From contig NC_135362.1 of the NCBI RefSeq assembly GCF_051622035.1, forward strand, positions 26,161,001 through 26,225,000: 64,000 bases of DNA, written 5' to 3'. This document shows positions 1 through 64,000 of this stretch, piece by piece. Positions within the stretch are counted from its first letter, which is position 1, and each line of letters begins with the position of its first letter. This stretch comes from Arctopsyche grandis. Taxonomy: Eukaryota > Arthropoda > Insecta > Trichoptera > Hydropsychidae. The notes below the pieces were generated by a model that was not told where the DNA came from, did not search any database, and saw nothing but the letters and a program-made list of their open reading frames with translations. The position numbers and the translations under genes are program-made.

Positions 1-51
1 ATAAATGTTAAACCCCTTATTGGTTCTAAGAAAACCAATCTCCACTCGATT

Positions 52-1996
52 TTATCGTTTCTTTTTCATCAAAAACGCCATACCATGAGACCTGAAATGT
101 TTGTCAAGTTCGACGTTGTTATCAAAAGTTTCCGGACATTCCGGACACTGAAAATTAATTTCTATTTCTGCTTTTGCTGCTGGCTTCCTCCATTTCCTTC
201 TCTTCTTAGCGCCGAATCCAGACCTATCCTCCTTTTTAATAAAACATTTCTTGTCTTCTATGTAAACCTCTGCATTCACGATGCTGTGCTTGGCTTCTAG
301 ATGAGTAGCAAATGCAGATTTGTAAGTGAAGCAAAGACCGCATTCCATGCACTGATATACCGTGCATTCATCACGATGCGTTATAATATGTCTATAAAAT
401 ATGACATTGTTTAGCGTCTTGAACGCACATAGTGAGCAATTGAAGACTGAAGAGTTCAATCCGGAGACAGGTGATGCTACAACATTCGCGATGGTACATC
501 TCTTAGTCTGAGGTCTGAGTCTCTTTTTAGGTTTTGTTGGAGTAGTCTCCGGAATTACTACAACTTCCTCTATAGAGGGAATTGTGGATTCTTCGACACT
601 ACTGCCGACATCTACATTCTCCATTTCGCTGTCTGGACTGCTCGCAAAATTCGGATCATCAACCGCTTCCGAGCTCGGATTTGTCTGTTCAGTAGACAAG
701 CAAGCTTCTCTTGAATACTTAAGTCTGGTTGCCTTATCACGTTTTCCCATCAGCAAAGCGTTCTTGTGAAAATCAAAACATTGCATGTTTTGTTTGTACG
801 GCATACATTTACCGACGTGTTTCTTCAGCTGGCGGATATTCATGACGAAATGTTTACAACCGGGACATACGTATATGTATTTGACTTTAGTAGCATGCGA
901 GAAATGATCTACAATGTGTTCGGAAACGTTTTCTTTTGCGAACTTGCAGTTGCAGACTGTGCAATGGTAGACTGCGACAGATTGGAAAATTCTCTCCTCG
1001 TGCACCGATTGGCAGTGCGACTTCAGCTCTTCGGACGTCTCACACTCCAGCGCGCACAGCAGGCAAGTGAAATAGACTTTCAAATGCTTTTTGAAGTGTG
1101 TTTGTATTTCTTGTTCGCGGAACGAAGATGTACAAGAGTCGGCTACACAGTTGACGTACATGATCCGTGAATAGTGGAAACAGACGAAGGTCATGTGACG
1201 TTCCAGCATGTTTTCTATAGGGAAGACCAAGCCACATTCCGGACAAATGTGAGGAGTTTCCTTAGCGTGAGCCTTTTGATGAGCGATCAGCGAGCATTTG
1301 TTGGGCAGGATGCGTTTGCAGTGGTGGCATGTGTGGTCGAACACTTCGGAATCGTCTATACGTTGATAATGATGCGAACGGATGACTTCAACAGATTTTT
1401 GAGTAGTCTCTTTGAACCTAAATGAACAGATTTGGCATGAATCGCTTGGATTAAATGTAACAATGTCGATGGGATCCTCGGAGATCTGCTCCTGATCTAT
1501 ATTTTCGACAGAACAATCCACAATGGTTGCATTATCTTCTTTCGGTTCATCGTCAGACGACAAAATTCCATATTTCTTCAATAGATCAGTGCCGTCATTC
1601 AGATTATTACTGGTAGCTAAATTAGTTTTCATCATTTCGATCGGTAGAGGTTCGATGGTGAAGTCTGACAACGAATACTTGAAATCTTTGTTTTCGTGCG
1701 ACTCTAAGTGCATAAACATCATGCATCGATTCGTGAAGAATAGTTTGGTGTTGCATTGCTTGCAAAAGAGAGTTATTTTTACACTCGCCCGATTTATATG
1801 ACGTTGGTAACTAGATTCTAAGGCGAATCTGAAATAAAATGAGTTATTATAATAAAAGCTTTGTATTTCGAATGTTACAATGTTTTTTGACTAACCTATC
1901 ACCACATATACATGGGTACGTTGTTGTGAATTCTGGAGGGCATATATACGTGTTTGTGACCTTTGAAAATATGAGCTTCTTTACCATTTCCTCCAT
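52..1996 (-). CDS. ZNF532/592/687-type C2H2 zinc-finger protein, copy A
   Basis: I read two exons. Exon 1 (1,896-1,996) starts at an ATG in a good context (ACAACATGG) and ends at a GTTAGT donor. Exon 2 (52-1,828) follows a TTTATTTCAG acceptor. They join in phase to 625 residues. The single-ORF reading that starts at 1,722 begins at internal Met70 and loses the first finger. Fingers include C29/C31, C56/C59 with H74/H78, and about eight more, split by a Ser/Glu-rich linker and a basic Lys/Arg stretch near the C terminus. The stretch HINRASVKITLFCKQC resembles the ZNF592/687 motif with Arg-Ser-Val-Arg-Ile before the next Cys pair. A nuclear DNA-binding or chromatin role is inferred from that family. 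The family call rests on memory. Confidence 0.85.
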
Positions 1997-3391
1997 GTTG
2001 TCTGAAAAATATAATAACTTAATTAAGTATTATTCATATATAAGTTTGATTCTATTTGCCTAACTACGTCCATACAAACAACTAACAATCACACTGTGAA
2101 TGATGATAGCATAAATATGTCTCATATTACTACTATTAGTATGAGTGTTAATAACAAGTTGTTCAGTTTTGCTTTCTTAAGAGGACTGTATACCCGAAAC
2201 CTTAATTTTATTGCCGTTCCTTTCTTCGATATATATATTGAGTGAATGCGACAATATATATCAATATATATATTGAGTGAATTCGACCAGATAATACGGA
2301 TTTTAAATCAACAAAATCGAGGTTTCGTATTCTCCAGTTTTCTCCTCCGAAACTGGACCAATTTTTAAAAAAATTTCATCATCGGTATGAGAAAGATATT
2401 TTCTATGCAACTGTGCGCGTATTTTTTTTAAAATCGACCGATAAACAAGCACGCTGGACTCTTTTCGTGGGTGTAAAAAAGAGGCGATTTTATAGATGTT
2501 TGGGGGCTCCTAGCTCCTATAAAAAATAAAAGCACAGATGCATGCCAATGGTGGATATCCATAGCATATTAAAAAATAATTTTCTAGTGCCATAATTGAG
2601 GAAGGAAGAAGTGTAATACGTTTGTATGGACAAGGCTTATTATATTTTTAAACATAAAACTAAGGCTTATTATATTTTTAAACTTCATAGTTTAAGAAGT
2701 GTTCAAAGCATAACCAAAAACTATTATTAAAAAATAATAATCATATATGAAAATTCTAAAATATTTAGCCGTAAATAATCTAATATATAATTTCGAAAGA
2801 GACTTTGTATATATGTATTGTTGGTTCGTAACTTTGTAAACAAGTAAAAAATTTCCATGAATATGTGGGGACGGGGGGACGAGCCTTTGCCCTCGGGGCG
2901 CGCCAGGGGTGCGCCGGAGATGAAGGCCTGGGGCGCAGGCCCGAGGCGCGCCAGGGGCGAAAGCCTGGGGGTATATCGGGGGCGAAGGCCGGGGGTGAAT
3001 CCGTGACGTTAAATTTAATAAAACAGAAACAAATGAATGTTCAAATAAATTTGAATATAACAAGACTATTCAAATAAATTTTTTACTATGAGATTGGCCA
3101 TTTTTAAGCGGTTTATATTACAACTGCCGAGCAAAGCCGGGTAAAACCACTAGAAAGATATAAAAATTAAAAAATCGTTACGAACCAGTTGAAAGTTTGT
3201 TTTTCACTTGCAATAGTTAGTAACAATGCATTAGTTAATAATAGTTAATAACAATGCGTAGTTCCCAACCCGATCTGTCAACGATAAGCGTTGGATATGG
3301 AAAGGTCTAAATAGGATTAAATACGGCCTCAGACAAAATATTTTAAGTTGATGTCTTTCAAAGATTTGGGTGGGTATTTATTTATCTACAT
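1997..3391. other. Intergenic, upstream of the zinc-finger gene (copy A)
   Basis: No gene is recognised. A near-duplicate of about 25 bp containing ATATATATTGAGTGAAT lies at 2,229-2,282. The stretch 2,995-3,060 resembles, in reverse, the sequence near 50,580-50,645, so part of this is a dispersed repeat. It ends in a CTAG-terminated segment at about 3,125-3,152 that could be a Helitron-like end. The 5' leader of the zinc-finger gene must begin here, but I cannot place a promoter. Confidence 0.5.
2866..3000. repeat. GC-rich degenerate minisatellite block
   Basis: About 130 bp of very GC-rich sequence sits in AT-rich surroundings. It is built from imperfect short units related to GCGCCAGGGGCGAAAGCCTG. 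Copy B (about 54,362-54,485) lacks roughly a dozen bases here, so the block changes length. Open reading frames across it on both strands are by-products of base composition. Confidence 0.6.
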
Positions 3392-3617
3392 CAGTGGCGG
3401 CTCGTGAAAATTCATAGAGGGAGGGCTACATAGATTAATCGGTTTGTAACTAACTCGTTGACCATACCAGTTATCAAATGCAGACAAAAATAGCATGCAT
3501 ATGTATTATACTGGGAGATTTGCAGCCCTGCAGCCCATATAGACGGCAAAAATAGCATGCATTTGTACTATACTGGGAGGCTGTAGCCCCGCAGCCCATA
3601 TAGACGAGCTGCCACTG
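3392..3617. mobile_element. Non-autonomous hAT-type MITE, 226 bp
   Basis: The ends are inverted: CAGTGGCGGCTCGT on the left and the reverse complement of a close variant on the right (GACGAGCTGCCACTG). The flanks are ATCTACAT (3,384-3,391) and ATCTAGAT (3,618-3,625), an 8-bp target duplication with one change. In copy B both flanks are ATCTAGAT, so the change happened in copy A after the copies split. Terminal CAGTGGCGG with an 8-bp duplication fits hAT. No coding capacity. Confidence 0.8.
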
Positions 3618-3653
3618 ATCTAGATATCTGCGAAATGGCGAGGCTTTAACTAT

Positions 3654-4420
3654 GTGGCGGCTCGCTTATACGACATGGTCGAGTTTGGTTGCCTTCCTGC
3701 GAGTGGGGACCAACTCGGCTGGGTTCGGAGAGCCACTACTCACTCTGCCTTTAGCTGTCATATAATAAACACGTGCATTAACATGCCAGTCGTCTCATTC
3801 GTTCATCCCCCATAACTATAAAGCAACGTATGTCTTCTTTGTAATTTTATGAATCGAACTCACAAAACATCAGCCAGTTGGCAAATATCACGTCTACGTC
3901 CGTTGATTCGCGAGTAGAAAGAAAATTCTATAACTGTTGTATAGAATCAGTTTAAAGTGAATATCAGCACCATTGAAAGTTCTTGATAATAGGCCAAGTA
4001 AGCCAGGGGTCGGCAAACTTATTAGTCAACCGAGCCAAATTTCAACAGTACAACGATTGAGATTTCTTTTGAGAGCCAAACTTTTTTAATTTTAACTATA
4101 TACATGTATTCTGTTTATTAAAATTAAAGTTTTAAGTCTTAATTAAACTATAGGTACATTGAATAGAACTCGATATCATACTTAATAATTAATATATGAT
4201 AATGATATCATACTTAATAATCTTATTTATTAATAAAAATTAAATTGTAAGTAAGGTATTATAGGGGATGGAACGAATGAGACGACTGGCTTGTTAATGT
4301 ACGTTGATTTATTATGACGGCCGAAAACGAAGTGATAGTAGCAACACTGAACACGGCCGCGTTGGTCCCAACTCGTAGGAAGGTGAACGAACTCGACCAT
4401 GTCATATAGCGAGCCGCCAC
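3654..4420. mobile_element. Long-TIR DNA transposon remnant with a nested insertion
   Basis: Two inverted arms of about 160 bp (3,654-3,813 and 4,261-4,420) begin GTGGCGGCTCGC and end GCGAGCCGCCAC. They have diverged by a visible number of substitutions, so the element is not young. The interior includes an end of a different element (from 4,004). I see no convincing target duplication. The terminal GTGGCGGCTCG is shared with the hAT-type MITEs at 3,392 and 9,395, so this may be a larger relative of theirs. Confidence 0.65.
4004..4090 (+). mobile_element. hAT-like end nested in the long-TIR element
   Basis: The sequence begins CAGGGGTCGGCAAACTTATT, a widespread hAT terminal form, followed by GAGAGCCAAAC. 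Only one end is clear. A possible opposite-end relative with AGCCACATGCGGCTCTTT lies at about 28,605-28,625 but belongs to another locus. Confidence 0.45.
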
Positions 4421-4632
4421 AGTATTATAGTATAGGGCGGGTTAAAGGTTTTGACCGTATCCCGGCCTATGGAAACTCTGTGGAGTTTGGAAGAAAATCT
4501 TTATTGCTCGATTATGCTCGAGAAATGTTTTAAGGAAGCGAAACGTTTTAAACGATTCCTCTTGATAACTAACGTACCTTGCTATGCAGCAGAAGATCTG
4601 CGTACTCACTTTCTATTTCATATTATTATCTG

Positions 4633-5476
4633 TAGTGCTGCTGGTCAGAATTGTATATGTATGTGTGACTTTAAGTCAATCGTTTCCTGACAGAGTTTGC
4701 TAATTTTTCTGATTTCATTGTTGAAACGGTGCCCGCATTAAATTGGCTAAAACTATCCTACCTACATATGTACTATGTAACCACAATTTGAGTATGATTA
4801 TTGTACAATGAAATTTATTTACAAGTTAAAGTTCATAGATGTCTCGTTAATTTCGAGTTTTCAGTGTCTCGTAATTCAGCGATTTATGTTATAGGACGGG
4901 TTAAAGGTTTCGACCGTTTCCCGGCCTATGGAAACTCAGTTGAGTTTGAAAGAGGATCGTTTATTTTTGTTCAATTGTTACAATGGTTATTGTATGTACG
5001 AAGAGGTTGGGCTTCGGAGAAGTGAGCTGGTTGAACTCCAGAGGTTCACTCTGGTGTTGGGAGCTGGTGCGTCGATTTATATACGTTCTGGGTTCGTTTC
5101 CAGGACACGTGTGCTAGAGACACGTGTTGACCTGTTTTCGAGGCACGTGTCTTCGGTACACGTGTGGTTTATAGCTATGGAGTCGTGTGCCACGCGTAAA
5201 CGACTTTTCAGGACATGTGTCGCGGTTGCGTGATGACATCACTGTTGGGTTTCGTTCGTTTTACGATCGAGCAATGAACTCTTTCTTCTGGAATGGTCGA
5301 AGGGGACGTTGCCCTTGATTTATGCATGTTTGTACAGGATCGATGATGTGATCACTGGTTTTTATTCGTAATAGCACAAGTCGTGCTTTATTCCCACACT
5401 GTAATAAAAATGCTGCATTGTTTGTAATTGGCTAGGAAGGCGCCTTGGGGTTTACTTGTTAGGCCTTCCTGGTATA
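4633..5476 (+). mobile_element. SINE, interrupted (copy A)
   Basis: Parts of the local SINE family lie in order: the core with GTTGAAACGG (about 4,640-4,760), the CATAGATGTCTC segment (about 4,830-4,890) and the terminal hairpin (5,432-5,472). Between the last two sits an insert (about 4,894-5,415). Its start GGGTTAAAGGTTTCGACCG also occurs in variant form at about 4,438, and it carries the E-box cluster. The tRNA-like head is not clear. Confidence 0.5.
5106..5164. promoter_or_regulatory. Cluster of four CACGTG E-boxes (copy A)
   Basis: CACGTG occurs at 5,106, 5,121, 5,144 and 5,159, giving 15-, 23- and 15-bp spacing. A TATA-like TTTATATA lies about 20 bp upstream. CACGTG is the palindromic site of bHLH-type factors (CLOCK/CYCLE, Myc/Max, USF/MITF classes). 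It sits inside what looks like an inserted repeat, perhaps the remains of a retroelement promoter, so function on a host gene is unproven. Confidence 0.4.
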
Positions 5477-5479
5477 TAC

Positions 5480-6920
5480 ATATGTATACAAACAAAAAAT
5501 AAAGAAGCAAATATTTATATAAATTTTTAATGTTTTATTGAGATTTACAACAATAAGAATTTCATATGTGAATTTTTTATGCCATAAGAATTCTAAACAT
5601 CTATACTTATAAATAGTGAGTATAAAAATTGACAACCTATAAAATTGACTCAATAATCTTTCAAACAATTTCACAGCTATGTGTGTTTATCTTGTATAAA
5701 ATAAAACATATTAAATAATATCATGTCATTAAAGTTTGCAAAATAACTGCTGCGCATTTTCAATCTAAAATACACGTGCAATTCGTGTATCGTTGAGTGA
5801 ACTATCACAGTATAACTTCAAATGAATAGTTGGATTATATATAATATGTATACGCTCACATTTATATAACATAAAAATATAAACCGAATACGTATTCATG
5901 AAATACATGCATGTATATGATATATACATTTAAATATGTAATTGGATTACATTGAATAAGAGTTAAATGTAGTATTATGTTTTGAAATATCAATATATAT
6001 ATATACACATTTGACATCTATGAACAAAACTAAATATTTATATAATAATATATTATATTATGTCTAAATCAATGTAAGCAAATCGATATCAGACTTCACA
6101 GTATGGATTTATACTCTTAATCTACATATACATTAGAGTAGCATTCACTTTGCCGAAACATTTTGATTTCTTATCTTTTTTTTGCGGACGTAGAATATGC
6201 ATAAAATATAAAAAAAATTGTATCTCAATTTTAAATGGTTGCAATAATTTATTTTCTGAAAAAAAAAACTAACAAGACCACCCATTTAAAGGTGAGGTAT
6301 AATTTTTATATTATATTTTTATTATATGTATGTATGTATATCCTTAAAATAAAACAATTAGACTATGCCACTATTACCACGACACATACTTTTTGGAATA
6401 TTATAATAATCATTTTTTTCCGTCAAAGTGAGAGTCACTCAAAAATACATAGGTATATAAAAAGAATAATATTTTAAGTTTTATTTGCTTCTATGGATGC
6501 AATGAAAAAAAGTAAAAATGTCGAAATGGTCTAATATCAAAACTTAAATTTAAATTTCAGGCACATTATCCATAGTAGAAAAAATAAAATTTGTATATTT
6601 ATGTTTATTCATTTCAAAGGATCATACGAATTCGCCGGCGTATTGTTCTTGCACAAATTGAATACTTTAAGCGATAAAAATGATGGATAAATAACAATTA
6701 CACTGATATATGCTTAGTTTGAAATAACACGGAAGAAACAACGATACAATCAATAAATTATTTATCATAATTTTACACAGATTAAATATAAAAATATATT
6801 GCCAAGTAAATACAATTATTTAAAAAAAAGGATGATTTTATGTATGTGCAAGAAAATTTTTTAATAATAAACAATGTGCATTTAAGCATTCCATAATAAT
6901 TTTATGATACAAAAAGGTAT
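5480..6920. other. AT-rich non-coding stretch (copy A)
   Basis: I see no gene or clear repeat. The sequence is strongly AT-rich with short (TA)n and TATGTATG runs. Confidence 0.5.
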
Positions 6921-7149
6921 ATATCGATGGCTTGGTGCACAGATATTGTATGTCCACTTTTGAATTTGTATCGAATTTAAAATTTGTAGGTGCTGGAATA
7001 ATTCAGGTTTTTCTTTTCAAGGTAATTTTTGTATACCACTTGAATTACATTGAAAGGAAAAACCTGAATTATTCCAGCATCTACAAACTGAAAATTCGAT
7101 ACAAATTCAAAAATGGACATACAATATTTATGCAACAAGCCATCGATAT
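6921..7149. mobile_element. Palindromic MITE, 229 bp
   Basis: Two arms of about 95 bp are inverted copies: ATATCGATGGCTTGGTGCAC on the left and its near reverse complement ending CATCGATAT on the right, with a short loop around 7,020-7,050. It would fold into one long hairpin. There is no coding capacity and no target duplication longer than TA. It is also present in copy B (about 58,409-58,637). Confidence 0.65.
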
Positions 7150-7496
7150 GTCGTATTGTTTAAAATACATCATAGTTCAGTGCTCATTTCGCCCTGCTCT
7201 GCAGATCTTGCAAATGTTTGAGCTTTGATCCCGTGCCGTGTCATGCCGTTGTACGTCGCTTCGGATGCTTTTCTGGTTTCGTTCAGTTTCCCTGAAGCCT
7301 ATATACACAAAAAATATTATTTTCACGTACATAATACGCGGGAAAGTATAAAGATAAAATTATCAATACAAAGTTTAGAAATAAAACAACAGCATGATAT
7401 TTAATCTGTGATTTTCTGAACAATAAATGCATAAATTATATGGATCCATCAGCAACAACAATTCTTAATTTATCTAAATACATATAAAATCGATGC

Positions 7497-7843
7497 GGTG
7501 CAAACGATCGACAAGCACCAGACAGACTGAACCACAGATTAACGACACGTGTACCTTATGCGTGCGCACTGCTCGCACTTACACTAAGCGAAATCTACCC
7601 GAAGTCCCGACATACCTACCCTGTATACGTTCTGTGCTTCTGATAATTTAGTTCCGAATTTTGCCTTATTAAACTCGCCAGAAAGATCCAACTCAATTTT
7701 AATAATTGCATCTGTGCACATCGAAAGGTTACTCGTCATCTGATGTGCAATCTATCATTCGTGAAGTCGAGAATTGCGTTTAAAGCAGCCATCCAGTTAA
7801 TCTGTGGTTCAGTCTGTCTGGCGCTTGTCGATCGTGTGCACCA
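7497..7843. mobile_element. Short inverted-repeat element, ~347 bp
   Basis: A 46-bp terminal inverted repeat (left 7,497-7,543, right 7,796-7,843) contains CGATCGACAAGC and AGACTGAACCACAGATTAAC with about two mismatches. The interior is unique and non-coding. The 61-residue minus-strand ORF at 7,736-7,921 overlaps the right arm and is not a gene. No family is assigned. Confidence 0.55.
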
Positions 7844-7849
7844 AACCCA

Positions 7850-9394
7850 TATAAAATCTATATGAAGTAGGAATTCAATTAAAAACTCTTCAGATGACTC
7901 AATCAGTGAGGGTAGCAGCAACGTAGTCTAATTCTACATATCTACAAAATAAAAATTAATGTTTGTTTTCTTGCTATGCAAATCTACAGTTTTAAATTTA
8001 AAATCACTGAATTTGGTATACTATGTTACGATTTTATTAAAATGTTCCGTTTTGAACTTTTTTTTCGAATTTTCCTCTGCCCGAGAAACGGCAAGTAATT
8101 TGACTACTAACGAATAAAATTACAAGTGTGTTTGTATGTTTATCTTCAGTTAAAAGCCAAAATACTATATATAAATGAATTTGTCACGTTTTAGAAAACA
8201 TGTATTGTTCAACATGTAGTGTTCAACATGTATTCGACCAACTTTTTGATCTTTTAATATAAATTATTATGATAATTTCATTATTTGATAATCGACTATG
8301 TGTATGTGGTTTTTTCTAAGTAACTTAATAACAGACATCACCCAAGATATTGTTTAATGTATGTATATTTTTTAATTATTTAATTTTTAATGCATATTTT
8401 GATGTGTATCGATGATAAATCATGCTTCCGTAACTTTGGAATGTTTGTAGATAATTTATTTCATATATAATTTGTTTATTATTATAACAGTTTAATATAA
8501 TCATAATGTAATACATAAAAACATATGATAAAGAAATCAAAAAGAAAAGGATTGGGAAAAGGAATAAATTTTGGATTACATTATATTATATTATATTAAA
8601 TTAAATTAATGTAAAATATGATATGAGTAACTAAAAGCAAATTAAAAGCAAAAGCGTATGACTATTTATCTACTGTCAATATGAATGGATAAAATAGTCA
8701 AGATAAGTGAATGAAAAGTTGAACGTTACAATAATATTATGTTTATTTATAGTTGCGGAATAGTTTCAAAAGGATGAAATTTTTTATGACTAATCCAACC
8801 TAACCAATCACCTTCATTAAGTGCTCTTGAATAAGTATGTGATTATTCTATAATTTAAGTGCATTTTGGTTTACATATATACAAATTAAAAATACTTGTA
8901 TCATACCTGGCATCATAGTATCTGCAATGCTAAATCGGAATCTAAACTGATGCCGCAAGTATTTCTCATATTCATATTGAAATATTTAAAGCTTATGAAT
9001 ATATGTATATATAAAATAAAACGTCGATAATAGCGACATCTTAATCTCGTAGATACACATGATATATAAGAATAATGTAAATATATATACAGAGTGGGGC
9101 AAAAACAATTAGACGATTTGTATCTCGTAAATGAACACTTTAGCTGAGAAGTAAATGTGTATTCAGTATCTAAACAAAAGCAAAATACTAGTGTGTAAAA
9201 GTTTATAACATAATATCTGTAATTCTGCTAAGATCCTTCAATATTTGAGTATAAATCTTTTGATTTTAATTTATGATCCACTAGGCATATGAATATGGAA
9301 ACTCTAGTGACTCTTGTTAATCAAAAAAGTCTCATAAAAAAGCGTGTGGGTACAATTGTCGACTTGAAGGACAAAACAATAATATAATTGGGTT
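7850..9394. other. Non-coding stretch (copy A)
   Basis: This is mostly AT-rich sequence. A minus-strand stretch at 8,907-8,964 is open, follows an AG and ends at a CCAG|GTATGA donor. It could be a further 3' exon of the EPB41L4A-like gene, but its phase does not follow from the exons I trust and it lacks a good pyrimidine tract. About 9,100-9,130 has a GTGGGGCAAAA motif like some transposon ends. Confidence 0.35.
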
Positions 9395-10007
9395 CAGTGG
9401 CGGCTCGTCTTTAAGGACAACCGGGGCACTGCCCCACACACATTTCTCCTATCCAAACAAGAAAATAGATTTTGTATATTGTTGGTGTCTCGAGTGTTTG
9501 TTTATCCCCCTCACCAAGTGGTTAGTTCGTAATTCAATTTGGGCAGTCGCTCATCTGCCGTGGTCCCGTGGTCGCCAGCTTCAAATAGCCTGCTACTCTG
9601 GCACTTGCGAGTGGTACTGTATTTAGAGTGTAGACAGTCAGTGGAAGCAGAGAAAAAATCCGTATTACCGTATACAGAAGGTCGCTTTTAGTTGACTGCG
9701 AAAAGGTCTATATGGGGCTCCGGTCGTTTACGTTCTCTATACGATTTGAAGAATACACGTTTTTCGATATTTTAACTGTATATGTTTAAATTGTCAATCA
9801 CAATTTGATTTTTTTATTAATAAAATTTTTGCTTTTTCAGAACACAATGAACGAAGTCGATAATTTGTTGAAAAAAAGTCACTTTCCTTGCATAAAATGT
9901 TACTAAAAATATATTAAGTTAATTTTTTTTGGAAAAAAAAGCATGTAGGGGGGAAGGCTCTAGCCTCCTTGTGCCCCACCTGTTTTTAAAGTCACGACCC
10001 GCCCCTG
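9395..10007. mobile_element. Non-autonomous hAT-type element, 613 bp (copy A)
   Basis: The left end is CAGTGGCGGCTCGTC and the right end is CACGACCCGCCCCTG. The perfect 8-bp target duplication ATTGGGTT lies at 9,387-9,394 and 10,008-10,015. The terminal motif and duplication length fit the hAT superfamily. There is no transposase frame. It lies downstream of the last EPB41L4A-like exon. Confidence 0.85.
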
Positions 10008-10121
10008 ATTGGGTTTATAATGTTATGGAAGTCTTAGATAGTCTATGTATAATATGTGTTATGATGTTATTTAGCTACTGAATGTTTACTTTTCAATTCA
10101 AGTGTTCATTAAGTTACTTAC

Positions 10122-10144
10122 CGTTTAATAGTTTCCACCCAATT
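10122..10144 (-). CDS. EPB41L4A: Candidate 23-bp micro-exon
   Basis: A 23-bp segment lies between acceptor AATGCAG and strong donor GTAAGTAAC. Joined to the preceding exon it reads Q-IGWKLLN and leaves one base. It is only 46 bp from the upstream exon, an intron shorter than usual, so it may instead be a chance pair of sites. Confidence 0.3.
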
Positions 10145-10190
10145 CTGCATTGATATAATTAAAAAGTGATCAATTTCAACTCATACTTAC

Positions 10191-10444
10191 TGAGTGCTCT
10201 CTATGAGCGGTTTTAAGATGATTTGGAGACTGTTATCCGTAGACGGACCTCCGTTTCGTTTCACGTTAGCGTTCGCATCCGTCTGTCGGGTCAGCGTAGA
10301 ATGGACAGCGGTGGTGCTTCTACTAGCGTTTTTATAATGATCACTATGGTGAATACTATTACTGCGTAGGCTACCACCGTTCTGTCGATGATGACCCATA
10401 ACAAAGATTCCGGAGTCTACAAAGTTGTTGTTGGACGCGTGTCT
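10191..10444 (-). CDS. EPB41L4A: EPB41L4A-like 3' exon (copy A)
   Basis: This exon follows a GTGAACAG acceptor, is phase 0 at entry, and encodes [20 protein letters not shown] through LKPLIESTQ. The reading frame meets TAA at once, but the same bases are a strong donor (CA|GTAAGTATG). The exon may therefore end the protein (ESTQ-stop) or splice on, perhaps to the 23-bp candidate exon at 10,122-10,144. Confidence 0.7.
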
Positions 10445-13400
10445 CTGTTCACATCACATCAATTATTTCAAACACATTACACATTAAACTGTATAGTAAT
10501 ATAATAATTATATATTGTATTTGTATTTGTACAGTGAACATTGTTTCTCTCGTTTAAAAAAAAAATTAAATCATTCCATCAATGTGTTCCAGCGACATAC
10601 TAGTTGATGTACAATAATGTGGATTATGGAAAATGATTGAATTTGAAGGCTCGTAAAGCTCTTTATAATAAATATATGTCTTTATAATGAATCAATGAGT
10701 GTTTTCCTTGCTTATAATATAGTAATGTTCCATTGAGCATATTTCAGTAATCGCACACTTCGGAGCTCATCGTTGTCTCGTTGAAAAACGCCGATGGGCG
10801 TTGTATTTTGAGCATGTACAAAGTAAACAAGAATACTACCCGTTAAGCCTTTCCAGATTGAATTGCAAAAAAATGCATTGAACATGGGTCGTGTAATCCG
10901 TGTCATTCATTTGTCAATGTTTATAAAGACTGGTTTACACTGGAATTTCTGAATTTATAACCATAGTAGAATTTCCCAATGGAAATCCCTAACTGCTGAG
11001 TATTTTAGATTGTGGCATGGCATTTAGGTTGTGAGCATTACATTTTAACAATAATGAATAAGATGAAACTAGTTTTGGAAAAATACATTCATTAATAGAC
11101 TTCTTTAATTTATTTTATATTGTTGCAAGATATATTAGAGAGTCTAAACACACCTTCACAAAACTTGAAATCCTCGGCGGTAGTTATCTAGGGTTTGTTT
11201 GGATTAGTTACAATTTTTATACTTGCTTTCTATTGGATTTCTAAATAATTCTAGTTGGAAAGTTGGTGAAATTTTCAGCGTGGGGGGCTTTCAACAGAAA
11301 AGACGTTAGCACCAAAGGGTTGTCAACAATTATTTTACAGGTATTACTTAAACAAATAACTATAATTTTGTTCAAATTCATTAATTCGACGTATCGAAAA
11401 TTTCCATTATAAAAAACAGCTTCAAAAAATTGAAAAAGTATTTTAACTTGTATTTCAAAAACCTGACCTATTAAAAGTTTTAAGTTTTAGTCTGGAAATC
11501 TTAAAATTTGACTACCTACCACCTGAAATTACTCTTGGTTGGGATCAATCACATCTCAACCGTACTGAAAAATAACGATGAGCTCCGAAGCCTGTAAATA
11601 CATATGTATATGCGGTATGGAAAACGCTGCCTTAACCTCCATCGGCCAAATTCTAAAACGAGTCAAATCATACATGTGTGAATCTACATTGTTATCGATA
11701 CTATACCATAACCATTATAATTACAGAAGCCAGAAAAAGCACTACTTGTCGAAAGCGATCGATCAGTTTCAAAACTAAGTGTTATTCAGAGGTGTCTACG
11801 GTAACAACTGTGGTGTGAAAGAGGATATGTGTAAACGGTGTGAAGCATTAAAGCTCGAAATTAGGCCCACTCACATTGAAAGCATAGGTGGCATCACTAC
11901 GCACATAGTAGAGGGGTCCCCTGTGCTTGTTGAGTGTGGCTCGCCCCTCGGACTGTACGCTGGCCAGGGAGCGTAAGCTTCCCCCGGCGCGTCCACGTCC
12001 CAGTCTGGCCGTGCCTCGTGACTCCTGACCAACACCCCAGTCGCCCGGTGAACCAAATTTGTAAGCTAACCCTGTGTTAGAAGGCTGTACATATTTATTT
12101 ACAGCTGGATTGATGGGAGGCTTCTGGCGTGTAAGACTAAGGGATGCCAAGTCAGCCGAGAGGGAATGGGGAGTCAGGCAGTGGGGAGCCATGGAATATG
12201 GAATCAGAGGGCGGAGGCTACTCACTGAGGGTGTGTTGATTTGTTGTCTTACACCATTCACGGCAGGACATTTCGCACTGTCACTCGATCTGAAAGCATA
12301 CAATCGTAGAAATGCTGTGAAAGAGATTCTTTACATTAAAATACATTGATACTGTATATGTTATGCATTAATTTCATGACGAATTTCAACGTTAAGATTT
12401 GGATCTACATGAAAAGGTTTCAGTGAATATTCGACAACAAGTACTTATGTAGTAGTACTTAAAATAAATTTATTACTTATGACAAGTTCCGTAACAATGG
12501 ACTTCTAAGAAATTCCATCAAAACAAATTGTAGTTTTGGAAACTACATTTTTTCAGCGGATGCTTTATTATTGTATATATTTACATAATAGTATAAATGT
12601 GTGATAAGTTCTCATAGTACATATTCATAATTTCATCACAACTCGGGGGGTTTTTATTTTTAATATTTTTTGAAATATAACATTAGTATTTTCTAATTAT
12701 ATTTCAATAATCCTGGTATTATAAATAGCATATAAAGACTTTAAATACATACATACGTATTATATATTTTTTGATTGAATACTATTAATGAAATAATATT
12801 TAAATAAATTTCACACGTTATTATAATAGATTTATATCATTTAGCTAGTTGCAAATAGCCCATAATTTGCAGATATAGTACCTGCAAATAGCCACAACCA
12901 TTTAAATATTCTTTGTACCCTGTTTTTTTTAAAGATGATACTCCATGGGGCTTTTATCAGATTCAATTAATAAAGAAATACTCATTATGGCTGTATAAAA
13001 ATGGCCATAATACAAGTTCTTTCGAGGATGATAAATAAACGAGTGAACGTTTCAGACAAAGAACCCCCCCATTAAGGATTGGGAGCACAATTTAACTGAC
13101 ATTTTTCTTTTCTCAAATATATCTCTTTATTAAGTTAAATAAAATTTTGAGCAAAGTATTTCCAGAGACCTTTGGTAGCCTTGGTAACCCATTGGGTGAC
13201 ACCACTGAGGATATGTGGTAAAAGAAGCCACGGAAGACGACGACAAGTGGCACTCACCGTTCAGACGAGTAAGCATAGTCTTGATCGGCTCCAAGTCCAG
13301 AATCTGTATGCTCATGAGAAACGCGAGAGCTAGATATAAGTTCTCCACTTGAACTGTTGCTAGCACTAGCTATCGGCTGACGGGCAGAATTTCCTCCGGT

Positions 13401-16400
13401 TCCATCTATATCGGTGATTCGATTGGAGCGGGGGTCTCCCATTGCCGGACCCGACTGAGAGCTCTCCTTGCTGTTGGGATCCTTGACACGTCTGCTATTT
13501 TCATCATATCATATTACTACATAGTTTCAACGTATTTCATAAATGATTTGTATGAAATTTACATGTTTACGAACCTGTCTGATATTTTGCTATTACCGTT
13601 ATTTCTTCCCGAACTGATTGTACTAGAAATGGATCGAATAGAACCACCATTGCTATTTATAAAATCTTGATTGTTCGTTTTGTTTAGATACGAACTATTT
13701 GAATTGTCGTTTTCGTTCAGATCCCCACTTCTGAAAAGTTAACGGACGAAGTCTTACTAAATAATTGTCCTATAATGTAGTTTCATTTATTAAAAATGAT
13801 TGAAATCATAATAAAATATCACTATTCAGCAATATAATATGACAAATTTTAGACTGTTATTATTATGTTATAATATGTGCCGAGTACGACACCTGTGCTT
13901 ATTGCTTTGCTTCAATCGCAGTTGCCTTGCACGGCTCGTTTGAACTACAGTGTACGGTATTTCTTTCAATTGTGCTACGCTCATCCCATCAGTATCGACT
14001 AGATCCCACTCCAGGTGTTGCTTCAACTCCGACGGTAACCACGATTTGGACTCGGACGGAGAACGAGACCTCGATCTGAAAATAAGCACGTACAAAGTTA
14101 AACAAAGATTCAACTTACATAACTAAATATATGTAATATTAAATGACTAAACCTATGTTTACGATGCCTCCTATGTCGATGTGAAGATCTATGATGATTT
14201 TGAGATGGATCATTGGGCTCGATGGGTACGGCTCGTCTAACACTAGCTTGCTGTACCGTTCCCAGTCCACCTGTAGCTTGTTTTCGTTGAATTTCTCGCC
14301 ACTGACCACCAGATTCCACCAATTCATATTCCCTGCGATGAAAAATTTGGTTTATAAGTGCAGTTTTTAGCATATTCTAGATATGACATACGTATATACA
14401 TATGATAATATCATATATGGGCGTACTTTCTCTTTGTGGATGATCTATGCTTCGAGTCTGTTTCATCAGCTGAATCCTTGCTCTTGTGACGAGAACGGTG
14501 ACGACGTCTTCTGCGCGAACGGCCAGAGCCTCTCGAAGCTTCACTTTCAGCATCCGAAGTTCTCCGACTTCGGTGACGGTGCCTATTAAAGATAAATGTA
14601 TGAGTAATTGAAAACAACAATAGTTTTAGTATTGATATATATTGATATTTTTGTAGTCAAATTACAAACCTTCGACAGGATCGGGAGTCGTTTGAGCTGT
14701 GGCTGTCTAGAGAGCTAGATCGTATTCTAGAAGAATTCGTAGCTCTCGGCGACGGGGGGCCAGAATACATACCCTGCCTGGGAAACGGGGCAGAGCGAGT
14801 CGAACGTGGTGAATCTGAACGTTTCATTGATCCTAGTGCTGCTGGAATGCTGCATGTTGAACGATATGGAGATTCCAAACTGTTAGTCAATCAATTTCAA
14901 CATATTGTATGAAAAATGTAATTAAAATCATAAAACTACAGATAGTACTTTATAAAGACAATACATTATGTTACTTAAATACTTTAATACATCAAGTTAT
15001 TTATCTTTTTAAAAATATTTTGAAATTCCAGGACGTATGTATGTTTTTAAATAGCATAGTTTTGTTTTTGACAAATGCAAAATCAAATAAATAAATAAAA
15101 TTATTGTTTTTTAAGTATCCAATACTAACGACAATGCTGGCTGTGGTATCGATATAGGTTTAGCTTCAGGTGTATCTCGAACTTCAATAGTAGAAACTGG
15201 AAATACAAAAAAATATATAATATTATATGTATCTAAAGCTTATATAATAATAGAGCAAAGCTTGTAATTGGTAACAAGTATCTTATTTTTTTGAATTTTA
15301 TTAGTTGCTATATGTCAGACTGAAAATTTTAAAGTGTTAAATAAATTTACTATAAATAATTTACCGATAAAAAAATCCAGATAGGGAAGGAATAATATGG
15401 GTCTAATAAAAATGATAATAACCTTGAAGAGAAGACTCTAAGGGACGCCGCTGAAGACGTCTTGATGGAATTCTTGTAAACGTCGGAGGAGAACGTCCCG
15501 CTTGTCTTCCACTTTAAAATAAATAATTATTAAATATTAAAAATACAATAACAATTAAAATTCATCGCAAATATAATCCATTACTTTCTAGAAGTAACAT
15601 GTGAAGGAGTCGGTTGCAATCTGAAGAAGGCATGTTGTTCGCTACAGCAACGCCACAAATGTCGACAAGCACCTCTATTCGGTGTTTCAAATCCATATGT
15701 ACTCACTTCATTCTGAAAGATATTCAAGTGATTAACCATTATATAACACAAATACTACATACAATAGATTAATTAAGACTTACATTTTTATCGCAAACGC
15801 GAAGCATGAAGTATTTTCCTTTCGAATAGAGTTTGGTTATCCTCGGCCAGTAGTAACTGGCTACGGCTCTCTTGTTTCTGAGGACCAACACTCCGCTAGG
15901 AGCGAGTCCCAAAAAGTATTCCACACTGTCCTCACCCTAAAATAAAACGTGATTATAATTTGATATAATCAACAATTTAATTGTTAAAGAAATTATGAGA
16001 ATTGAACTTACAAGGACTGGATGCAAATCGGCACCGTATAATTCCAACCATTTGGCACGATCCAAATATCCCATCTCAGCAGTGGCAGGAGTCTGACCTC
16101 TGAAAAACATTGAGATTTGATTGTTAGCTAACTTTTAAGATAATAAGAAAAATATGTAAGACTGAGCTTTGCTCAATAAGGCATACAAAATTTAAAAATA
16201 AATTATTGTTTTCAACCTTAACAGTATGTTTCTGATTACATCAAAATCGTTGGATAAGTTTTCAAGATAAAATTTACAAGCATACAAATATACATATTAT
16301 ATTAGAATTGCTCGTTTTGATATGTTGTATAATAATTGATATTTTTTTTATGTAAAAGAAGCTAATAAAAAGCTTGTAATAAAAAAAAAGTTTTTTAAAA

Positions 16401-19400
16401 ACATACCTCTTCTATAATTTTTATATAAAATTATTATTTCAAATAAAAACAATAATTTTATTTTACTACCGCCATCTATGTTTAAAACTAATAAACAAAC
16501 GATGGATAAACGTCAACGACTATCTCGCCGGGCAGATATCAAACGCGTCTTACACGATATTTTTGCACCATCGTAATGGCGGAGGATCCATTTACTTATA
16601 TTGATGACCAAAATGAGCAATATGGCAAAGTATGAAAACGATCGGATAAGAGGCAAACTTTTTCCTGAATTGTAATCGTAAGTGAAACGTAAAGGAGGTA
16701 TGTAAAAATAGTGATGATGTTAAATTAAGTGCTATTTTGAAAATTCTTTGCATATTATATTTTATCTTTTTAAGTTATACCAGAAAGCCTAAAAGGTAAC
16801 CCAAACGCGCCTTCCTGGCCAGAAACATTGTAAATTTGATACAAATATTATTAGTATTATATAAAGTAGATAAATACATATCAATTAATATCCACAGAGA
16901 CATCTATGGTCGAATTTGTAAATTTGCAGCATTTTAAACAATTAAGTAAATACATATCAATTAACATCCACAGAGACATTTATGGTCGAATTTGTAAATT
17001 TTCAGCATTTTATACAGTTCAGCGAAATTTGAGATTGCTGAAAACTCGAGATTTTGCCGATAAAATGGGTAAGGTTGCCAATTTGTTGGAACCGTTGCAA
17101 TGAAAAACAGACAAATTGGCAAACCTGATAGGAAACGATCGACCTGAAGTCACAAATCCAAGGTCTGTCCAGTAGAAACCAATGAGATTTGAACCCGTGA
17201 CCACTCTGTTCAAAGCATTATATGCCAACCACTATTCTATTCTGCTGGGTACATAATATATAAGTGCTTAATATATTTAACTGATAATAACAGTTTCACT
17301 ATAACATATGCATAAGCCAGCAGTTTGGCTTAGTGGTAGCGTATATATTTAGCACCACTGAGAACGATGGTTCGAGTCGTCAAACTGCTGGTTAGATTTG
17401 GGGGTTTTGTAACTCCAAATCGATCGTTTCTCTATCAGATTTTGCCAATTTTATCTGATCATTGTTGAAACGGTTCCTGAAAATTGGTAATAGATCATTT
17501 CCTGTTGTCAAAAAATCTGTGTGTATAATTTGTAGAAATTATGCACAGTAATCTGAAATCTATAGACATCTCTATAATTTCGTGTTTATTATGTGTATAA
17601 AATTGTAATAATAATTGTGCACAAAATCTAAAAATAATCCATAGATGTCTCTATGATTATTATTTCTGTACTTGATTAATTACTATATTCTATGTATTAT
17701 TGTATTCTGACCGTTATCGTATACTCGTCGCATTGGAGCGATCTGTAATGACGAGTGTACATTGATTGTAATAAATAAATATCAATTTCACCAATAATAA
17801 CATATTCACTGTAACATATAATATATAATACTTAAGTATTCAATATATTATAGAAGTGTGTGTATATAAGACTGGAGTCTTCAGTCTGAAAATTTTCATT
17901 TAATTTCTTCAGTTGAGGAATTGGTATTGCGATAAATCATTGTGCGAACGGTTTTTTGTTTCGTAAAGAACGCGTGCGAGAAAAACAGGGGAAAATTAGA
18001 TAAGAAAATGGACAGGTTTACCCAAATAGACAAATTGCCTTTAACGATTTTCAGACACCTAGTGTTTTTCGTGACCTCGCCATTAGTCACGCGTTCAAAC
18101 TATTTCTCAACTAGATTCGTTACTGTCTGTGCAGCGATTTCTTTCAACGGTACATTGAATGATAAACTTATAAACTACATACATATATAGGTATTACTCA
18201 CTGTCAGAATCATGAAAATCTGACAAGAATAACCAAATTATAAAAGGAAAGTTTGAATTACTGAAAATAGCAGGCATTATATAATATAACAGAATGTTGA
18301 AAGGAATACAAAAAAAAAAATCATGTTAAATGCGGATTTCAAATAAAAAAGTGAGCCAATAGAAACAGACAGAAGAGTTCGTTTTGCATATTAAAACAAT
18401 GCCGAGCAAAAAAAAAAAAAATAATACTAAAAGAATGGTGGAATTAAAAAAGCATTAACATTGGTAGAAGTCTGTTTCTTCTCACGACTGTTTCTCTTCC
18501 CAACCTCCCCCTTTCCTTTCCTCGTTTTTCGGTTGCAAAAGACAACACACGAAAATGGAACATCCATCTTCATTAAGTCCAGATTAATTAACGTGAAATA
18601 TGACCTGACTGGTGTGACGTGAAATTGTGTTTGAATTGTCAGGTAAAAATCACAATCTGTTCCTACACAACGTATACACAGTAATTATCTAAATATGATT
18701 GAGACACATAAAATTTCGGTTCTATAGAGCATGAATGCAATCTTTGGATTCATTCATTAGATAATGTTTTCGAGATACATACATATTTTATTTTTACATA
18801 AATATAAACCAGGAAGGCCTAACAGGTAAACCCCAATGCGCCTTCCTAGGAAATCAATTACAAACATTGCAGCAGTTTTTATTACATAAATCGCTGCATG
18901 AGAGGCTGAAGAACAATAGAGACATCTATGGATTTAGACTTGTACATAAATTTTTACATATTGTACATAAATCAAATTCAGATATTTGTGACATAGCGGG
19001 TAGGATGGTTTTCGCCAATTTGATGGAGGAATCGTTTCAACAATGAAATCAGATAAATTGGCTATTTCTGATAGGAAACGATCGACTTGACAAATATCCA
19101 AGTCTGACCAGCAGCATTAAAGATGAGCACGGGATCGAGTCCGGTAGCCTCTCGATGCTTAACATAAACGCAACCACCGAGCCACAATACTGGCTCGGTA
19201 GTTATATATGTACATATAAGTATCATATGTTTTATATAAACATTATCAAATAAATGATTTTGTTGTTTTGGATTTAAAATATCATAATGTAACTAAATTC
19301 CTCATTTAAAAATATTTATGAATAGCTAGAAATACTAACAATTTAAAATGAGTCATGATGTATTCGAAACCATATTTTCTGGATTCTAAGCCCGCTTCAA

Positions 19401-22400
19401 AGGTCAAGGAATTTGACCCTTACAGCCCTCAACATGAGGCCACCACCCCCCAACTAATACAGTCTAAGAGACCCTTTCGTTGGAGAACGAGACTGATGTT
19501 CATGAATATCGCACAAGAACAACCGCACATCACTGCTCTAATAAAAAAACCACACTGTACATAACCAAGTACAAAATAAACAACAACGCATGAACACATA
19601 AAGCGCGCATGCGTTAGGAAATAATACCTGAAATGTGCCGTGTGAATGCACGCACACCTCAAGTAAATTTCTGGATATGAATTTAATCAACCAAATTATC
19701 TTAAATTCGAAAAATGTATCTTTTTAACAGCAGGATTCAGTTGATGGTTCCATTCAAAATGGCCGCCACATTTAATCACCCACTTTTCATTTGCATGGAA
19801 ACGCAACAGTAGAGAATCTTTTTCCGGGAGTTTAACCACGACGTTGTTTTAAATTCGTTTAGAAGCGCGTTTTACGATGGGAAGAGACCATATTCTTTTC
19901 TTTTTAATTTAATTAGCGTCGGTCTGATGTGTCACGCTGAAAATCAATCCAATTAGGCTGCGTGCGATTTTCATCCCTTAGGCGGCGGTCGGGGATGAAA
20001 GACAAGACACAACCAATCCATTTCCGGTCTGCTGAACGAACGACGGTTCTATTCATTCCGTCTCGGTTGCGGTTACGGAAAAAAAAAGAAAGAAAAACCT
20101 CAACTTGCAACAATGGAGGATACAAACGCTAAAGATACACCACAGCGACAGCAGCACAGGGATGGCGAGAATTTTAATTAGACCATAATCTGGATTTTAT
20201 GTTTATGTTTGTATCGGTTCTTTGTCTCGTTATCTGACGTCATTTGTGAAACTAGATACCTATGTATGTACATACATATATTATAACTTTAACAAAATAA
20301 CTTAAATACAATCTATAAATATAAAGTTAAAAATCTACCATATTGTATAAATATTCAAATCTACAATTTTCAATTTAGAACTATCGAATTTTGTATACTA
20401 TTTCAAAATATAAAGCATATGAGGTTTTTGGAACCATTTTTATTTTAACGTTCATCTGTCCGAGAAATGCCGGGCAGTTCGAATAGTATCCGAATGTTTG
20501 TTTGAATATCCATTATAAGTCTCAGTTTTAAATTTAGAACTACGAAGTTTTAGTATATGTAAATACTAGAATAGAGTATTCCAATGTGGGAATAAGATTT
20601 AAGAGTCACCAGCAGCGTGGACTAGTGGTTAGCATATATTCCTTCAAACATAGTGGTGTCCCACTGGTTCCTGCTGGCCAGACCTTTCTTTGTGACTCCA
20701 CGTCAATCGTTTCCTGTCAAAGTTTGCCAATTTAACTGATTTTAATTGAAAAAATTCCAACTAATTCGCAACCTTCACCCATTTCTAGTAATTTTCAAGT
20801 TTTCAACATCTCAAAATTTGACGATTTTTATAAAAAAAAAATGCTCCGAAAATTTATATTTCTCAAATATCCATAGATGTCTAAATGATGCTTTGTTAAT
20901 ATTTTTCTAAAAATTGTATATACATATGTATATATGCATTGGGGTTTGCCTGTTAGGCCTTCCAAGAAAAAAAAATCGAATGTAACAGTACTTGGTAAGT
21001 AGATTACACAATTTTCGAAACCGAGCAGCGCCAGGGAGGTTGCTTTATATCCACCATAAAAATATGAAGGTCTGTAAGTTTTTCCGCAATAAAAATTCAC
21101 AATTTAGAATCGCCAAATTGAATACGCTATTTCATGGTATTTTAATTGAGGCATAACGAGTCAGAGCCTTATATAAAATTTTCTGAAAAGGTTTTTTCTT
21201 CAAATTTCACTCACCCGGGCAACGTTGGGGAATTCAAGTGATTGTATAAATCATCACGTCTCATATTGAAGAATTAATTATGTTTTATTTTTAAATTTAC
21301 TGCTTCATTACGAGCTACAAGTAAAGCTGTGTTTCGCAATGGGGAAGTAAACGCCCCCACGTGGGTGTTTAAAATGTTCAAATGTGGGTGTTGTTGAGCA
21401 CTCAATTACATAGACGGACATATTTTTGCATAAACAATCCAAGCTGTATGATAATCAATTTGACAAGAGTAACTTCATTATTATTTTTTTAATAAAAGGT
21501 GCGTATACACGATGCAAGTAGATGTTTATACTTATGTGACGTATCATAGTATACATGTACATACATATGTAATTCAATAGTACTATGCATTTGAAAATCA
21601 ACGAATTTCAGTATTGAGAATGAAAATTTAATCTGGTGTTTCGAAAATTTCTAGTTAAGCCTATCAACCGTGTGAAATACACCAGTTGCAAAATCCAACG
21701 TGTTATCAGCAACACCGAAAATCAATATTGAAAAAGAGCGCGCCAAAATTCAAAAAAAATATCACACACAAAAGGAAAACAAAACGTGCAAATCCACATA
21801 TGTAGTACAAAACAGTCCATTTCATTTGGAGATACGCGGTTTGCGAATGAATGGCCGACGGGATGCGTCCGGTTCGCAACCGTCCGATAGAGACGCAGTG
21901 GACCGGAAATGCACTCGGTGTTCAATGCTGATGATGATTATTGGCATTAGTACGCAGTTTCAATGAGAGCTTTTGAAATTCGCACGCGCAATGGCGGACG
22001 GGACTAGTGGCGCCACTTAGCGGTCGCTTTAGCAAAGCTCAACGACCATACTTTTATACTGTAGTAGCAGTTGTTTTATGTACTTATTCATTCAAATACG
22101 GACACACAGAGACACAAGGCATGTACGAAGACACATTATCTTGCATATTGACGTCTATAGTAACGAACAGACACACTGAGACACAAACGTTCTAAACAAG
22201 GAGACACATTTGGTCTAAAACGCTAACAATTTGAGACATATTTAAATCTGAGATCGTCTCAAATAGTATCATGTACTTTATATTGTAACTTGGGAACACG
22301 AGAGAGAGAGAGTATCCGCTGTCTAAGTGCATTCGGGTGTGAACAATGGAGACCCCCGAATGGGCCTAGAGGGACTCAGTAAGTAGCCGCTAGATTTCCC

Positions 22401-22800
22401 AGAACCCGGGCGAGAGTGTGAGACTCACTTTAAACTGTACGTGCCTAGACAATAGATAAATAAATGGATCGGGGAAGCTGTGGTGAGCAACTTGTTCTTT
22501 ATAAAGAGGTACATACGTATGTATGTATGTTATTTCACATTATTCTGGAGCGAGCGCTGGCCCTGAATCATTCAATAAATGCTGTGAAGCGACTTTGGCT
22601 TTTCAGTTGGATCCTGAATCCACCGCTACGCAACAATATTATAGGTTAAGAATATTTCAAATAGTTAATAAATACTTACGCTAGTGTTCGATGTAGTTCT
22701 GCAGCGCGTGCTTCTAGAGCTGGTGTTTGTCCTGGTTGGAGTCTGAATTCAGACACATATCCTGGTGGATGCCTTCGAGGGTCGTAGTCTCCAAGTTCGG
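10191..22800 (-). CDS. EPB41L4A: EPB41L4A-like FERM-domain protein, 5' part missing
   Basis: Fourteen exons join in phase to about 811 codons with no stop: 22,680-22,800; 16,012-16,099; 15,784-15,936; 15,585-15,712; 15,423-15,511; 15,130-15,196; 14,670-14,879; 14,427-14,582; 14,153-14,332; 13,893-14,075; 13,575-13,730; 13,258-13,491; 11,875-12,289; 10,191-10,444. All have AG/GT borders. The first four give the F2 end and F3 lobe of a FERM domain ([66 protein letters not shown]). The tail is Arg/Ser-rich with the segment [14 protein letters not shown], matching human EPB41L4A as I recall it. FERM proteins of this group link membrane proteins to cortical actin. The F1 exons and start codon are absent from the window; the 3' end is uncertain. 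Confidence 0.85.
10445..11874. other. Intron of the EPB41L4A-like gene (copy A)
   Basis: AT-rich sequence with no recognised gene or repeat. Near 11,560-11,575 copy B carries about 9 extra bases. Confidence 0.5.
11875..12289 (-). CDS. EPB41L4A: EPB41L4A-like long 3' exon (copy A)
   Basis: 415 bp, acceptor GCTTTCAG, donor GTGAGT, ending in phase 0. It encodes 138 residues with Ser/Pro-rich stretches, a Gly/Arg-rich piece ([20 protein letters not shown]) and the end [15 protein letters not shown]. It links in phase to the exon at 13,258 on one side and 10,444 on the other. Confidence 0.8.
12290..13257. other. Intron of the EPB41L4A-like gene
   Basis: AT-rich, with nothing recognised. The matching part of copy B is cut off at the window end (12,502 corresponds to 64,000). 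Confidence 0.5.
13258..13491 (-). CDS. EPB41L4A: EPB41L4A-like exon: Ser-rich tail
   Basis: 234 bp, acceptor AATAGCAG, donor GTGAGT. It encodes [20 protein letters not shown] and a Ser-rich run ending [14 protein letters not shown]. No domain is recognised. Confidence 0.75.
13575..13730 (-). CDS. EPB41L4A: EPB41L4A-like exon: Asn/Ser-rich tail
   Basis: 156 bp, acceptor CTTTTCAG, donor GTTCGT. It encodes an Asn/Ser-rich low-complexity segment ([20 protein letters not shown] and onward). There is no domain; it is kept on phase and splice-site grounds. Confidence 0.75.
13893..14075 (-). CDS. EPB41L4A: EPB41L4A-like exon: conserved C-terminal motif
   Basis: 183 bp, acceptor ATTTTCAG, donor GTGTCG. 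It encodes [20 protein letters not shown], then [20 protein letters not shown]. The human equivalent I recall is [19 protein letters not shown]. This is the best non-FERM marker for the EPB41L4A assignment. Confidence 0.88.
14153..14332 (-). CDS. EPB41L4A: EPB41L4A-like exon: QW-containing tail 3
   Basis: 180 bp, acceptor CATCGCAG, donor GTTTAG. It encodes [20 protein letters not shown] and ends in a His/Arg-rich run. The human protein has a similar VDSAPQWEAVLRRQ segment. The alternate frame here is a shadow. Confidence 0.85.
14427..14582 (-). CDS. EPB41L4A: EPB41L4A-like exon: Arg/Ser-rich tail 2
   Basis: 156 bp, acceptor TTTAATAG, donor GTACGC. It encodes [18 protein letters not shown], a run of five Arg ([15 protein letters not shown]), then an acidic stretch. 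The alternation of basic and acidic Ser-rich blocks matches the human tail in style. Confidence 0.82.
14670..14879 (-). CDS. EPB41L4A: EPB41L4A-like exon: Ser-rich tail 1
   Basis: 210 bp, acceptor CTAACAG, donor GTTTGT. It encodes a Ser/Arg/Pro-rich low-complexity segment containing [19 protein letters not shown] and [16 protein letters not shown]. Confidence 0.82.
15130..15196 (-). CDS. EPB41L4A: EPB41L4A-like exon: small linker
   Basis: 67 bp, acceptor TTTCCAG, donor GTTAGT. It encodes [20 protein letters not shown] then AL. It is included because phase and splice sites fit both neighbours. Confidence 0.75.
15423..15511 (-). CDS. EPB41L4A: EPB41L4A-like exon: basic linker after FERM
   Basis: 89 bp, acceptor TTTAAAG, donor GTTATT. 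It encodes a Pro/Arg-rich segment ([20 protein letters not shown]) in the place of the basic FERM-adjacent region of 4.1 proteins. Confidence 0.8.
15585..15712 (-). CDS. EPB41L4A: EPB41L4A-like exon: F3 terminal helix
   Basis: 128 bp, acceptor TCTTTCAG, donor GTAATG. It encodes the last F3 strand ([10 protein letters not shown]) and the closing helix [18 protein letters not shown], a FERM hallmark, then the start of the linker. Confidence 0.9.
15784..15936 (-). CDS. EPB41L4A: EPB41L4A-like exon: F3 lobe strands
   Basis: 153 bp, phase 0 at both ends. It encodes [20 protein letters not shown], then [20 protein letters not shown], then [11 protein letters not shown]: the PH-like beta strands with the family Trp-Pro-Arg-Ile-Thr-Lys motif. 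Confidence 0.9.
16012..16099 (-). CDS. EPB41L4A: EPB41L4A-like exon: F2/F3 linker
   Basis: 88 bp, acceptor TTTTTCAG, donor GTAAGT. It encodes [20 protein letters not shown] then YGADLHPVL, the conserved entry to the FERM F3 (PH-like) lobe. Confidence 0.87.
16779..17250 (-). mobile_element. tRNA-derived SINE, ~470 bp
   Basis: The head (right end) has a tRNA-like B box and an AGTGGTTGGCAT box-A-like stretch. The core carries GGTCGATCG and GGAACCGT. The segment with GACATTTATGGTCGAATTTG occurs twice. The tail (16,780-16,822) is the family hairpin ending in AGGAAGGC/GCCTTTCTGG forms. No coding capacity. Confidence 0.75.
17316..17785 (+). mobile_element. tRNA-derived SINE, divergent subtype
   Basis: The head TGGCTTAGTGGTAGCG with GGTTCGAGTCG gives pol III A and B boxes. 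The core has CGATCGTTTC and GTTGAAACGGTTCC, then the CATAGATGTCTC segment. The tail ends in AATAAATAAAT and lacks the hairpin found in the other copies, so this is a second subtype or recombined copy. Confidence 0.65.
18808..19200 (-). mobile_element. tRNA-derived SINE, full or nearly full
   Basis: The tail hairpin lies at 18,808-18,850 and the head at the right end, with TGGCTCGGTGGTTGCG as A box and GACTCGATCCC as B box. The core includes GACATCTATGG and GGAAACGATCGAC. Confidence 0.75.
20609..20964 (+). mobile_element. tRNA-derived SINE
   Basis: The head is CAGCAGCGTGGACTAGTGG. The core carries GTCAATCGTTTCCTGTC and CATAGATGTCT. The tail ends GGGGTTTGCCTGTTAGGCC with the hairpin partly eroded. 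Confidence 0.7.
22680..22800 (-). CDS. EPB41L4A: EPB41L4A-like exon: end of FERM F2 lobe
   Basis: This exon lies between acceptor TTTGTTTCAG and donor GTAAGT. It is 121 bp, enters with two bases of a codon and leaves with two. It encodes [20 protein letters not shown] followed by a short helix ending HRTLA. It is the most 5' exon I can find; the next intron runs to 16,099. Confidence 0.85.
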
Positions 22801-23423
22801 CTGAAACAAAAACAAAAAAGTTTGAGTAAACTTTACGAAGCGAATGCAACCGATCTGAGTGCGTTCTAAAAGTTTCCGCGAAAGTCCGCCGCCGATTTCA
22901 ATATACAAAAGTAATAAGTAGACGAAGAGGGGGATGAAATCGAGTAAATAAGGGTGAAGAGTCTCATCTCATATATGTATGAAAACTTTTGTTACCTTTG
23001 GGAGTTCTAAAGTGTTTCCAGTCGCAAAGCTAATAAGGCTATGAAGATAAGACCCTTTGTAAACGAGGCGACTTTCTGCGCGATCAAAGACGTTTGGTTT
23101 ACACGTTAGAATAAAATTTAAATCGTGCAAATCGAATGCGGAGAAGTGGAGTGGAAGGAGGGGATGATTACAGCGTTGTATTTTTCCTTTCATCCTTTTT
23201 TTTCGCAAATGAAGTCGTCGTTTGACCGCAGGCTCCTTATTGGGAAAGTCAATCATGATGTACTTTCATAAAGAAGAAATGGCGGTGAAAGAAAATTCGA
23301 AGAAATTAATGTTTAATTGAAAGGAAAGCGACGTCGAATCCGAGTTTAAAATGTAAAAAATAAAAATAAGCCAGTTGAGTATTAATTGAATTAGTAAATT
23401 AGTTTCAATTCATAATGCACACA

Positions 23424-23630
23424 ACCAGCAGCGTGGACTAGGGGTTAGCATATGTATTATGCTTTCGAGCAGAGTGCTCACGGTTCAATTCCCACTAGTA
23501 CCTGCAGGCTAGACCTTGGTTTGTGACTCCAGCTCGATAGTTTCTTTCTGATTTTCTCAATTTCATTGAAATAAATTTGCAAAATTTACCCATTTCTCGC
23601 AATTTTCGAGTTTTCACGTTTACATGTTCG
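23424..23630 (+). mobile_element. tRNA-derived SINE, 3'-shortened
   Basis: The head CCAGCAGCGTGGACTAGGGG, a B-box-like GGTTCAATTCCC, and the start of the core (CTCGATAGTTTC) are present. The CATAGATGTCTC segment and hairpin tail are missing. Confidence 0.65.
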
Positions 23631-25258
23631 ATTCAAATTTAAATCAATAAGATTACTTTATATATATATATTTTTTTTTTTAATATTTCAAACTATGTAT
23701 GTATGCATTTGTTATTAATTCATTTGTTTTTTTTTCATGTATTTTTTGATCTACTAATCATTGTCTATTTTTCAATTTAATTTAATTTGATTAGTGATCA
23801 TAGTATTATATTATTCTAATGTTAATGTACAGCATAATAGGAAAAAGAGCTCAAGCATTAACTGCTGGGTTTAATTTACCAAGAGTGTCAGGAGCAAGAA
23901 CCTTGACATTTTAAATTAAAATTGGGTATATGTGAGACCAGATACGGAAGAATTGAATCACTTGAGTTTTTTTTTCTCCATATGTGTGAGTGTTTCAATT
24001 TGGCGATATCTGTCACGATTCGCGTCAACCGCTTGCAGCTCTATCCAGGGGCGTCGAAGCAAAAGCACTCGCGATATTCAAAATCAGCCGTTTCGCATTT
24101 CGGCGTAATGTTTCACAATAAAACATGTTGCGGAAGCCGCAAAGCGCTCATCGGCAAAAGTGGTTCGTATCATATTCGCATGGCCTGCACGCGTATCATA
24201 CCCCGGGACGGGGGAGAATATTTAATCATAGTCACTCATCCCCCATCCCAAACAATTCATCCCCATCCCCTTCGGTATCATGTTCTAGGCAAATATTAGA
24301 CGCGAACGTGTGCCCGGCCTGCAAATCCCCGCTTCCGCAAGTTTCGCGCAACAATAAAGCTCTCGACCCTTAATCAAACACCGTGTATAATTAGGCCCAA
24401 CTGGTCACAGGGTGTTTGTTGAAGAAAACGTACACTTCATTCGGATCCTTCTTATATTTTGAAAGTGAAACTTTATGCAAATAGCGTAACGCCGGTTGAA
24501 ATCCTTGCCAAAATCGAAAAAATATTCGACTTTTTGAATGATTGTCGAATATTTAATGTTAACCGTTGCTGGAACGATGTGGGTGATTTTAAAATTCAGA
24601 TTAATTGAATATTTGTTATTTAAGAGTTCATCGGTTCGAAATATGCCATTGATCAAATAAGTGATTAAATATGTATGTAGTCATAATGACATAATCGATG
24701 AATGATTTTGCACGGCAACAATAGTCATTTCCCGGCAGATTATGCGATTGCACAATAGATTTAGTCACTGTGCGCTAGAAATAGGACAAAAAAATTTGCC
24801 AGAAACAAAAATTTAATTTTCATGATAAATTAAAAACTGATCAGTGATCGATTCTGAGTTCGAATCACTCAAAATCTCGAGATTGAATTTTCGCATGATT
24901 TTATAATTTTTTGTATGATACAAAACTTCATCTATTGTTACTACTTAAATATATAGATAAAGTAATAATCACAATTAGATACAACTTTTTATTAGAAAAT
25001 AGTAAAAACTTCAATAAACTTCATTTTAATTTAATTTGTTATTATTTACATTATTATTTATCTATGTGTTTTTATTTACAGAGCATAAATGTCAGTAAGA
25101 AACAAACTTTGCGAGAATTTTAATGCCTTGAATTTGATTTTTTAATATCCGAATTACCAATTCTGACGTGCAAAATATTGTAGCGTGGACGCGTAGAGGG
25201 GTTTCTAATATTCCGAGTAGTGTTAGAGGTGGTTTATTGTGGTTTCGTCGACGAGTCA

Positions 25259-25361
25259 GCTCCGAATGAATCACGGAACAAATCCGCCGAATATTTATTA
25301 GTCTTGATCCGTTGGCCAGCTAGCTCCGAATAAAGCACGGAACAAATCCGCCGAATATTTA
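25259..25361. repeat. Two-copy 64-bp direct repeat
   Basis: The stretch CTCCGAAT followed by CACGGAACAAATCCGCCGAA occurs at 25,259-25,298 and again at 25,323-25,361. The surroundings (25,180-25,545) could be a retroelement terminal fragment, but no second copy or coding region is present. Confidence 0.5.
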
Positions 25362-26112
25362 TACACAGCGTGTACTCTCAGCACAGAGAGATCATTGGTC
25401 GATGGATCACGAGATCTTATTGGTTGTTGTATACGGTTTGTTTATTGGCTAAGGCCTTTTTGGCGCGAACGCGCGATAAGCTGATCAGTGCTAGTAAACC
25501 AGTGGTCGACAAGCACCAATCAACGCAACAAATATTATCCCCTTTTTTAATTGCTGAGATGGATGGATGGATCCTTACGAAATCGGACTAATCTCCATTT
25601 AATTGTAACAATGCGACGATGTTAACATATCTGTTATATAAAAATACGATGATTGAAGAGAAAGCATGGCATAATCATATTGTATTGTTTTGAGGCGTTT
25701 GTTGTCGTTTCAGTTGGGTTTGATCCTTCAGTATGCAGCCTCGCTTATCGTTGAAGGGGTCGTGTCGGAAACATCTGTCGGTAGGTGAACTATTGTGAGG
25801 GACACAAGTAGCTTCTCACTCTGAAGAAGGGGGTCGAATTTAACTTCCATGAAATTATGTCCTTTGTTCTCGATTTCTAAAGGAAAATGCACTGTTTATC
25901 TTGCGGACCGTTCCCTAGACAAGAAATAATAAAAAAAAACCCCGGGAAAATAAAAGAAAAACAGGCTGGAGAGAGAAAAACAGGCCGGTCAAAAGGGATT
26001 GACTATTTGATAAGAATCTTCAAAACGTTTTACTTTGGATGTATATGTATAAATTTTTCATTCAAACTAACTTTGCAGTACATTTTTTATATATGTATGT
26101 TTCAGTGATACT

Positions 26113-26651
26113 GTTATACTCAATGAAATTATAATTTCACTGACTCAAGCGGTGAGTACGGATATAATAATAGAAAAACAAATTTACGTCTCAATGTCAG
26201 TGAATTTTTAATTCGAATTAAAACGTAGTACCAACCCTAACAATCTAATCTTAAATAAATAAAACCAACCCTAACTTAACCTAATCTAACCTAACCTTAA
26301 ATTAAGTGTTGGCTGCTATGATAGCTAAAGATATTATGATGTGTTTGCTTCCGCATCTAGTTCCATACATGCCACATCAAAAAAACCCAAATCAGAACAG
26401 ACAGTGGACCATGAGGAGAGTGGGAATGGACAGGAGCGGGGTCGCGGGGAAGGCGTGTGAGCGCAAGTTCAGCATCGGAGTGGGGATGGAGATAAGCGGG
26501 GTTGTGACGTGGGGTAGCTCGATTCGTATCGGTGATTCACTATCATCCAACTGTAATTTCAAAAATTATAATTTCACTAATAGAGGCCAGTGAAAATGTA
26601 AATGGTTATCTGTTCACTGAAACGTCTGTGAATTTATAATTTCACTGTAAC
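26113..26651. mobile_element. TIR element with CCTAA-rich interior, 539 bp
   Basis: The ends are inverted AT-rich forms of GTTACAGTGAAATTATAA and TTATAATTTCACTGTAAC. The interior has ACCAACCCTAACAATCTAAT followed by a short CCTAACTTAACC run and a less AT-rich block (26,390-26,520). It shares its ends and its CCTAA block with 32,188-32,480. Confidence 0.6.
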
Positions 26652-27889
26652 GTATACCTATACATACTATACCAACGTAAGTTTATAATAAGAAATTTTC
26701 ACGCATGAACTGACGTCATGGTGGCGAATGCACTCGCACTAACGAAAGTGTTGCCATGTGCATATGAATATTTTCGGAAACGTTATATTGTGACAATATT
26801 GACTCAACGATACGAGACAAGCAATACTGCACCGTATCGTCGCGCTCTGTAATGTATATGTAAGCCGATTTTGCTTTGCACTCATCCAAAACAAATATGA
26901 ACGTGCCGAAAATCAGCGGTGCTGTATAGTATGAATAGAAGTAGTCTTTTCCGTGCAGTGTTGTGCCATGCTACAAACTAAATACAAATCAGTCGAAGTG
27001 GAAATTTCTATAGCCACTTAGCAATATGTGCATATGTATATCCAAATAAAGTCACTAGCACAGATATGCTGAAAAATTTCCAAAGGTTTCAAATACTAGT
27101 GACCCATTAGAAACGAGTGCGAGTCTGTTGGGCCTTTGTGCTTAGACTTTTGCTTGGTACTCGTTCGGGGGAGGGATAGCGGATAATGGAACGGGAGAGA
27201 TTTTAAAGAGGGTGGATAATATTTTAAAATGGAAAATGTTTACAGAGTCTGAAAGCGTAATTAAATGCGCAAGTTTTATCTGAGCTGATGAAGAACAGCA
27301 CCGCTTGAAGGAGCACTCGCTCCGTACAACTTTGGAGCTCTCTTTCAGACCCCGACTTCCGGAATTTATGTAGTACGTTTGCAATATACTATTAAATATT
27401 CGCAAAACTATGTACAGATGTGTAGCTGTATATTTGAAAATATGCAGACATTTCCGAGAAAGTGATAAAATAAGGTATTTAAAACGTCTGAAGACTTAAG
27501 TCCACGTAAAAAGGTGACTGAAAGTAACAAGTACTTAAGAAAATTGCTTCAGTTTTTATATACTATATATAAAACATGCACTTTAAAGTATTATTTTATT
27601 TTATAATATATTATATACATACATACATACATACATATTTTGTTTTATTTATTTTATATATTATATTTTATTTTTACCATAGGTGCCATAGCAGGTTGTC
27701 CCAAAGCGACTCCTATGACCAAACTTGTACATAGCTACTAAACACATTCAACAATAGGTAAACTGAATGAATACTGCAAGAAATAGAGAGGCGGGGGGGG
27801 GGGGGGAGAAGGGGAATATGCCAGATATATGTATTTATATATATTTATATACATTTTTTTCTTTTGATTTCAGTGTAACATTAGTGTAA

Positions 27890-28130
27890 TCAGCAGCGTG
27901 GCCTGGTGGTTAGCATCGTATAGTTTCGTGCAGAGTGTCACGGGTTCGATCCCCACTCGAGTCCTGTTGTTGGTCAAACCTTGGTTTGTCGAGGTCGATC
28001 GTTTCTTATCAGAATTTGCCAATTTTTTTGATTTTCATTGAAACGGTTCCTGTAAAAATTAGCATTCCCTCTCCAATTTCTATCACAAGCCTTCAGTTGT
28101 TCAGTGTCTCATGGTTCGCCGATTGTATAC
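27890..28130 (+). mobile_element. tRNA-derived SINE, 3'-shortened
   Basis: The head CAGCAGCGTGGCCTGGTGG with B box GGTTCGATCCC is followed by GAGGTCGATCGTTTC and ATTGAAACGGTTCC. The tail hairpin is absent. Confidence 0.7.
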
Positions 28131-29004
28131 AAAAATCCCCCATATAACAAGCTTTCGTATAACACTTCCTATAACACGGCATTCACCAAGTAGTAAGTTT
28201 TCTTATAACACGATTGTTGTACAAAACTTTACAACGACCATTTCAAAAGTATATACAGTTTTTTTGAATAGAATTTGTAGATGAGATTTTATTACAAACG
28301 AATTTGAACTCAAGTACTGATGAATATAATAAGAGTTCTAATGCACTGAGCGTAATTACCAAGCGTTGCTCTGACACAAAATTGTTCCATTGAAGTCGCA
28401 TTTCAATTTGACAGTGCGCTTTAATATTCTTCCATTCCTTGTAATATCTTTCAGCCAATGGCTGAAAACGACAGTTTGAATTACCATCGTCGCGATTTAC
28501 CCCCTTTTCAAGTTAAACGGTGTCTGCATTCAACGAAGTTGTGGTGTTGAATTCAACGTTACGCATCCAAGTGCTTGTACGAAGCTTGTCACTGCAGATC
28601 GAGAGCCACATGCGGCTCTTTCAGATACTAAATACGACCCATTTCAACGTATAATATTCTTAATATACGAAAAACTCAATTAATTTAAATTGAGATCAAT
28701 ACTTCTAGCTATAAAGCCATATATGTGGAGTAATTAAGTACAGACTCTGATCTGCTATTGGCCGGAACTGGACGAAGATGAGGTGCCCCTCCTCCTCTCT
28801 GACAGGAAATTGCAAAAACGTTGAAAATTCCACACACAGTATGTGCGAATTTCGATTTAAACTGTATATATATATTTTTATTTTTATACATATACTAGTG
28901 GTGATACATGCCTTCGCTCGGTGAATGGGAATGAAATGAAAGCCATGAAAAAATCTTCAATTGCTTTTTGATTCAATTTATTTGATCGAATTATTTAGCG
29001 ACCG

Positions 29005-29105
29005 ACCAATCACAAACGTCTTTGGCCAATCCAGCCAATCAGAAACGACTTTGATGACAGCCAATCAGAAACGACTTTGATGACGGCCCATCAGAAACGA
29101 ATTAC
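29005..29105. repeat. Minisatellite, ~26-bp unit, about 3-4 copies
   Basis: The unit CCAATCAGAAACGACTTTGA followed by TGACAG repeats with small changes. It lies just before the CTAG end of the Helitron-like copy at 29,133. Confidence 0.6.
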
Positions 29106-29132
29106 ATACGTCGTTTCGGTTTTATATATAAG

Positions 29133-29600
29133 ACTAGTGTTGTACCCGATGAAATATCATCGCATGGGTTTTGGCATATTAAGTTATCAAATAAAAAAAT
29201 AATAAAAAAAATGTGTCAGTTCTGTGTTTGATCCACACGTGGTCAAATTTTTTTCAAATACCTTTTAAATATATTTATATTTAATTGTTTAATATGAAAA
29301 AAAAATGGTAAAAACTACCTACCTACCTACATATAAACAATATAAAACAATTAAATAAATTTTCAATAGACGACGGTAAACGCTCAGAGTCGCCTAGAGG
29401 AAACATTGGTAGCAAACAGTATATATAGAAGTTTTTTTCTTTTGTTATCATATTCGTATTACATATGTACATATGTATATATGATACGTTTTTTTGGTAG
29501 TGTTTTAGCTGTGACTTACATATGTACATATGTCAAATCAAGACGACTGATAAAGTACGGCGAGCGTTATCTCAGACAGAATAGCGATAGTATATATATG
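29133..29600 (-). mobile_element. Helitron-like non-autonomous element, copy 1
   Basis: Read on the minus strand, the element ends with a hairpin (CGATGA-TATT-TCATCG), then GGTACAACA and CTAG-T at 29,137-29,133. A hairpin a short distance before CTAG is the Helitron 3' signature. Copy 2 (35,117) aligns over most of its length, including the ATAAACAATATAAAACA and CCTACCTAC stretches. The 5' end is approximate. No Rep/helicase coding is present. Confidence 0.5.
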
Positions 29601-29606
29601 ATATAT

Positions 29607-29720
29607 ACCAGAAAGGCCTAACTGGTATATCACGATGTGCTGTTCCGACCAATTACAAACATCGATCAACAATTATATTTATACAGTATCATAGAGACAT
29701 CTATGGACAAATTTGATAAT
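29607..29720 (-). mobile_element. SINE 3' end fragment
   Basis: Only the tail hairpin (starting ACCAGAAAGGCCTAACTGG) and the adjoining ATAGAGACATCTATGG segment remain. Confidence 0.6.
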
Positions 29721-31817
29721 ACTATTACTTTGAAAAATACATACATTTTACAGGCTGAGTGGCATATTTAAAATTTAAATATAACTTCCGAGTGACTAAA
29801 TTATTATTATCCTCCCCATTATTTTCACAATGCTGCTTATCCAAATTCAATGATTATATATTAAAATTATAATTTAAAACAGACTTAAAGATCAAAAGTT
29901 GACCACAATCAACAGGTGGAAAGGTAAACACAATATCTATGAGGTACCCAAGTGAACTTTTCATTCATGCAGTAAAACTTTCACAACGCGAAACAACCAG
30001 AGTTGGACGCAAATTAAAGCGGCGATAGCCTCCCTCCCCAATCCAGTCACCCCCTACGCCCCTGGTCTTCTTTAGACATTCCCTTTACATTTGCATGTAA
30101 TTTGAAGCCGGTACACACCCTGAGCAGTTTCAGCAGATGGGGGTGGTGGGTCAAGTTATAAGGGGTGGGTCGTCTTTGATGTTAGTCTGGGGAGAGGGGG
30201 TGAGTGGTGGTGGTGGGTGTGTGAGGAGGGTATGGTATTCTCAAAACGGATTTTATTATTTTTCTAAGCATCCATCACGACTGCAAGCATTTTAATAAAT
30301 GTTATTAGTGTAGAGGGTCAGGGGGAAAAGGGATGTATGGATGCTGTTGAAGGAAACGCTTCTGAAATGGTAATTTGCAACGTTTCGTTCCGATGAAATT
30401 TGCTTTCGCATTGCTTCGTTTATTCGAGGGCGTTTCTCAAACTGTCAAAGTCAATGCACATATAATATGTATGTAAGTATTTCGTGTGTAAAGTCAAACT
30501 GAAGACAAGCTCAATCAGACTCGAACTGAATAAAACTATTAAAATATGTACTTCAAATATGGATACGATATAGAAAAGACTAATATTTAAATGTTATTCT
30601 GTTGGTTTCAATTGAAAATACGCCAAATTTTGGGCAAATGGTGGGTGGGAGAAAGCCAATAAATTGAAAACAAACAGATTCAAAGCGCAGACAATAAAGT
30701 TGAAAACGAGCTTTTGCAAATTGGCGAGTTGTAAAAAAAGTATAAAAACGAACCGAAAAGTCTACGTATTTACTATTCAACGATAAAAACAGACGTAAAG
30801 TGCATTTTTTCCGGGATATTTCACAGCATCAAAGGCCCGTTTGCATATTTTATGCACGTTGCGAAACAGCTAATGCATATATGTACTTTTGCACGCACAT
30901 CAAATGATAAATCCAGTAACGTAAACGCGCCAGTATAATATAATATATTATATTTAATGCAATGTAATAAATATATCGAAAAGGCAAGGCGAATAAAAAG
31001 GCGAAAAGGTAGTAGCGTTTGAAGATTAAATTGAATTAAAAAAATGTAACCTTCATCTTTCAAAAGATTCCGACATCGTCTAACAAATGATGCAACATTC
31101 CCGGAAAATTGAATTTACCAGCGGAAAATTCTTCCATTCATAAAATATATACGTACACTTCAGTATAAACTATATTTAGTAGAAACGTATATGAAACATT
31201 CTCATATTTTTATTTTATTTTTTAAATAATCAAAATACACGTTTCATAGATTTCAATTTCGGATTACGGTTTTGATTAATGTTTCTTTCTTTATTGCAAA
31301 TATTTTTTCGAATGTGTAGAAGAATTTTCATTACACGATATGTGTGTATATAAATAGAAGGAATAAATTTATTGATTATTTTATTTTATAATTAAACTTT
31401 TTCATTGATAAACGTTAAAAATTTAATACAATCAAATGAATTAAATATTATAAACTACAACTAATAAATGCTTTGCAGTGAAATTCATGCTGTTTTTATT
31501 ACTAGCATCACTCTGTTAGTTCCATGAAATTTCTGCCTGTCAAAAAATTGTGATCCGATTTTGAACCACTTCCACTTTTTAGATAGCTTTGATATTTTAC
31601 CGACACACGGGGGCTATCTAACATTGAAATAAACGCATGTCTCTGAAATTACGCTAGAGGAGTAAATCATTACGGAACTCATTAAAATTTACATCGAAAT
31701 TTTGTGTCAGACCCGAACGATGACAGTCAGTTACTCAAACGCGCCTTTCTACCGCCCTTTCACAACTCGTTTAAGCAATGGTAAAAGTTATTTTTTTCTC
31801 CCTCATTTTTAAACACA

Positions 31818-32010
31818 ACCGGCAGTGGAAAGCATGTAATGCTTTCAACGAGGGGGGGGGGGGGTCATGGGTTCGTTCCCTGGCCCGGTGTTGCTGGTCA
31901 GACCTTGAATATATGCGAATACTGGTCGATCATTTGCCAATTTATCTGATTTCATTGTTGAAACGGTTCCACCACAATTGACAACCTATCCTATCTCTTT
32001 GAAATTCGGG
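31818..32010 (+). mobile_element. SINE fragment interrupted by a G run
   Basis: The tRNA-like head is split by a run of 12 G (about 31,852-31,863), followed by GGTTCGTTCCC and the core with GTTGAAACGGTTCC. The tail is missing. Confidence 0.55.
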
Positions 32011-32187
32011 TTTATTATTTTATTTGTTTGTCGTTTATTATTTTATTATTTTATTCATTTAATCACGCACATTCGTCTAAGTTACATAATTAATATATAG
32101 TTTTAAATAAAACACGACATATTGTAGATCAACATCCACAGATACATCTATGGAGAAATTCGCAGCATTTACATATGTACATATGTA

Positions 32188-32480
32188 ACAGTGAAAGCAT
32201 ATTTCAAGTGAAAATATATTTTCACCAATTCAAGCATTGAAAATGAATCAAACAATGAATTTACAACGTTTAACTGATTTTAAAATTTAGCTCTAACAAC
32301 CCAATCTTGAATGAATAGGGCAAACCCTTACTTAACCTAACCTATCCTAACCCTTAAATAATACCAACCCTAACAATCTAATCTTAATGAATAAAACCAA
32401 CCCTGAAAATGTAACTGGTTATGATTTCACTGAAACGTTAGTGAAAATATATTTTCACTTGAAATATAATTTTCACCGTG
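32188..32480. mobile_element. TIR element with CCTAA-rich interior, 293 bp
   Basis: The left end ACAGTGAAAGCATATTTC is inverted to the right end TATAATTTTCACCGTG. The interior repeats ACCAACCCTAACAATCTAAT plus CTTAACCTAACCTATCC. It is a shorter member of the family at 26,113-26,651 and lies directly next to the SINE at 32,508. Confidence 0.6.
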
Positions 32481-32507
32481 ATATATATGTACATATGTAT
32501 ACATATA

Positions 32508-32968
32508 ACCAGTAGCGTGGTCTAGTGGTGAATGTTGAATTATCTCGTACTTAATGTTACGAGTTCGATTCCCGCTAAGTCCCGCTATTGCCCAGACCTT
32601 GATTTGTAAAGGTCGATCGTATCTTATAAGAATTTGCCAATTTTTCTGATTTTCATTGAAACGATTCCTGTGAAATTGGCGTTTCCTTCCCAATTTTCTG
32701 TTGCGAACCTTTAGTTATTGTTATATCTTAGGTTTCGCCATATTGCTCACCATAGATGATAAACAACCACAGAGTGGTTGTTTATCGAATATAAAATTCG
32801 TATTGTTACATGAAAGTTATTCATCGTTATTTATCGTAATAATACAATATTTGTAATATCTGACGATAGATGTCAGATATTTTTAGTTTAGATTTACATG
32901 TATCTATGTAATAATTATGTGGACCAGGAAGGCGCATTTAGGGTTTACCTGTTAAGCCTTCCTGGTAT
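32508..32968 (+). mobile_element. tRNA-derived SINE, full length (~460 bp)
   Basis: This is one of the fullest copies. Head CCAGTAGCGTGGTCTAGTGG, B box GAGTTCGATTCCC, core AAAGGTCGATCG and ATTGAAACGATTCC, CATAGATGATAAAC segment, then the terminal hairpin from 32,932 (CCAGGAAGGC ... GCCTTCCTGG). Confidence 0.78.
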
Positions 32969-33034
32969 ATTTGTATATATGTGTGTAAAAATAAATAAAT
33001 AAATATAAAATCAAGTAACTCGATTTTTTGAGAC

Positions 33035-33219
33035 AGGAAAGCCAATTTTGGAGGAACCATTTAAATGAAAATCAGATAAATTGTCAAAATTTCTACAGGA
33101 AACGATCAACCAAACCAAGGTCACAAACGAAGGTATGGCCAGCAGCAATCAGTGGGACTCAAGCCCATGACCACTTTGTTCGAAAGCATTATATGATAAC
33201 CACTAGTCTATGCCGCTCG
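33035..33219 (-). mobile_element. SINE, 5' half
   Basis: The head is at the right end (CCACTAGTCTATGCCGC read in reverse) and the core includes GGAAACGATCAACC. The tail is lost. It lies about 70 bp from the full copy at 32,508-32,968 in the opposite direction. Confidence 0.65.
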
Positions 33220-33834
33220 AATTTTTATGCTGCAGATATTTTAAATATGCTACTAACCCACATTTTTCCATAGATGTCTCTATGATATTATATGAATATA
33301 AATGTTTAAAGAAAAGCCTGCTCTAATGAAGGATGAGATTTTAGGCCTCGTCCTACTAATGAATGGTTGGTGGCGATTTTTATCGTAATCAGAGTAGGAA
33401 ATATGATATTTTTAACATTCCGTCGCCGTCTCGGAAAATGGAGCTGCGGAAAAGGCGAGCGACAGATATGTTCCAGATATAAAGGGAGTGGCTGCATCTT
33501 CTTATTTTGCCCGCGACAGGACATTTCAATTTAGTCTAACGGTGGATCGTAAAAGCACAAAGGACCTGCAAGTGCGCGAGATGTCTTGCGAAAAGCTCGC
33601 ACAAGATGAAAGGGATTCGCTGTTGGAATTTTTCATTTATTCTCCCGTGAAAATAAAACATAGAAAAAAAAATTCGATACGTGCCCGACTGAAAAGATTA
33701 CGTTTTAAAATCCGTCAAATTGTATTAGCAATGAATTTCATAAGATTTCGGCAAACGTTCATCTAACCGTGAACTTGATTTCATGCATCTTCAATTTGGG
33801 GCATGAACGTTTTTATTTTATCTTTTTAATTTAT

Positions 33835-34180
33835 AGCAGGAAGGTCTAATAGGTAACCCCAATGTGCCTTCCTGGCTAGAAACATTGTACATTTGATACA
33901 AATATTATTGGTATTATACAAAGTACATAAATACATATAAAATAATATCCACAGATACATCTATGGTCGAATTTAAACAATTCAGTAAATATGTACATAT
34001 CAATCAACATCCACAGAGACATTTATGGACAAATTTGTAAATTTGCAGCATTTTATACAATTCAGCGAAATTTGAGATTCAAGAAAATGGGTAAGGTTGC
34101 CAATTTGTTGGAACCATTCAGTGAAAATCAGATAAATTGGCAAAATCTGATAGGAAACGATCGACCTGGAGACACATTTT
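33835..34180 (-). mobile_element. SINE, head missing
   Basis: The hairpin tail lies at 33,835-33,876. Two copies of the CATCCACAGA(G/T)ACAT segment follow, then the core with GGAAACGATCGACCTGG. The tRNA-like head is not preserved. Confidence 0.65.
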
Positions 34181-35385
34181 TAGCTGGACACAGTTTAAAG
34201 GTTAGCGGATTTTTTTAGCACAGTAAGGCAATGGTTAGCAAAATTTGGATCTGTTATTGATTTAAAATTTAATATATTATTTTTGATAAAAAGTGCATTT
34301 ACGAGGTTTACAAGTCAGTATGTAGTTAGTTCAAGGCTTCCAAAGTTGCGTTTATGTTATCTTGATTTAATTTGATATGCTAAGTTATAAGATTGAAATT
34401 TCATTCAAATAAAGAAATAGGAAGCCGTAAATCACAGCGTGACAGTCAAACCACTTAACAGTAGTATTGTTTTGGGTACAGAATGGAGATAAGAGTGCGG
34501 TCACACTGGGAGATCCAGGCAGCATCCTTGATGCACGTCGTCTTGTGCGCCGATTATAAATTTGATTATGCGACTTAATGAATTTTCACGGGCCGCGGAT
34601 AATAAATGAGCCTTATCTTTTGCTGCCTCCCGGTTTTCCCCTTTCGACAATTTTCCCCAACGCCTGTCTGCTCGCGCTTTTCCTTCACCCTGCGCTCCCC
34701 CCCCCCCGTCTCCTTTCGCTCGTGCTGAGGATTTTCTGTTTGTTGTTTCTTTGTGAGGATCGAAAGGGAGAGAAAGAGAGAGGCACGTAGATAGGTAGGT
34801 GGCCTTTAATTTATTTTCATTATAAAGTTTTTGAATTCTTCAATTAGTGATGATAAAGCGATTTATGAATCCCCGCCCTTTCGGCGTCTGCGAAAATACT
34901 AGGAAATGTAAATGATGAATGTTTAGGTAGGCTCACGTTTATATTCACGGTCGGATGATAAAATCTTTACCCGTTGCATAAACAAGTGCTTCCTAACGCT
35001 AAAAGCTCGCGACACGCTTCTGAATTTCAGTCATTAATGATGGATTAGGTCAATTATTTTTGGAAATTAATAGAGAAGATCGGAAGAAAAACGCCACATA
35101 TACAATCACATAACATACTAGTGTTGTGTCCGATGAATTATCATCGCATGGGTATATTATGGCATATTAAGCTATTAAATAATAATAAAATTATAAGAAA
35201 TGTGTCGGTTCTGTGTTCGTCAGCATCGCAGTCGTATTTTTTCATATACCTTTGAAATATAACTAATTTAATATTTATATTTAATTGTTTCATATGAAAA
35301 AAAATGGGTCAAAACCAAGCTAAATCACATTAACGTTGTGTATTTTTATATGGCGTGACGTAAGCAATTTCTATTATATGTATGT

Positions 35386-35537
35386 AGGTCTGTTACCGAG
35401 AGTTGGCGCGAACAAATGCGCTTGTGTTGTGTTTGTGAATAGGTGCATAACATGCATTCAATAATAAAAAGACGCTCTGTCTCTTTCGGACGCATGTGCG
35501 TGAGTATGAGAACGCGCCAACTCTCGGTAACAGACCT
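35386..35537. mobile_element. Short TIR element nested in Helitron-like copy 2
   Basis: A 152-bp segment with inverted ends AGGTCTGTTACCGAGAGTTG and its reverse complement ending AACAGACCT. The interior carries GCG-rich short motifs. No clear target duplication. It lies inside a larger block absent from Helitron-like copy 1. Confidence 0.55.
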
Positions 35538-35827
35538 GTTATGTATATAATAGTAGACCCGATGAAAATTTTATCGGGTGTATTATAAGTAAAAACTACC
35601 TACTTACCTACATATAAACAGTATAAAACACCAATAGAAAAAATAACTAATTAATTAAATTCATTTTCAATAGATGGCGCTAAATGCTCTGAGACTATTT
35701 TCCCAGAGGAAAAATTGGTAGTAAACAGGATATATAGAAGTTTTTCCTTGATCTGTTATTATATTCGTACATTTTGCTGCTAGTGTTTTAATTGTGACGT
35801 ACATATGTCGAATCGAAACGACTACTA

Positions 35828-36108
35828 GGGCGAAAACACACAGCGATGCACGTGGTACGTGTTTTTTTTGGATACTTTTACTCATGCAAAAAAAAATGAG
35901 CCGTGCCTTGCACATATTCATGGAACGCCCAGTACGCCCCACCCCAAAATGACCCTCTGGAGCGTTTTCGGTATAATTGTATCCTTGCATTTAACCTTGC
36001 TTGACAGTGATCGATAACGGTGTATCCCATATTTGAAGAAATGTAGGAGATCACCCACAGCGGGAGCCATGCACACGACGCGCCGTTCTTTTCTGTGTGT
36101 TTTCGCCC
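35828..36108. mobile_element. Short TIR element nested in Helitron-like copy 2
   Basis: A 281-bp segment with ends GGGCGAAAACACACAG and CTGTGTGTTTTCGCCC. The flanks are CTA and TTA, which may be a 3-bp target duplication with one change, as in PIF/Harbinger elements. Helitron-like copy 1 at about 29,545 shows the unoccupied site. Confidence 0.6.
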
Positions 36109-36874
36109 TTATAGTACGGCGAGCGTATCGTACACAAACATACATACACACAACAAATAACGCTATTGTATATATGTATATGATGTGGATAAAGAAGATA
36201 CTTTCAAATTAGAAATTTAGAAGCAGCATCAACAGACACTAAGCCCCGATTACAGAACACATTTACTGAAGTACCCAAGTATATAGGTACATACATATAT
36301 ATATATGATTGCATGGATAGTTTCATGTTACAAATTGGGCGTCAAAACTGCGCCATACAAACATACGTGTGCACTTCTCGACTAATTATCGGGGCCAAAT
36401 TGGAGCCAGAGTCGGATCCGCAAGAGGGGAATAGAATCGGAATAGAGAGGAAGGATGGGGGAAAGGAGGGATTAGCTCTCGTTTCGCGGTGAACCTAATA
36501 TGTTTGATCGTCGTAAACGGGGAACGAGCCCTAATTTGGCCGCAGAGCGTGTGTAAACACGGGGCGTGCCATCAATTAGGATGCTGGAGGCTTTCAGATG
36601 CCGAAGGTCGCAAGTCGGATGTTAATTAAATTTAAAATGGGTTGAAAAATCGCATCAGAGTTGCTCCGATTGCATGGAAATCTGCAGGAGGCGATCGATC
36701 GATATTTGAGAGGGGGAGAGATGGGGGCGCAACCTGACCGTGTATGATGGGAGAGGGTGATTTAATTGGAAGGGCGGTTAATGAGCGTAAAACAGGCTGT
36801 TAGTGTCGGGGTGGGGGCTAAGGCTTCGGATTTTAGACCCTTTGTGGCACTAAGTTTGCATCGGCTGCAGTTGA

Positions 36875-37965
36875 GAGGTGCGACAGAGAAACGGGTGGTT
36901 ATAAATCGAAGATTGGTCCGATTAAATTAATTCAAAATGTAAAAATTAAAACATAGATTAAAGCTTCGGAATGGGCTTGAAATTATTTTAGTTTTTTAAG
37001 AAAGATCCAACCCACATAAGTAGAACTTTGACTTTCACAGCTTTATGAATGTAAGCAAAGTGTGAAGATATACAATAACCAACGGTATATTGTTGTCATA
37101 TGTTGGTTAAGATTTTTTTGCATAAACTTTGTTTATACATCACTAGCCGAGTTTGGAAATATTTAATCAATGTGTACGAAATTATAAGCTTTATTACGTA
37201 TATTATTTTAGGTTAATTTAGATTGATAGGTACGGCAGATAAATGGGTGGTTATAAATTGAAGATTGATCCGATTAAATTTATTCAAATCGAAAAAAATA
37301 ATCATCAGATAAAAGCTTCAAAATCAAACTTATTATCATATGTTAGTTGAGTCTTTTTTGCGTAAACTTTATTTTATATATCATTAGCTTTATTTGGAAA
37401 TATTTTCATCAATATATAAGAAGATAAAAGCTTTATTATACATTACATATGTAAGGTTAATTTAGATTGATAGGTGCGGCAGAGAAATGAGTGGTTATAA
37501 ATTGAAGATTAAACAGGTTAGATTTATTCAAATCGGAAAAAAATTATCATCTAATAAAAGCTTCAGATTCAAACTTGAAATTAATTTAGTTTCTTAAGAA
37601 AGATCTTACCCACATAAGTAATATTTTGACTGTCATAACTTTAAGAAATTTAAAGAGTGAAGACATACTGTAAACAACGGCATATTGTTGTCATATGTTG
37701 TTTGAGTCTTTTTTGCATAAACTTTTATCTATATATTCTTAGCTTCATTTGGAAATATTTCGGAAATGTCAATCACTACATTATAATTATAAAAAATATA
37801 TAATATAGAGTTCATTTAGATTGATATATGCGGCAGAGAAATGGGTGAGCAATTTAATTTTTTCAAATTGGAATAATTCAAACGCCGTATAAAGGTTTTA
37901 AAATTTAGCTGTTTATGTTAAAAAGATCCAACTTGTATACAAAGCATTTTGATTGCTACATATTC
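36875..37965 (+). repeat. Degenerate ~350-bp tandem array, four units
   Basis: Units begin at about 36,875, 37,228, 37,470 and 37,830 with GCGRCAGAGAAAYGGGTGG-like sequence. They share GATTAAAT, AAAGATC(C/T)AACCCACATAAG, TATTGTTGTCATATGTTG and TTTGGAAATATTT landmarks in the same order. The second unit lacks about 100 bp internally and the last is partial. Divergence is high, so the array is old. Confidence 0.65.
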
Positions 37966-38347
37966 CATTTGTGACAACAATCTCTATTTTGTGTGATAGC
38001 CAACCCGAAGCCAAATATTATTTTGAATACAATTATTGATCTTCTTCTTCTTCTTCTATTATCCTATTTATTTGGGGTCAGCTCAATACACTTATGTGAT
38101 GCATTTGAAATTTATATACGTAGATATGTATACGTACAAGGATCTAAGCTTATATTTCTAAACAAAAATTGTGATAACTAGATGGTCTGCAACGTGTCTG
38201 TATAAAGGCAAATTTCTGTACGACTCAGTGGAGTGGAGTTCTGTTACCGAAAAGCTGAATTGTCATCTGATTCAAATCATGACTGTTAAGATTATTAATT
38301 TACAATATAATGTGTATTATATTACAATATAATGTGTGTGTATAATT

Positions 38348-38480
38348 CATAGATGTCTCGTTAATTATCGAGTTTTAGTCAGTGTCTCGTAATTTAGCGA
38401 CTTACATAATAAAAAATACTGTATTGTTTGTAATTGGCCAGGAAGGCGCATTGGGGTTTACCTGTAATGCCTTCCTGGTA
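38348..38480 (+). mobile_element. SINE 3' end fragment
   Basis: The CATAGATGTCTCG segment is followed by TTGTAATTGG and the terminal hairpin (38,438-38,478) with GCGCATTGGGGTTTACCTG in the loop. Confidence 0.65.
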
Positions 38481-39719
38481 TAAAATAATAAAAAAAAAAT
38501 AATAAAAAAAATAAAAATAATAATTTCAGTATCAATTATACAAACGTGTGCGCAGGAAAAACGAGCAAATTAGAACGACAGCGACGAGAAAGGAAAGCAA
38601 TCTAACTTCTGGCGGTTAATAAACTACAATAGACAATGGCGATGGTAGTCTATGTAGCCGTCTGAAGTTACGAAAACTAATGAAAGCCTTCATCGTAGAC
38701 GACGACGAGCTAATTACTAAAACGAGACACTTAGAAGTGCATAACTTGACCGAGCAAATGTGAAAAGTTTCAACGTTCTTCTTCCTCGTGGTACTCTTCA
38801 TTTTCTTTGTTGGGGGTGAGTTGGTGCAACTTCACCCACCACCCCTTTGTGTCCGTTGGAACTTGCGGAGATGTTTGTACCTGTAGAATTAATTACGACG
38901 TGTCGTAATAGGTTTGGTGTCGTAATTGTCTGAAGGTGGGTAGTGGTGTGGAGATGGGGCTGGTGTGGTCGATGTGCAACAGTTTGAACAATATGTATAT
39001 GTCCAAAGTGCAACGAAATGTTTGATGTGGTCATTATCGAGTGAATGCTCTGTTTGTGTTCGACAGGCCAAAGGCTAGGATTGAATTTGCTTCAGTTGAA
39101 CTTTGGGGTAAACGTCTAAATTAATAGTTGTGTCAGTTTGAATCCAATGAAGCAAGGTTTAGAGATATACATATGTACATATGCAGATTAAGTTCATATA
39201 TGTACATATGTACGTCGGGAGAGCATCCATCACCGCCAATGATATAATGGTTGGCGCCAAATGAATAATTATTAATAAATGAGGGGTGTAAACGAATCAG
39301 ATACGAGGTCGAGGTTCAAGGGGTTAACCGGGGAGGGTTTATATTGACCGGGTCGTTTTGTTGACGGTTTGGTTTGACCATTCGACCCGAAACCATTTGT
39401 TACCGGCTCTATGTATGTAGTGTTTGTATACACAGTTTGCGATAAATTGTTTACGGAAAATCCTTTTTTCAACCCTCGCGCGACTGGCTTGATATATTTT
39501 ATAATACGCAACGATGTTGGGTGTGTAAACAAGAGGCGGTCAAACTTCGCGAAAATCGTTTCGGGTAAACGGAGAGCGCACGATGCGAATTTTAAATTAC
39601 GCACGGCTAATATTAACACTTTAATGTACATACATACATACATACATATGAGAAACAAAAAGTATAACAATTTGTGAAAAAATGTATAGTGATGATGTTT
39701 AATAATAAATAAATACATA

Positions 39720-40370
39720 TATATTTTATTTAAAAAGGATATTACTCATTTTAAAAAGGATATTACATGTATTGAAAGGGTTCAAAGGAGAATTTCAAAG
39801 ATTCCTTCTGAACTCAAATCACTCACTTATAATGAAAGATTGAAAATAATGAATCTCACTACATTGGAGACGAGAAGAACTAGAGGTGACTTAATTGAAG
39901 TCTATAAAATTCTTAATAATCACTATAATTGTCATATGTCTAATGTTATTTCATTCAACACAAACACTCACCTCAGAGGTCACTCGCTTAGACTCCAAAA
40001 AGATAAATCTAATAAATTGATCAGAGATACATTCTTTTCTAACAGAGTGGTTTCAGTTTGGAATAGTCTTCCCAACGATTTAGTAACCTCTATTAATATT
40101 AATATTTTTAAGAATAAACTTGATACTTTTTTTAAAACCAAAGGATTTTTGTGATTCTTCTTTCCCATAATCATATTTTTATCATTTTTGTTTATATATT
40201 TTTTTTCTTCTCTTATTTTATTTTATTTTAACATTTTTTTTTTTTAATGTATTTTAATTTTTCTCATTTTTTTATTGCATATATGTATAATTTGTAAAAT
40301 ATGTTTATTCAAACCCCTTGGGCCTATCGGCTTTGCCGCCTCCCCCAAGTATATTAAAATAAATAAATAA
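39720..40370 (+). mobile_element. CR1-type LINE, 5'-truncated 3' end
   Basis: The frame from about 39,765 to 40,154 encodes the C terminus of a non-LTR ORF2: IERVQRRISKIPSELKSLTY, LTTLETRRTRGDLIEVYKIL, LRGHSLRL, FFSNRVVSVWNSLPNDLV. A 3'UTR and a (TAAA)n tail at about 40,355-40,370 follow. Only the last part of ORF2 is present, as expected for target-primed insertion. It differs from the LINE at 43.3-47.0 kb. Confidence 0.8.
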
Positions 40371-40787
40371 ATATATATGTTATAATGTGTTCCACATGCC
40401 TACTGATTTCGGTTTAAAATCATCAAATTTGGTCAACTTAGTCAAGATACCCCAACAAGAGCCCTGGATCGAAGGACTCCAATACAAATACGTCTCCACA
40501 ATATTAATTGACTTCCTTCAATATACATATGTATGCCCATATGTAGAAGTACTATATTTATTACATAATCTGTAGCTCGTTTTCGTTAGGAGTTGGTACA
40601 TGGAGTATCGATGAATCAATGAAAACTTCCATCCGCCCGAGCAACGCTGGGTTATTCATCTAGGCCCTAGATAGCAATAGAAAATATAGCGAATATTTAA
40701 ATCCTAGATTCTAGGTTTTCAATATTAAAATACTTGAATTAAAAGTTTAAATATTTAAATATTAAAATTATACTACATATTATTTAT

Positions 40788-41182
40788 GGGTCTCCGTGAC
40801 GAGCCGTAATGTTTAATTACAGAAAACGCAAATATCGGAAGGCAAAGATCGAAAATCGAAAGATCTTAAGTCGAAAGATAAAAAAAGGGTGCATGGTAAA
40901 CGGTACGTACTCACGCACGTACTCAGTTAATTTGCGCGAGCAGGGTACAACAGGAACAAGAGGAACAGGCTTTAACTTTTTAATGTGCGCGCGCAGAATA
41001 CGGGAGGAAAAGCCTGTTCCTCTTGTTCCTGTTGTATCCTGCTCGCGCAAATTAAGTGAGTATGTACCGTTTACCATGCACCCTTTTTTTATCTTTCGAC
41101 TTAAGATCTTTCGATTTTCGATCTTTGCCTTCCGATATTTGCGTTTTCTGTAATTAAACATTCCGGCTCGTCACGGAGACCG
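40788..41182. mobile_element. Palindromic MITE with 9-bp target duplication, 395 bp
   Basis: The whole element is a near-perfect inverted repeat, with arms of about 180 bp around a spacer near 40,985. Ends are GGGTCTCCGTGACGAGCC and GGCTCGTCACGGAGACCG. It is flanked by ATTATTTAT (40,779-40,787 and 41,183-41,191). A 9-bp duplication with very long TIRs suggests a Mutator-like (MULE) origin. The two 114-residue ORFs on opposite strands are mirror images caused by the palindrome. Confidence 0.75.
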
Positions 41183-41643
41183 ATTATTTATATATGCCAG
41201 CGATGCTTAGTGATTTTCGGGCGATTGAAAATTGCAAAAAAAACCCTTCCAAGTGCTCTGAACTTGGAAGGGTTTTTGAACTTTCCAAAATTCGTTTATG
41301 GTCTCAATTATAATACCATGAGAATATATTTATTATAAAAACGCTCAGTTTGATTTACTATACATGAAATTTAATCTAAACACAGAAGTATACTTTCGCT
41401 ATTATAATACTAGTGTTGTGCCCGTTAGTATTTCAACGAGTGACTTTGGAAAGGAATTGATACACGAACCATACCCGAGGCTATTGTTGCTAACAGTTTC
41501 AGTATGCACAGACCTTGCGGCAAATGCGTATATATGTACAAAGGTATCTACTCTTTATAATACTCTGCTCATCATTTAGTGTGTTCGCTATTATGATATT
41601 TGTATTATGCACGTTTATATTTCAACGAGTGATTTTGGAATGT

Positions 41644-41650
<7 letters not shown>

Positions 41651-41707
<57 letters not shown>
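41651..41707. repeat. (CA)n(TA)n microsatellite
   Basis: A short CA run passes into about 24 TA units. The plus-strand ORF across it (poly-Tyr-Ile) is an artefact. Confidence 0.9.
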
Positions 41708-41709
<2 letters not shown>

Positions 41710-42364
41710 TATTATAAAAAAATATTAAAAACTTCATTCTCTTGGTTTAAGCATCAGATTTTAATTACAACTAATGCTCGTTGAGCTATGTAGTCGTTTA
41801 TTTTTATAACAATTATGGTTACCGTGTAAGATTAAGCCTCGCTAAGAGTAACCGTTGTTGGTTGGAGGAATTCCTTTGTGTGATGGAATTTTCTCAATAT
41901 TCGTTTGAAAAATTTCCACGAAGTGTGTGTGTGTGTGGGTTTCATGTGAATTTTCCGCGAGAGACTTCTGTCGAAAAGTGATTCCCAAATATCAAATGTC
42001 AATTTCAAGCGGGAATTCTCATCGAACGGAGCGAGTTCATCACCTTTGTGTGTCATGACGAACCATACTGAACCATACTGAAACCTCGTTTATGGGACGT
42101 CACGTCTGTTGAACAATGGCGACGATACGTCTCAATTCTATGAAGAATGATTATTTGACAATTAAGGCAAAACTACGAGATATATTATGTATTTTATTGT
42201 TTAAAATAATACTTTATGTGTTAATTAACATATCTGGTTACTTGAGTAAATATTAAAATCTGTATTTAAGGTCGAAAACTCGATTACTAAATTCGCGAAA
42301 AAGGTGCTGCGTACAGGGCTTGTTCGCTATATTTATTGCCGCGGGCAAAGGGTTAAATACATAC

Positions 42365-42546
42365 TTGTTGATGAGATATACTGGTATCTATGGGTTGGCC
42401 GTCTATGCCTAGAATCCGATCGGAATCTTGTTGTGCTCCTAGCACGGAATATCCCAAGCTGTGAGGAGGAGACAGCTGAGGCACCCTTTGCTCTTCTTCA
42501 CCGTCCAAACCACCATAAAGACCTCGGGCTTGCAATGCTAGCTCTC
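42365..42546 (-). CDS. Patj: Patj exon: linker and partial PDZ
   Basis: 182 bp, acceptor TTTTTGTAG, donor GTATGT. It encodes ELALQARGLYGGLDGEEEQR, then a Pro/Ser linker, LGYSVLGAQQ and RILGIDGQPID. Compared with PATJ PDZ1 the stretch between the carboxylate-binding loop and the RILxI strand (about 30 residues) is absent, with no intron to hold it. Confidence 0.82.
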
Positions 42547-43068
42547 CTACAAAAACAAAACATATGCAGTATAAAGAAACGTGTTTTGAATTTTTAAAGA
42601 TGAAGAAATGATCACAAAGATGTGACTATGCATTTCAACTTTATAGGTCAGATTTAACATTGCGTCACTAAAGAATTGGATCTGGTATATGTATGAACTG
42701 TTTTGATGGTTATGAACAGGTCTTATAGTTATTATTGATAAACCGACCAGCTGGGGTTATGTCGAAATCTCCAGGTAAAATCGAAGGATGATGAGAGATT
42801 TGTGTCGCAAGTAACGCCATTGAATCTTGCAGTGTGACGACGCTTCTGAACACGGGATTCTCCAATAGTCCCAATATCAATGCAAAGTCGTCAGCAGTAG
42901 CATTCTGAAAATATGATAAAGTTAATATATTTATGATATCTTTTGATGCTTTTATTTGTTTCGATTCATGATAAATACCTGTAGCTTGATATCATCACTT
43001 TGGTCGATGGCCGTTTTGATGCTCTCCAGTTGCTGAAGCGCGCTCGATATGTCGGCGTTCAGATGCAT
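42365..43068 (-). CDS. Patj: Patj (PALS1-associated tight junction protein), 5' exons only
   Basis: Three coding exons join in phase: 42,979-43,068, 42,748-42,904 and 42,365-42,546, about 110 codons. The protein starts MHLNADISSALQQLESIK, very close to Drosophila Patj as I recall it, and gives a full L27 domain (residues about 1-70, with LENPVFRSVVTLQDSMALL and HHPSILPGDFDI). A linker (EEEQRVPQLSPPHS) follows, then the end of a PDZ-like segment (RILGIDGQPID). The L27 domain binds Pals1/Stardust in the apical Crumbs complex. Kozak context is GTCACCATG. The remaining PDZ exons should lie to the left but are not found. Confidence 0.88.
42748..42904 (-). CDS. Patj: Patj exon: rest of L27 domain
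   Basis: 157 bp, acceptor TTTTCAG, donor GTCGGT. It encodes NATADDFALILGLLENPVFR, then the second and third L27 helices, ending FDITPAG. Confidence 0.9.
42979..43068 (-). CDS. Patj: Patj exon with start codon
   Basis: 90 coding bases, 30 codons, donor CAG|GTATTT. The exon begins at 43,091 after a TTTTCAG acceptor, so the first 23 bases are 5'UTR and at least one non-coding exon lies upstream. Confidence 0.9.
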
Positions 43069-43423
43069 GGTGACTGGCTAACTATTCAATTCTGAAAATT
43101 TAAATTAATACCTAGTATTGTATATTGTATATTCTGTTTATGTGAATTTTTGTTAGAATGGACTATGAACTAATGCTTATCGGAAGAATTGATATGTATT
43201 AAAATAACTTTCCTGAGGCAATTCAAAATTAAAAAAAATATCGCAGTATTTCATACATAGTAATAATTTTATTTTTTATTTTTTTTTTATTTTATTTTAT
43301 TTTATTTTACGGTCAAGAAAAAATTGACCATTTTACATGTTGGAAATAGAGAAAGAAAAAGAAAAAAAATTAAAATGAAATATAAAAGAAAAATACACAT
43401 ACATTCATATACTACAAAATAAA

Positions 43424-44860
43424 TTACATTATATTAAAAAAATATTTAAATAAAATAGATTTCATGTTATATTTACTAACAATGAATAAATCGACCATGG
43501 ATAATTCGTTTCCAACTCTGTGCAGTCTCAACATAGCTGAGTTCAATGAGTAATTAGTGGTAAACCTGGGCATATCAAAAAGATGGTTACATCTAATTGA
43601 TCTACCCGGCACATGGAAGCACACTAAACTCACCAAGTCAGAGCATTTAATAGTGCCATTAAGAAGACCACACAGAACTGAAATATCGTTAATTTTCCTT
43701 CTGTCATATAATTTTAGCAAATTAAGTTTCCTATAAATAATAACGTTACTGACATAGTGATTATGACTTTTAAAAAATTTAAATTTGATGAATCTAGTGA
43801 ACTTTATTTGCACTGACTCTATTATGTTAATTTGTTTCATTAAATAAGGAGACCAAATGGTAGAATTGTACTCTAATTGGTTTCTAACCAGAGTGGTGTA
43901 TAAAATTTTAATCGTATTTACATTTTTGAAGTGAGTACTATTTCTTATTAAGAAACCAAGTGTTTTGATGGCATTTTTTGTGATAAAATTTATATGAGAA
44001 TTAAAAGTTAATTTGTCGTCAAAAATAACTCCTAGATCTTTAATTAGCGATGATGATGGTAATGATTCATTATTTATATGATAATTATAAATAATTTTGT
44101 TATTTGACCTACTGAACCTGACAACAGAACACTTCTTAATGTTTAAATATAATTTATTAAAAGAACACCAATCGTTTAATGAGTTTAAATTAGTTTGTAA
44201 AGTAGCACAATCGTTAGTGTCTTTTATACATTTAAATATTTTTAAATCGTCTGCAAATAAGAGCACTTTAACATCATTAAATATATTTATAATATCATTT
44301 ATAAAAATATTGAATAGGACTGGTCCCATGTGAGATCCTTGGGGAACGCCACTAGTTGGATTAAAGGAGTAAGATTTAGAATGGCCGATTTTAACTAATA
44401 ATGATCTATTGGACAAATAGCTCCGAAACCAGTTTAGTAATACACCGCTGATTCCGATACTGTTTAGTTTATATAATAAAATCTCAATATCAACTTTGTC
44501 AAATGCTTTACTGAAATCAGTGTAAATTGAGTCAACTTGCAATTTAACAGATAAGGCACTAGAAATAAAATTTTCATATAATAATAAATTGGATAAGGTA
44601 GATCTACCAGAAGTAAAACCATGTTGTTGTGGAATAATAATGTTATTAATGAAAGGAATAAATTCGTCTAATACTAAACTTTCAAAAAGTTTTGGAATAG
44701 TTGATAGTTGACAGATGGCTCTATAGTTCATTACATTATGTTTATCCCCATTTTTATGGAGAGGCATTAAATAGCCAGACTTCCAAGAATTGGGAAATAT
44801 ACCAGTGGAAATAGATTGATTAAAGAGATTAAAAAGAGGATAAGTTAAACATTGGCACAA
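43424..44860 (-). CDS. LINE ORF2, reverse-transcriptase part
   Basis: 478 residues with RT motifs in order: NYRAICQLSTIPKLFE, QQHGFTSGRSTLSNLL, YTDFSKAFDKVD, SGVPQGSHMGPVLFNIFI and LLFADDLKIF (the catalytic ADD near 44,250). The C-terminal region with VPGRSIRCNHLF and FTTNYSLNSAMLRLHR is typical of CR1/Jockey-group LINEs. Confidence 0.82.
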   Translation of the reverse strand: MCQCLTYPLFNLFNQSISTGIFPNSWKSGYLMPLHKNGDKHNVMNYRAICQLSTIPKLFESLVLDEFIPFINNIIIPQQHGFTSGRSTLSNLLLYENFISSALSVKLQVDSIYTDFSKAFDKVDIEILLYKLNSIGISGVLLNWFRSYLSNRSLLVKIGHSKSYSFNPTSGVPQGSHMGPVLFNIFINDIINIFNDVKVLLFADDLKIFKCIKDTNDCATLQTNLNSLNDWCSFNKLYLNIKKCSVVRFSRSNNKIIYNYHINNESLPSSSLIKDLGVIFDDKLTFNSHINFITKNAIKTLGFLIRNSTHFKNVNTIKILYTTLVRNQLEYNSTIWSPYLMKQINIIESVQIKFTRFIKFKFFKSHNHYVSNVIIYRKLNLLKLYDRRKINDISVLCGLLNGTIKCSDLVSLVCFHVPGRSIRCNHLFDMPRFTTNYSLNSAMLRLHRVGNELSMVDLFIVSKYNMKSILFKYFFNIM

Positions 44861-45309
44861 TTCTTGATAAAAATTGGGGGTATGTTGTCAGGACCCGCAG
44901 ATTTAGATATATCTAAGGCATTTATTTTGTTAATTAATTTTTGAATAGATATATTTATAGAATGTAAAGGTGAAATCAGGACATTATTATTTACAATGCT
45001 ATAATTAGAATTATTGTTGTTGTTTTTGACATAGATCGATTTGAAAAAATCAGCAAAAAGATTGACTGAATCATTAGTATTGTCAACAAATTTACCGTTA
45101 AGTTGAATGTTTTCTGGTATATATGTTTTATTGTTGTTTAATTCTTTAGTAAATGACCAAAAATATTTGGAATTTGAATCAATGAATGATTCTGTTTTTT
45201 TAATATAAAGTTTAAAACATTTGGATATATGTAGTTTACACAAAGCTCTTAGTTTTTTGAATTCAATATATATGTGTGTAGAGTTATAAATTTTGAATAA
45301 TTTGTGCAC
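44845..45309 (-). CDS. LINE ORF2, middle segment
   Basis: This segment continues ORF2 in a second frame after the homopolymer near 45,310. It contains FWSFTKELNNNKTYIP and ISKSAGPDNIPPIFIKNC, the conserved entry to the reverse-transcriptase domain. It stops near 44,845, where the next frame takes over. Confidence 0.7.
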   Translation of the reverse strand: MHKLFKIYNSTHIYIEFKKLRALCKLHISKCFKLYIKKTESFIDSNSKYFWSFTKELNNNKTYIPENIQLNGKFVDNTNDSVNLFADFFKSIYVKNNNNNSNYSIVNNNVLISPLHSINISIQKLINKINALDISKSAGPDNIPPIFIKNCANV

Positions 45310-46247
45310 ACTTTTTTTTTATGTATTAGGTTTTTTAATTCGGGACTAAACCATTTTGGAAAAAAATGCAACTTATTTTTATATTGAGGAACATGGTTGT
45401 ATATACAAGAGATTAATAATTCATTCAGCATAATGACTTTTGATTCAAAGTTAATGTTATCGTTTAAGAACGACCAATTAGTGACATTTAATTGGTTCAT
45501 GATTTCGTTATAATCGGCTCTGTGAAAATCAAAAATATTTTGCTGAATTAAAGGTAGATTAGTAGATTTATTTAAAGTAATAATAATATCTAGGGGTGGA
45601 TGATGGCCATCCACTGGAGATAGAACATCATGAGATTTCATAACGTTAGTGTTTTTGAAATTGGAAAAAACTAAATCTAAGACACGATCATTCAAGTTGG
45701 AAATAGTATTAAATTGTTTAAGACCTAAATTTAAAGATAAATTTATAATTTCTTGATGAATTGGAGAATTTTCATTCATTTCAAGGTTTTGCCAGTCCAA
45801 ATTTGGTAGATTAAAATCACCAGTTATTAAGAATTTTGAATCAGGATATTTTAATCTGATTGTTTCAATATTATTTATAAAATTATTATATACACTAATG
45901 TCAGAGGATGGAGGGATGTAAACACAACCGAATATGCACTTTACATTGAAAATTTTGGTTGATATAAATATTTGTTCGATGGAATTGTTTGTGTTGATGA
46001 TGACAGATGATGAATGAACTTTTTTAATAAGAATTGCCACGCCACCGCCTCGAGTCTTCGTACTGGTGTTTATGTTTCTATCATATCTATACATATTGTA
46101 TGTATGAAAGTTTAGTTCGGAGTCATTTATAAGGTTGTTTAGCCACGTTTCTGTTAATAATATGATGTCATATGCGGAAGCAGCTATAGCATTTTTAAGG
46201 AATTGTATTTTAGATATAATGCTTCGAACATTTTGGTAATATATTGT
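45249..46247 (-). CDS. LINE ORF2, endonuclease part
   Basis: An apurinic-type (EEP) endonuclease domain. The frame is open back to the ORF1 stop, with no ATG before Met at 46,094, yet the earlier codons are clearly part of the domain (YYQNVRSIISKIQFLKNA, DIILLTETWL). Further motifs are GGGVAILI, FLITGDFNLPNLDW and SPVDGHHP. This argues that translation enters from ORF1 rather than from its own ATG. The frame is lost near 45,310 at a T run. Confidence 0.75.
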   Translation of the reverse strand, partial: TIYYQNVRSIISKIQFLKNAIAASAYDIILLTETWLNNLINDSELNFHTYNMYRYDRNINTSTKTRGGGVAILIKKVHSSSVIINTNNSIEQIFISTKIFNVKCIFGCVYIPPSSDISVYNNFINNIETIRLKYPDSKFLITGDFNLPNLDWQNLEMNENSPIHQEIINLSLNLGLKQFNTISNLNDRVLDLVFSNFKNTNVMKSHDVLSPVDGHHPPLDIIITLNKSTNLPLIQQNIFDFHRADYNEIMNQLNVTNWSFLNDNINFESKVIMLNELLISCIYNHVPQYKNKLHFFPKWFSPELKNLIHKKKVCTNYSKFITLHTYILNSKN

Positions 46248-46891
46248 TAGTTTTTTGTACTATTTTTATTTATTATTTTAGGCACTCCATTAAAATATTT
46301 TATTATTAAGTCACTTTCACCTTTGTCTTTTCTGGTATTCATTTCGATCCACAAATTGTTTATATGTAGTCTTTGCATGTACGTTAGGTCATTTTTTATT
46401 TTAATTCCTAATTTGGGTCCTTTTCTAAGTAATGATATTGCTGTTTGCTGTACATCGAGTTTAACTTTTAGGGGCCTTGGCTTCGTACCTTGTTTTAATC
46501 CGATTCTATGAGCGGTGAATTTGTGGTTAGGTAGCTCGGCTTTTGACAATAAATTTGCGATTACATTATTGTCGTCATTATTACCTGTTTCAGTAATGTC
46601 AAATATGATAACATTGTTTTTTCTATTTTTTCTTTCTTCCATTTCACTAACAAGTTCCAATGTCGATTCAATCGTGGTGGGTGTATCTTTAGACATATAA
46701 ATTTTGGTAGCTGACAGCTCTCCTTCCAGCATTGCAATATTACAGGACATTTCGCCTACAGTTTGCGAGATATCAGAGGTGAAAGGCATCAATTTGGCCA
46801 TTTGGTCCTTGCTAAATCTATTGACAGGGTCCATGAGGACTTGGACCATACTCTCTAATATTTTGGAGACGCTTTGCACGTACTTGGCCAT
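46247..46891 (-). CDS. LINE ORF1 protein (nucleic-acid binding)
   Basis: 214 residues, ATG at 46,891. The N-terminal half is helical and could form a coiled coil (ESTLELVSEMEERKNRKNN). The C-terminal half resembles the RRM-like domain of LINE ORF1 proteins (NVIIFDITETGNND, AHRIG, RPLKVKLD). It ends ACA AAA AAC TAA, and this end overlaps the start of ORF2 in the -1 frame. Confidence 0.75.
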   Translation of the reverse strand: MAKYVQSVSKILESMVQVLMDPVNRFSKDQMAKLMPFTSDISQTVGEMSCNIAMLEGELSATKIYMSKDTPTTIESTLELVSEMEERKNRKNNVIIFDITETGNNDDNNVIANLLSKAELPNHKFTAHRIGLKQGTKPRPLKVKLDVQQTAISLLRKGPKLGIKIKNDLTYMQRLHINNLWIEMNTRKDKGESDLIIKYFNGVPKIINKNSTKN

Positions 46892-46975
46892 TTTATATTT
46901 TATTTAGTAACAATGAAGAAGTAGCAAAAACACACTTTGGCGACACGACCGAACGCGACAACGAACACACTTAAT

Positions 46976-47554
46976 ATTCAATATTTTGATTAATTGTATA
47001 AGAATTCGATTGGAATGCGTCACGGTTAATTAGATTAGGCATGTGCTATTATTACGGACTGGGTCAAGATCTGTGACATTGAAGTTACCTGTCGATTTGG
47101 TGATTATATTCAGGACCAGAAATATTTAATATGGGGGCGTAGGCTTCAACTGAATACCTGACACCTGTCAATAGCAGATGTTGACACAGTACTCATCTCA
47201 AGTCCACTACCAACAGAGAAATGTTTCAATAATTCGAAATTCGAAATAACATATGGTAAATTCCCAATTATGCAAATGATTCAAACTGATTCTCTTTTAT
47301 TTATTTACTTTACAAATCTTATGTAAAAAATATGATGAAATCTTTTAATTGTCAATAAAGTAGGAGAAACAACAATTGTTGACCGATTGGAATTTAAAAT
47401 CAAAATATAAGAAACCTGTAACTTTACTGACTGACTGCTTTTGTACCTTCAATAGTTTTACTGTTCATTACTTATCGATAGCAATGTGACAGTTTGCTAA
47501 ATAGTCAACAGTTGTTGGATTCGATTTCGGTTGTGATTCTCTTACTATATGTAT
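46976..47554. other. Intergenic, nothing recognised
   Basis: AT-rich sequence between the LINE and the palindromic MITE. If the first non-coding exon of Patj lies here I cannot identify it. Confidence 0.4.
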
Positions 47555-47563
47555 ATATTTAAT

Positions 47564-47956
47564 GGGTACCCCTCACGGGACCGAAAGTGAAACGCCTGAA
47601 AACGCAAATATCGGAAGTCAAAGATCGAAAATCGAAAGATCATAGGTCGAAAGGTCAAAAAAAAAGGGTGCATGGTAAATAGTAATATGTATATATAATA
47701 TATATGAGTGGCATGCGGTGAAATTATCTCTTTTTTTGTCATACAGCCTTGTTTAATGTGCGCGCGCAGAATACGAAAGGAAAAGCCTCTTCCTCTTGTT
47801 TCTGTTGTATCCTACTCGCGCAAATTAAGTGAGTATGTACGACGGGGGGATATTCCATTTTTTTATCTTTCGACTTAAGATCTTTCAATTTTCGATCTTT
47901 GCCTTCCGATATTTGCGTTTTCGGACGTTTCACTTTCGGTCCCGTGAAGTAGACCC
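47564..47956. mobile_element. Palindromic MITE with 9-bp target duplication, 393 bp
   Basis: Related to 40,788-41,182 through shared CGCAAATATCGGAAG, AAAGATCGAAAATCGAAAG and AAGGGTGCATGGTAAA blocks. Ends are GGGTACCCCTCACGGGACC and GGTCCCGTGAAGTAGACCC. The flanks are ATATTTAAT at 47,555-47,563 and 47,957-47,965. The arms are less alike than in the first copy, so this insertion is probably older. Confidence 0.75.
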
Positions 47957-48045
47957 ATATTTAATATGGGTTCACCTTACGGCACACAGTTGGAATTGAT
48001 GAAGACTCGAAAAATGATAAAATGACTGATGTGTACAAGCTCTAA

Positions 48046-48224
48046 AGGTCTGACCGCACTATACGGCCGTCGACTGCTGCAGCACGACACAACACGGCAA
48101 AGTTGATACAAAAGGCAACTCTGCCGCCTGACGCGTAGTGCGTTATATCTCATACAATTTCATACAAACAATATTTGGCCGCACGCTGCCGGTCATGTCG
48201 CAGGTGCATAGTGCGGTCAGACCT
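48046..48224. mobile_element. PIF/Harbinger-type MITE, 179 bp
   Basis: The inverted ends are AGGTCTGACCGCACTATA and its near reverse complement ATAGTGCGGTCAGACCT. They are flanked by TAA at 48,043-48,045 and 48,225-48,227. A TAA (TWA) 3-bp duplication fits PIF/Harbinger. The interior is GC-richer than the flanks and non-coding. Confidence 0.75.
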
Positions 48225-48227
48225 TAA

Positions 48228-48803
48228 GATTAGGAGTGGGACGCGTGTATGAGTAAATTACACGCATCACGCGTACTTGTCCCGTATTATCCTCCAACCT
48301 GGGATGTTCTCCTGGTACGAGTTCATATTTTTTCCGTAAGGGCCACCGATTTATTATCACGGCTATTTTCAAGAAAAAAGAAAAATACCCAAATCTTATT
48401 GGTCAAATAATACATTCCAATCAATATGAATCATGTATTTTGAAGGTTCGTAATGATGCTATTTGATCAATAGAAATTTAGATTTAGAATTTCCCCATTG
48501 CATCGACTACTGAAATCCAGGGACTTAATTTAGGGGGGGGGGGGGGAGGCAAACTCTGGTCAATTTGTAGCTATTTTTTTATAAAGCCCTTTTTTTTTAA
48601 GAAGCTTCTGATCGACATTTTGAACTTGTTAAGCTTCTGATCGACATTTGATATTATTAATATGAAACTCTATTCATAAAATACGATATCATTCGGTTCA
48701 TAACGACGCACATTATTTTATTATCAGATTAAAGTTTTGTGTCGTAAAATTTACATTTGTTGCACGTAAGCATTCCTATTTCCTACGGGAATGTTTCCAG
48801 GAA
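48228..48803. other. Upstream region of the CRTAP-like gene
   Basis: It holds a G run (about 48,533-48,546) and a short direct repeat containing AAGCTTCTGATCGACATTT (about 48,601 and 48,631). I cannot place a promoter with confidence. Confidence 0.4.
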
Positions 48804-48941
48804 GTGAATGACCTCATTGGTCGCCGTCATTATAGAAGTGGGTCGACTAGTAAATGGTTCAGTCTGGGGTTATCAAAACAGATCACGCAGCTTCAACATC
48901 TGTTTATCACATTTTTTTTTGTATTGACGCTTTATTCCGCA

Positions 48942-50183
48942 ATGTTTCTCCACAGAAACATCTCGAAAGAAGTGCTATTCTTTGTTCTGCTGAGTCTTTT
49001 ACGATGGAGCGCTTCCGAAGAAGTCGAGGAGACCTACGACGAATTGTATCGGAGGGGAGTCGAAAATTATTTGGATGAAAACTGGTCTGAATGCATAGTC
49101 GATCTGGAGGCGGCTCTCGCTAAACACAAGAGAGTCCTGACAGCAATAGCCGACTGCAGGATGCAGTGTGCAAACAAGGAGTATGATTATCTCAATCGGC
49201 AAAACATAGAGGACTTGCATTTCTACGAGAAGATGATAAGGAAGACTCTGTGTTTCATGAAATGTAAAAGATTGAATTACGAAGACGTGAAGTTCAACAA
49301 AGCACCCGATGGTAAATCTTTAAGGGACATTGAAAACCTTGAGCCGTACCTTTACATTCAGAATTGCTACTACAAAGACAACAACCCACAGAAAGCAGCA
49401 TCGGCCGTTTTCACCTACTTAGTCCGTCACCCGGACAACTTCGTGGCTAAAAACAACTTAAAATATTATCTGACTTTACCCCGTGTTAATCCTAGAGAGG
49501 TGACTAATTATGAAACTGAAGAATTTTACTCACTGTACCTCAATGCTGTTAATTCATATGGCGGTGAAGATTGGGATCAAGTAATCGCCTATATGGAGGA
49601 AGCCATCCACTCTTACTTTGCTGCCGACGAACGTTGCCGAGTCCTATGCGAATCATCGTTCGATCAAGGCTGGTTGCCCGATTTTACAGCATCCGTTTCG
49701 AATCATTTCACATATTGTCTCCAGTGTAAACAGGGTTGCAGTGAGAAGTTGAAAACTTTAGACGGAGTGAAAGGTGATGAACTACTCGGAGACTTTTATA
49801 ACTACTTACAGATGGCTTACTATAAGGCTAAGAAAGATCCGGAAGCACTCCGTAGCGTTGCCAGCTATCTTTTGATATACCCCACCGATGAGGAAATGTT
49901 ACACAATAAGGTATTATACAGCAATCGAAGAGACGATGCACCGATAGAACCACGGCCTGAGATTGTGTATTACCTGTCGAGGAACGCGTATGAGAAGAAA
50001 TTGTTGAAGTTCATCCATGATGAATTCAATGCAGAGATAGCAGCTAGTAGAAAATTGGCGAATAGTTTTGATGCTGTTAAAGATAACGAAGTTTTACCAG
50101 CGATAGGTGTTAATAAGACAATTAAACTAGACAATAATCCATTTCAAAAGTATATTTCTAAAAATGCTGAAACTGTTCCTTGA
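48942..50183 (+). CDS. CRTAP: CRTAP/leprecan-family protein, intronless
   Basis: I chose the ATG at 48,942, which gives 413 residues beginning with a signal peptide: basic start, VLFFVLLSLL core, likely cleavage after SAS (residue 25). An ORF from 48,804 adds 46 residues unlike the family. The body has helical TPR-like repeats with family Cys motifs (CRMQC, CFMKC, CRVLC, CLQCKQGC), YLYIQNCYYKDNNPQKA, YLQMAYYKAKKDPEAL and PRPEIVYYLSRNAYEKKLLK. The length fits human CRTAP (about 400). There is no Fe/2-oxoglutarate oxygenase domain, so it is CRTAP/P3H4-like rather than a prolyl 3-hydroxylase. In vertebrates CRTAP works in the ER with P3H1 and cyclophilin B on collagen. No KDEL-type end is present. 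A poly(A) signal lies near 50,271-50,283. Confidence 0.88.
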   Translation: MFLHRNISKEVLFFVLLSLLRWSASEEVEETYDELYRRGVENYLDENWSECIVDLEAALAKHKRVLTAIADCRMQCANKEYDYLNRQNIEDLHFYEKMIRKTLCFMKCKRLNYEDVKFNKAPDGKSLRDIENLEPYLYIQNCYYKDNNPQKAASAVFTYLVRHPDNFVAKNNLKYYLTLPRVNPREVTNYETEEFYSLYLNAVNSYGGEDWDQVIAYMEEAIHSYFAADERCRVLCESSFDQGWLPDFTASVSNHFTYCLQCKQGCSEKLKTLDGVKGDELLGDFYNYLQMAYYKAKKDPEALRSVASYLLIYPTDEEMLHNKVLYSNRRDDAPIEPRPEIVYYLSRNAYEKKLLKFIHDEFNAEIAASRKLANSFDAVKDNEVLPAIGVNKTIKLDNNPFQKYISKNAETVP

Positions 50184-50869
50184 TAATTGAATTTTGTGTG
50201 GAAAATGTTTATATATTCCTTCTGTTGTCCAATCATTCATTTTTGTTATGTACATAATTTTTTATTGATGAAAATAAAATAAAATTTATGAATATTTTTT
50301 TATTTTTTATTCAATCACAAATAAATGGTACAACTAAAAATACTTAATTAAAGGAAAGACTTTTACTTTTTTCCTACTTTAGTAACACTTACGAAATTTG
50401 CTTATAAACAATCACAATGCTTTAAATTGGTTATCAAATTTTGTCAGATTCAAATAATAATGCATTAAAAAAATGAAGAGTTCTTGTACATATGTTTAAA
50501 ATGAAGCATGAAAGATCAAATCCTACATAAAAAAAATACATGCTTTAAATTATAAATATACATTTTATTAAAGTGATTTGAAGTTTTATTTTATTTAAAT
50601 TTATTTGAATATTCATTTTTTATTAAATTTAACGTCACGGATTCTACCACCCAAACCTTCTACATACCTTCTTTTTTCATCACTTAAAAAATATGTAGCC
50701 TTATATTGGTAGCTCAAATATTTAGAAAAAAAATCTAATGCTAATTGACAAATATTCTTGTTGAAAGTACGATGTTTTTTTATATTTTCTAAAAACTTAA
50801 TAATAAGTAACATAATAACTAACAAGAAAAAAAATATATAGAAAAGATATTGGAAAAGAAGAATTTCAA

Positions 50870-51100
50870 AAGTAAGTTTAAGAAAGACTTCTAGCTTGTT
50901 TTTAAAAATATACTAAATTTTTTAGAATATACTTAATTGTTGGGAAGATTATTTCAAACTTTAACTACACTGTTTGAAAGGAAGGAAAAGAAAGGAGTGT
51001 TTTCATTGAACGTAATGAGTTTGGACATAGGACAACTATGATTATTTATTATTTTAAAGACTGCGATTGAGTCGCCTCTTATTTTTCTTGTCTCAAGTGT
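50870..51100 (-). mobile_element. LINE ORF2 C-terminal fragment
   Basis: Read on the minus strand it gives LETRKIRGDSIAVFKIINNH and MSKLITFNENT, then degraded sequence resembling SVVKVWNNLPNN. This matches the C terminus of the LINE fragment at 39,720-40,370, but it is more decayed. Confidence 0.65.
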
Positions 51101-51274
51101 TATTAATAGTCACCGGAGCCTGAGGGGGCCGTGTATTGTTCAAAGGTTGTAAATGCATTATTAAAGGTTTGCCGAACAATGTATAGCACTGTGACTATCC
51201 TACCTCTAGTTATTAATATTAGCCAAAATATTTTTTAATTTTACTCATAAAACAATTTTCATATCAATCAAAGT

Positions 51275-51324
51275 GCCAGGGCGGCGACCTGGCTCAAAAA
51301 TAAGTACCAGGGCCGCGACCTGGC
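51275..51324. repeat. Two GC-rich hairpin units
   Basis: GCCAGGGCGGCGACCTGGC (51,275-51,293) and TACCAGGGCCGCGACCTGGC (51,305-51,324) repeat with a 30-bp period. Each can fold on CCAGG/CCTGG. They stand out in AT-rich sequence. Confidence 0.5.
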
Positions 51325-51547
51325 CCGACTATACCACTGATTAGATGTATATATATATATATATTTGTATGTAGCTAACTTATGGAAAAATTTAGATGGG
51401 TTTTTTACCCCTACTTATAATAGAATTATACGTGAAGAAGTATCATATATATATATATACATATATATGTATAATATTATATTCCTCAGATAGTACATAA
51501 ATGTTAAACCCCTTATTGGTTCTAAGAAAACCAATCTCCACTCGATT

Positions 51548-53493
51548 TTATCGTTTCTTTTTCATCAAAAACGCCATACCATGAGACCTGAAATGTTTGT
51601 CAAGTTCGACGTTGTTATCAAAAGTTTCCGGACATTCCGGACACTGAAAATTAATTTCTATTTCTGCTTTTGCTGCTGGCTTCCTCCATTTCCTTCTCTT
51701 CTTAGCGCCGAATCCAGACCTATCCTCCTTTTTAATAAAACATTTCTTGTCTTCTATGTAAACCTCTGCATTCACGATGCTGTGCTTGGCTTCTAGATGA
51801 GTAGCAAATGCAGATTTGTAAGTGAAGCAAAGACCGCATTCCATGCACTGATATACCGTGCATTCATCACGATGCGTTATAATATGTCTATAAAATATGA
51901 CATTGTTTAGCGTCTTGAACGCACATAGTGAGCAATTGAAGACTGAAGAGTTCAATCCGGAGACAGGTGATGCTACAACATTCGCGATGGTACATCTCTT
52001 AGTCTGAGGTCTGAGTCTCTTTTTAGGTTTTGTTGGAGTAGTCTCCGGAATTACTACAACTTCCTCTATAGAGGGAATTGTGGATTCTTCGACACTACTG
52101 CCGACATCTACATTCTCCATTTCGCTGTCTGGACTGCTCGCAAAATTCGGATCATCAACCGCTTCCGAGCTCGGATTTGTCTGTTCAGTAGACAAGCAAG
52201 CTTCTCTTGAATACTTAAGTCTGGTTGCCTTATCACGTTTTCCCATCAGCAAAGCGTTCTTGTGAAAATCAAAACATTGCATGTTTTGTTTGTACGGCAT
52301 ACATTTACCGACGTGTTTCTTCAGCTGGCGGATATTCATGACGAAATGTTTACAACCGGGACATACGTATATGTATTTGACTTTAGTAGCATGCGAGAAA
52401 TGATCTACAATGTGTTCGGAAACGTTTTCTTTTGCGAACTTGCAGTTGCAGACTGTGCAATGGTAGACTGCGACAGATTGGAAAATTCTCTCCTCGTGCA
52501 CCGATTGGCAGTGCGACTTCAGCTCTTCGGACGTCTCACACTCCAGCGCGCACAGCAGGCAAGTGAAATAGACTTTCAAATGCTTTTTGAAGTGTGTTTG
52601 TATTTCTTGTTCGCGGAACGAAGATGTACAAGAGTCGGCTACACAGTTGACGTACATGATCCGTGAATAGTGGAAACAGACGAAGGTCATGTGACGTTCC
52701 AGCATGTTTTCTATAGGGAAGACCAAGCCACATTCCGGACAAATGTGAGGAGTTTCCTTAGCGTGAGCCTTTTGATGAGCGATCAGCGAGCATTTGTTGG
52801 GCAGGATGCGTTTGCAGTGGTGGCATGTGTGGTCGAACACTTCGGAATCGTCTATACGTTGATAATGATGCGAACGGATGACTTCAACAGATTTTTGAGT
52901 AGTCTCTTTGAACCTAAATGAACAGATTTGGCATGAATCGCTTGGATTAAATGTAACAATGTCGATGGGATCCTCGGAGATCTGCTCCTGATCTATATTT
53001 TCGACAGAACAATCCACAATGGTTGCATTATCTTCTTTCGGTTCATCGTCAGACGACAAAATTCCATATTTCTTCAATAGATCAGTGCCGTCATTCAGAT
53101 TATTACTGGTAGCTAAATTAGTTTTCATCATTTCGATCGGTAGAGGTTCGATGGTGAAGTCTGACAACGAATACTTGAAATCTTTGTTTTCGTGCGACTC
53201 TAAGTGCATAAACATCATGCATCGATTCGTGAAGAATAGTTTGGTGTTGCATTGCTTGCAAAAGAGAGTTATTTTTACACTCGCCCGATTTATATGACGT
53301 TGGTAACTAGATTCTAAGGCGAATCTGAAATAAAATGAGTTATTATAATAAAAGCTTTGTATTTCGAATGTTACAATGTTTTTTTGACTAACCTATCACC
53401 ACATATACATGGGTACGTTGTTGTGAATTCTGGAGGGCATATATACGTGTTTGTGACCTTTGAAAATATGAGCTTCTTTACCATTTCCTCCAT
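51548..53493 (-). CDS. ZNF532/592/687-type C2H2 zinc-finger protein, copy B
   Basis: This is the second copy of the gene at 52-1,996, with exon 1 at 53,393-53,493 and exon 2 at 51,548-53,324. The 556-residue part encoded from Met70 is identical between copies, and the splice sites are conserved. The only nearby difference I see is one extra T in the intron near 53,385. Both copies look intact. If the duplication is real, the genome has two equal copies; if it is an assembly error, there is one gene. Confidence 0.85.
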
Positions 53494-56400
53494 GTTGTCT
53501 GAAAAATATAATAACTTAATTAAGTATTATTCATATATAAGTTTGATTCTATTTGCCTAACTACGTCCATACAAACAACTAACAATCACACTGTGAATGA
53601 TGATAGCATAAATATGTCTCATATTACTACTATTAGTATGAGTGTTAATAACAAGTTGTTCAGTTTTGCTTTCTTAAGAGGACTGTATACCCGAAACCTT
53701 AATTTTATTGCCGTTCCTTTCTTCGATATATATATTGAGTGAATGCGACAATATATATCAATATATATATTGAGTGAATTCGACCAGATAATACGGATTT
53801 TAAATCAACAAAATCGAGGTTTCGTATTCTCCAGTTTTCTCCTCCGAAACTGGACCAATTTTTAAAAAAATTTCATCATCGGTATGAGAAAGATATTTTC
53901 TATGCAACTGTGCGCGTATTTTTTTTAAAATCGACCGATAAACAAGCACGCTGGACTCTTTTCGTGGGTGTAAAAAAGAGGCGATTTTATAGATGTTTGG
54001 GGGCTCCTAGCTCCTATAAAAAATAAAAGCACAGATGCATGCCAATGGTAGATATCCATAGCATATTAAAAAATAATTTTCTAGTGCCATAATTGAGGAA
54101 GGAAGAAGTGTAATACGTTTGTATGGACAAGGCTTATTATATTTTTAAACATAAAACTAAGGCTTATTATATTTTTAAACTTCATAGTTTAAGAAGTGTT
54201 CAAAGCATAACCAAAAACTATTATTAAAAAATAATAATCATATATGAAAATTCTAAAATATTTAGCCGTAAATAATCTAATATATAATTTCGAAAGAGAC
54301 TTTGTATATATGTATTGTTGGTTCGTAACTTTGTAAACAAGTAAAAAATTTCCATGAATATGTGGGGACGGGGGACGAGCCTTTGCCCTCGGGGCGCGCC
54401 GGAGATGAAGGCCTGGGGCGCAGGCCCGAGGCGCGCCAGGGGCGAAAGCCTGGGGGTATATCGGGGGCGAAGGCCGGGGGTGAATCCGTGACGTTAAATT
54501 TAATAAAACAGAAACAAATGAATGTTCAAATAAATTTGAATATAACAAGACTATTCAAATAAATTTTTTACTATGAGATTGGCCATTTTTAAGCGGTTTA
54601 TATTACAACTGCCGAGCAAAGCCGGGTAAAACCACTAGAAAGATATAAAAATTAAAAAATCGTTACGAACCAGTTGAAAGTTTGTTTTTCACTTGCAATA
54701 GTTAGTAACAATGCATTAGTTAATAATAGTTAATAACAATGCGTAGTTCCCAACCCGATCTGTCAACGATAAGCGTTGGATATGGAAAGGTCTAAATAGG
54801 ATTAAATACGGCCTCAGACAAAATATTTTAAGTTGATGTCTTTCAAAGATTTGGGTGGGTATTTATTTATCTAGATCAGTGGCGGCTCGTGAAAATTCAT
54901 AGAGGGAGGGCTACATAGATTAATCGGTTTGTAACCAACTCGTTGACCATACCAGTTATCAAATGCAGACAAAAATAGCATGCATATGTATTATACTGGG
55001 AGATTTGCAGCCCTGCAGCCCATATAGACGGCAAAAATAGCATGCATTTGTACTATACTGGGAGGCTGTAGCCCCGCAGCCCATATAGACGAGCTGCCAC
55101 TGATCTAGATATCTGCGAAATGGCGAGGCTTTAACTATGTGGCGGCTCGCTTATACGACATGGTCGAGTTTGGTTGCCTTCCTGCGAGTGGGGACCAACT
55201 CGGCTGGGTTCGGAGAGCCACTACTCACTCTGCCTTTAGCTGTCATATAATAAACACGTGCATTAACATGCCAGTCGTCTCATTCGTTCATCCCCCATAA
55301 CTATAAAGCAACGTATGTCTTCTTTGTAATTTTATGAATCGAACTCACAAAACATCAGCCAGTTGGCAAATATCACGTCTACGTCCGTTGATTCGCGAGT
55401 AGAAAGAAAATTCTATAACTGTTGTATAGAATCAGTTTAAAGTGAATATCAGCACCATTGAAAGTTCTTGATAATAGGCCAAGTAAGCCAGGGGTCGGCA
55501 AACTTATTAGTCAACCGAGCCAAATTTCAACAGTACAACGATTGAGATTTCTTTTGAGAGCCAAACTTTTTTAATTTTAACTATATACATGTATACTGTT
55601 TATTAAAATTAAAGTTTTAAGTCTTAATTAAACTATAGGTACATTGAATAGAACTCGATATCATACTTAATAATTAATATATGATAATGATATCATACTT
55701 AATAATCTTATTTATTAATAAAAATTAAATTGTAAGTAAGGTATTATAGGGGATGGAACGAATGAGACGACTGGCTTGTTAATGTACGTTGATTTATTAT
55801 GACGGCCGAAAACGAAGTGATAGTAGCAACACTGAACACGGCCGCGTTGGTCCCAACTCGCAGGAAGGTGAACGAACTCGACCATGTCATATAGCGAGCC
55901 GCCACAGTATTATAGTATAGGGCGGGTTAAAGGTTTTGACCGTATCCCGGCCTATGGAAACTCTGTGGAGTTTGGAAGAAAATCTTTATTGCTCGATTAT
56001 GCCCGAGAAATGTTTTAAGGAAGCGAAACGTTTTAAACGATTCCTCTTGATAACTAACGTACCTTGCTATGCAGCAGAAGATCTGCGTACTCACTTTCTA
56101 TTTCATATTATTATCTGTAGTGCTGCTGGTCAGAATTGTATATGTATGTGTGACTCTAAGTCAATCGTTTCCTGACAGAGTTTGCTAATTTTTCTGATTT
56201 CATTGTTGAAACGGTGCCCGCATTAAATTGGCTAAAACTATCCTACCTACATATTACCGTACTATGTAACCACAATTTGAGTATGATTATTGTACAATTA
56301 AATTTATTTACAAGTTAAAGTTCATAGATGTCTCGTTAATTTCGAGTTTTCAGTGTCTCGTAATTCAGCGATTTATGTTATAGGACGGGTTAAAGGTTTC

Positions 56401-56594
56401 GACCGTTTCCCGGCCTATGGAAACTCAGTTGAGTTTGAAAGAGGATCGTTTATTTTTGTTCAATTGTTACAATGGTTATTGTATGTACGAAGAGGTTGGG
56501 CTTCGGAGAAGTGAGCTGGTTGAACTCCAGAGGTTCACTCTGGTGTTGGGAGCTGGTGCGTCGATTTATATACGTTCTGGGTTCGTTTCCAGGA

Positions 56595-56653
56595 CACGTG
56601 TGCTAGAGACACGTGTTGACCTGTTTTCGAGGCACGTGTCTTCGGTACACGTG
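56595..56653. promoter_or_regulatory. Cluster of four CACGTG E-boxes (copy B)
   Basis: This is the same cluster in the second copy, with CACGTG at 56,595, 56,610, 56,633 and 56,648. All four sites are unchanged between copies. Confidence 0.4.
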
Positions 56654-59600
56654 TGGTTTATAGCTATGGAGTCGTGTGCCACGCGTAAACGACTTTTCAG
56701 GACATGTGTCGCGGTTGCGTGATGACATCACTGTTGGGTTTCGTTCGTTTTACGATCGAGCGATGAACTCTTTCTTCTGGAATGGTCGAAGGGGACGTTG
56801 CCCTTGATTTATGCATGTTTGTACAGGATCGATGATGTGATCACTGGTTTTGATTCGTAATAGCACAAGTCGTGCTTTATTCCCACACTGTAATAAAAAT
56901 GCTGCATTGTTTGTAATTGGCTAGGAAGGCGCCTTGGGGTTTACTTGTTAGGCCTTCCTGGTATATACATATGTATACAAACAAAAAATAAAGAAGCAAA
57001 TATTTATATAAATTTTTAATGTTTTATTGAGATTTACAACAATAAGAATTTCATATGTGAATTTTTTATGCCATAAGAATTCTAAACATCTATACTTATA
57101 AATAGTGAGTATAAAAATTGACAACCTATAAAATTGACTCAATAATCTTTCAAACAATTTCACAGCTATGTGTGTTTATCTTGTATAAAATAAAACATAT
57201 TAAATAATATCATGTCATTAAAGTTTGCAAAATAACTGCTGCGCATTTTCAATCTAAAATACACGTGCAATTCATGTATCGTTGAGTGAACTATCACAGT
57301 ATAACTTCAAATGAATAGTTGGATTATATATAATATGTATACGCTCACATTTATATAACATAAAAATATAAACCGAATACGTATTCATGAAATACATGCA
57401 TGTATATGATATATACATTTAAATATGTAATTGGATTACATTGAATAAGAGTTAAATGTAGTATTATGTTTTGAAATATCAATATATATATATACACATT
57501 TGACATCTATGAACAAAACTAAATATTTATATAATAATATATTATATTATGTCTAAATCAATGTAAGCAAATCGATATCAGACTTCACAGTATGGATTTA
57601 TACTCTTAATCTACATATACATTAGAGTAGCATTCACTTTGCCGAAACATTTTGATTTCTTATCTTTTTTTTGCGGATGTAGAATATGCATAAAATATAA
57701 AAAAAATTGTATCTCAATTTTAAATGGTTGCAATAATTTATTTTCTGAAAAAAAAAACTAACAAGACCACCCATTTAAAGGTGAGGTATAATTTTTATAT
57801 TATATTTTTATTATATGTATGTATGTATATCCTTAAAATAAAACAATTAGACTATGCCACTATTACCACGACACATACTTTTTGGAATATTATAATAATC
57901 ATTTTTTCCGTCAAAGTGAGAGTCACTCAAAAATACATAGGTATATAAAAAGAATAATATTTTAAGTTTTATTTGCTTCTATGGATGCAATGAAAAAAAG
58001 TAAAAATGTCGAAATGGTCTAATATCAAAACTTAAATTTAAATTTCAGGCACATTATCCATAGTAGAAAAAATAAAATTTGTATATTTATGTTTATTCAT
58101 TTCAAAGGATCATACGAATTCGCCGGCGTATTGTTCTTGCACAAATTGAATACTTTAAGCGATAAAAATGATGGATAAATAACAATTACACTGATATATG
58201 CTTAGTTTGAAATAACACGGAAGAAACAACGATACAATCAATAAATTATTTATCATAATTTTACACAGATTAAATATAAAAATATATTGCCAAGTAAATA
58301 CAATTATTTAAAAAAAAGGATGATTTTATGTATGTGCAAGAAATTTTTTTAATAATAAACAATGTGCATTTAAGCATTCCATAATAATTTTATGATACAA
58401 AAAGGTATATATCGATGGCTTGGTGCACAGATATTGTATGTCCACTTTTGAATTTGTATCGAATTTAAAATTTGTAGGTGCTGGAATAATTCAGGTTTTT
58501 CTTTTCAAGGTAATTTTTGTATACCACTTGAATTACATTGAAAGGAAAAACCTGAATTATTCCAGCATCTACAAACTGAAAATTCGATACAAATTCAAAA
58601 ATGGACATACAATATTTATGCAACAAGCCATCGATATGTCGTATTGTTTAAAATACATCATAGTTCAGTGCTCATTTCGCCCTGCTCTGCAGATCTTGCA
58701 AATGTTTGAGCTTTGATCCCGTGCCGTGTCATGCCGTTGTACGTCGCTTCGGATGCTTTTCTGGTTTCGTTCAGTTTCCCTGAAGCCTATATACACAAAA
58801 AATATTATTTTCACGTACATAATACGCGGGAAAGTATAAAGATAAAATTATCAATACAAAGTTTAGAAATAAAACAACAGCATGATATTTAATCTGTGAT
58901 TTTCTGAACAATAAATGCATAAATTATATGGATCCATCAGCAACAACAATTCTTAATTTATCTAAATACATATAAAATCGATGCGGTGCAAACGATCGAC
59001 AAGCACCAGACAGACTGAACCACAGATTAACGACACGTGTACCTTATGCGTGCGCACTGCTCGCACTTACACTAAGCGAAATCTACCCGAAGTCCCGACA
59101 TACCTACCCTGTATACGTTCTGTGCTTCTGATAATTTAGTTCCGAATTTTGCCTTATTAAACTCGCCAGAAAGATCCAACTCAATTTTAATAATTGCATC
59201 TGTGCACATCGAAAGGTTACTCGTCATCTGATGTGCAATCTATCATTCGTGAAGTCGAGAATTGCGTTTAAAGCAGCCATCCAGTTAATCTGTGGTTCAG
59301 TCTGTCTGGCGCTTGTCGATCGTGTGCACCAAACCCATATAAAATCTATATGAAGTAGGAATTCAATTAAAAACTCTTCAGATGACTCAATCAGTGAGGG
59401 TAGCAGCAACGTAGTCTAATTCTACATATCTACAAAATAAAAATTAATGTTTGTTTTCTTGCTATGCAAATCTACAGTTTTAAATTTAAAATCACTGAAT
59501 TTGGTATACTATGTTACGATTTTATTAAAATGTTCCGTTTTGAACTTTTTTTTCGAATTTTCCTCTGCCCGAGAAACGGCAAGTAATTTGACTACTAACG

Positions 59601-60882
59601 AATAAAATTACAAGTGTGTTTGTATGTTTATCTTCAGTTAAAAGCCAAAATACTATATATAAATGAATTTGTCACGTTTTAGAAAACATGTATTGTTCAA
59701 CATGTAGTGTTCAACATGTATTCGACCAACTTTTTGATCTTTTAATATAAATTATTATGATAATTTCATTATTTGATAATCGACTATGTGTATGTGGTTT
59801 TTTCTAAGTAACTTAATAACAGACATCACCCAAGATATTGTTTAATGTATGTATATTTTTTAATTATTTAATTTTTAATGCATATTTTGATGTGTATCGA
59901 TGATAAATCATGCTTCCGTAACTTTGGAATGTTTGTAGATAATTTATTTCATATATAATTTGTTTATTATTATAACAGTTTAATATAATCATAATGTAAT
60001 ACATAAAAACATATGATAAAGAAATCAAAAAGAAAAGGATTGGGAAAAGGAATAAATTTTGGATTACATTATATTATATTATATTAAATTAAATTAATGT
60101 AAAATATGATATGAGTAACTAAAAGCAAATTAAAAGCAAAAGCGTATGACTATTTATCTACTGTCAATATGAATGGATAAAATAGTCAAGATAAGTGAAT
60201 GAAAAGTTGAACGTTACAATAATATTATGTTTATTTATAGTTGCGGAATAGTTTCAAAAGGATGAAATTTTTTATGACTAATCCAACCTAACCAATCACC
60301 TTCATTAAGTGCTCTTGAATAAGTATGTGATTATTCTATAATTTAAGTGCATTTTGGTTTACATATATACAAATTAAAAATACTTGTATCATACCTGGCA
60401 TCATAGTATCTGCAATGCTAAATCGGAATCTAAACTGATGCCGCAAGTATTTCTCATATTCATATTGAAATATTTAAAGCTTATGAATATATGTATATAT
60501 AAAATAAAACGTCGATAATAGCGACATCTTAATCTCGTAGATACACATGATATATAAGAATAATGTAAATATATATACAGAGTGGGGCAAAAACAATTAG
60601 ACGATTTGTATCTCGTAAATGAACACTTTAGCTGAGAAGTAAATGTGTATTCAGTATCTAAACAAAAGCAAAATACTAGTGTGTAAAAGTTTATAACATA
60701 ATATCTGTAATTCTGCTAAGATCCTTCAATATTTGAGTATAAATCTTTTGATTTTAATTTATGATCCACTAGGCATATGAATATGGAAACTCTAGTGACT
60801 CTTGTTAATCAAAAAAGTCTCATAAAAAAGCGTGTGGGTACAATTGTCGACTTGAAGGACAAAACAATAATATAATTGGGTT

Positions 60883-61495
60883 CAGTGGCGGCTCGTCTTT
60901 AAGGACAACCGGGGCACTGCCCCACACACATTTCTCCTATCCAAACAAGAAAATAGATTTTGTATATTGTTGGTGTCTCGAGTGTTTGTTTATCCCCCTC
61001 ACCAAGTGGTTAGTTCGTAATTCAATTTGGGCAGTCGCTCATCTGCCGTGGTCCCGTGGTCGCCAGCTTCAAATAGCCTGCTACTCTGGCACTTGCGAGT
61101 GGTACTGTATTTAGAGTGTAGACAGTCAGTGGAAGCAGAGAAAAAATCCGTATTACCGTATACAGAAGGTCGCTTTTAGTTGACTGCGAAAAGGTCTATA
61201 TGGGGCTCCGGTCGTTTACGTTCTCTATACGATTTGAAGAATACACGTTTTTCGATATTTTAACTGTATATGTTTAAATTGTCAATCACAATTTGATTTT
61301 TTTATTAATAAAATTTTTGCTTTTTCAGAACACAATGAACGAAGTCGATAATTTGTTGAAAAAAAGTCACTTTCCTTGCATAAAATGTTACTAAAAATAT
61401 ATTAAGTTAATTTTTTTTGGAAAAAAAAGCATGTAGGGGGGAAGGCTCTAGCCTCCTTGTGCCCCACCTGTTTTTAAAGTCACGACCCGCCCCTG
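60883..61495. mobile_element. Non-autonomous hAT-type element, 613 bp (copy B)
   Basis: This is the same insertion as 9,395-10,007, with the same ATTGGGTT target duplication on both sides. The insertion therefore predates the split of the two copies. Confidence 0.85.
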
Positions 61496-61678
61496 ATTGG
61501 GTTTATAATGTTATGGAAGTCTTAGATAGTCTATGTATAATATGTGTTATGATGTTATTTAGCTACTGAATGTTTACTTTTCAATTCAAGTGTTCATTAA
61601 GTTACTTACCGTTTAATAGTTTCCACCCAATTCTGCATTGATATAATTAAAAAGTGATCAATTTCAACTCATACTTAC

Positions 61679-61932
61679 TGAGTGCTCTCTATGAGCGGTT
61701 TTAAGATGATTTGGAGACTGTTATCCGTAGACGGACCTCCGTTTCGTTTCACGTTAGCGTTCGCATCCGTCTGTCGGGTCAGCGTAGAATGGACAGCGGT
61801 GGTGCTTCTACTAGCGTTTTTATAATGATCACTATGGTGAATACTATTACTGCGTAGGCTACCACCGTTCTGTCGATGATGACCCATAACAAAGATTCCG
61901 GAGTCTACAAAGTTGTTGTTGGACGCGTGTCT
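61679..61932 (-). CDS. EPB41L4A: EPB41L4A-like 3' exon (copy B)
   Basis: Second copy of the exon at 10,191-10,444 with identical translation, the same TAA/GTAAGT ambiguity at its end, and the same candidate micro-exon at 61,610-61,632. Confidence 0.7.
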
Positions 61933-63372
61933 CTGTTCACATCACATCAATTATTTCAAACACATTACACATTAAACTGTATAGTAATATAATAATTATA
62001 TATTGTATTTGTATTTGTACAGTGAACATTGTTTCTCTCGTTTAAAAAAAAAATTAAATCATTCCATCAATGTGTTCCAGCGACATACTAGTTGATGTAC
62101 AATAATGTGGATTATGGAAAATGATTGAATTTGAAGGCTCGTAAAGCTCTTTATAATAAATATATGTCTTTATAATGAATCAATGAGTGTTTTCCTTGCT
62201 TATAATATAGTAATGTTCCATTGAGCATATTTCAGTAATCGCACACTTCGGAGCTCATCGTTGTCTCGTTGAAAAACGCCGATGGGCGTTGTATTTTGAG
62301 CATGTACAAAGTAAACAAGAATACTACCCGTTAAGCCTTTCCAGATTGAATTGCAAAAAAATGCATTGAACATGGGTCGTGTAATCCGTGTCATTCATTT
62401 GTCAATGTTTATAAAGACTGGTTTACACTGGAATTTCTGAATTTATAACCATAGTAGAATTTCCCAATGGAAATCCCTAACTGCTGAGTATTTTAGATTG
62501 TGGCATGGCATTTAGGTTGTGAGCATTACATTTTAACAATAATGAATAAGATGAAACTAGTTTTGGAAAAATACATTCATTAATAGACTTCTTTAATTTA
62601 TTTTATATTGTTGCAAGATATATTAGAGAGTCTAAACACACCTTCACAAAACTTGAAATCCTCGGCGGTAGTTATCTAGGGTTTGTTTGGATTAGTTACA
62701 ATTTTTATACTTGCTTTCTATTGGATTTCTAAATAATTCTAGTTGGAAAGTTGGTGAAATTTTCAGCGTGGGGGGCTTTCAACAGAAAAGACGTTAGCAC
62801 CAAAGGGTTGTCAACAATTATTTTACAGATATTACTTAAACAAATAACTATAATTTTGTTCAAATTCATTAATTCGACGTATCGAAAATTTCCATTATAA
62901 AAAACAGCTTCAAAAAAATTGAAAAAGTATTTTAACTTGTATTTCAAAAACCTGACCTATTAAAAGTTTTAAGTTTTAGTCTGGAAATCTTAAAATTTGA
63001 CTACCTACCACCTGAAAATACTCTTGGTTGGGATCAATCACATCTCAACCGTATTGACAAACTTCAAAAATAACGATGAGCTCCGAAGCCTGTAAATACA
63101 TATGTATATGCGGTATGGAAAACGCTGCCTTAACCTCCATCGGCCAAATTCTAAAACGAGTCAAATCATACATGTGTGAATCTACATTGTTATCGATACT
63201 ATACCATAACCATTATAATTACAGAAGCCAGAAAAAGCACTACTTGTCGAAAGCGATCGATCAGTTTCAAAACTAAGTGTTATTCAGAGGTGTCTACGGT
63301 AACAACTGTGGTGTGAAAGAGGATATGTGTAAACGGTGTGAAGCATTAAAGCTCGAAATTAGGCCCACTCAC

Positions 63373-63787
63373 ATTGAAAGCATAGGTGGCATCACTACGC
63401 ACATAGTAGAGGGGTCCCCTGTGCTTGTTGAGTGTGGCTCGCCCCTCGGACTGTACGCTGGCCAGGGAGCGTAAGCTTCCCCCGGCGCGTCCACGTCCCA
63501 GTCTGGCCGTGCCTCGTGACTCCTGACCAACACCCCAGTCGCCCGGTGAACCAAATTTGTAAGCTAACCCTGTGTTAGAAGGCTGTACATATTTATTTAC
63601 AGCTGGATTGATGGGAGGCTTCTGGCGTGTAAGACTAAGGGATGCCAAGTCAGCCGAGAGGGAATGGGGAGTCAGGCAGTGGGGAGCCATGGAATATGGA
63701 ATCAGAGGGCGGAGGCTACTCACTGAGGGTGTGTTGATTTGTTGTCTTACACCATTCACGGCAGGACATTTCGCACTGTCACTCGAT
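63373..63787 (-). CDS. EPB41L4A: EPB41L4A-like long 3' exon (copy B)
   Basis: Second copy of the exon at 11,875-12,289 with identical translation and splice sites. In copy B the upstream exons would lie beyond the right edge of the window. Confidence 0.8.
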
Positions 63788-64000
63788 CTGAAAGCATACA
63801 ATCGTAGAAATGCTGTGAAAGAGATTCTTTACATTAAAATACATTGATACTGTATATGTTATGCATTAATTTCATGACGAATTTCAACGTTAAGATTTGG
63901 ATCTACATGAAAAGGTTTCAGTGAATATTCGACAACAAGTACTTATGTAGTAGTACTTAAAATAAATTTATTACTTATGACAAGTTCCGTAACAATGGAC

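Follow-up and report, generated by a model that had tools for sequence, protein, structure and literature searches.

The question raised by this locus is whether a window of 64,000 nucleotides (the whole stretch of DNA analysed here, from the trichopteran Arctopsyche grandis), which begins and ends with nearly the same sequence and appears to hold only parts of two genes in between, records a tandem duplication and, if so, whether that duplication belongs to the genome or to its assembly. An earlier note had described two near-identical blocks of at least 12.5 kb in the same direction, 51.5 kb apart, and a self-BLAST of the window bears this out: the blocks at the two ends (Table 1) match in plus/plus orientation over 12,517 columns with 99.648% identity, 16 mismatches and 7 gap openings. 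Aligned with MAFFT, they differ by 16 substitutions (a divergence of 0.13% in 12.5 kb) and 7 indels, four of which are single bases in homopolymer runs and the others 4, 9 and 11 bases long. Since the runner-up among the 43 self matches covers 402 columns at 82%, chance is ruled out as the source of the 12.5-kb repeat. The first base of the stretch already belongs to copy 1 and the last base still to copy 2, so that positions 1 and 51,497 are cuts made by the window and not breakpoints. No N bases occur in any of the 64,000 nucleotides. The self-BLAST also contains an interspersed pair (16,755-17,154 and 33,811-34,176, 82%), which indicates only that one repeat family is present on either side of 22.8 kb.

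Table 1. Features of the 64,000-nucleotide window, with the evidence on which each was placed.
Feature	Position	Strand	Basis and remarks
Repeat block, copy 1	1..12502	+	self-BLAST, MAFFT; cut by left window edge; holds zinc-finger frame
C2H2 zinc-finger frame, copy 1	55..1890	-	612 codons, stop to stop; MAFFT
EPB41L4A-like FERM gene, 3' part	13937..22800	-	homology matches, Pfam FERM_C
EPB41L4A-like, conserved C-terminal stretch	14,337-13,937	-	homology match
EPB41L4A-like, end of F2 and F3 exons	~16.10-15.58 kb	-	homology match
EPB41L4A-like, part of F2	22,680-22,800	-	homology match
Putative junction interval, EPB41L4A intron / Patj intron	22801..42364	.	deduced from exon positions
Patj-like gene, 5' part	42365..43068	-	L27-like region and part of PDZ1; Pfam, L27 chain matches, tblastn
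Patj-like exon 3	42,546-42,365	-	ends inside PDZ1
Patj-like exon 2	42,904-42,748	-	
Patj-like exon 1	43,068-42,979	-	
Non-LTR retrotransposon	43427..46903	-	matches to endonuclease and reverse transcriptase; the second frame is broken
CRTAP-like (leprecan-family) open frame	48669..50180	+	TPR_leprecan 2.8e-58 (Pfam)
Repeat block, copy 2	51497..64000	+	self-BLAST, MAFFT; cut by right window edge; direct orientation, offset ~51.5 kb
C2H2 zinc-finger frame, copy 2	51551..53392	-	614 codons, stop to stop; Pfam

The two copies of the zinc-finger frame first differ at position 1883 (copy 1 coordinate), and in copy 2 Pfam reports zf-C2H2_ZNF592 (2.1e-09), zf-C2H2_4 (2.5e-09) and zf-C2H2 (2.4e-07). 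The CRTAP-like frame contains the leprecan TPR region; by nucleotide self-match it has no second copy in the window, and it is separated from the Patj-like exons by the non-LTR retrotransposon. The gene content points to an animal. The window contains no tRNA, no Rfam family reached its gathering threshold, and a scan of viral contigs with the CRTAP frame found no relatives of the locus there.

The exons of the EPB41L4A-like gene start at 22,800, with an AG acceptor and an exon beginning ELGDYDP, and proceed leftwards on the minus strand; the exon furthest to the left among those matched by homology lies at 13,937, and there may be more beyond it. The FERM F3 and the conserved C-terminal stretch are both present, FERM_C being reported in two frames (2.6e-07 and 2.6e-05). 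The earlier note had this gene lacking its 5' F1 exons, and none were in fact detected; the first half of F2 proved to be missing as well. The best tblastn matches of the F1/F2a queries were no stronger than those in the reversed window (EPB41L4A, 20.0 bits as compared with 20.4; 4.1R, 19.2 as compared with 21.2), and no FERM F1 match in the EPB41L4A exon search exceeded 27 bits, while the later EPB41L4A exons, used as controls, scored 84.7, 48.5 and 40.0 bits. The F1-less set is taken for an incomplete copy of the gene.

The Patj-like gene shows the opposite end of a gene. Its L27-like region matches Pfam L27_2 at E=0.13, below the curated cut-off, the InaD-like L27 chain 3uit_A at E=0.0041 for the whole sequence (0.52 for the best single stretch), and 1vf6_A, a PALS1-associated tight junction protein, at E=0.17; exon 3 aligns by tblastn with an MPDZ PDZ1 query over 25 residues (48%, 30.8 bits). 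In place of the several PDZ domains of Patj, only part of PDZ1 was detected, and the copy is likewise read as a partial one. The earlier note had described Patj as lacking everything after its third coding exon: tblastn with vertebrate queries found nothing credible for later PDZ exons in the window, which agrees with that description, with the refinement that exon 3 itself holds part of PDZ1. A scan for the PDZ loop motif gave 8 loose matches and none with the strict pattern. Against the tandem reading, the INADL PDZ2-3 query scored higher in the window (23.1 bits) than in the null (19.2), although the best match lies opposite the zinc-finger frame and the places hit are not PDZ-exon-like.

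The missing exons of both genes were sought by tblastn on both strands, keeping the best five hits per query, with control exons and a reversed-window null; the queries were vertebrate sequences, with which exons that are short or evolve fast may be missed. The best matches to missing exons scored 17-23 bits, at or near the 19-21 bits of the reversed window, as against 31-85 bits for control exons of the same genes, though for the control query the null went as high as 26.2 bits. Individual candidates were rejected: an EPB41L4A F1 match at 24,141-24,079 (20.0 bits), a 4.1R F1 match at 24,491-24,420 (19.2 bits) and a match to the start of MPDZ PDZ1 at 39,502-39,443 (16.9 bits) all lie at null level, and an INADL linker match at 23,176-23,135 (21.6 bits) contains a stop. 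Pfam reported no families in six frame-stretches of the minus strand between 22,801 and 42,799. This negative is weak evidence, because Pfam likewise missed the F2 exon at 22,680-22,800 and left the Patj L27 below the cut-off, so the claim that exons are missing is carried by the tblastn comparison with controls and null. The partner exons are thus best described as not detected, which is no proof of absence. The earlier note had named the finding of EPB41L4A 5' exons or Patj PDZ exons between 22.8 and 42.4 kb as one result that would overturn its model; none turned up, and on this point the model is not refuted.

Each gene, then, breaks off towards the same junction, and the two share the minus strand, the truncation itself resting on undetected exons. 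The simplest account of the repeat together with the partial genes is a single duplication, head to tail, whose junction lies at 22.8-42.4 kb, and to this extent the earlier tandem reading is supported, with the missing exons undetected in that interval. A segment of ~51.5 kb would have been directly duplicated, once or more, with one breakpoint in the Patj intron that follows coding exon 3 and the other in the EPB41L4A-like intron preceding the exon that starts ELGDYDP. An intact Patj would then persist to the left of the window and an intact EPB41L4A to the right, while CRTAP and the zinc-finger gene would each have been duplicated whole. The earlier description of a duplication that cuts both genes is accordingly misleading, as its own model keeps each gene intact outside and the junction adds a chimeric locus. 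The tandem topology itself, whether real or assembled, is very likely, and a direct tandem duplication of the ~51.5-kb segment is probably the best explanation of the window; the rearrangement would be of an ordinary kind.

A duplication of this topology could also have been made by the assembler, with two haplotypes of one locus placed one after the other, the first breaking off within the Patj intron and the second beginning within the EPB41L4A intron; a shared repeat or a chimeric read may have joined them. This is a possible reading, though not the expected one, and one argument for it is the clustering of the differences between the copies. A single duplication is expected to give roughly even divergence along its copies; here 4,484 consecutive bases (6,857-11,340) carry no difference at all, with P = 0.013 for clustering of the 16 substitutions and P = 0.0005 with the indels added, and P = 0.0034 and 0.0142 by bins, all from tests chosen after the pattern had been seen. 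The differences look allele-like or converted, and such clustering would be the outcome of two haplotypes, of gene conversion or of exchange between homologues. Interspersed repeat copies exist in the locus, such as the 82% pair mentioned above. In the assemblies studied in PMC9516828, false duplications on the same scaffold are common (7-24% of false duplications in older assemblies, 61-92% in newer ones) and false chimeric genes can result. Near-identical copies on one scaffold and a possible false chimera are features shared with the heterotype duplications described there. The same text, however, names gaps between copies among the signs of a false duplication, has heterotype duplications arise from relatively divergent haplotypes, and lists heterozygosities of 0.22-0.95%; here no gap separates the copies, and their substitution divergence lies below that range. 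Gap-free false joins may occur; the assembler would have to make up a link between two introns that do not belong together. With no N and little divergence between the copies, a real duplication in at least one haplotype is somewhat preferred to an assembly error.

That the window starts and stops inside the repeat might also suggest more than two copies, or a ~51.5-kb extrachromosomal circle represented by a linear contig whose ends overlap by 12.5 kb. Any window taken out of a longer contig would look alike, nothing calls for more than two copies, and a single circle alone would not be expected to yield 16 substitutions between its overlapping ends, which makes this explanation very improbable. 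Least probable of all is that the zinc-finger block was copied by a dispersed segmental duplication and that Patj and EPB41L4A are otherwise whole, interleaved and possessed of very long introns: the extent of the repeat past both window edges is not visible in the window, which leaves room for such an event, but it requires two interleaved genes on the same strand and a separate duplication, where the tandem model accounts for the partial genes at no added cost.

Under the tandem model, the junction has a consequence that is a new point relative to the earlier note. The Patj-like exons lie upstream of the EPB41L4A-like exons, and because both broken genes are on one strand, the junction would build a Patj(5')-EPB41L4A(3') chimera, made of Patj exons 1-3 and the EPB41L4A 3' exons. 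Computed up to the first EPB41L4A exon, joining Patj exon 3 to it gives a frame shift and a stop, and joining exon 2 to it, i.e., skipping exon 3, keeps the frame. If the duplication is real, the junction might be an expressed new gene, in which the Patj promoter and L27 exons would drive an exon-3-skipped transcript. Its product would carry L27 in frame with a portion of F2, F3 and the tail of an EPB41L4A-like protein and would be a polarity scaffold whose FERM lacks F1; this outcome is very unlikely. Tandem duplications are reported to create chimeric genes in Drosophila yakuba, where PMC5460883 counts 76 chimeric genes in 15 lines; the putative chimera here differs in its partners, a Patj-like and an EPB41L4A-like gene, and in its unit of ~51.5 kb. 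Judged by title and the opening of the abstract, none of the papers listed by a literature search on tandem duplication of Patj or band 4.1-like protein 4A deals with such a locus.

Whether real or assembled, both truncated gene models deserve flagging. If the duplication was assembled, it would be a false gene gain that misleads annotation, with two truncated genes and spurious paralogues. If it is real, CRTAP and the zinc-finger gene would be present in double dose, and two polarity-type genes would meet on the same strand, one contributing its 5' end and the other, behind it, its 3' end, offering a young case in which to ask whether such chimeras are expressed.

Comparing the window with itself gave 43 matches at 1e-10, the one large repeat among them aligning positions 1-12,502 with 51,497-64,000 in plus/plus orientation at 99.648% identity over 12,517 columns, the runner-up reaching 82% over 402 columns. 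This confirmed the earlier note's two near-identical blocks of at least 12.5 kb, in the same direction and 51.5 kb apart. By a second, independent alignment, the copies differ by 16 substitutions and 7 indels, four of the latter single-base changes in homopolymer runs and the others 4, 9 and 11 bases long. Copy 1 starts at the window's first base and copy 2 ends at its last, so that positions 1 and 51,497 are no breakpoints. A period of 51,496 predicts 12,504 bases seen twice in 64,000, in agreement with the repeat; a longer dispersed repeat clipped at both window edges would look identical.

Gene features in the window
Feature	Position	Strand	Remark
CRTAP-like frame	48,669-50,180	plus	TPR_leprecan 2.8e-58
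C2H2 zinc-finger frame, copy 1	55-1,890	minus	open
C2H2 zinc-finger frame, copy 2	51,551-53,392	minus	open; copy used for domain scan
EPB41L4A-like, part of F2	22,680-22,800	minus	first exon read, gene runs leftwards
EPB41L4A-like, end of F2 and F3 exons	about 16.10-15.58 kb	minus	
EPB41L4A-like, conserved C-terminal stretch	14,337-13,937	minus	
Patj-like coding exon 1	43,068-42,979	minus	
Patj-like coding exon 2	42,904-42,748	minus	
Patj-like coding exon 3	42,546-42,365	minus	

The three Patj-like exons join into a single open frame of 143 codons, with a modest assignment to L27 by similarity (Pfam L27_2, E = 0.13, under cut-off; phmmer against the InaD-like L27 chain 3uit_A, E = 0.0041 for the whole sequence and 0.52 for the best stretch). 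Exon 3 matches part of PDZ1 of MPDZ (25 residues, 48% identity, 30.8 bits) and is also backed by splice sites and frame; the margin is modest, since the null, for which the window was reversed, itself yielded 26.2 bits with the control query. We take the genes to be Patj and EPB41L4A from these matches; more EPB41L4A-like exons possibly lie leftwards, within the repeat block. Between CRTAP and Patj lies a non-LTR retrotransposon (43427-46903, minus) with endonuclease and reverse transcriptase matches, its second open frame split into overlapping pieces. A short element with inverted-repeat arms, resembling a miniature inverted-repeat element, occurs twice (40776-41170 and 47548-47968; 79-91% between pieces).

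The F1 exons of the EPB41L4A-like gene (F1-F3 being FERM subdomains, F2a the first half of F2) and the Patj exons past the third, missing between the copies according to the earlier note, were not detected with vertebrate queries run against window and null. Among the best five matches per query, EPB41L4A F1/F2a reached 20.0 bits (null 20.4) and 4.1R F1/F2a 19.2 (null 21.2), the later part of EPB41L4A giving 84.7, 48.5 and 40.0 bits. PSD-95 PDZ2 and PDZ3 gave at most 18.5 and 18.9 bits (null 20.0 for each), and INADL PDZ2-3 at most 23.1 (null 19.2); this last match, though above null, falls opposite the zinc-finger frame and is not PDZ-like. A motif scan for PDZ loops returned 0 strict and 8 loose hits. 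No Pfam family was reported on the minus strand of 22,801-42,799, in a scan poorly sensitive to single exons, since the F2 exon was likewise unreported in another such scan. The missing exons are thus undetectable by similarity in the window, which falls short of proof, as short or fast-evolving exons could escape.

The best available explanation is the tandem duplication proposed in the earlier note, with which layout and missing exons within the window agree, much of the model concerning flanks beyond it. From an ancestral order Patj - CRTAP - zinc finger - EPB41L4A, a segment from Patj intron to EPB41L4A intron would have been copied head-to-tail, placing the junction within 22,801-42,364 and predicting intact genes in the flanks. 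This interval also holds a 244-base unit in two tandem copies (37,096-37,576), a 76% match between 36,871-37,249 and 37,467-37,847, and an open frame (39696-40151, plus) that resembles a C-terminal reverse transcriptase tail of retrotransposon type, with no Pfam match above cut-off. A direct repeat pair shared with the EPB41L4A part (16755-17154 / 33811-34176; 82%, 402 columns) is a possible substrate for unequal exchange.

The duplication is probably real; an assembly error that produced its appearance is less likely but well conceivable. The differences between copies are clustered, with none in 6,857-11,340 (P = 0.013 for substitutions alone, 0.0005 with indels; 20,000 random placements), and five bins hold 0, 8, 5, 0 and 3 substitutions (P = 0.0034; ten bins, P = 0.0142), results that are no more than suggestive because the tests were picked after the pattern was seen and are blind to constraint. 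Such clustering tends to count against a simple single-age duplication and fits two haplotypes, homologue exchange or later gene conversion. Against an error, the window contains no N, gaps between copies being one mark of false duplications listed in PMC9516828, and with 16 substitutions in 12.5 kb the copies diverge by 0.13%, less than the heterozygosities of 0.22-0.95% found there.

A real tandem duplication has a consequence absent from the earlier note: as both partial genes lie on the minus strand with Patj upstream, the junction creates a predicted Patj-EPB41L4A chimera. The EPB41L4A exon requires phase 1; a splice from Patj exon 3, whose end is in phase 0, would add 28 further codons before a stop, whereas exon 2 ends in phase 1 and would join in frame, as computed through that EPB41L4A exon, from a predicted donor (GTCGGT) picked by frame. 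The model leaves each gene an intact copy and hence does not predict a loss of function. The chimera would have an origin of a kind already known from Drosophila yakuba, for which PMC5460883 gives 76 chimeric genes from tandem duplication in 15 sampled lines.
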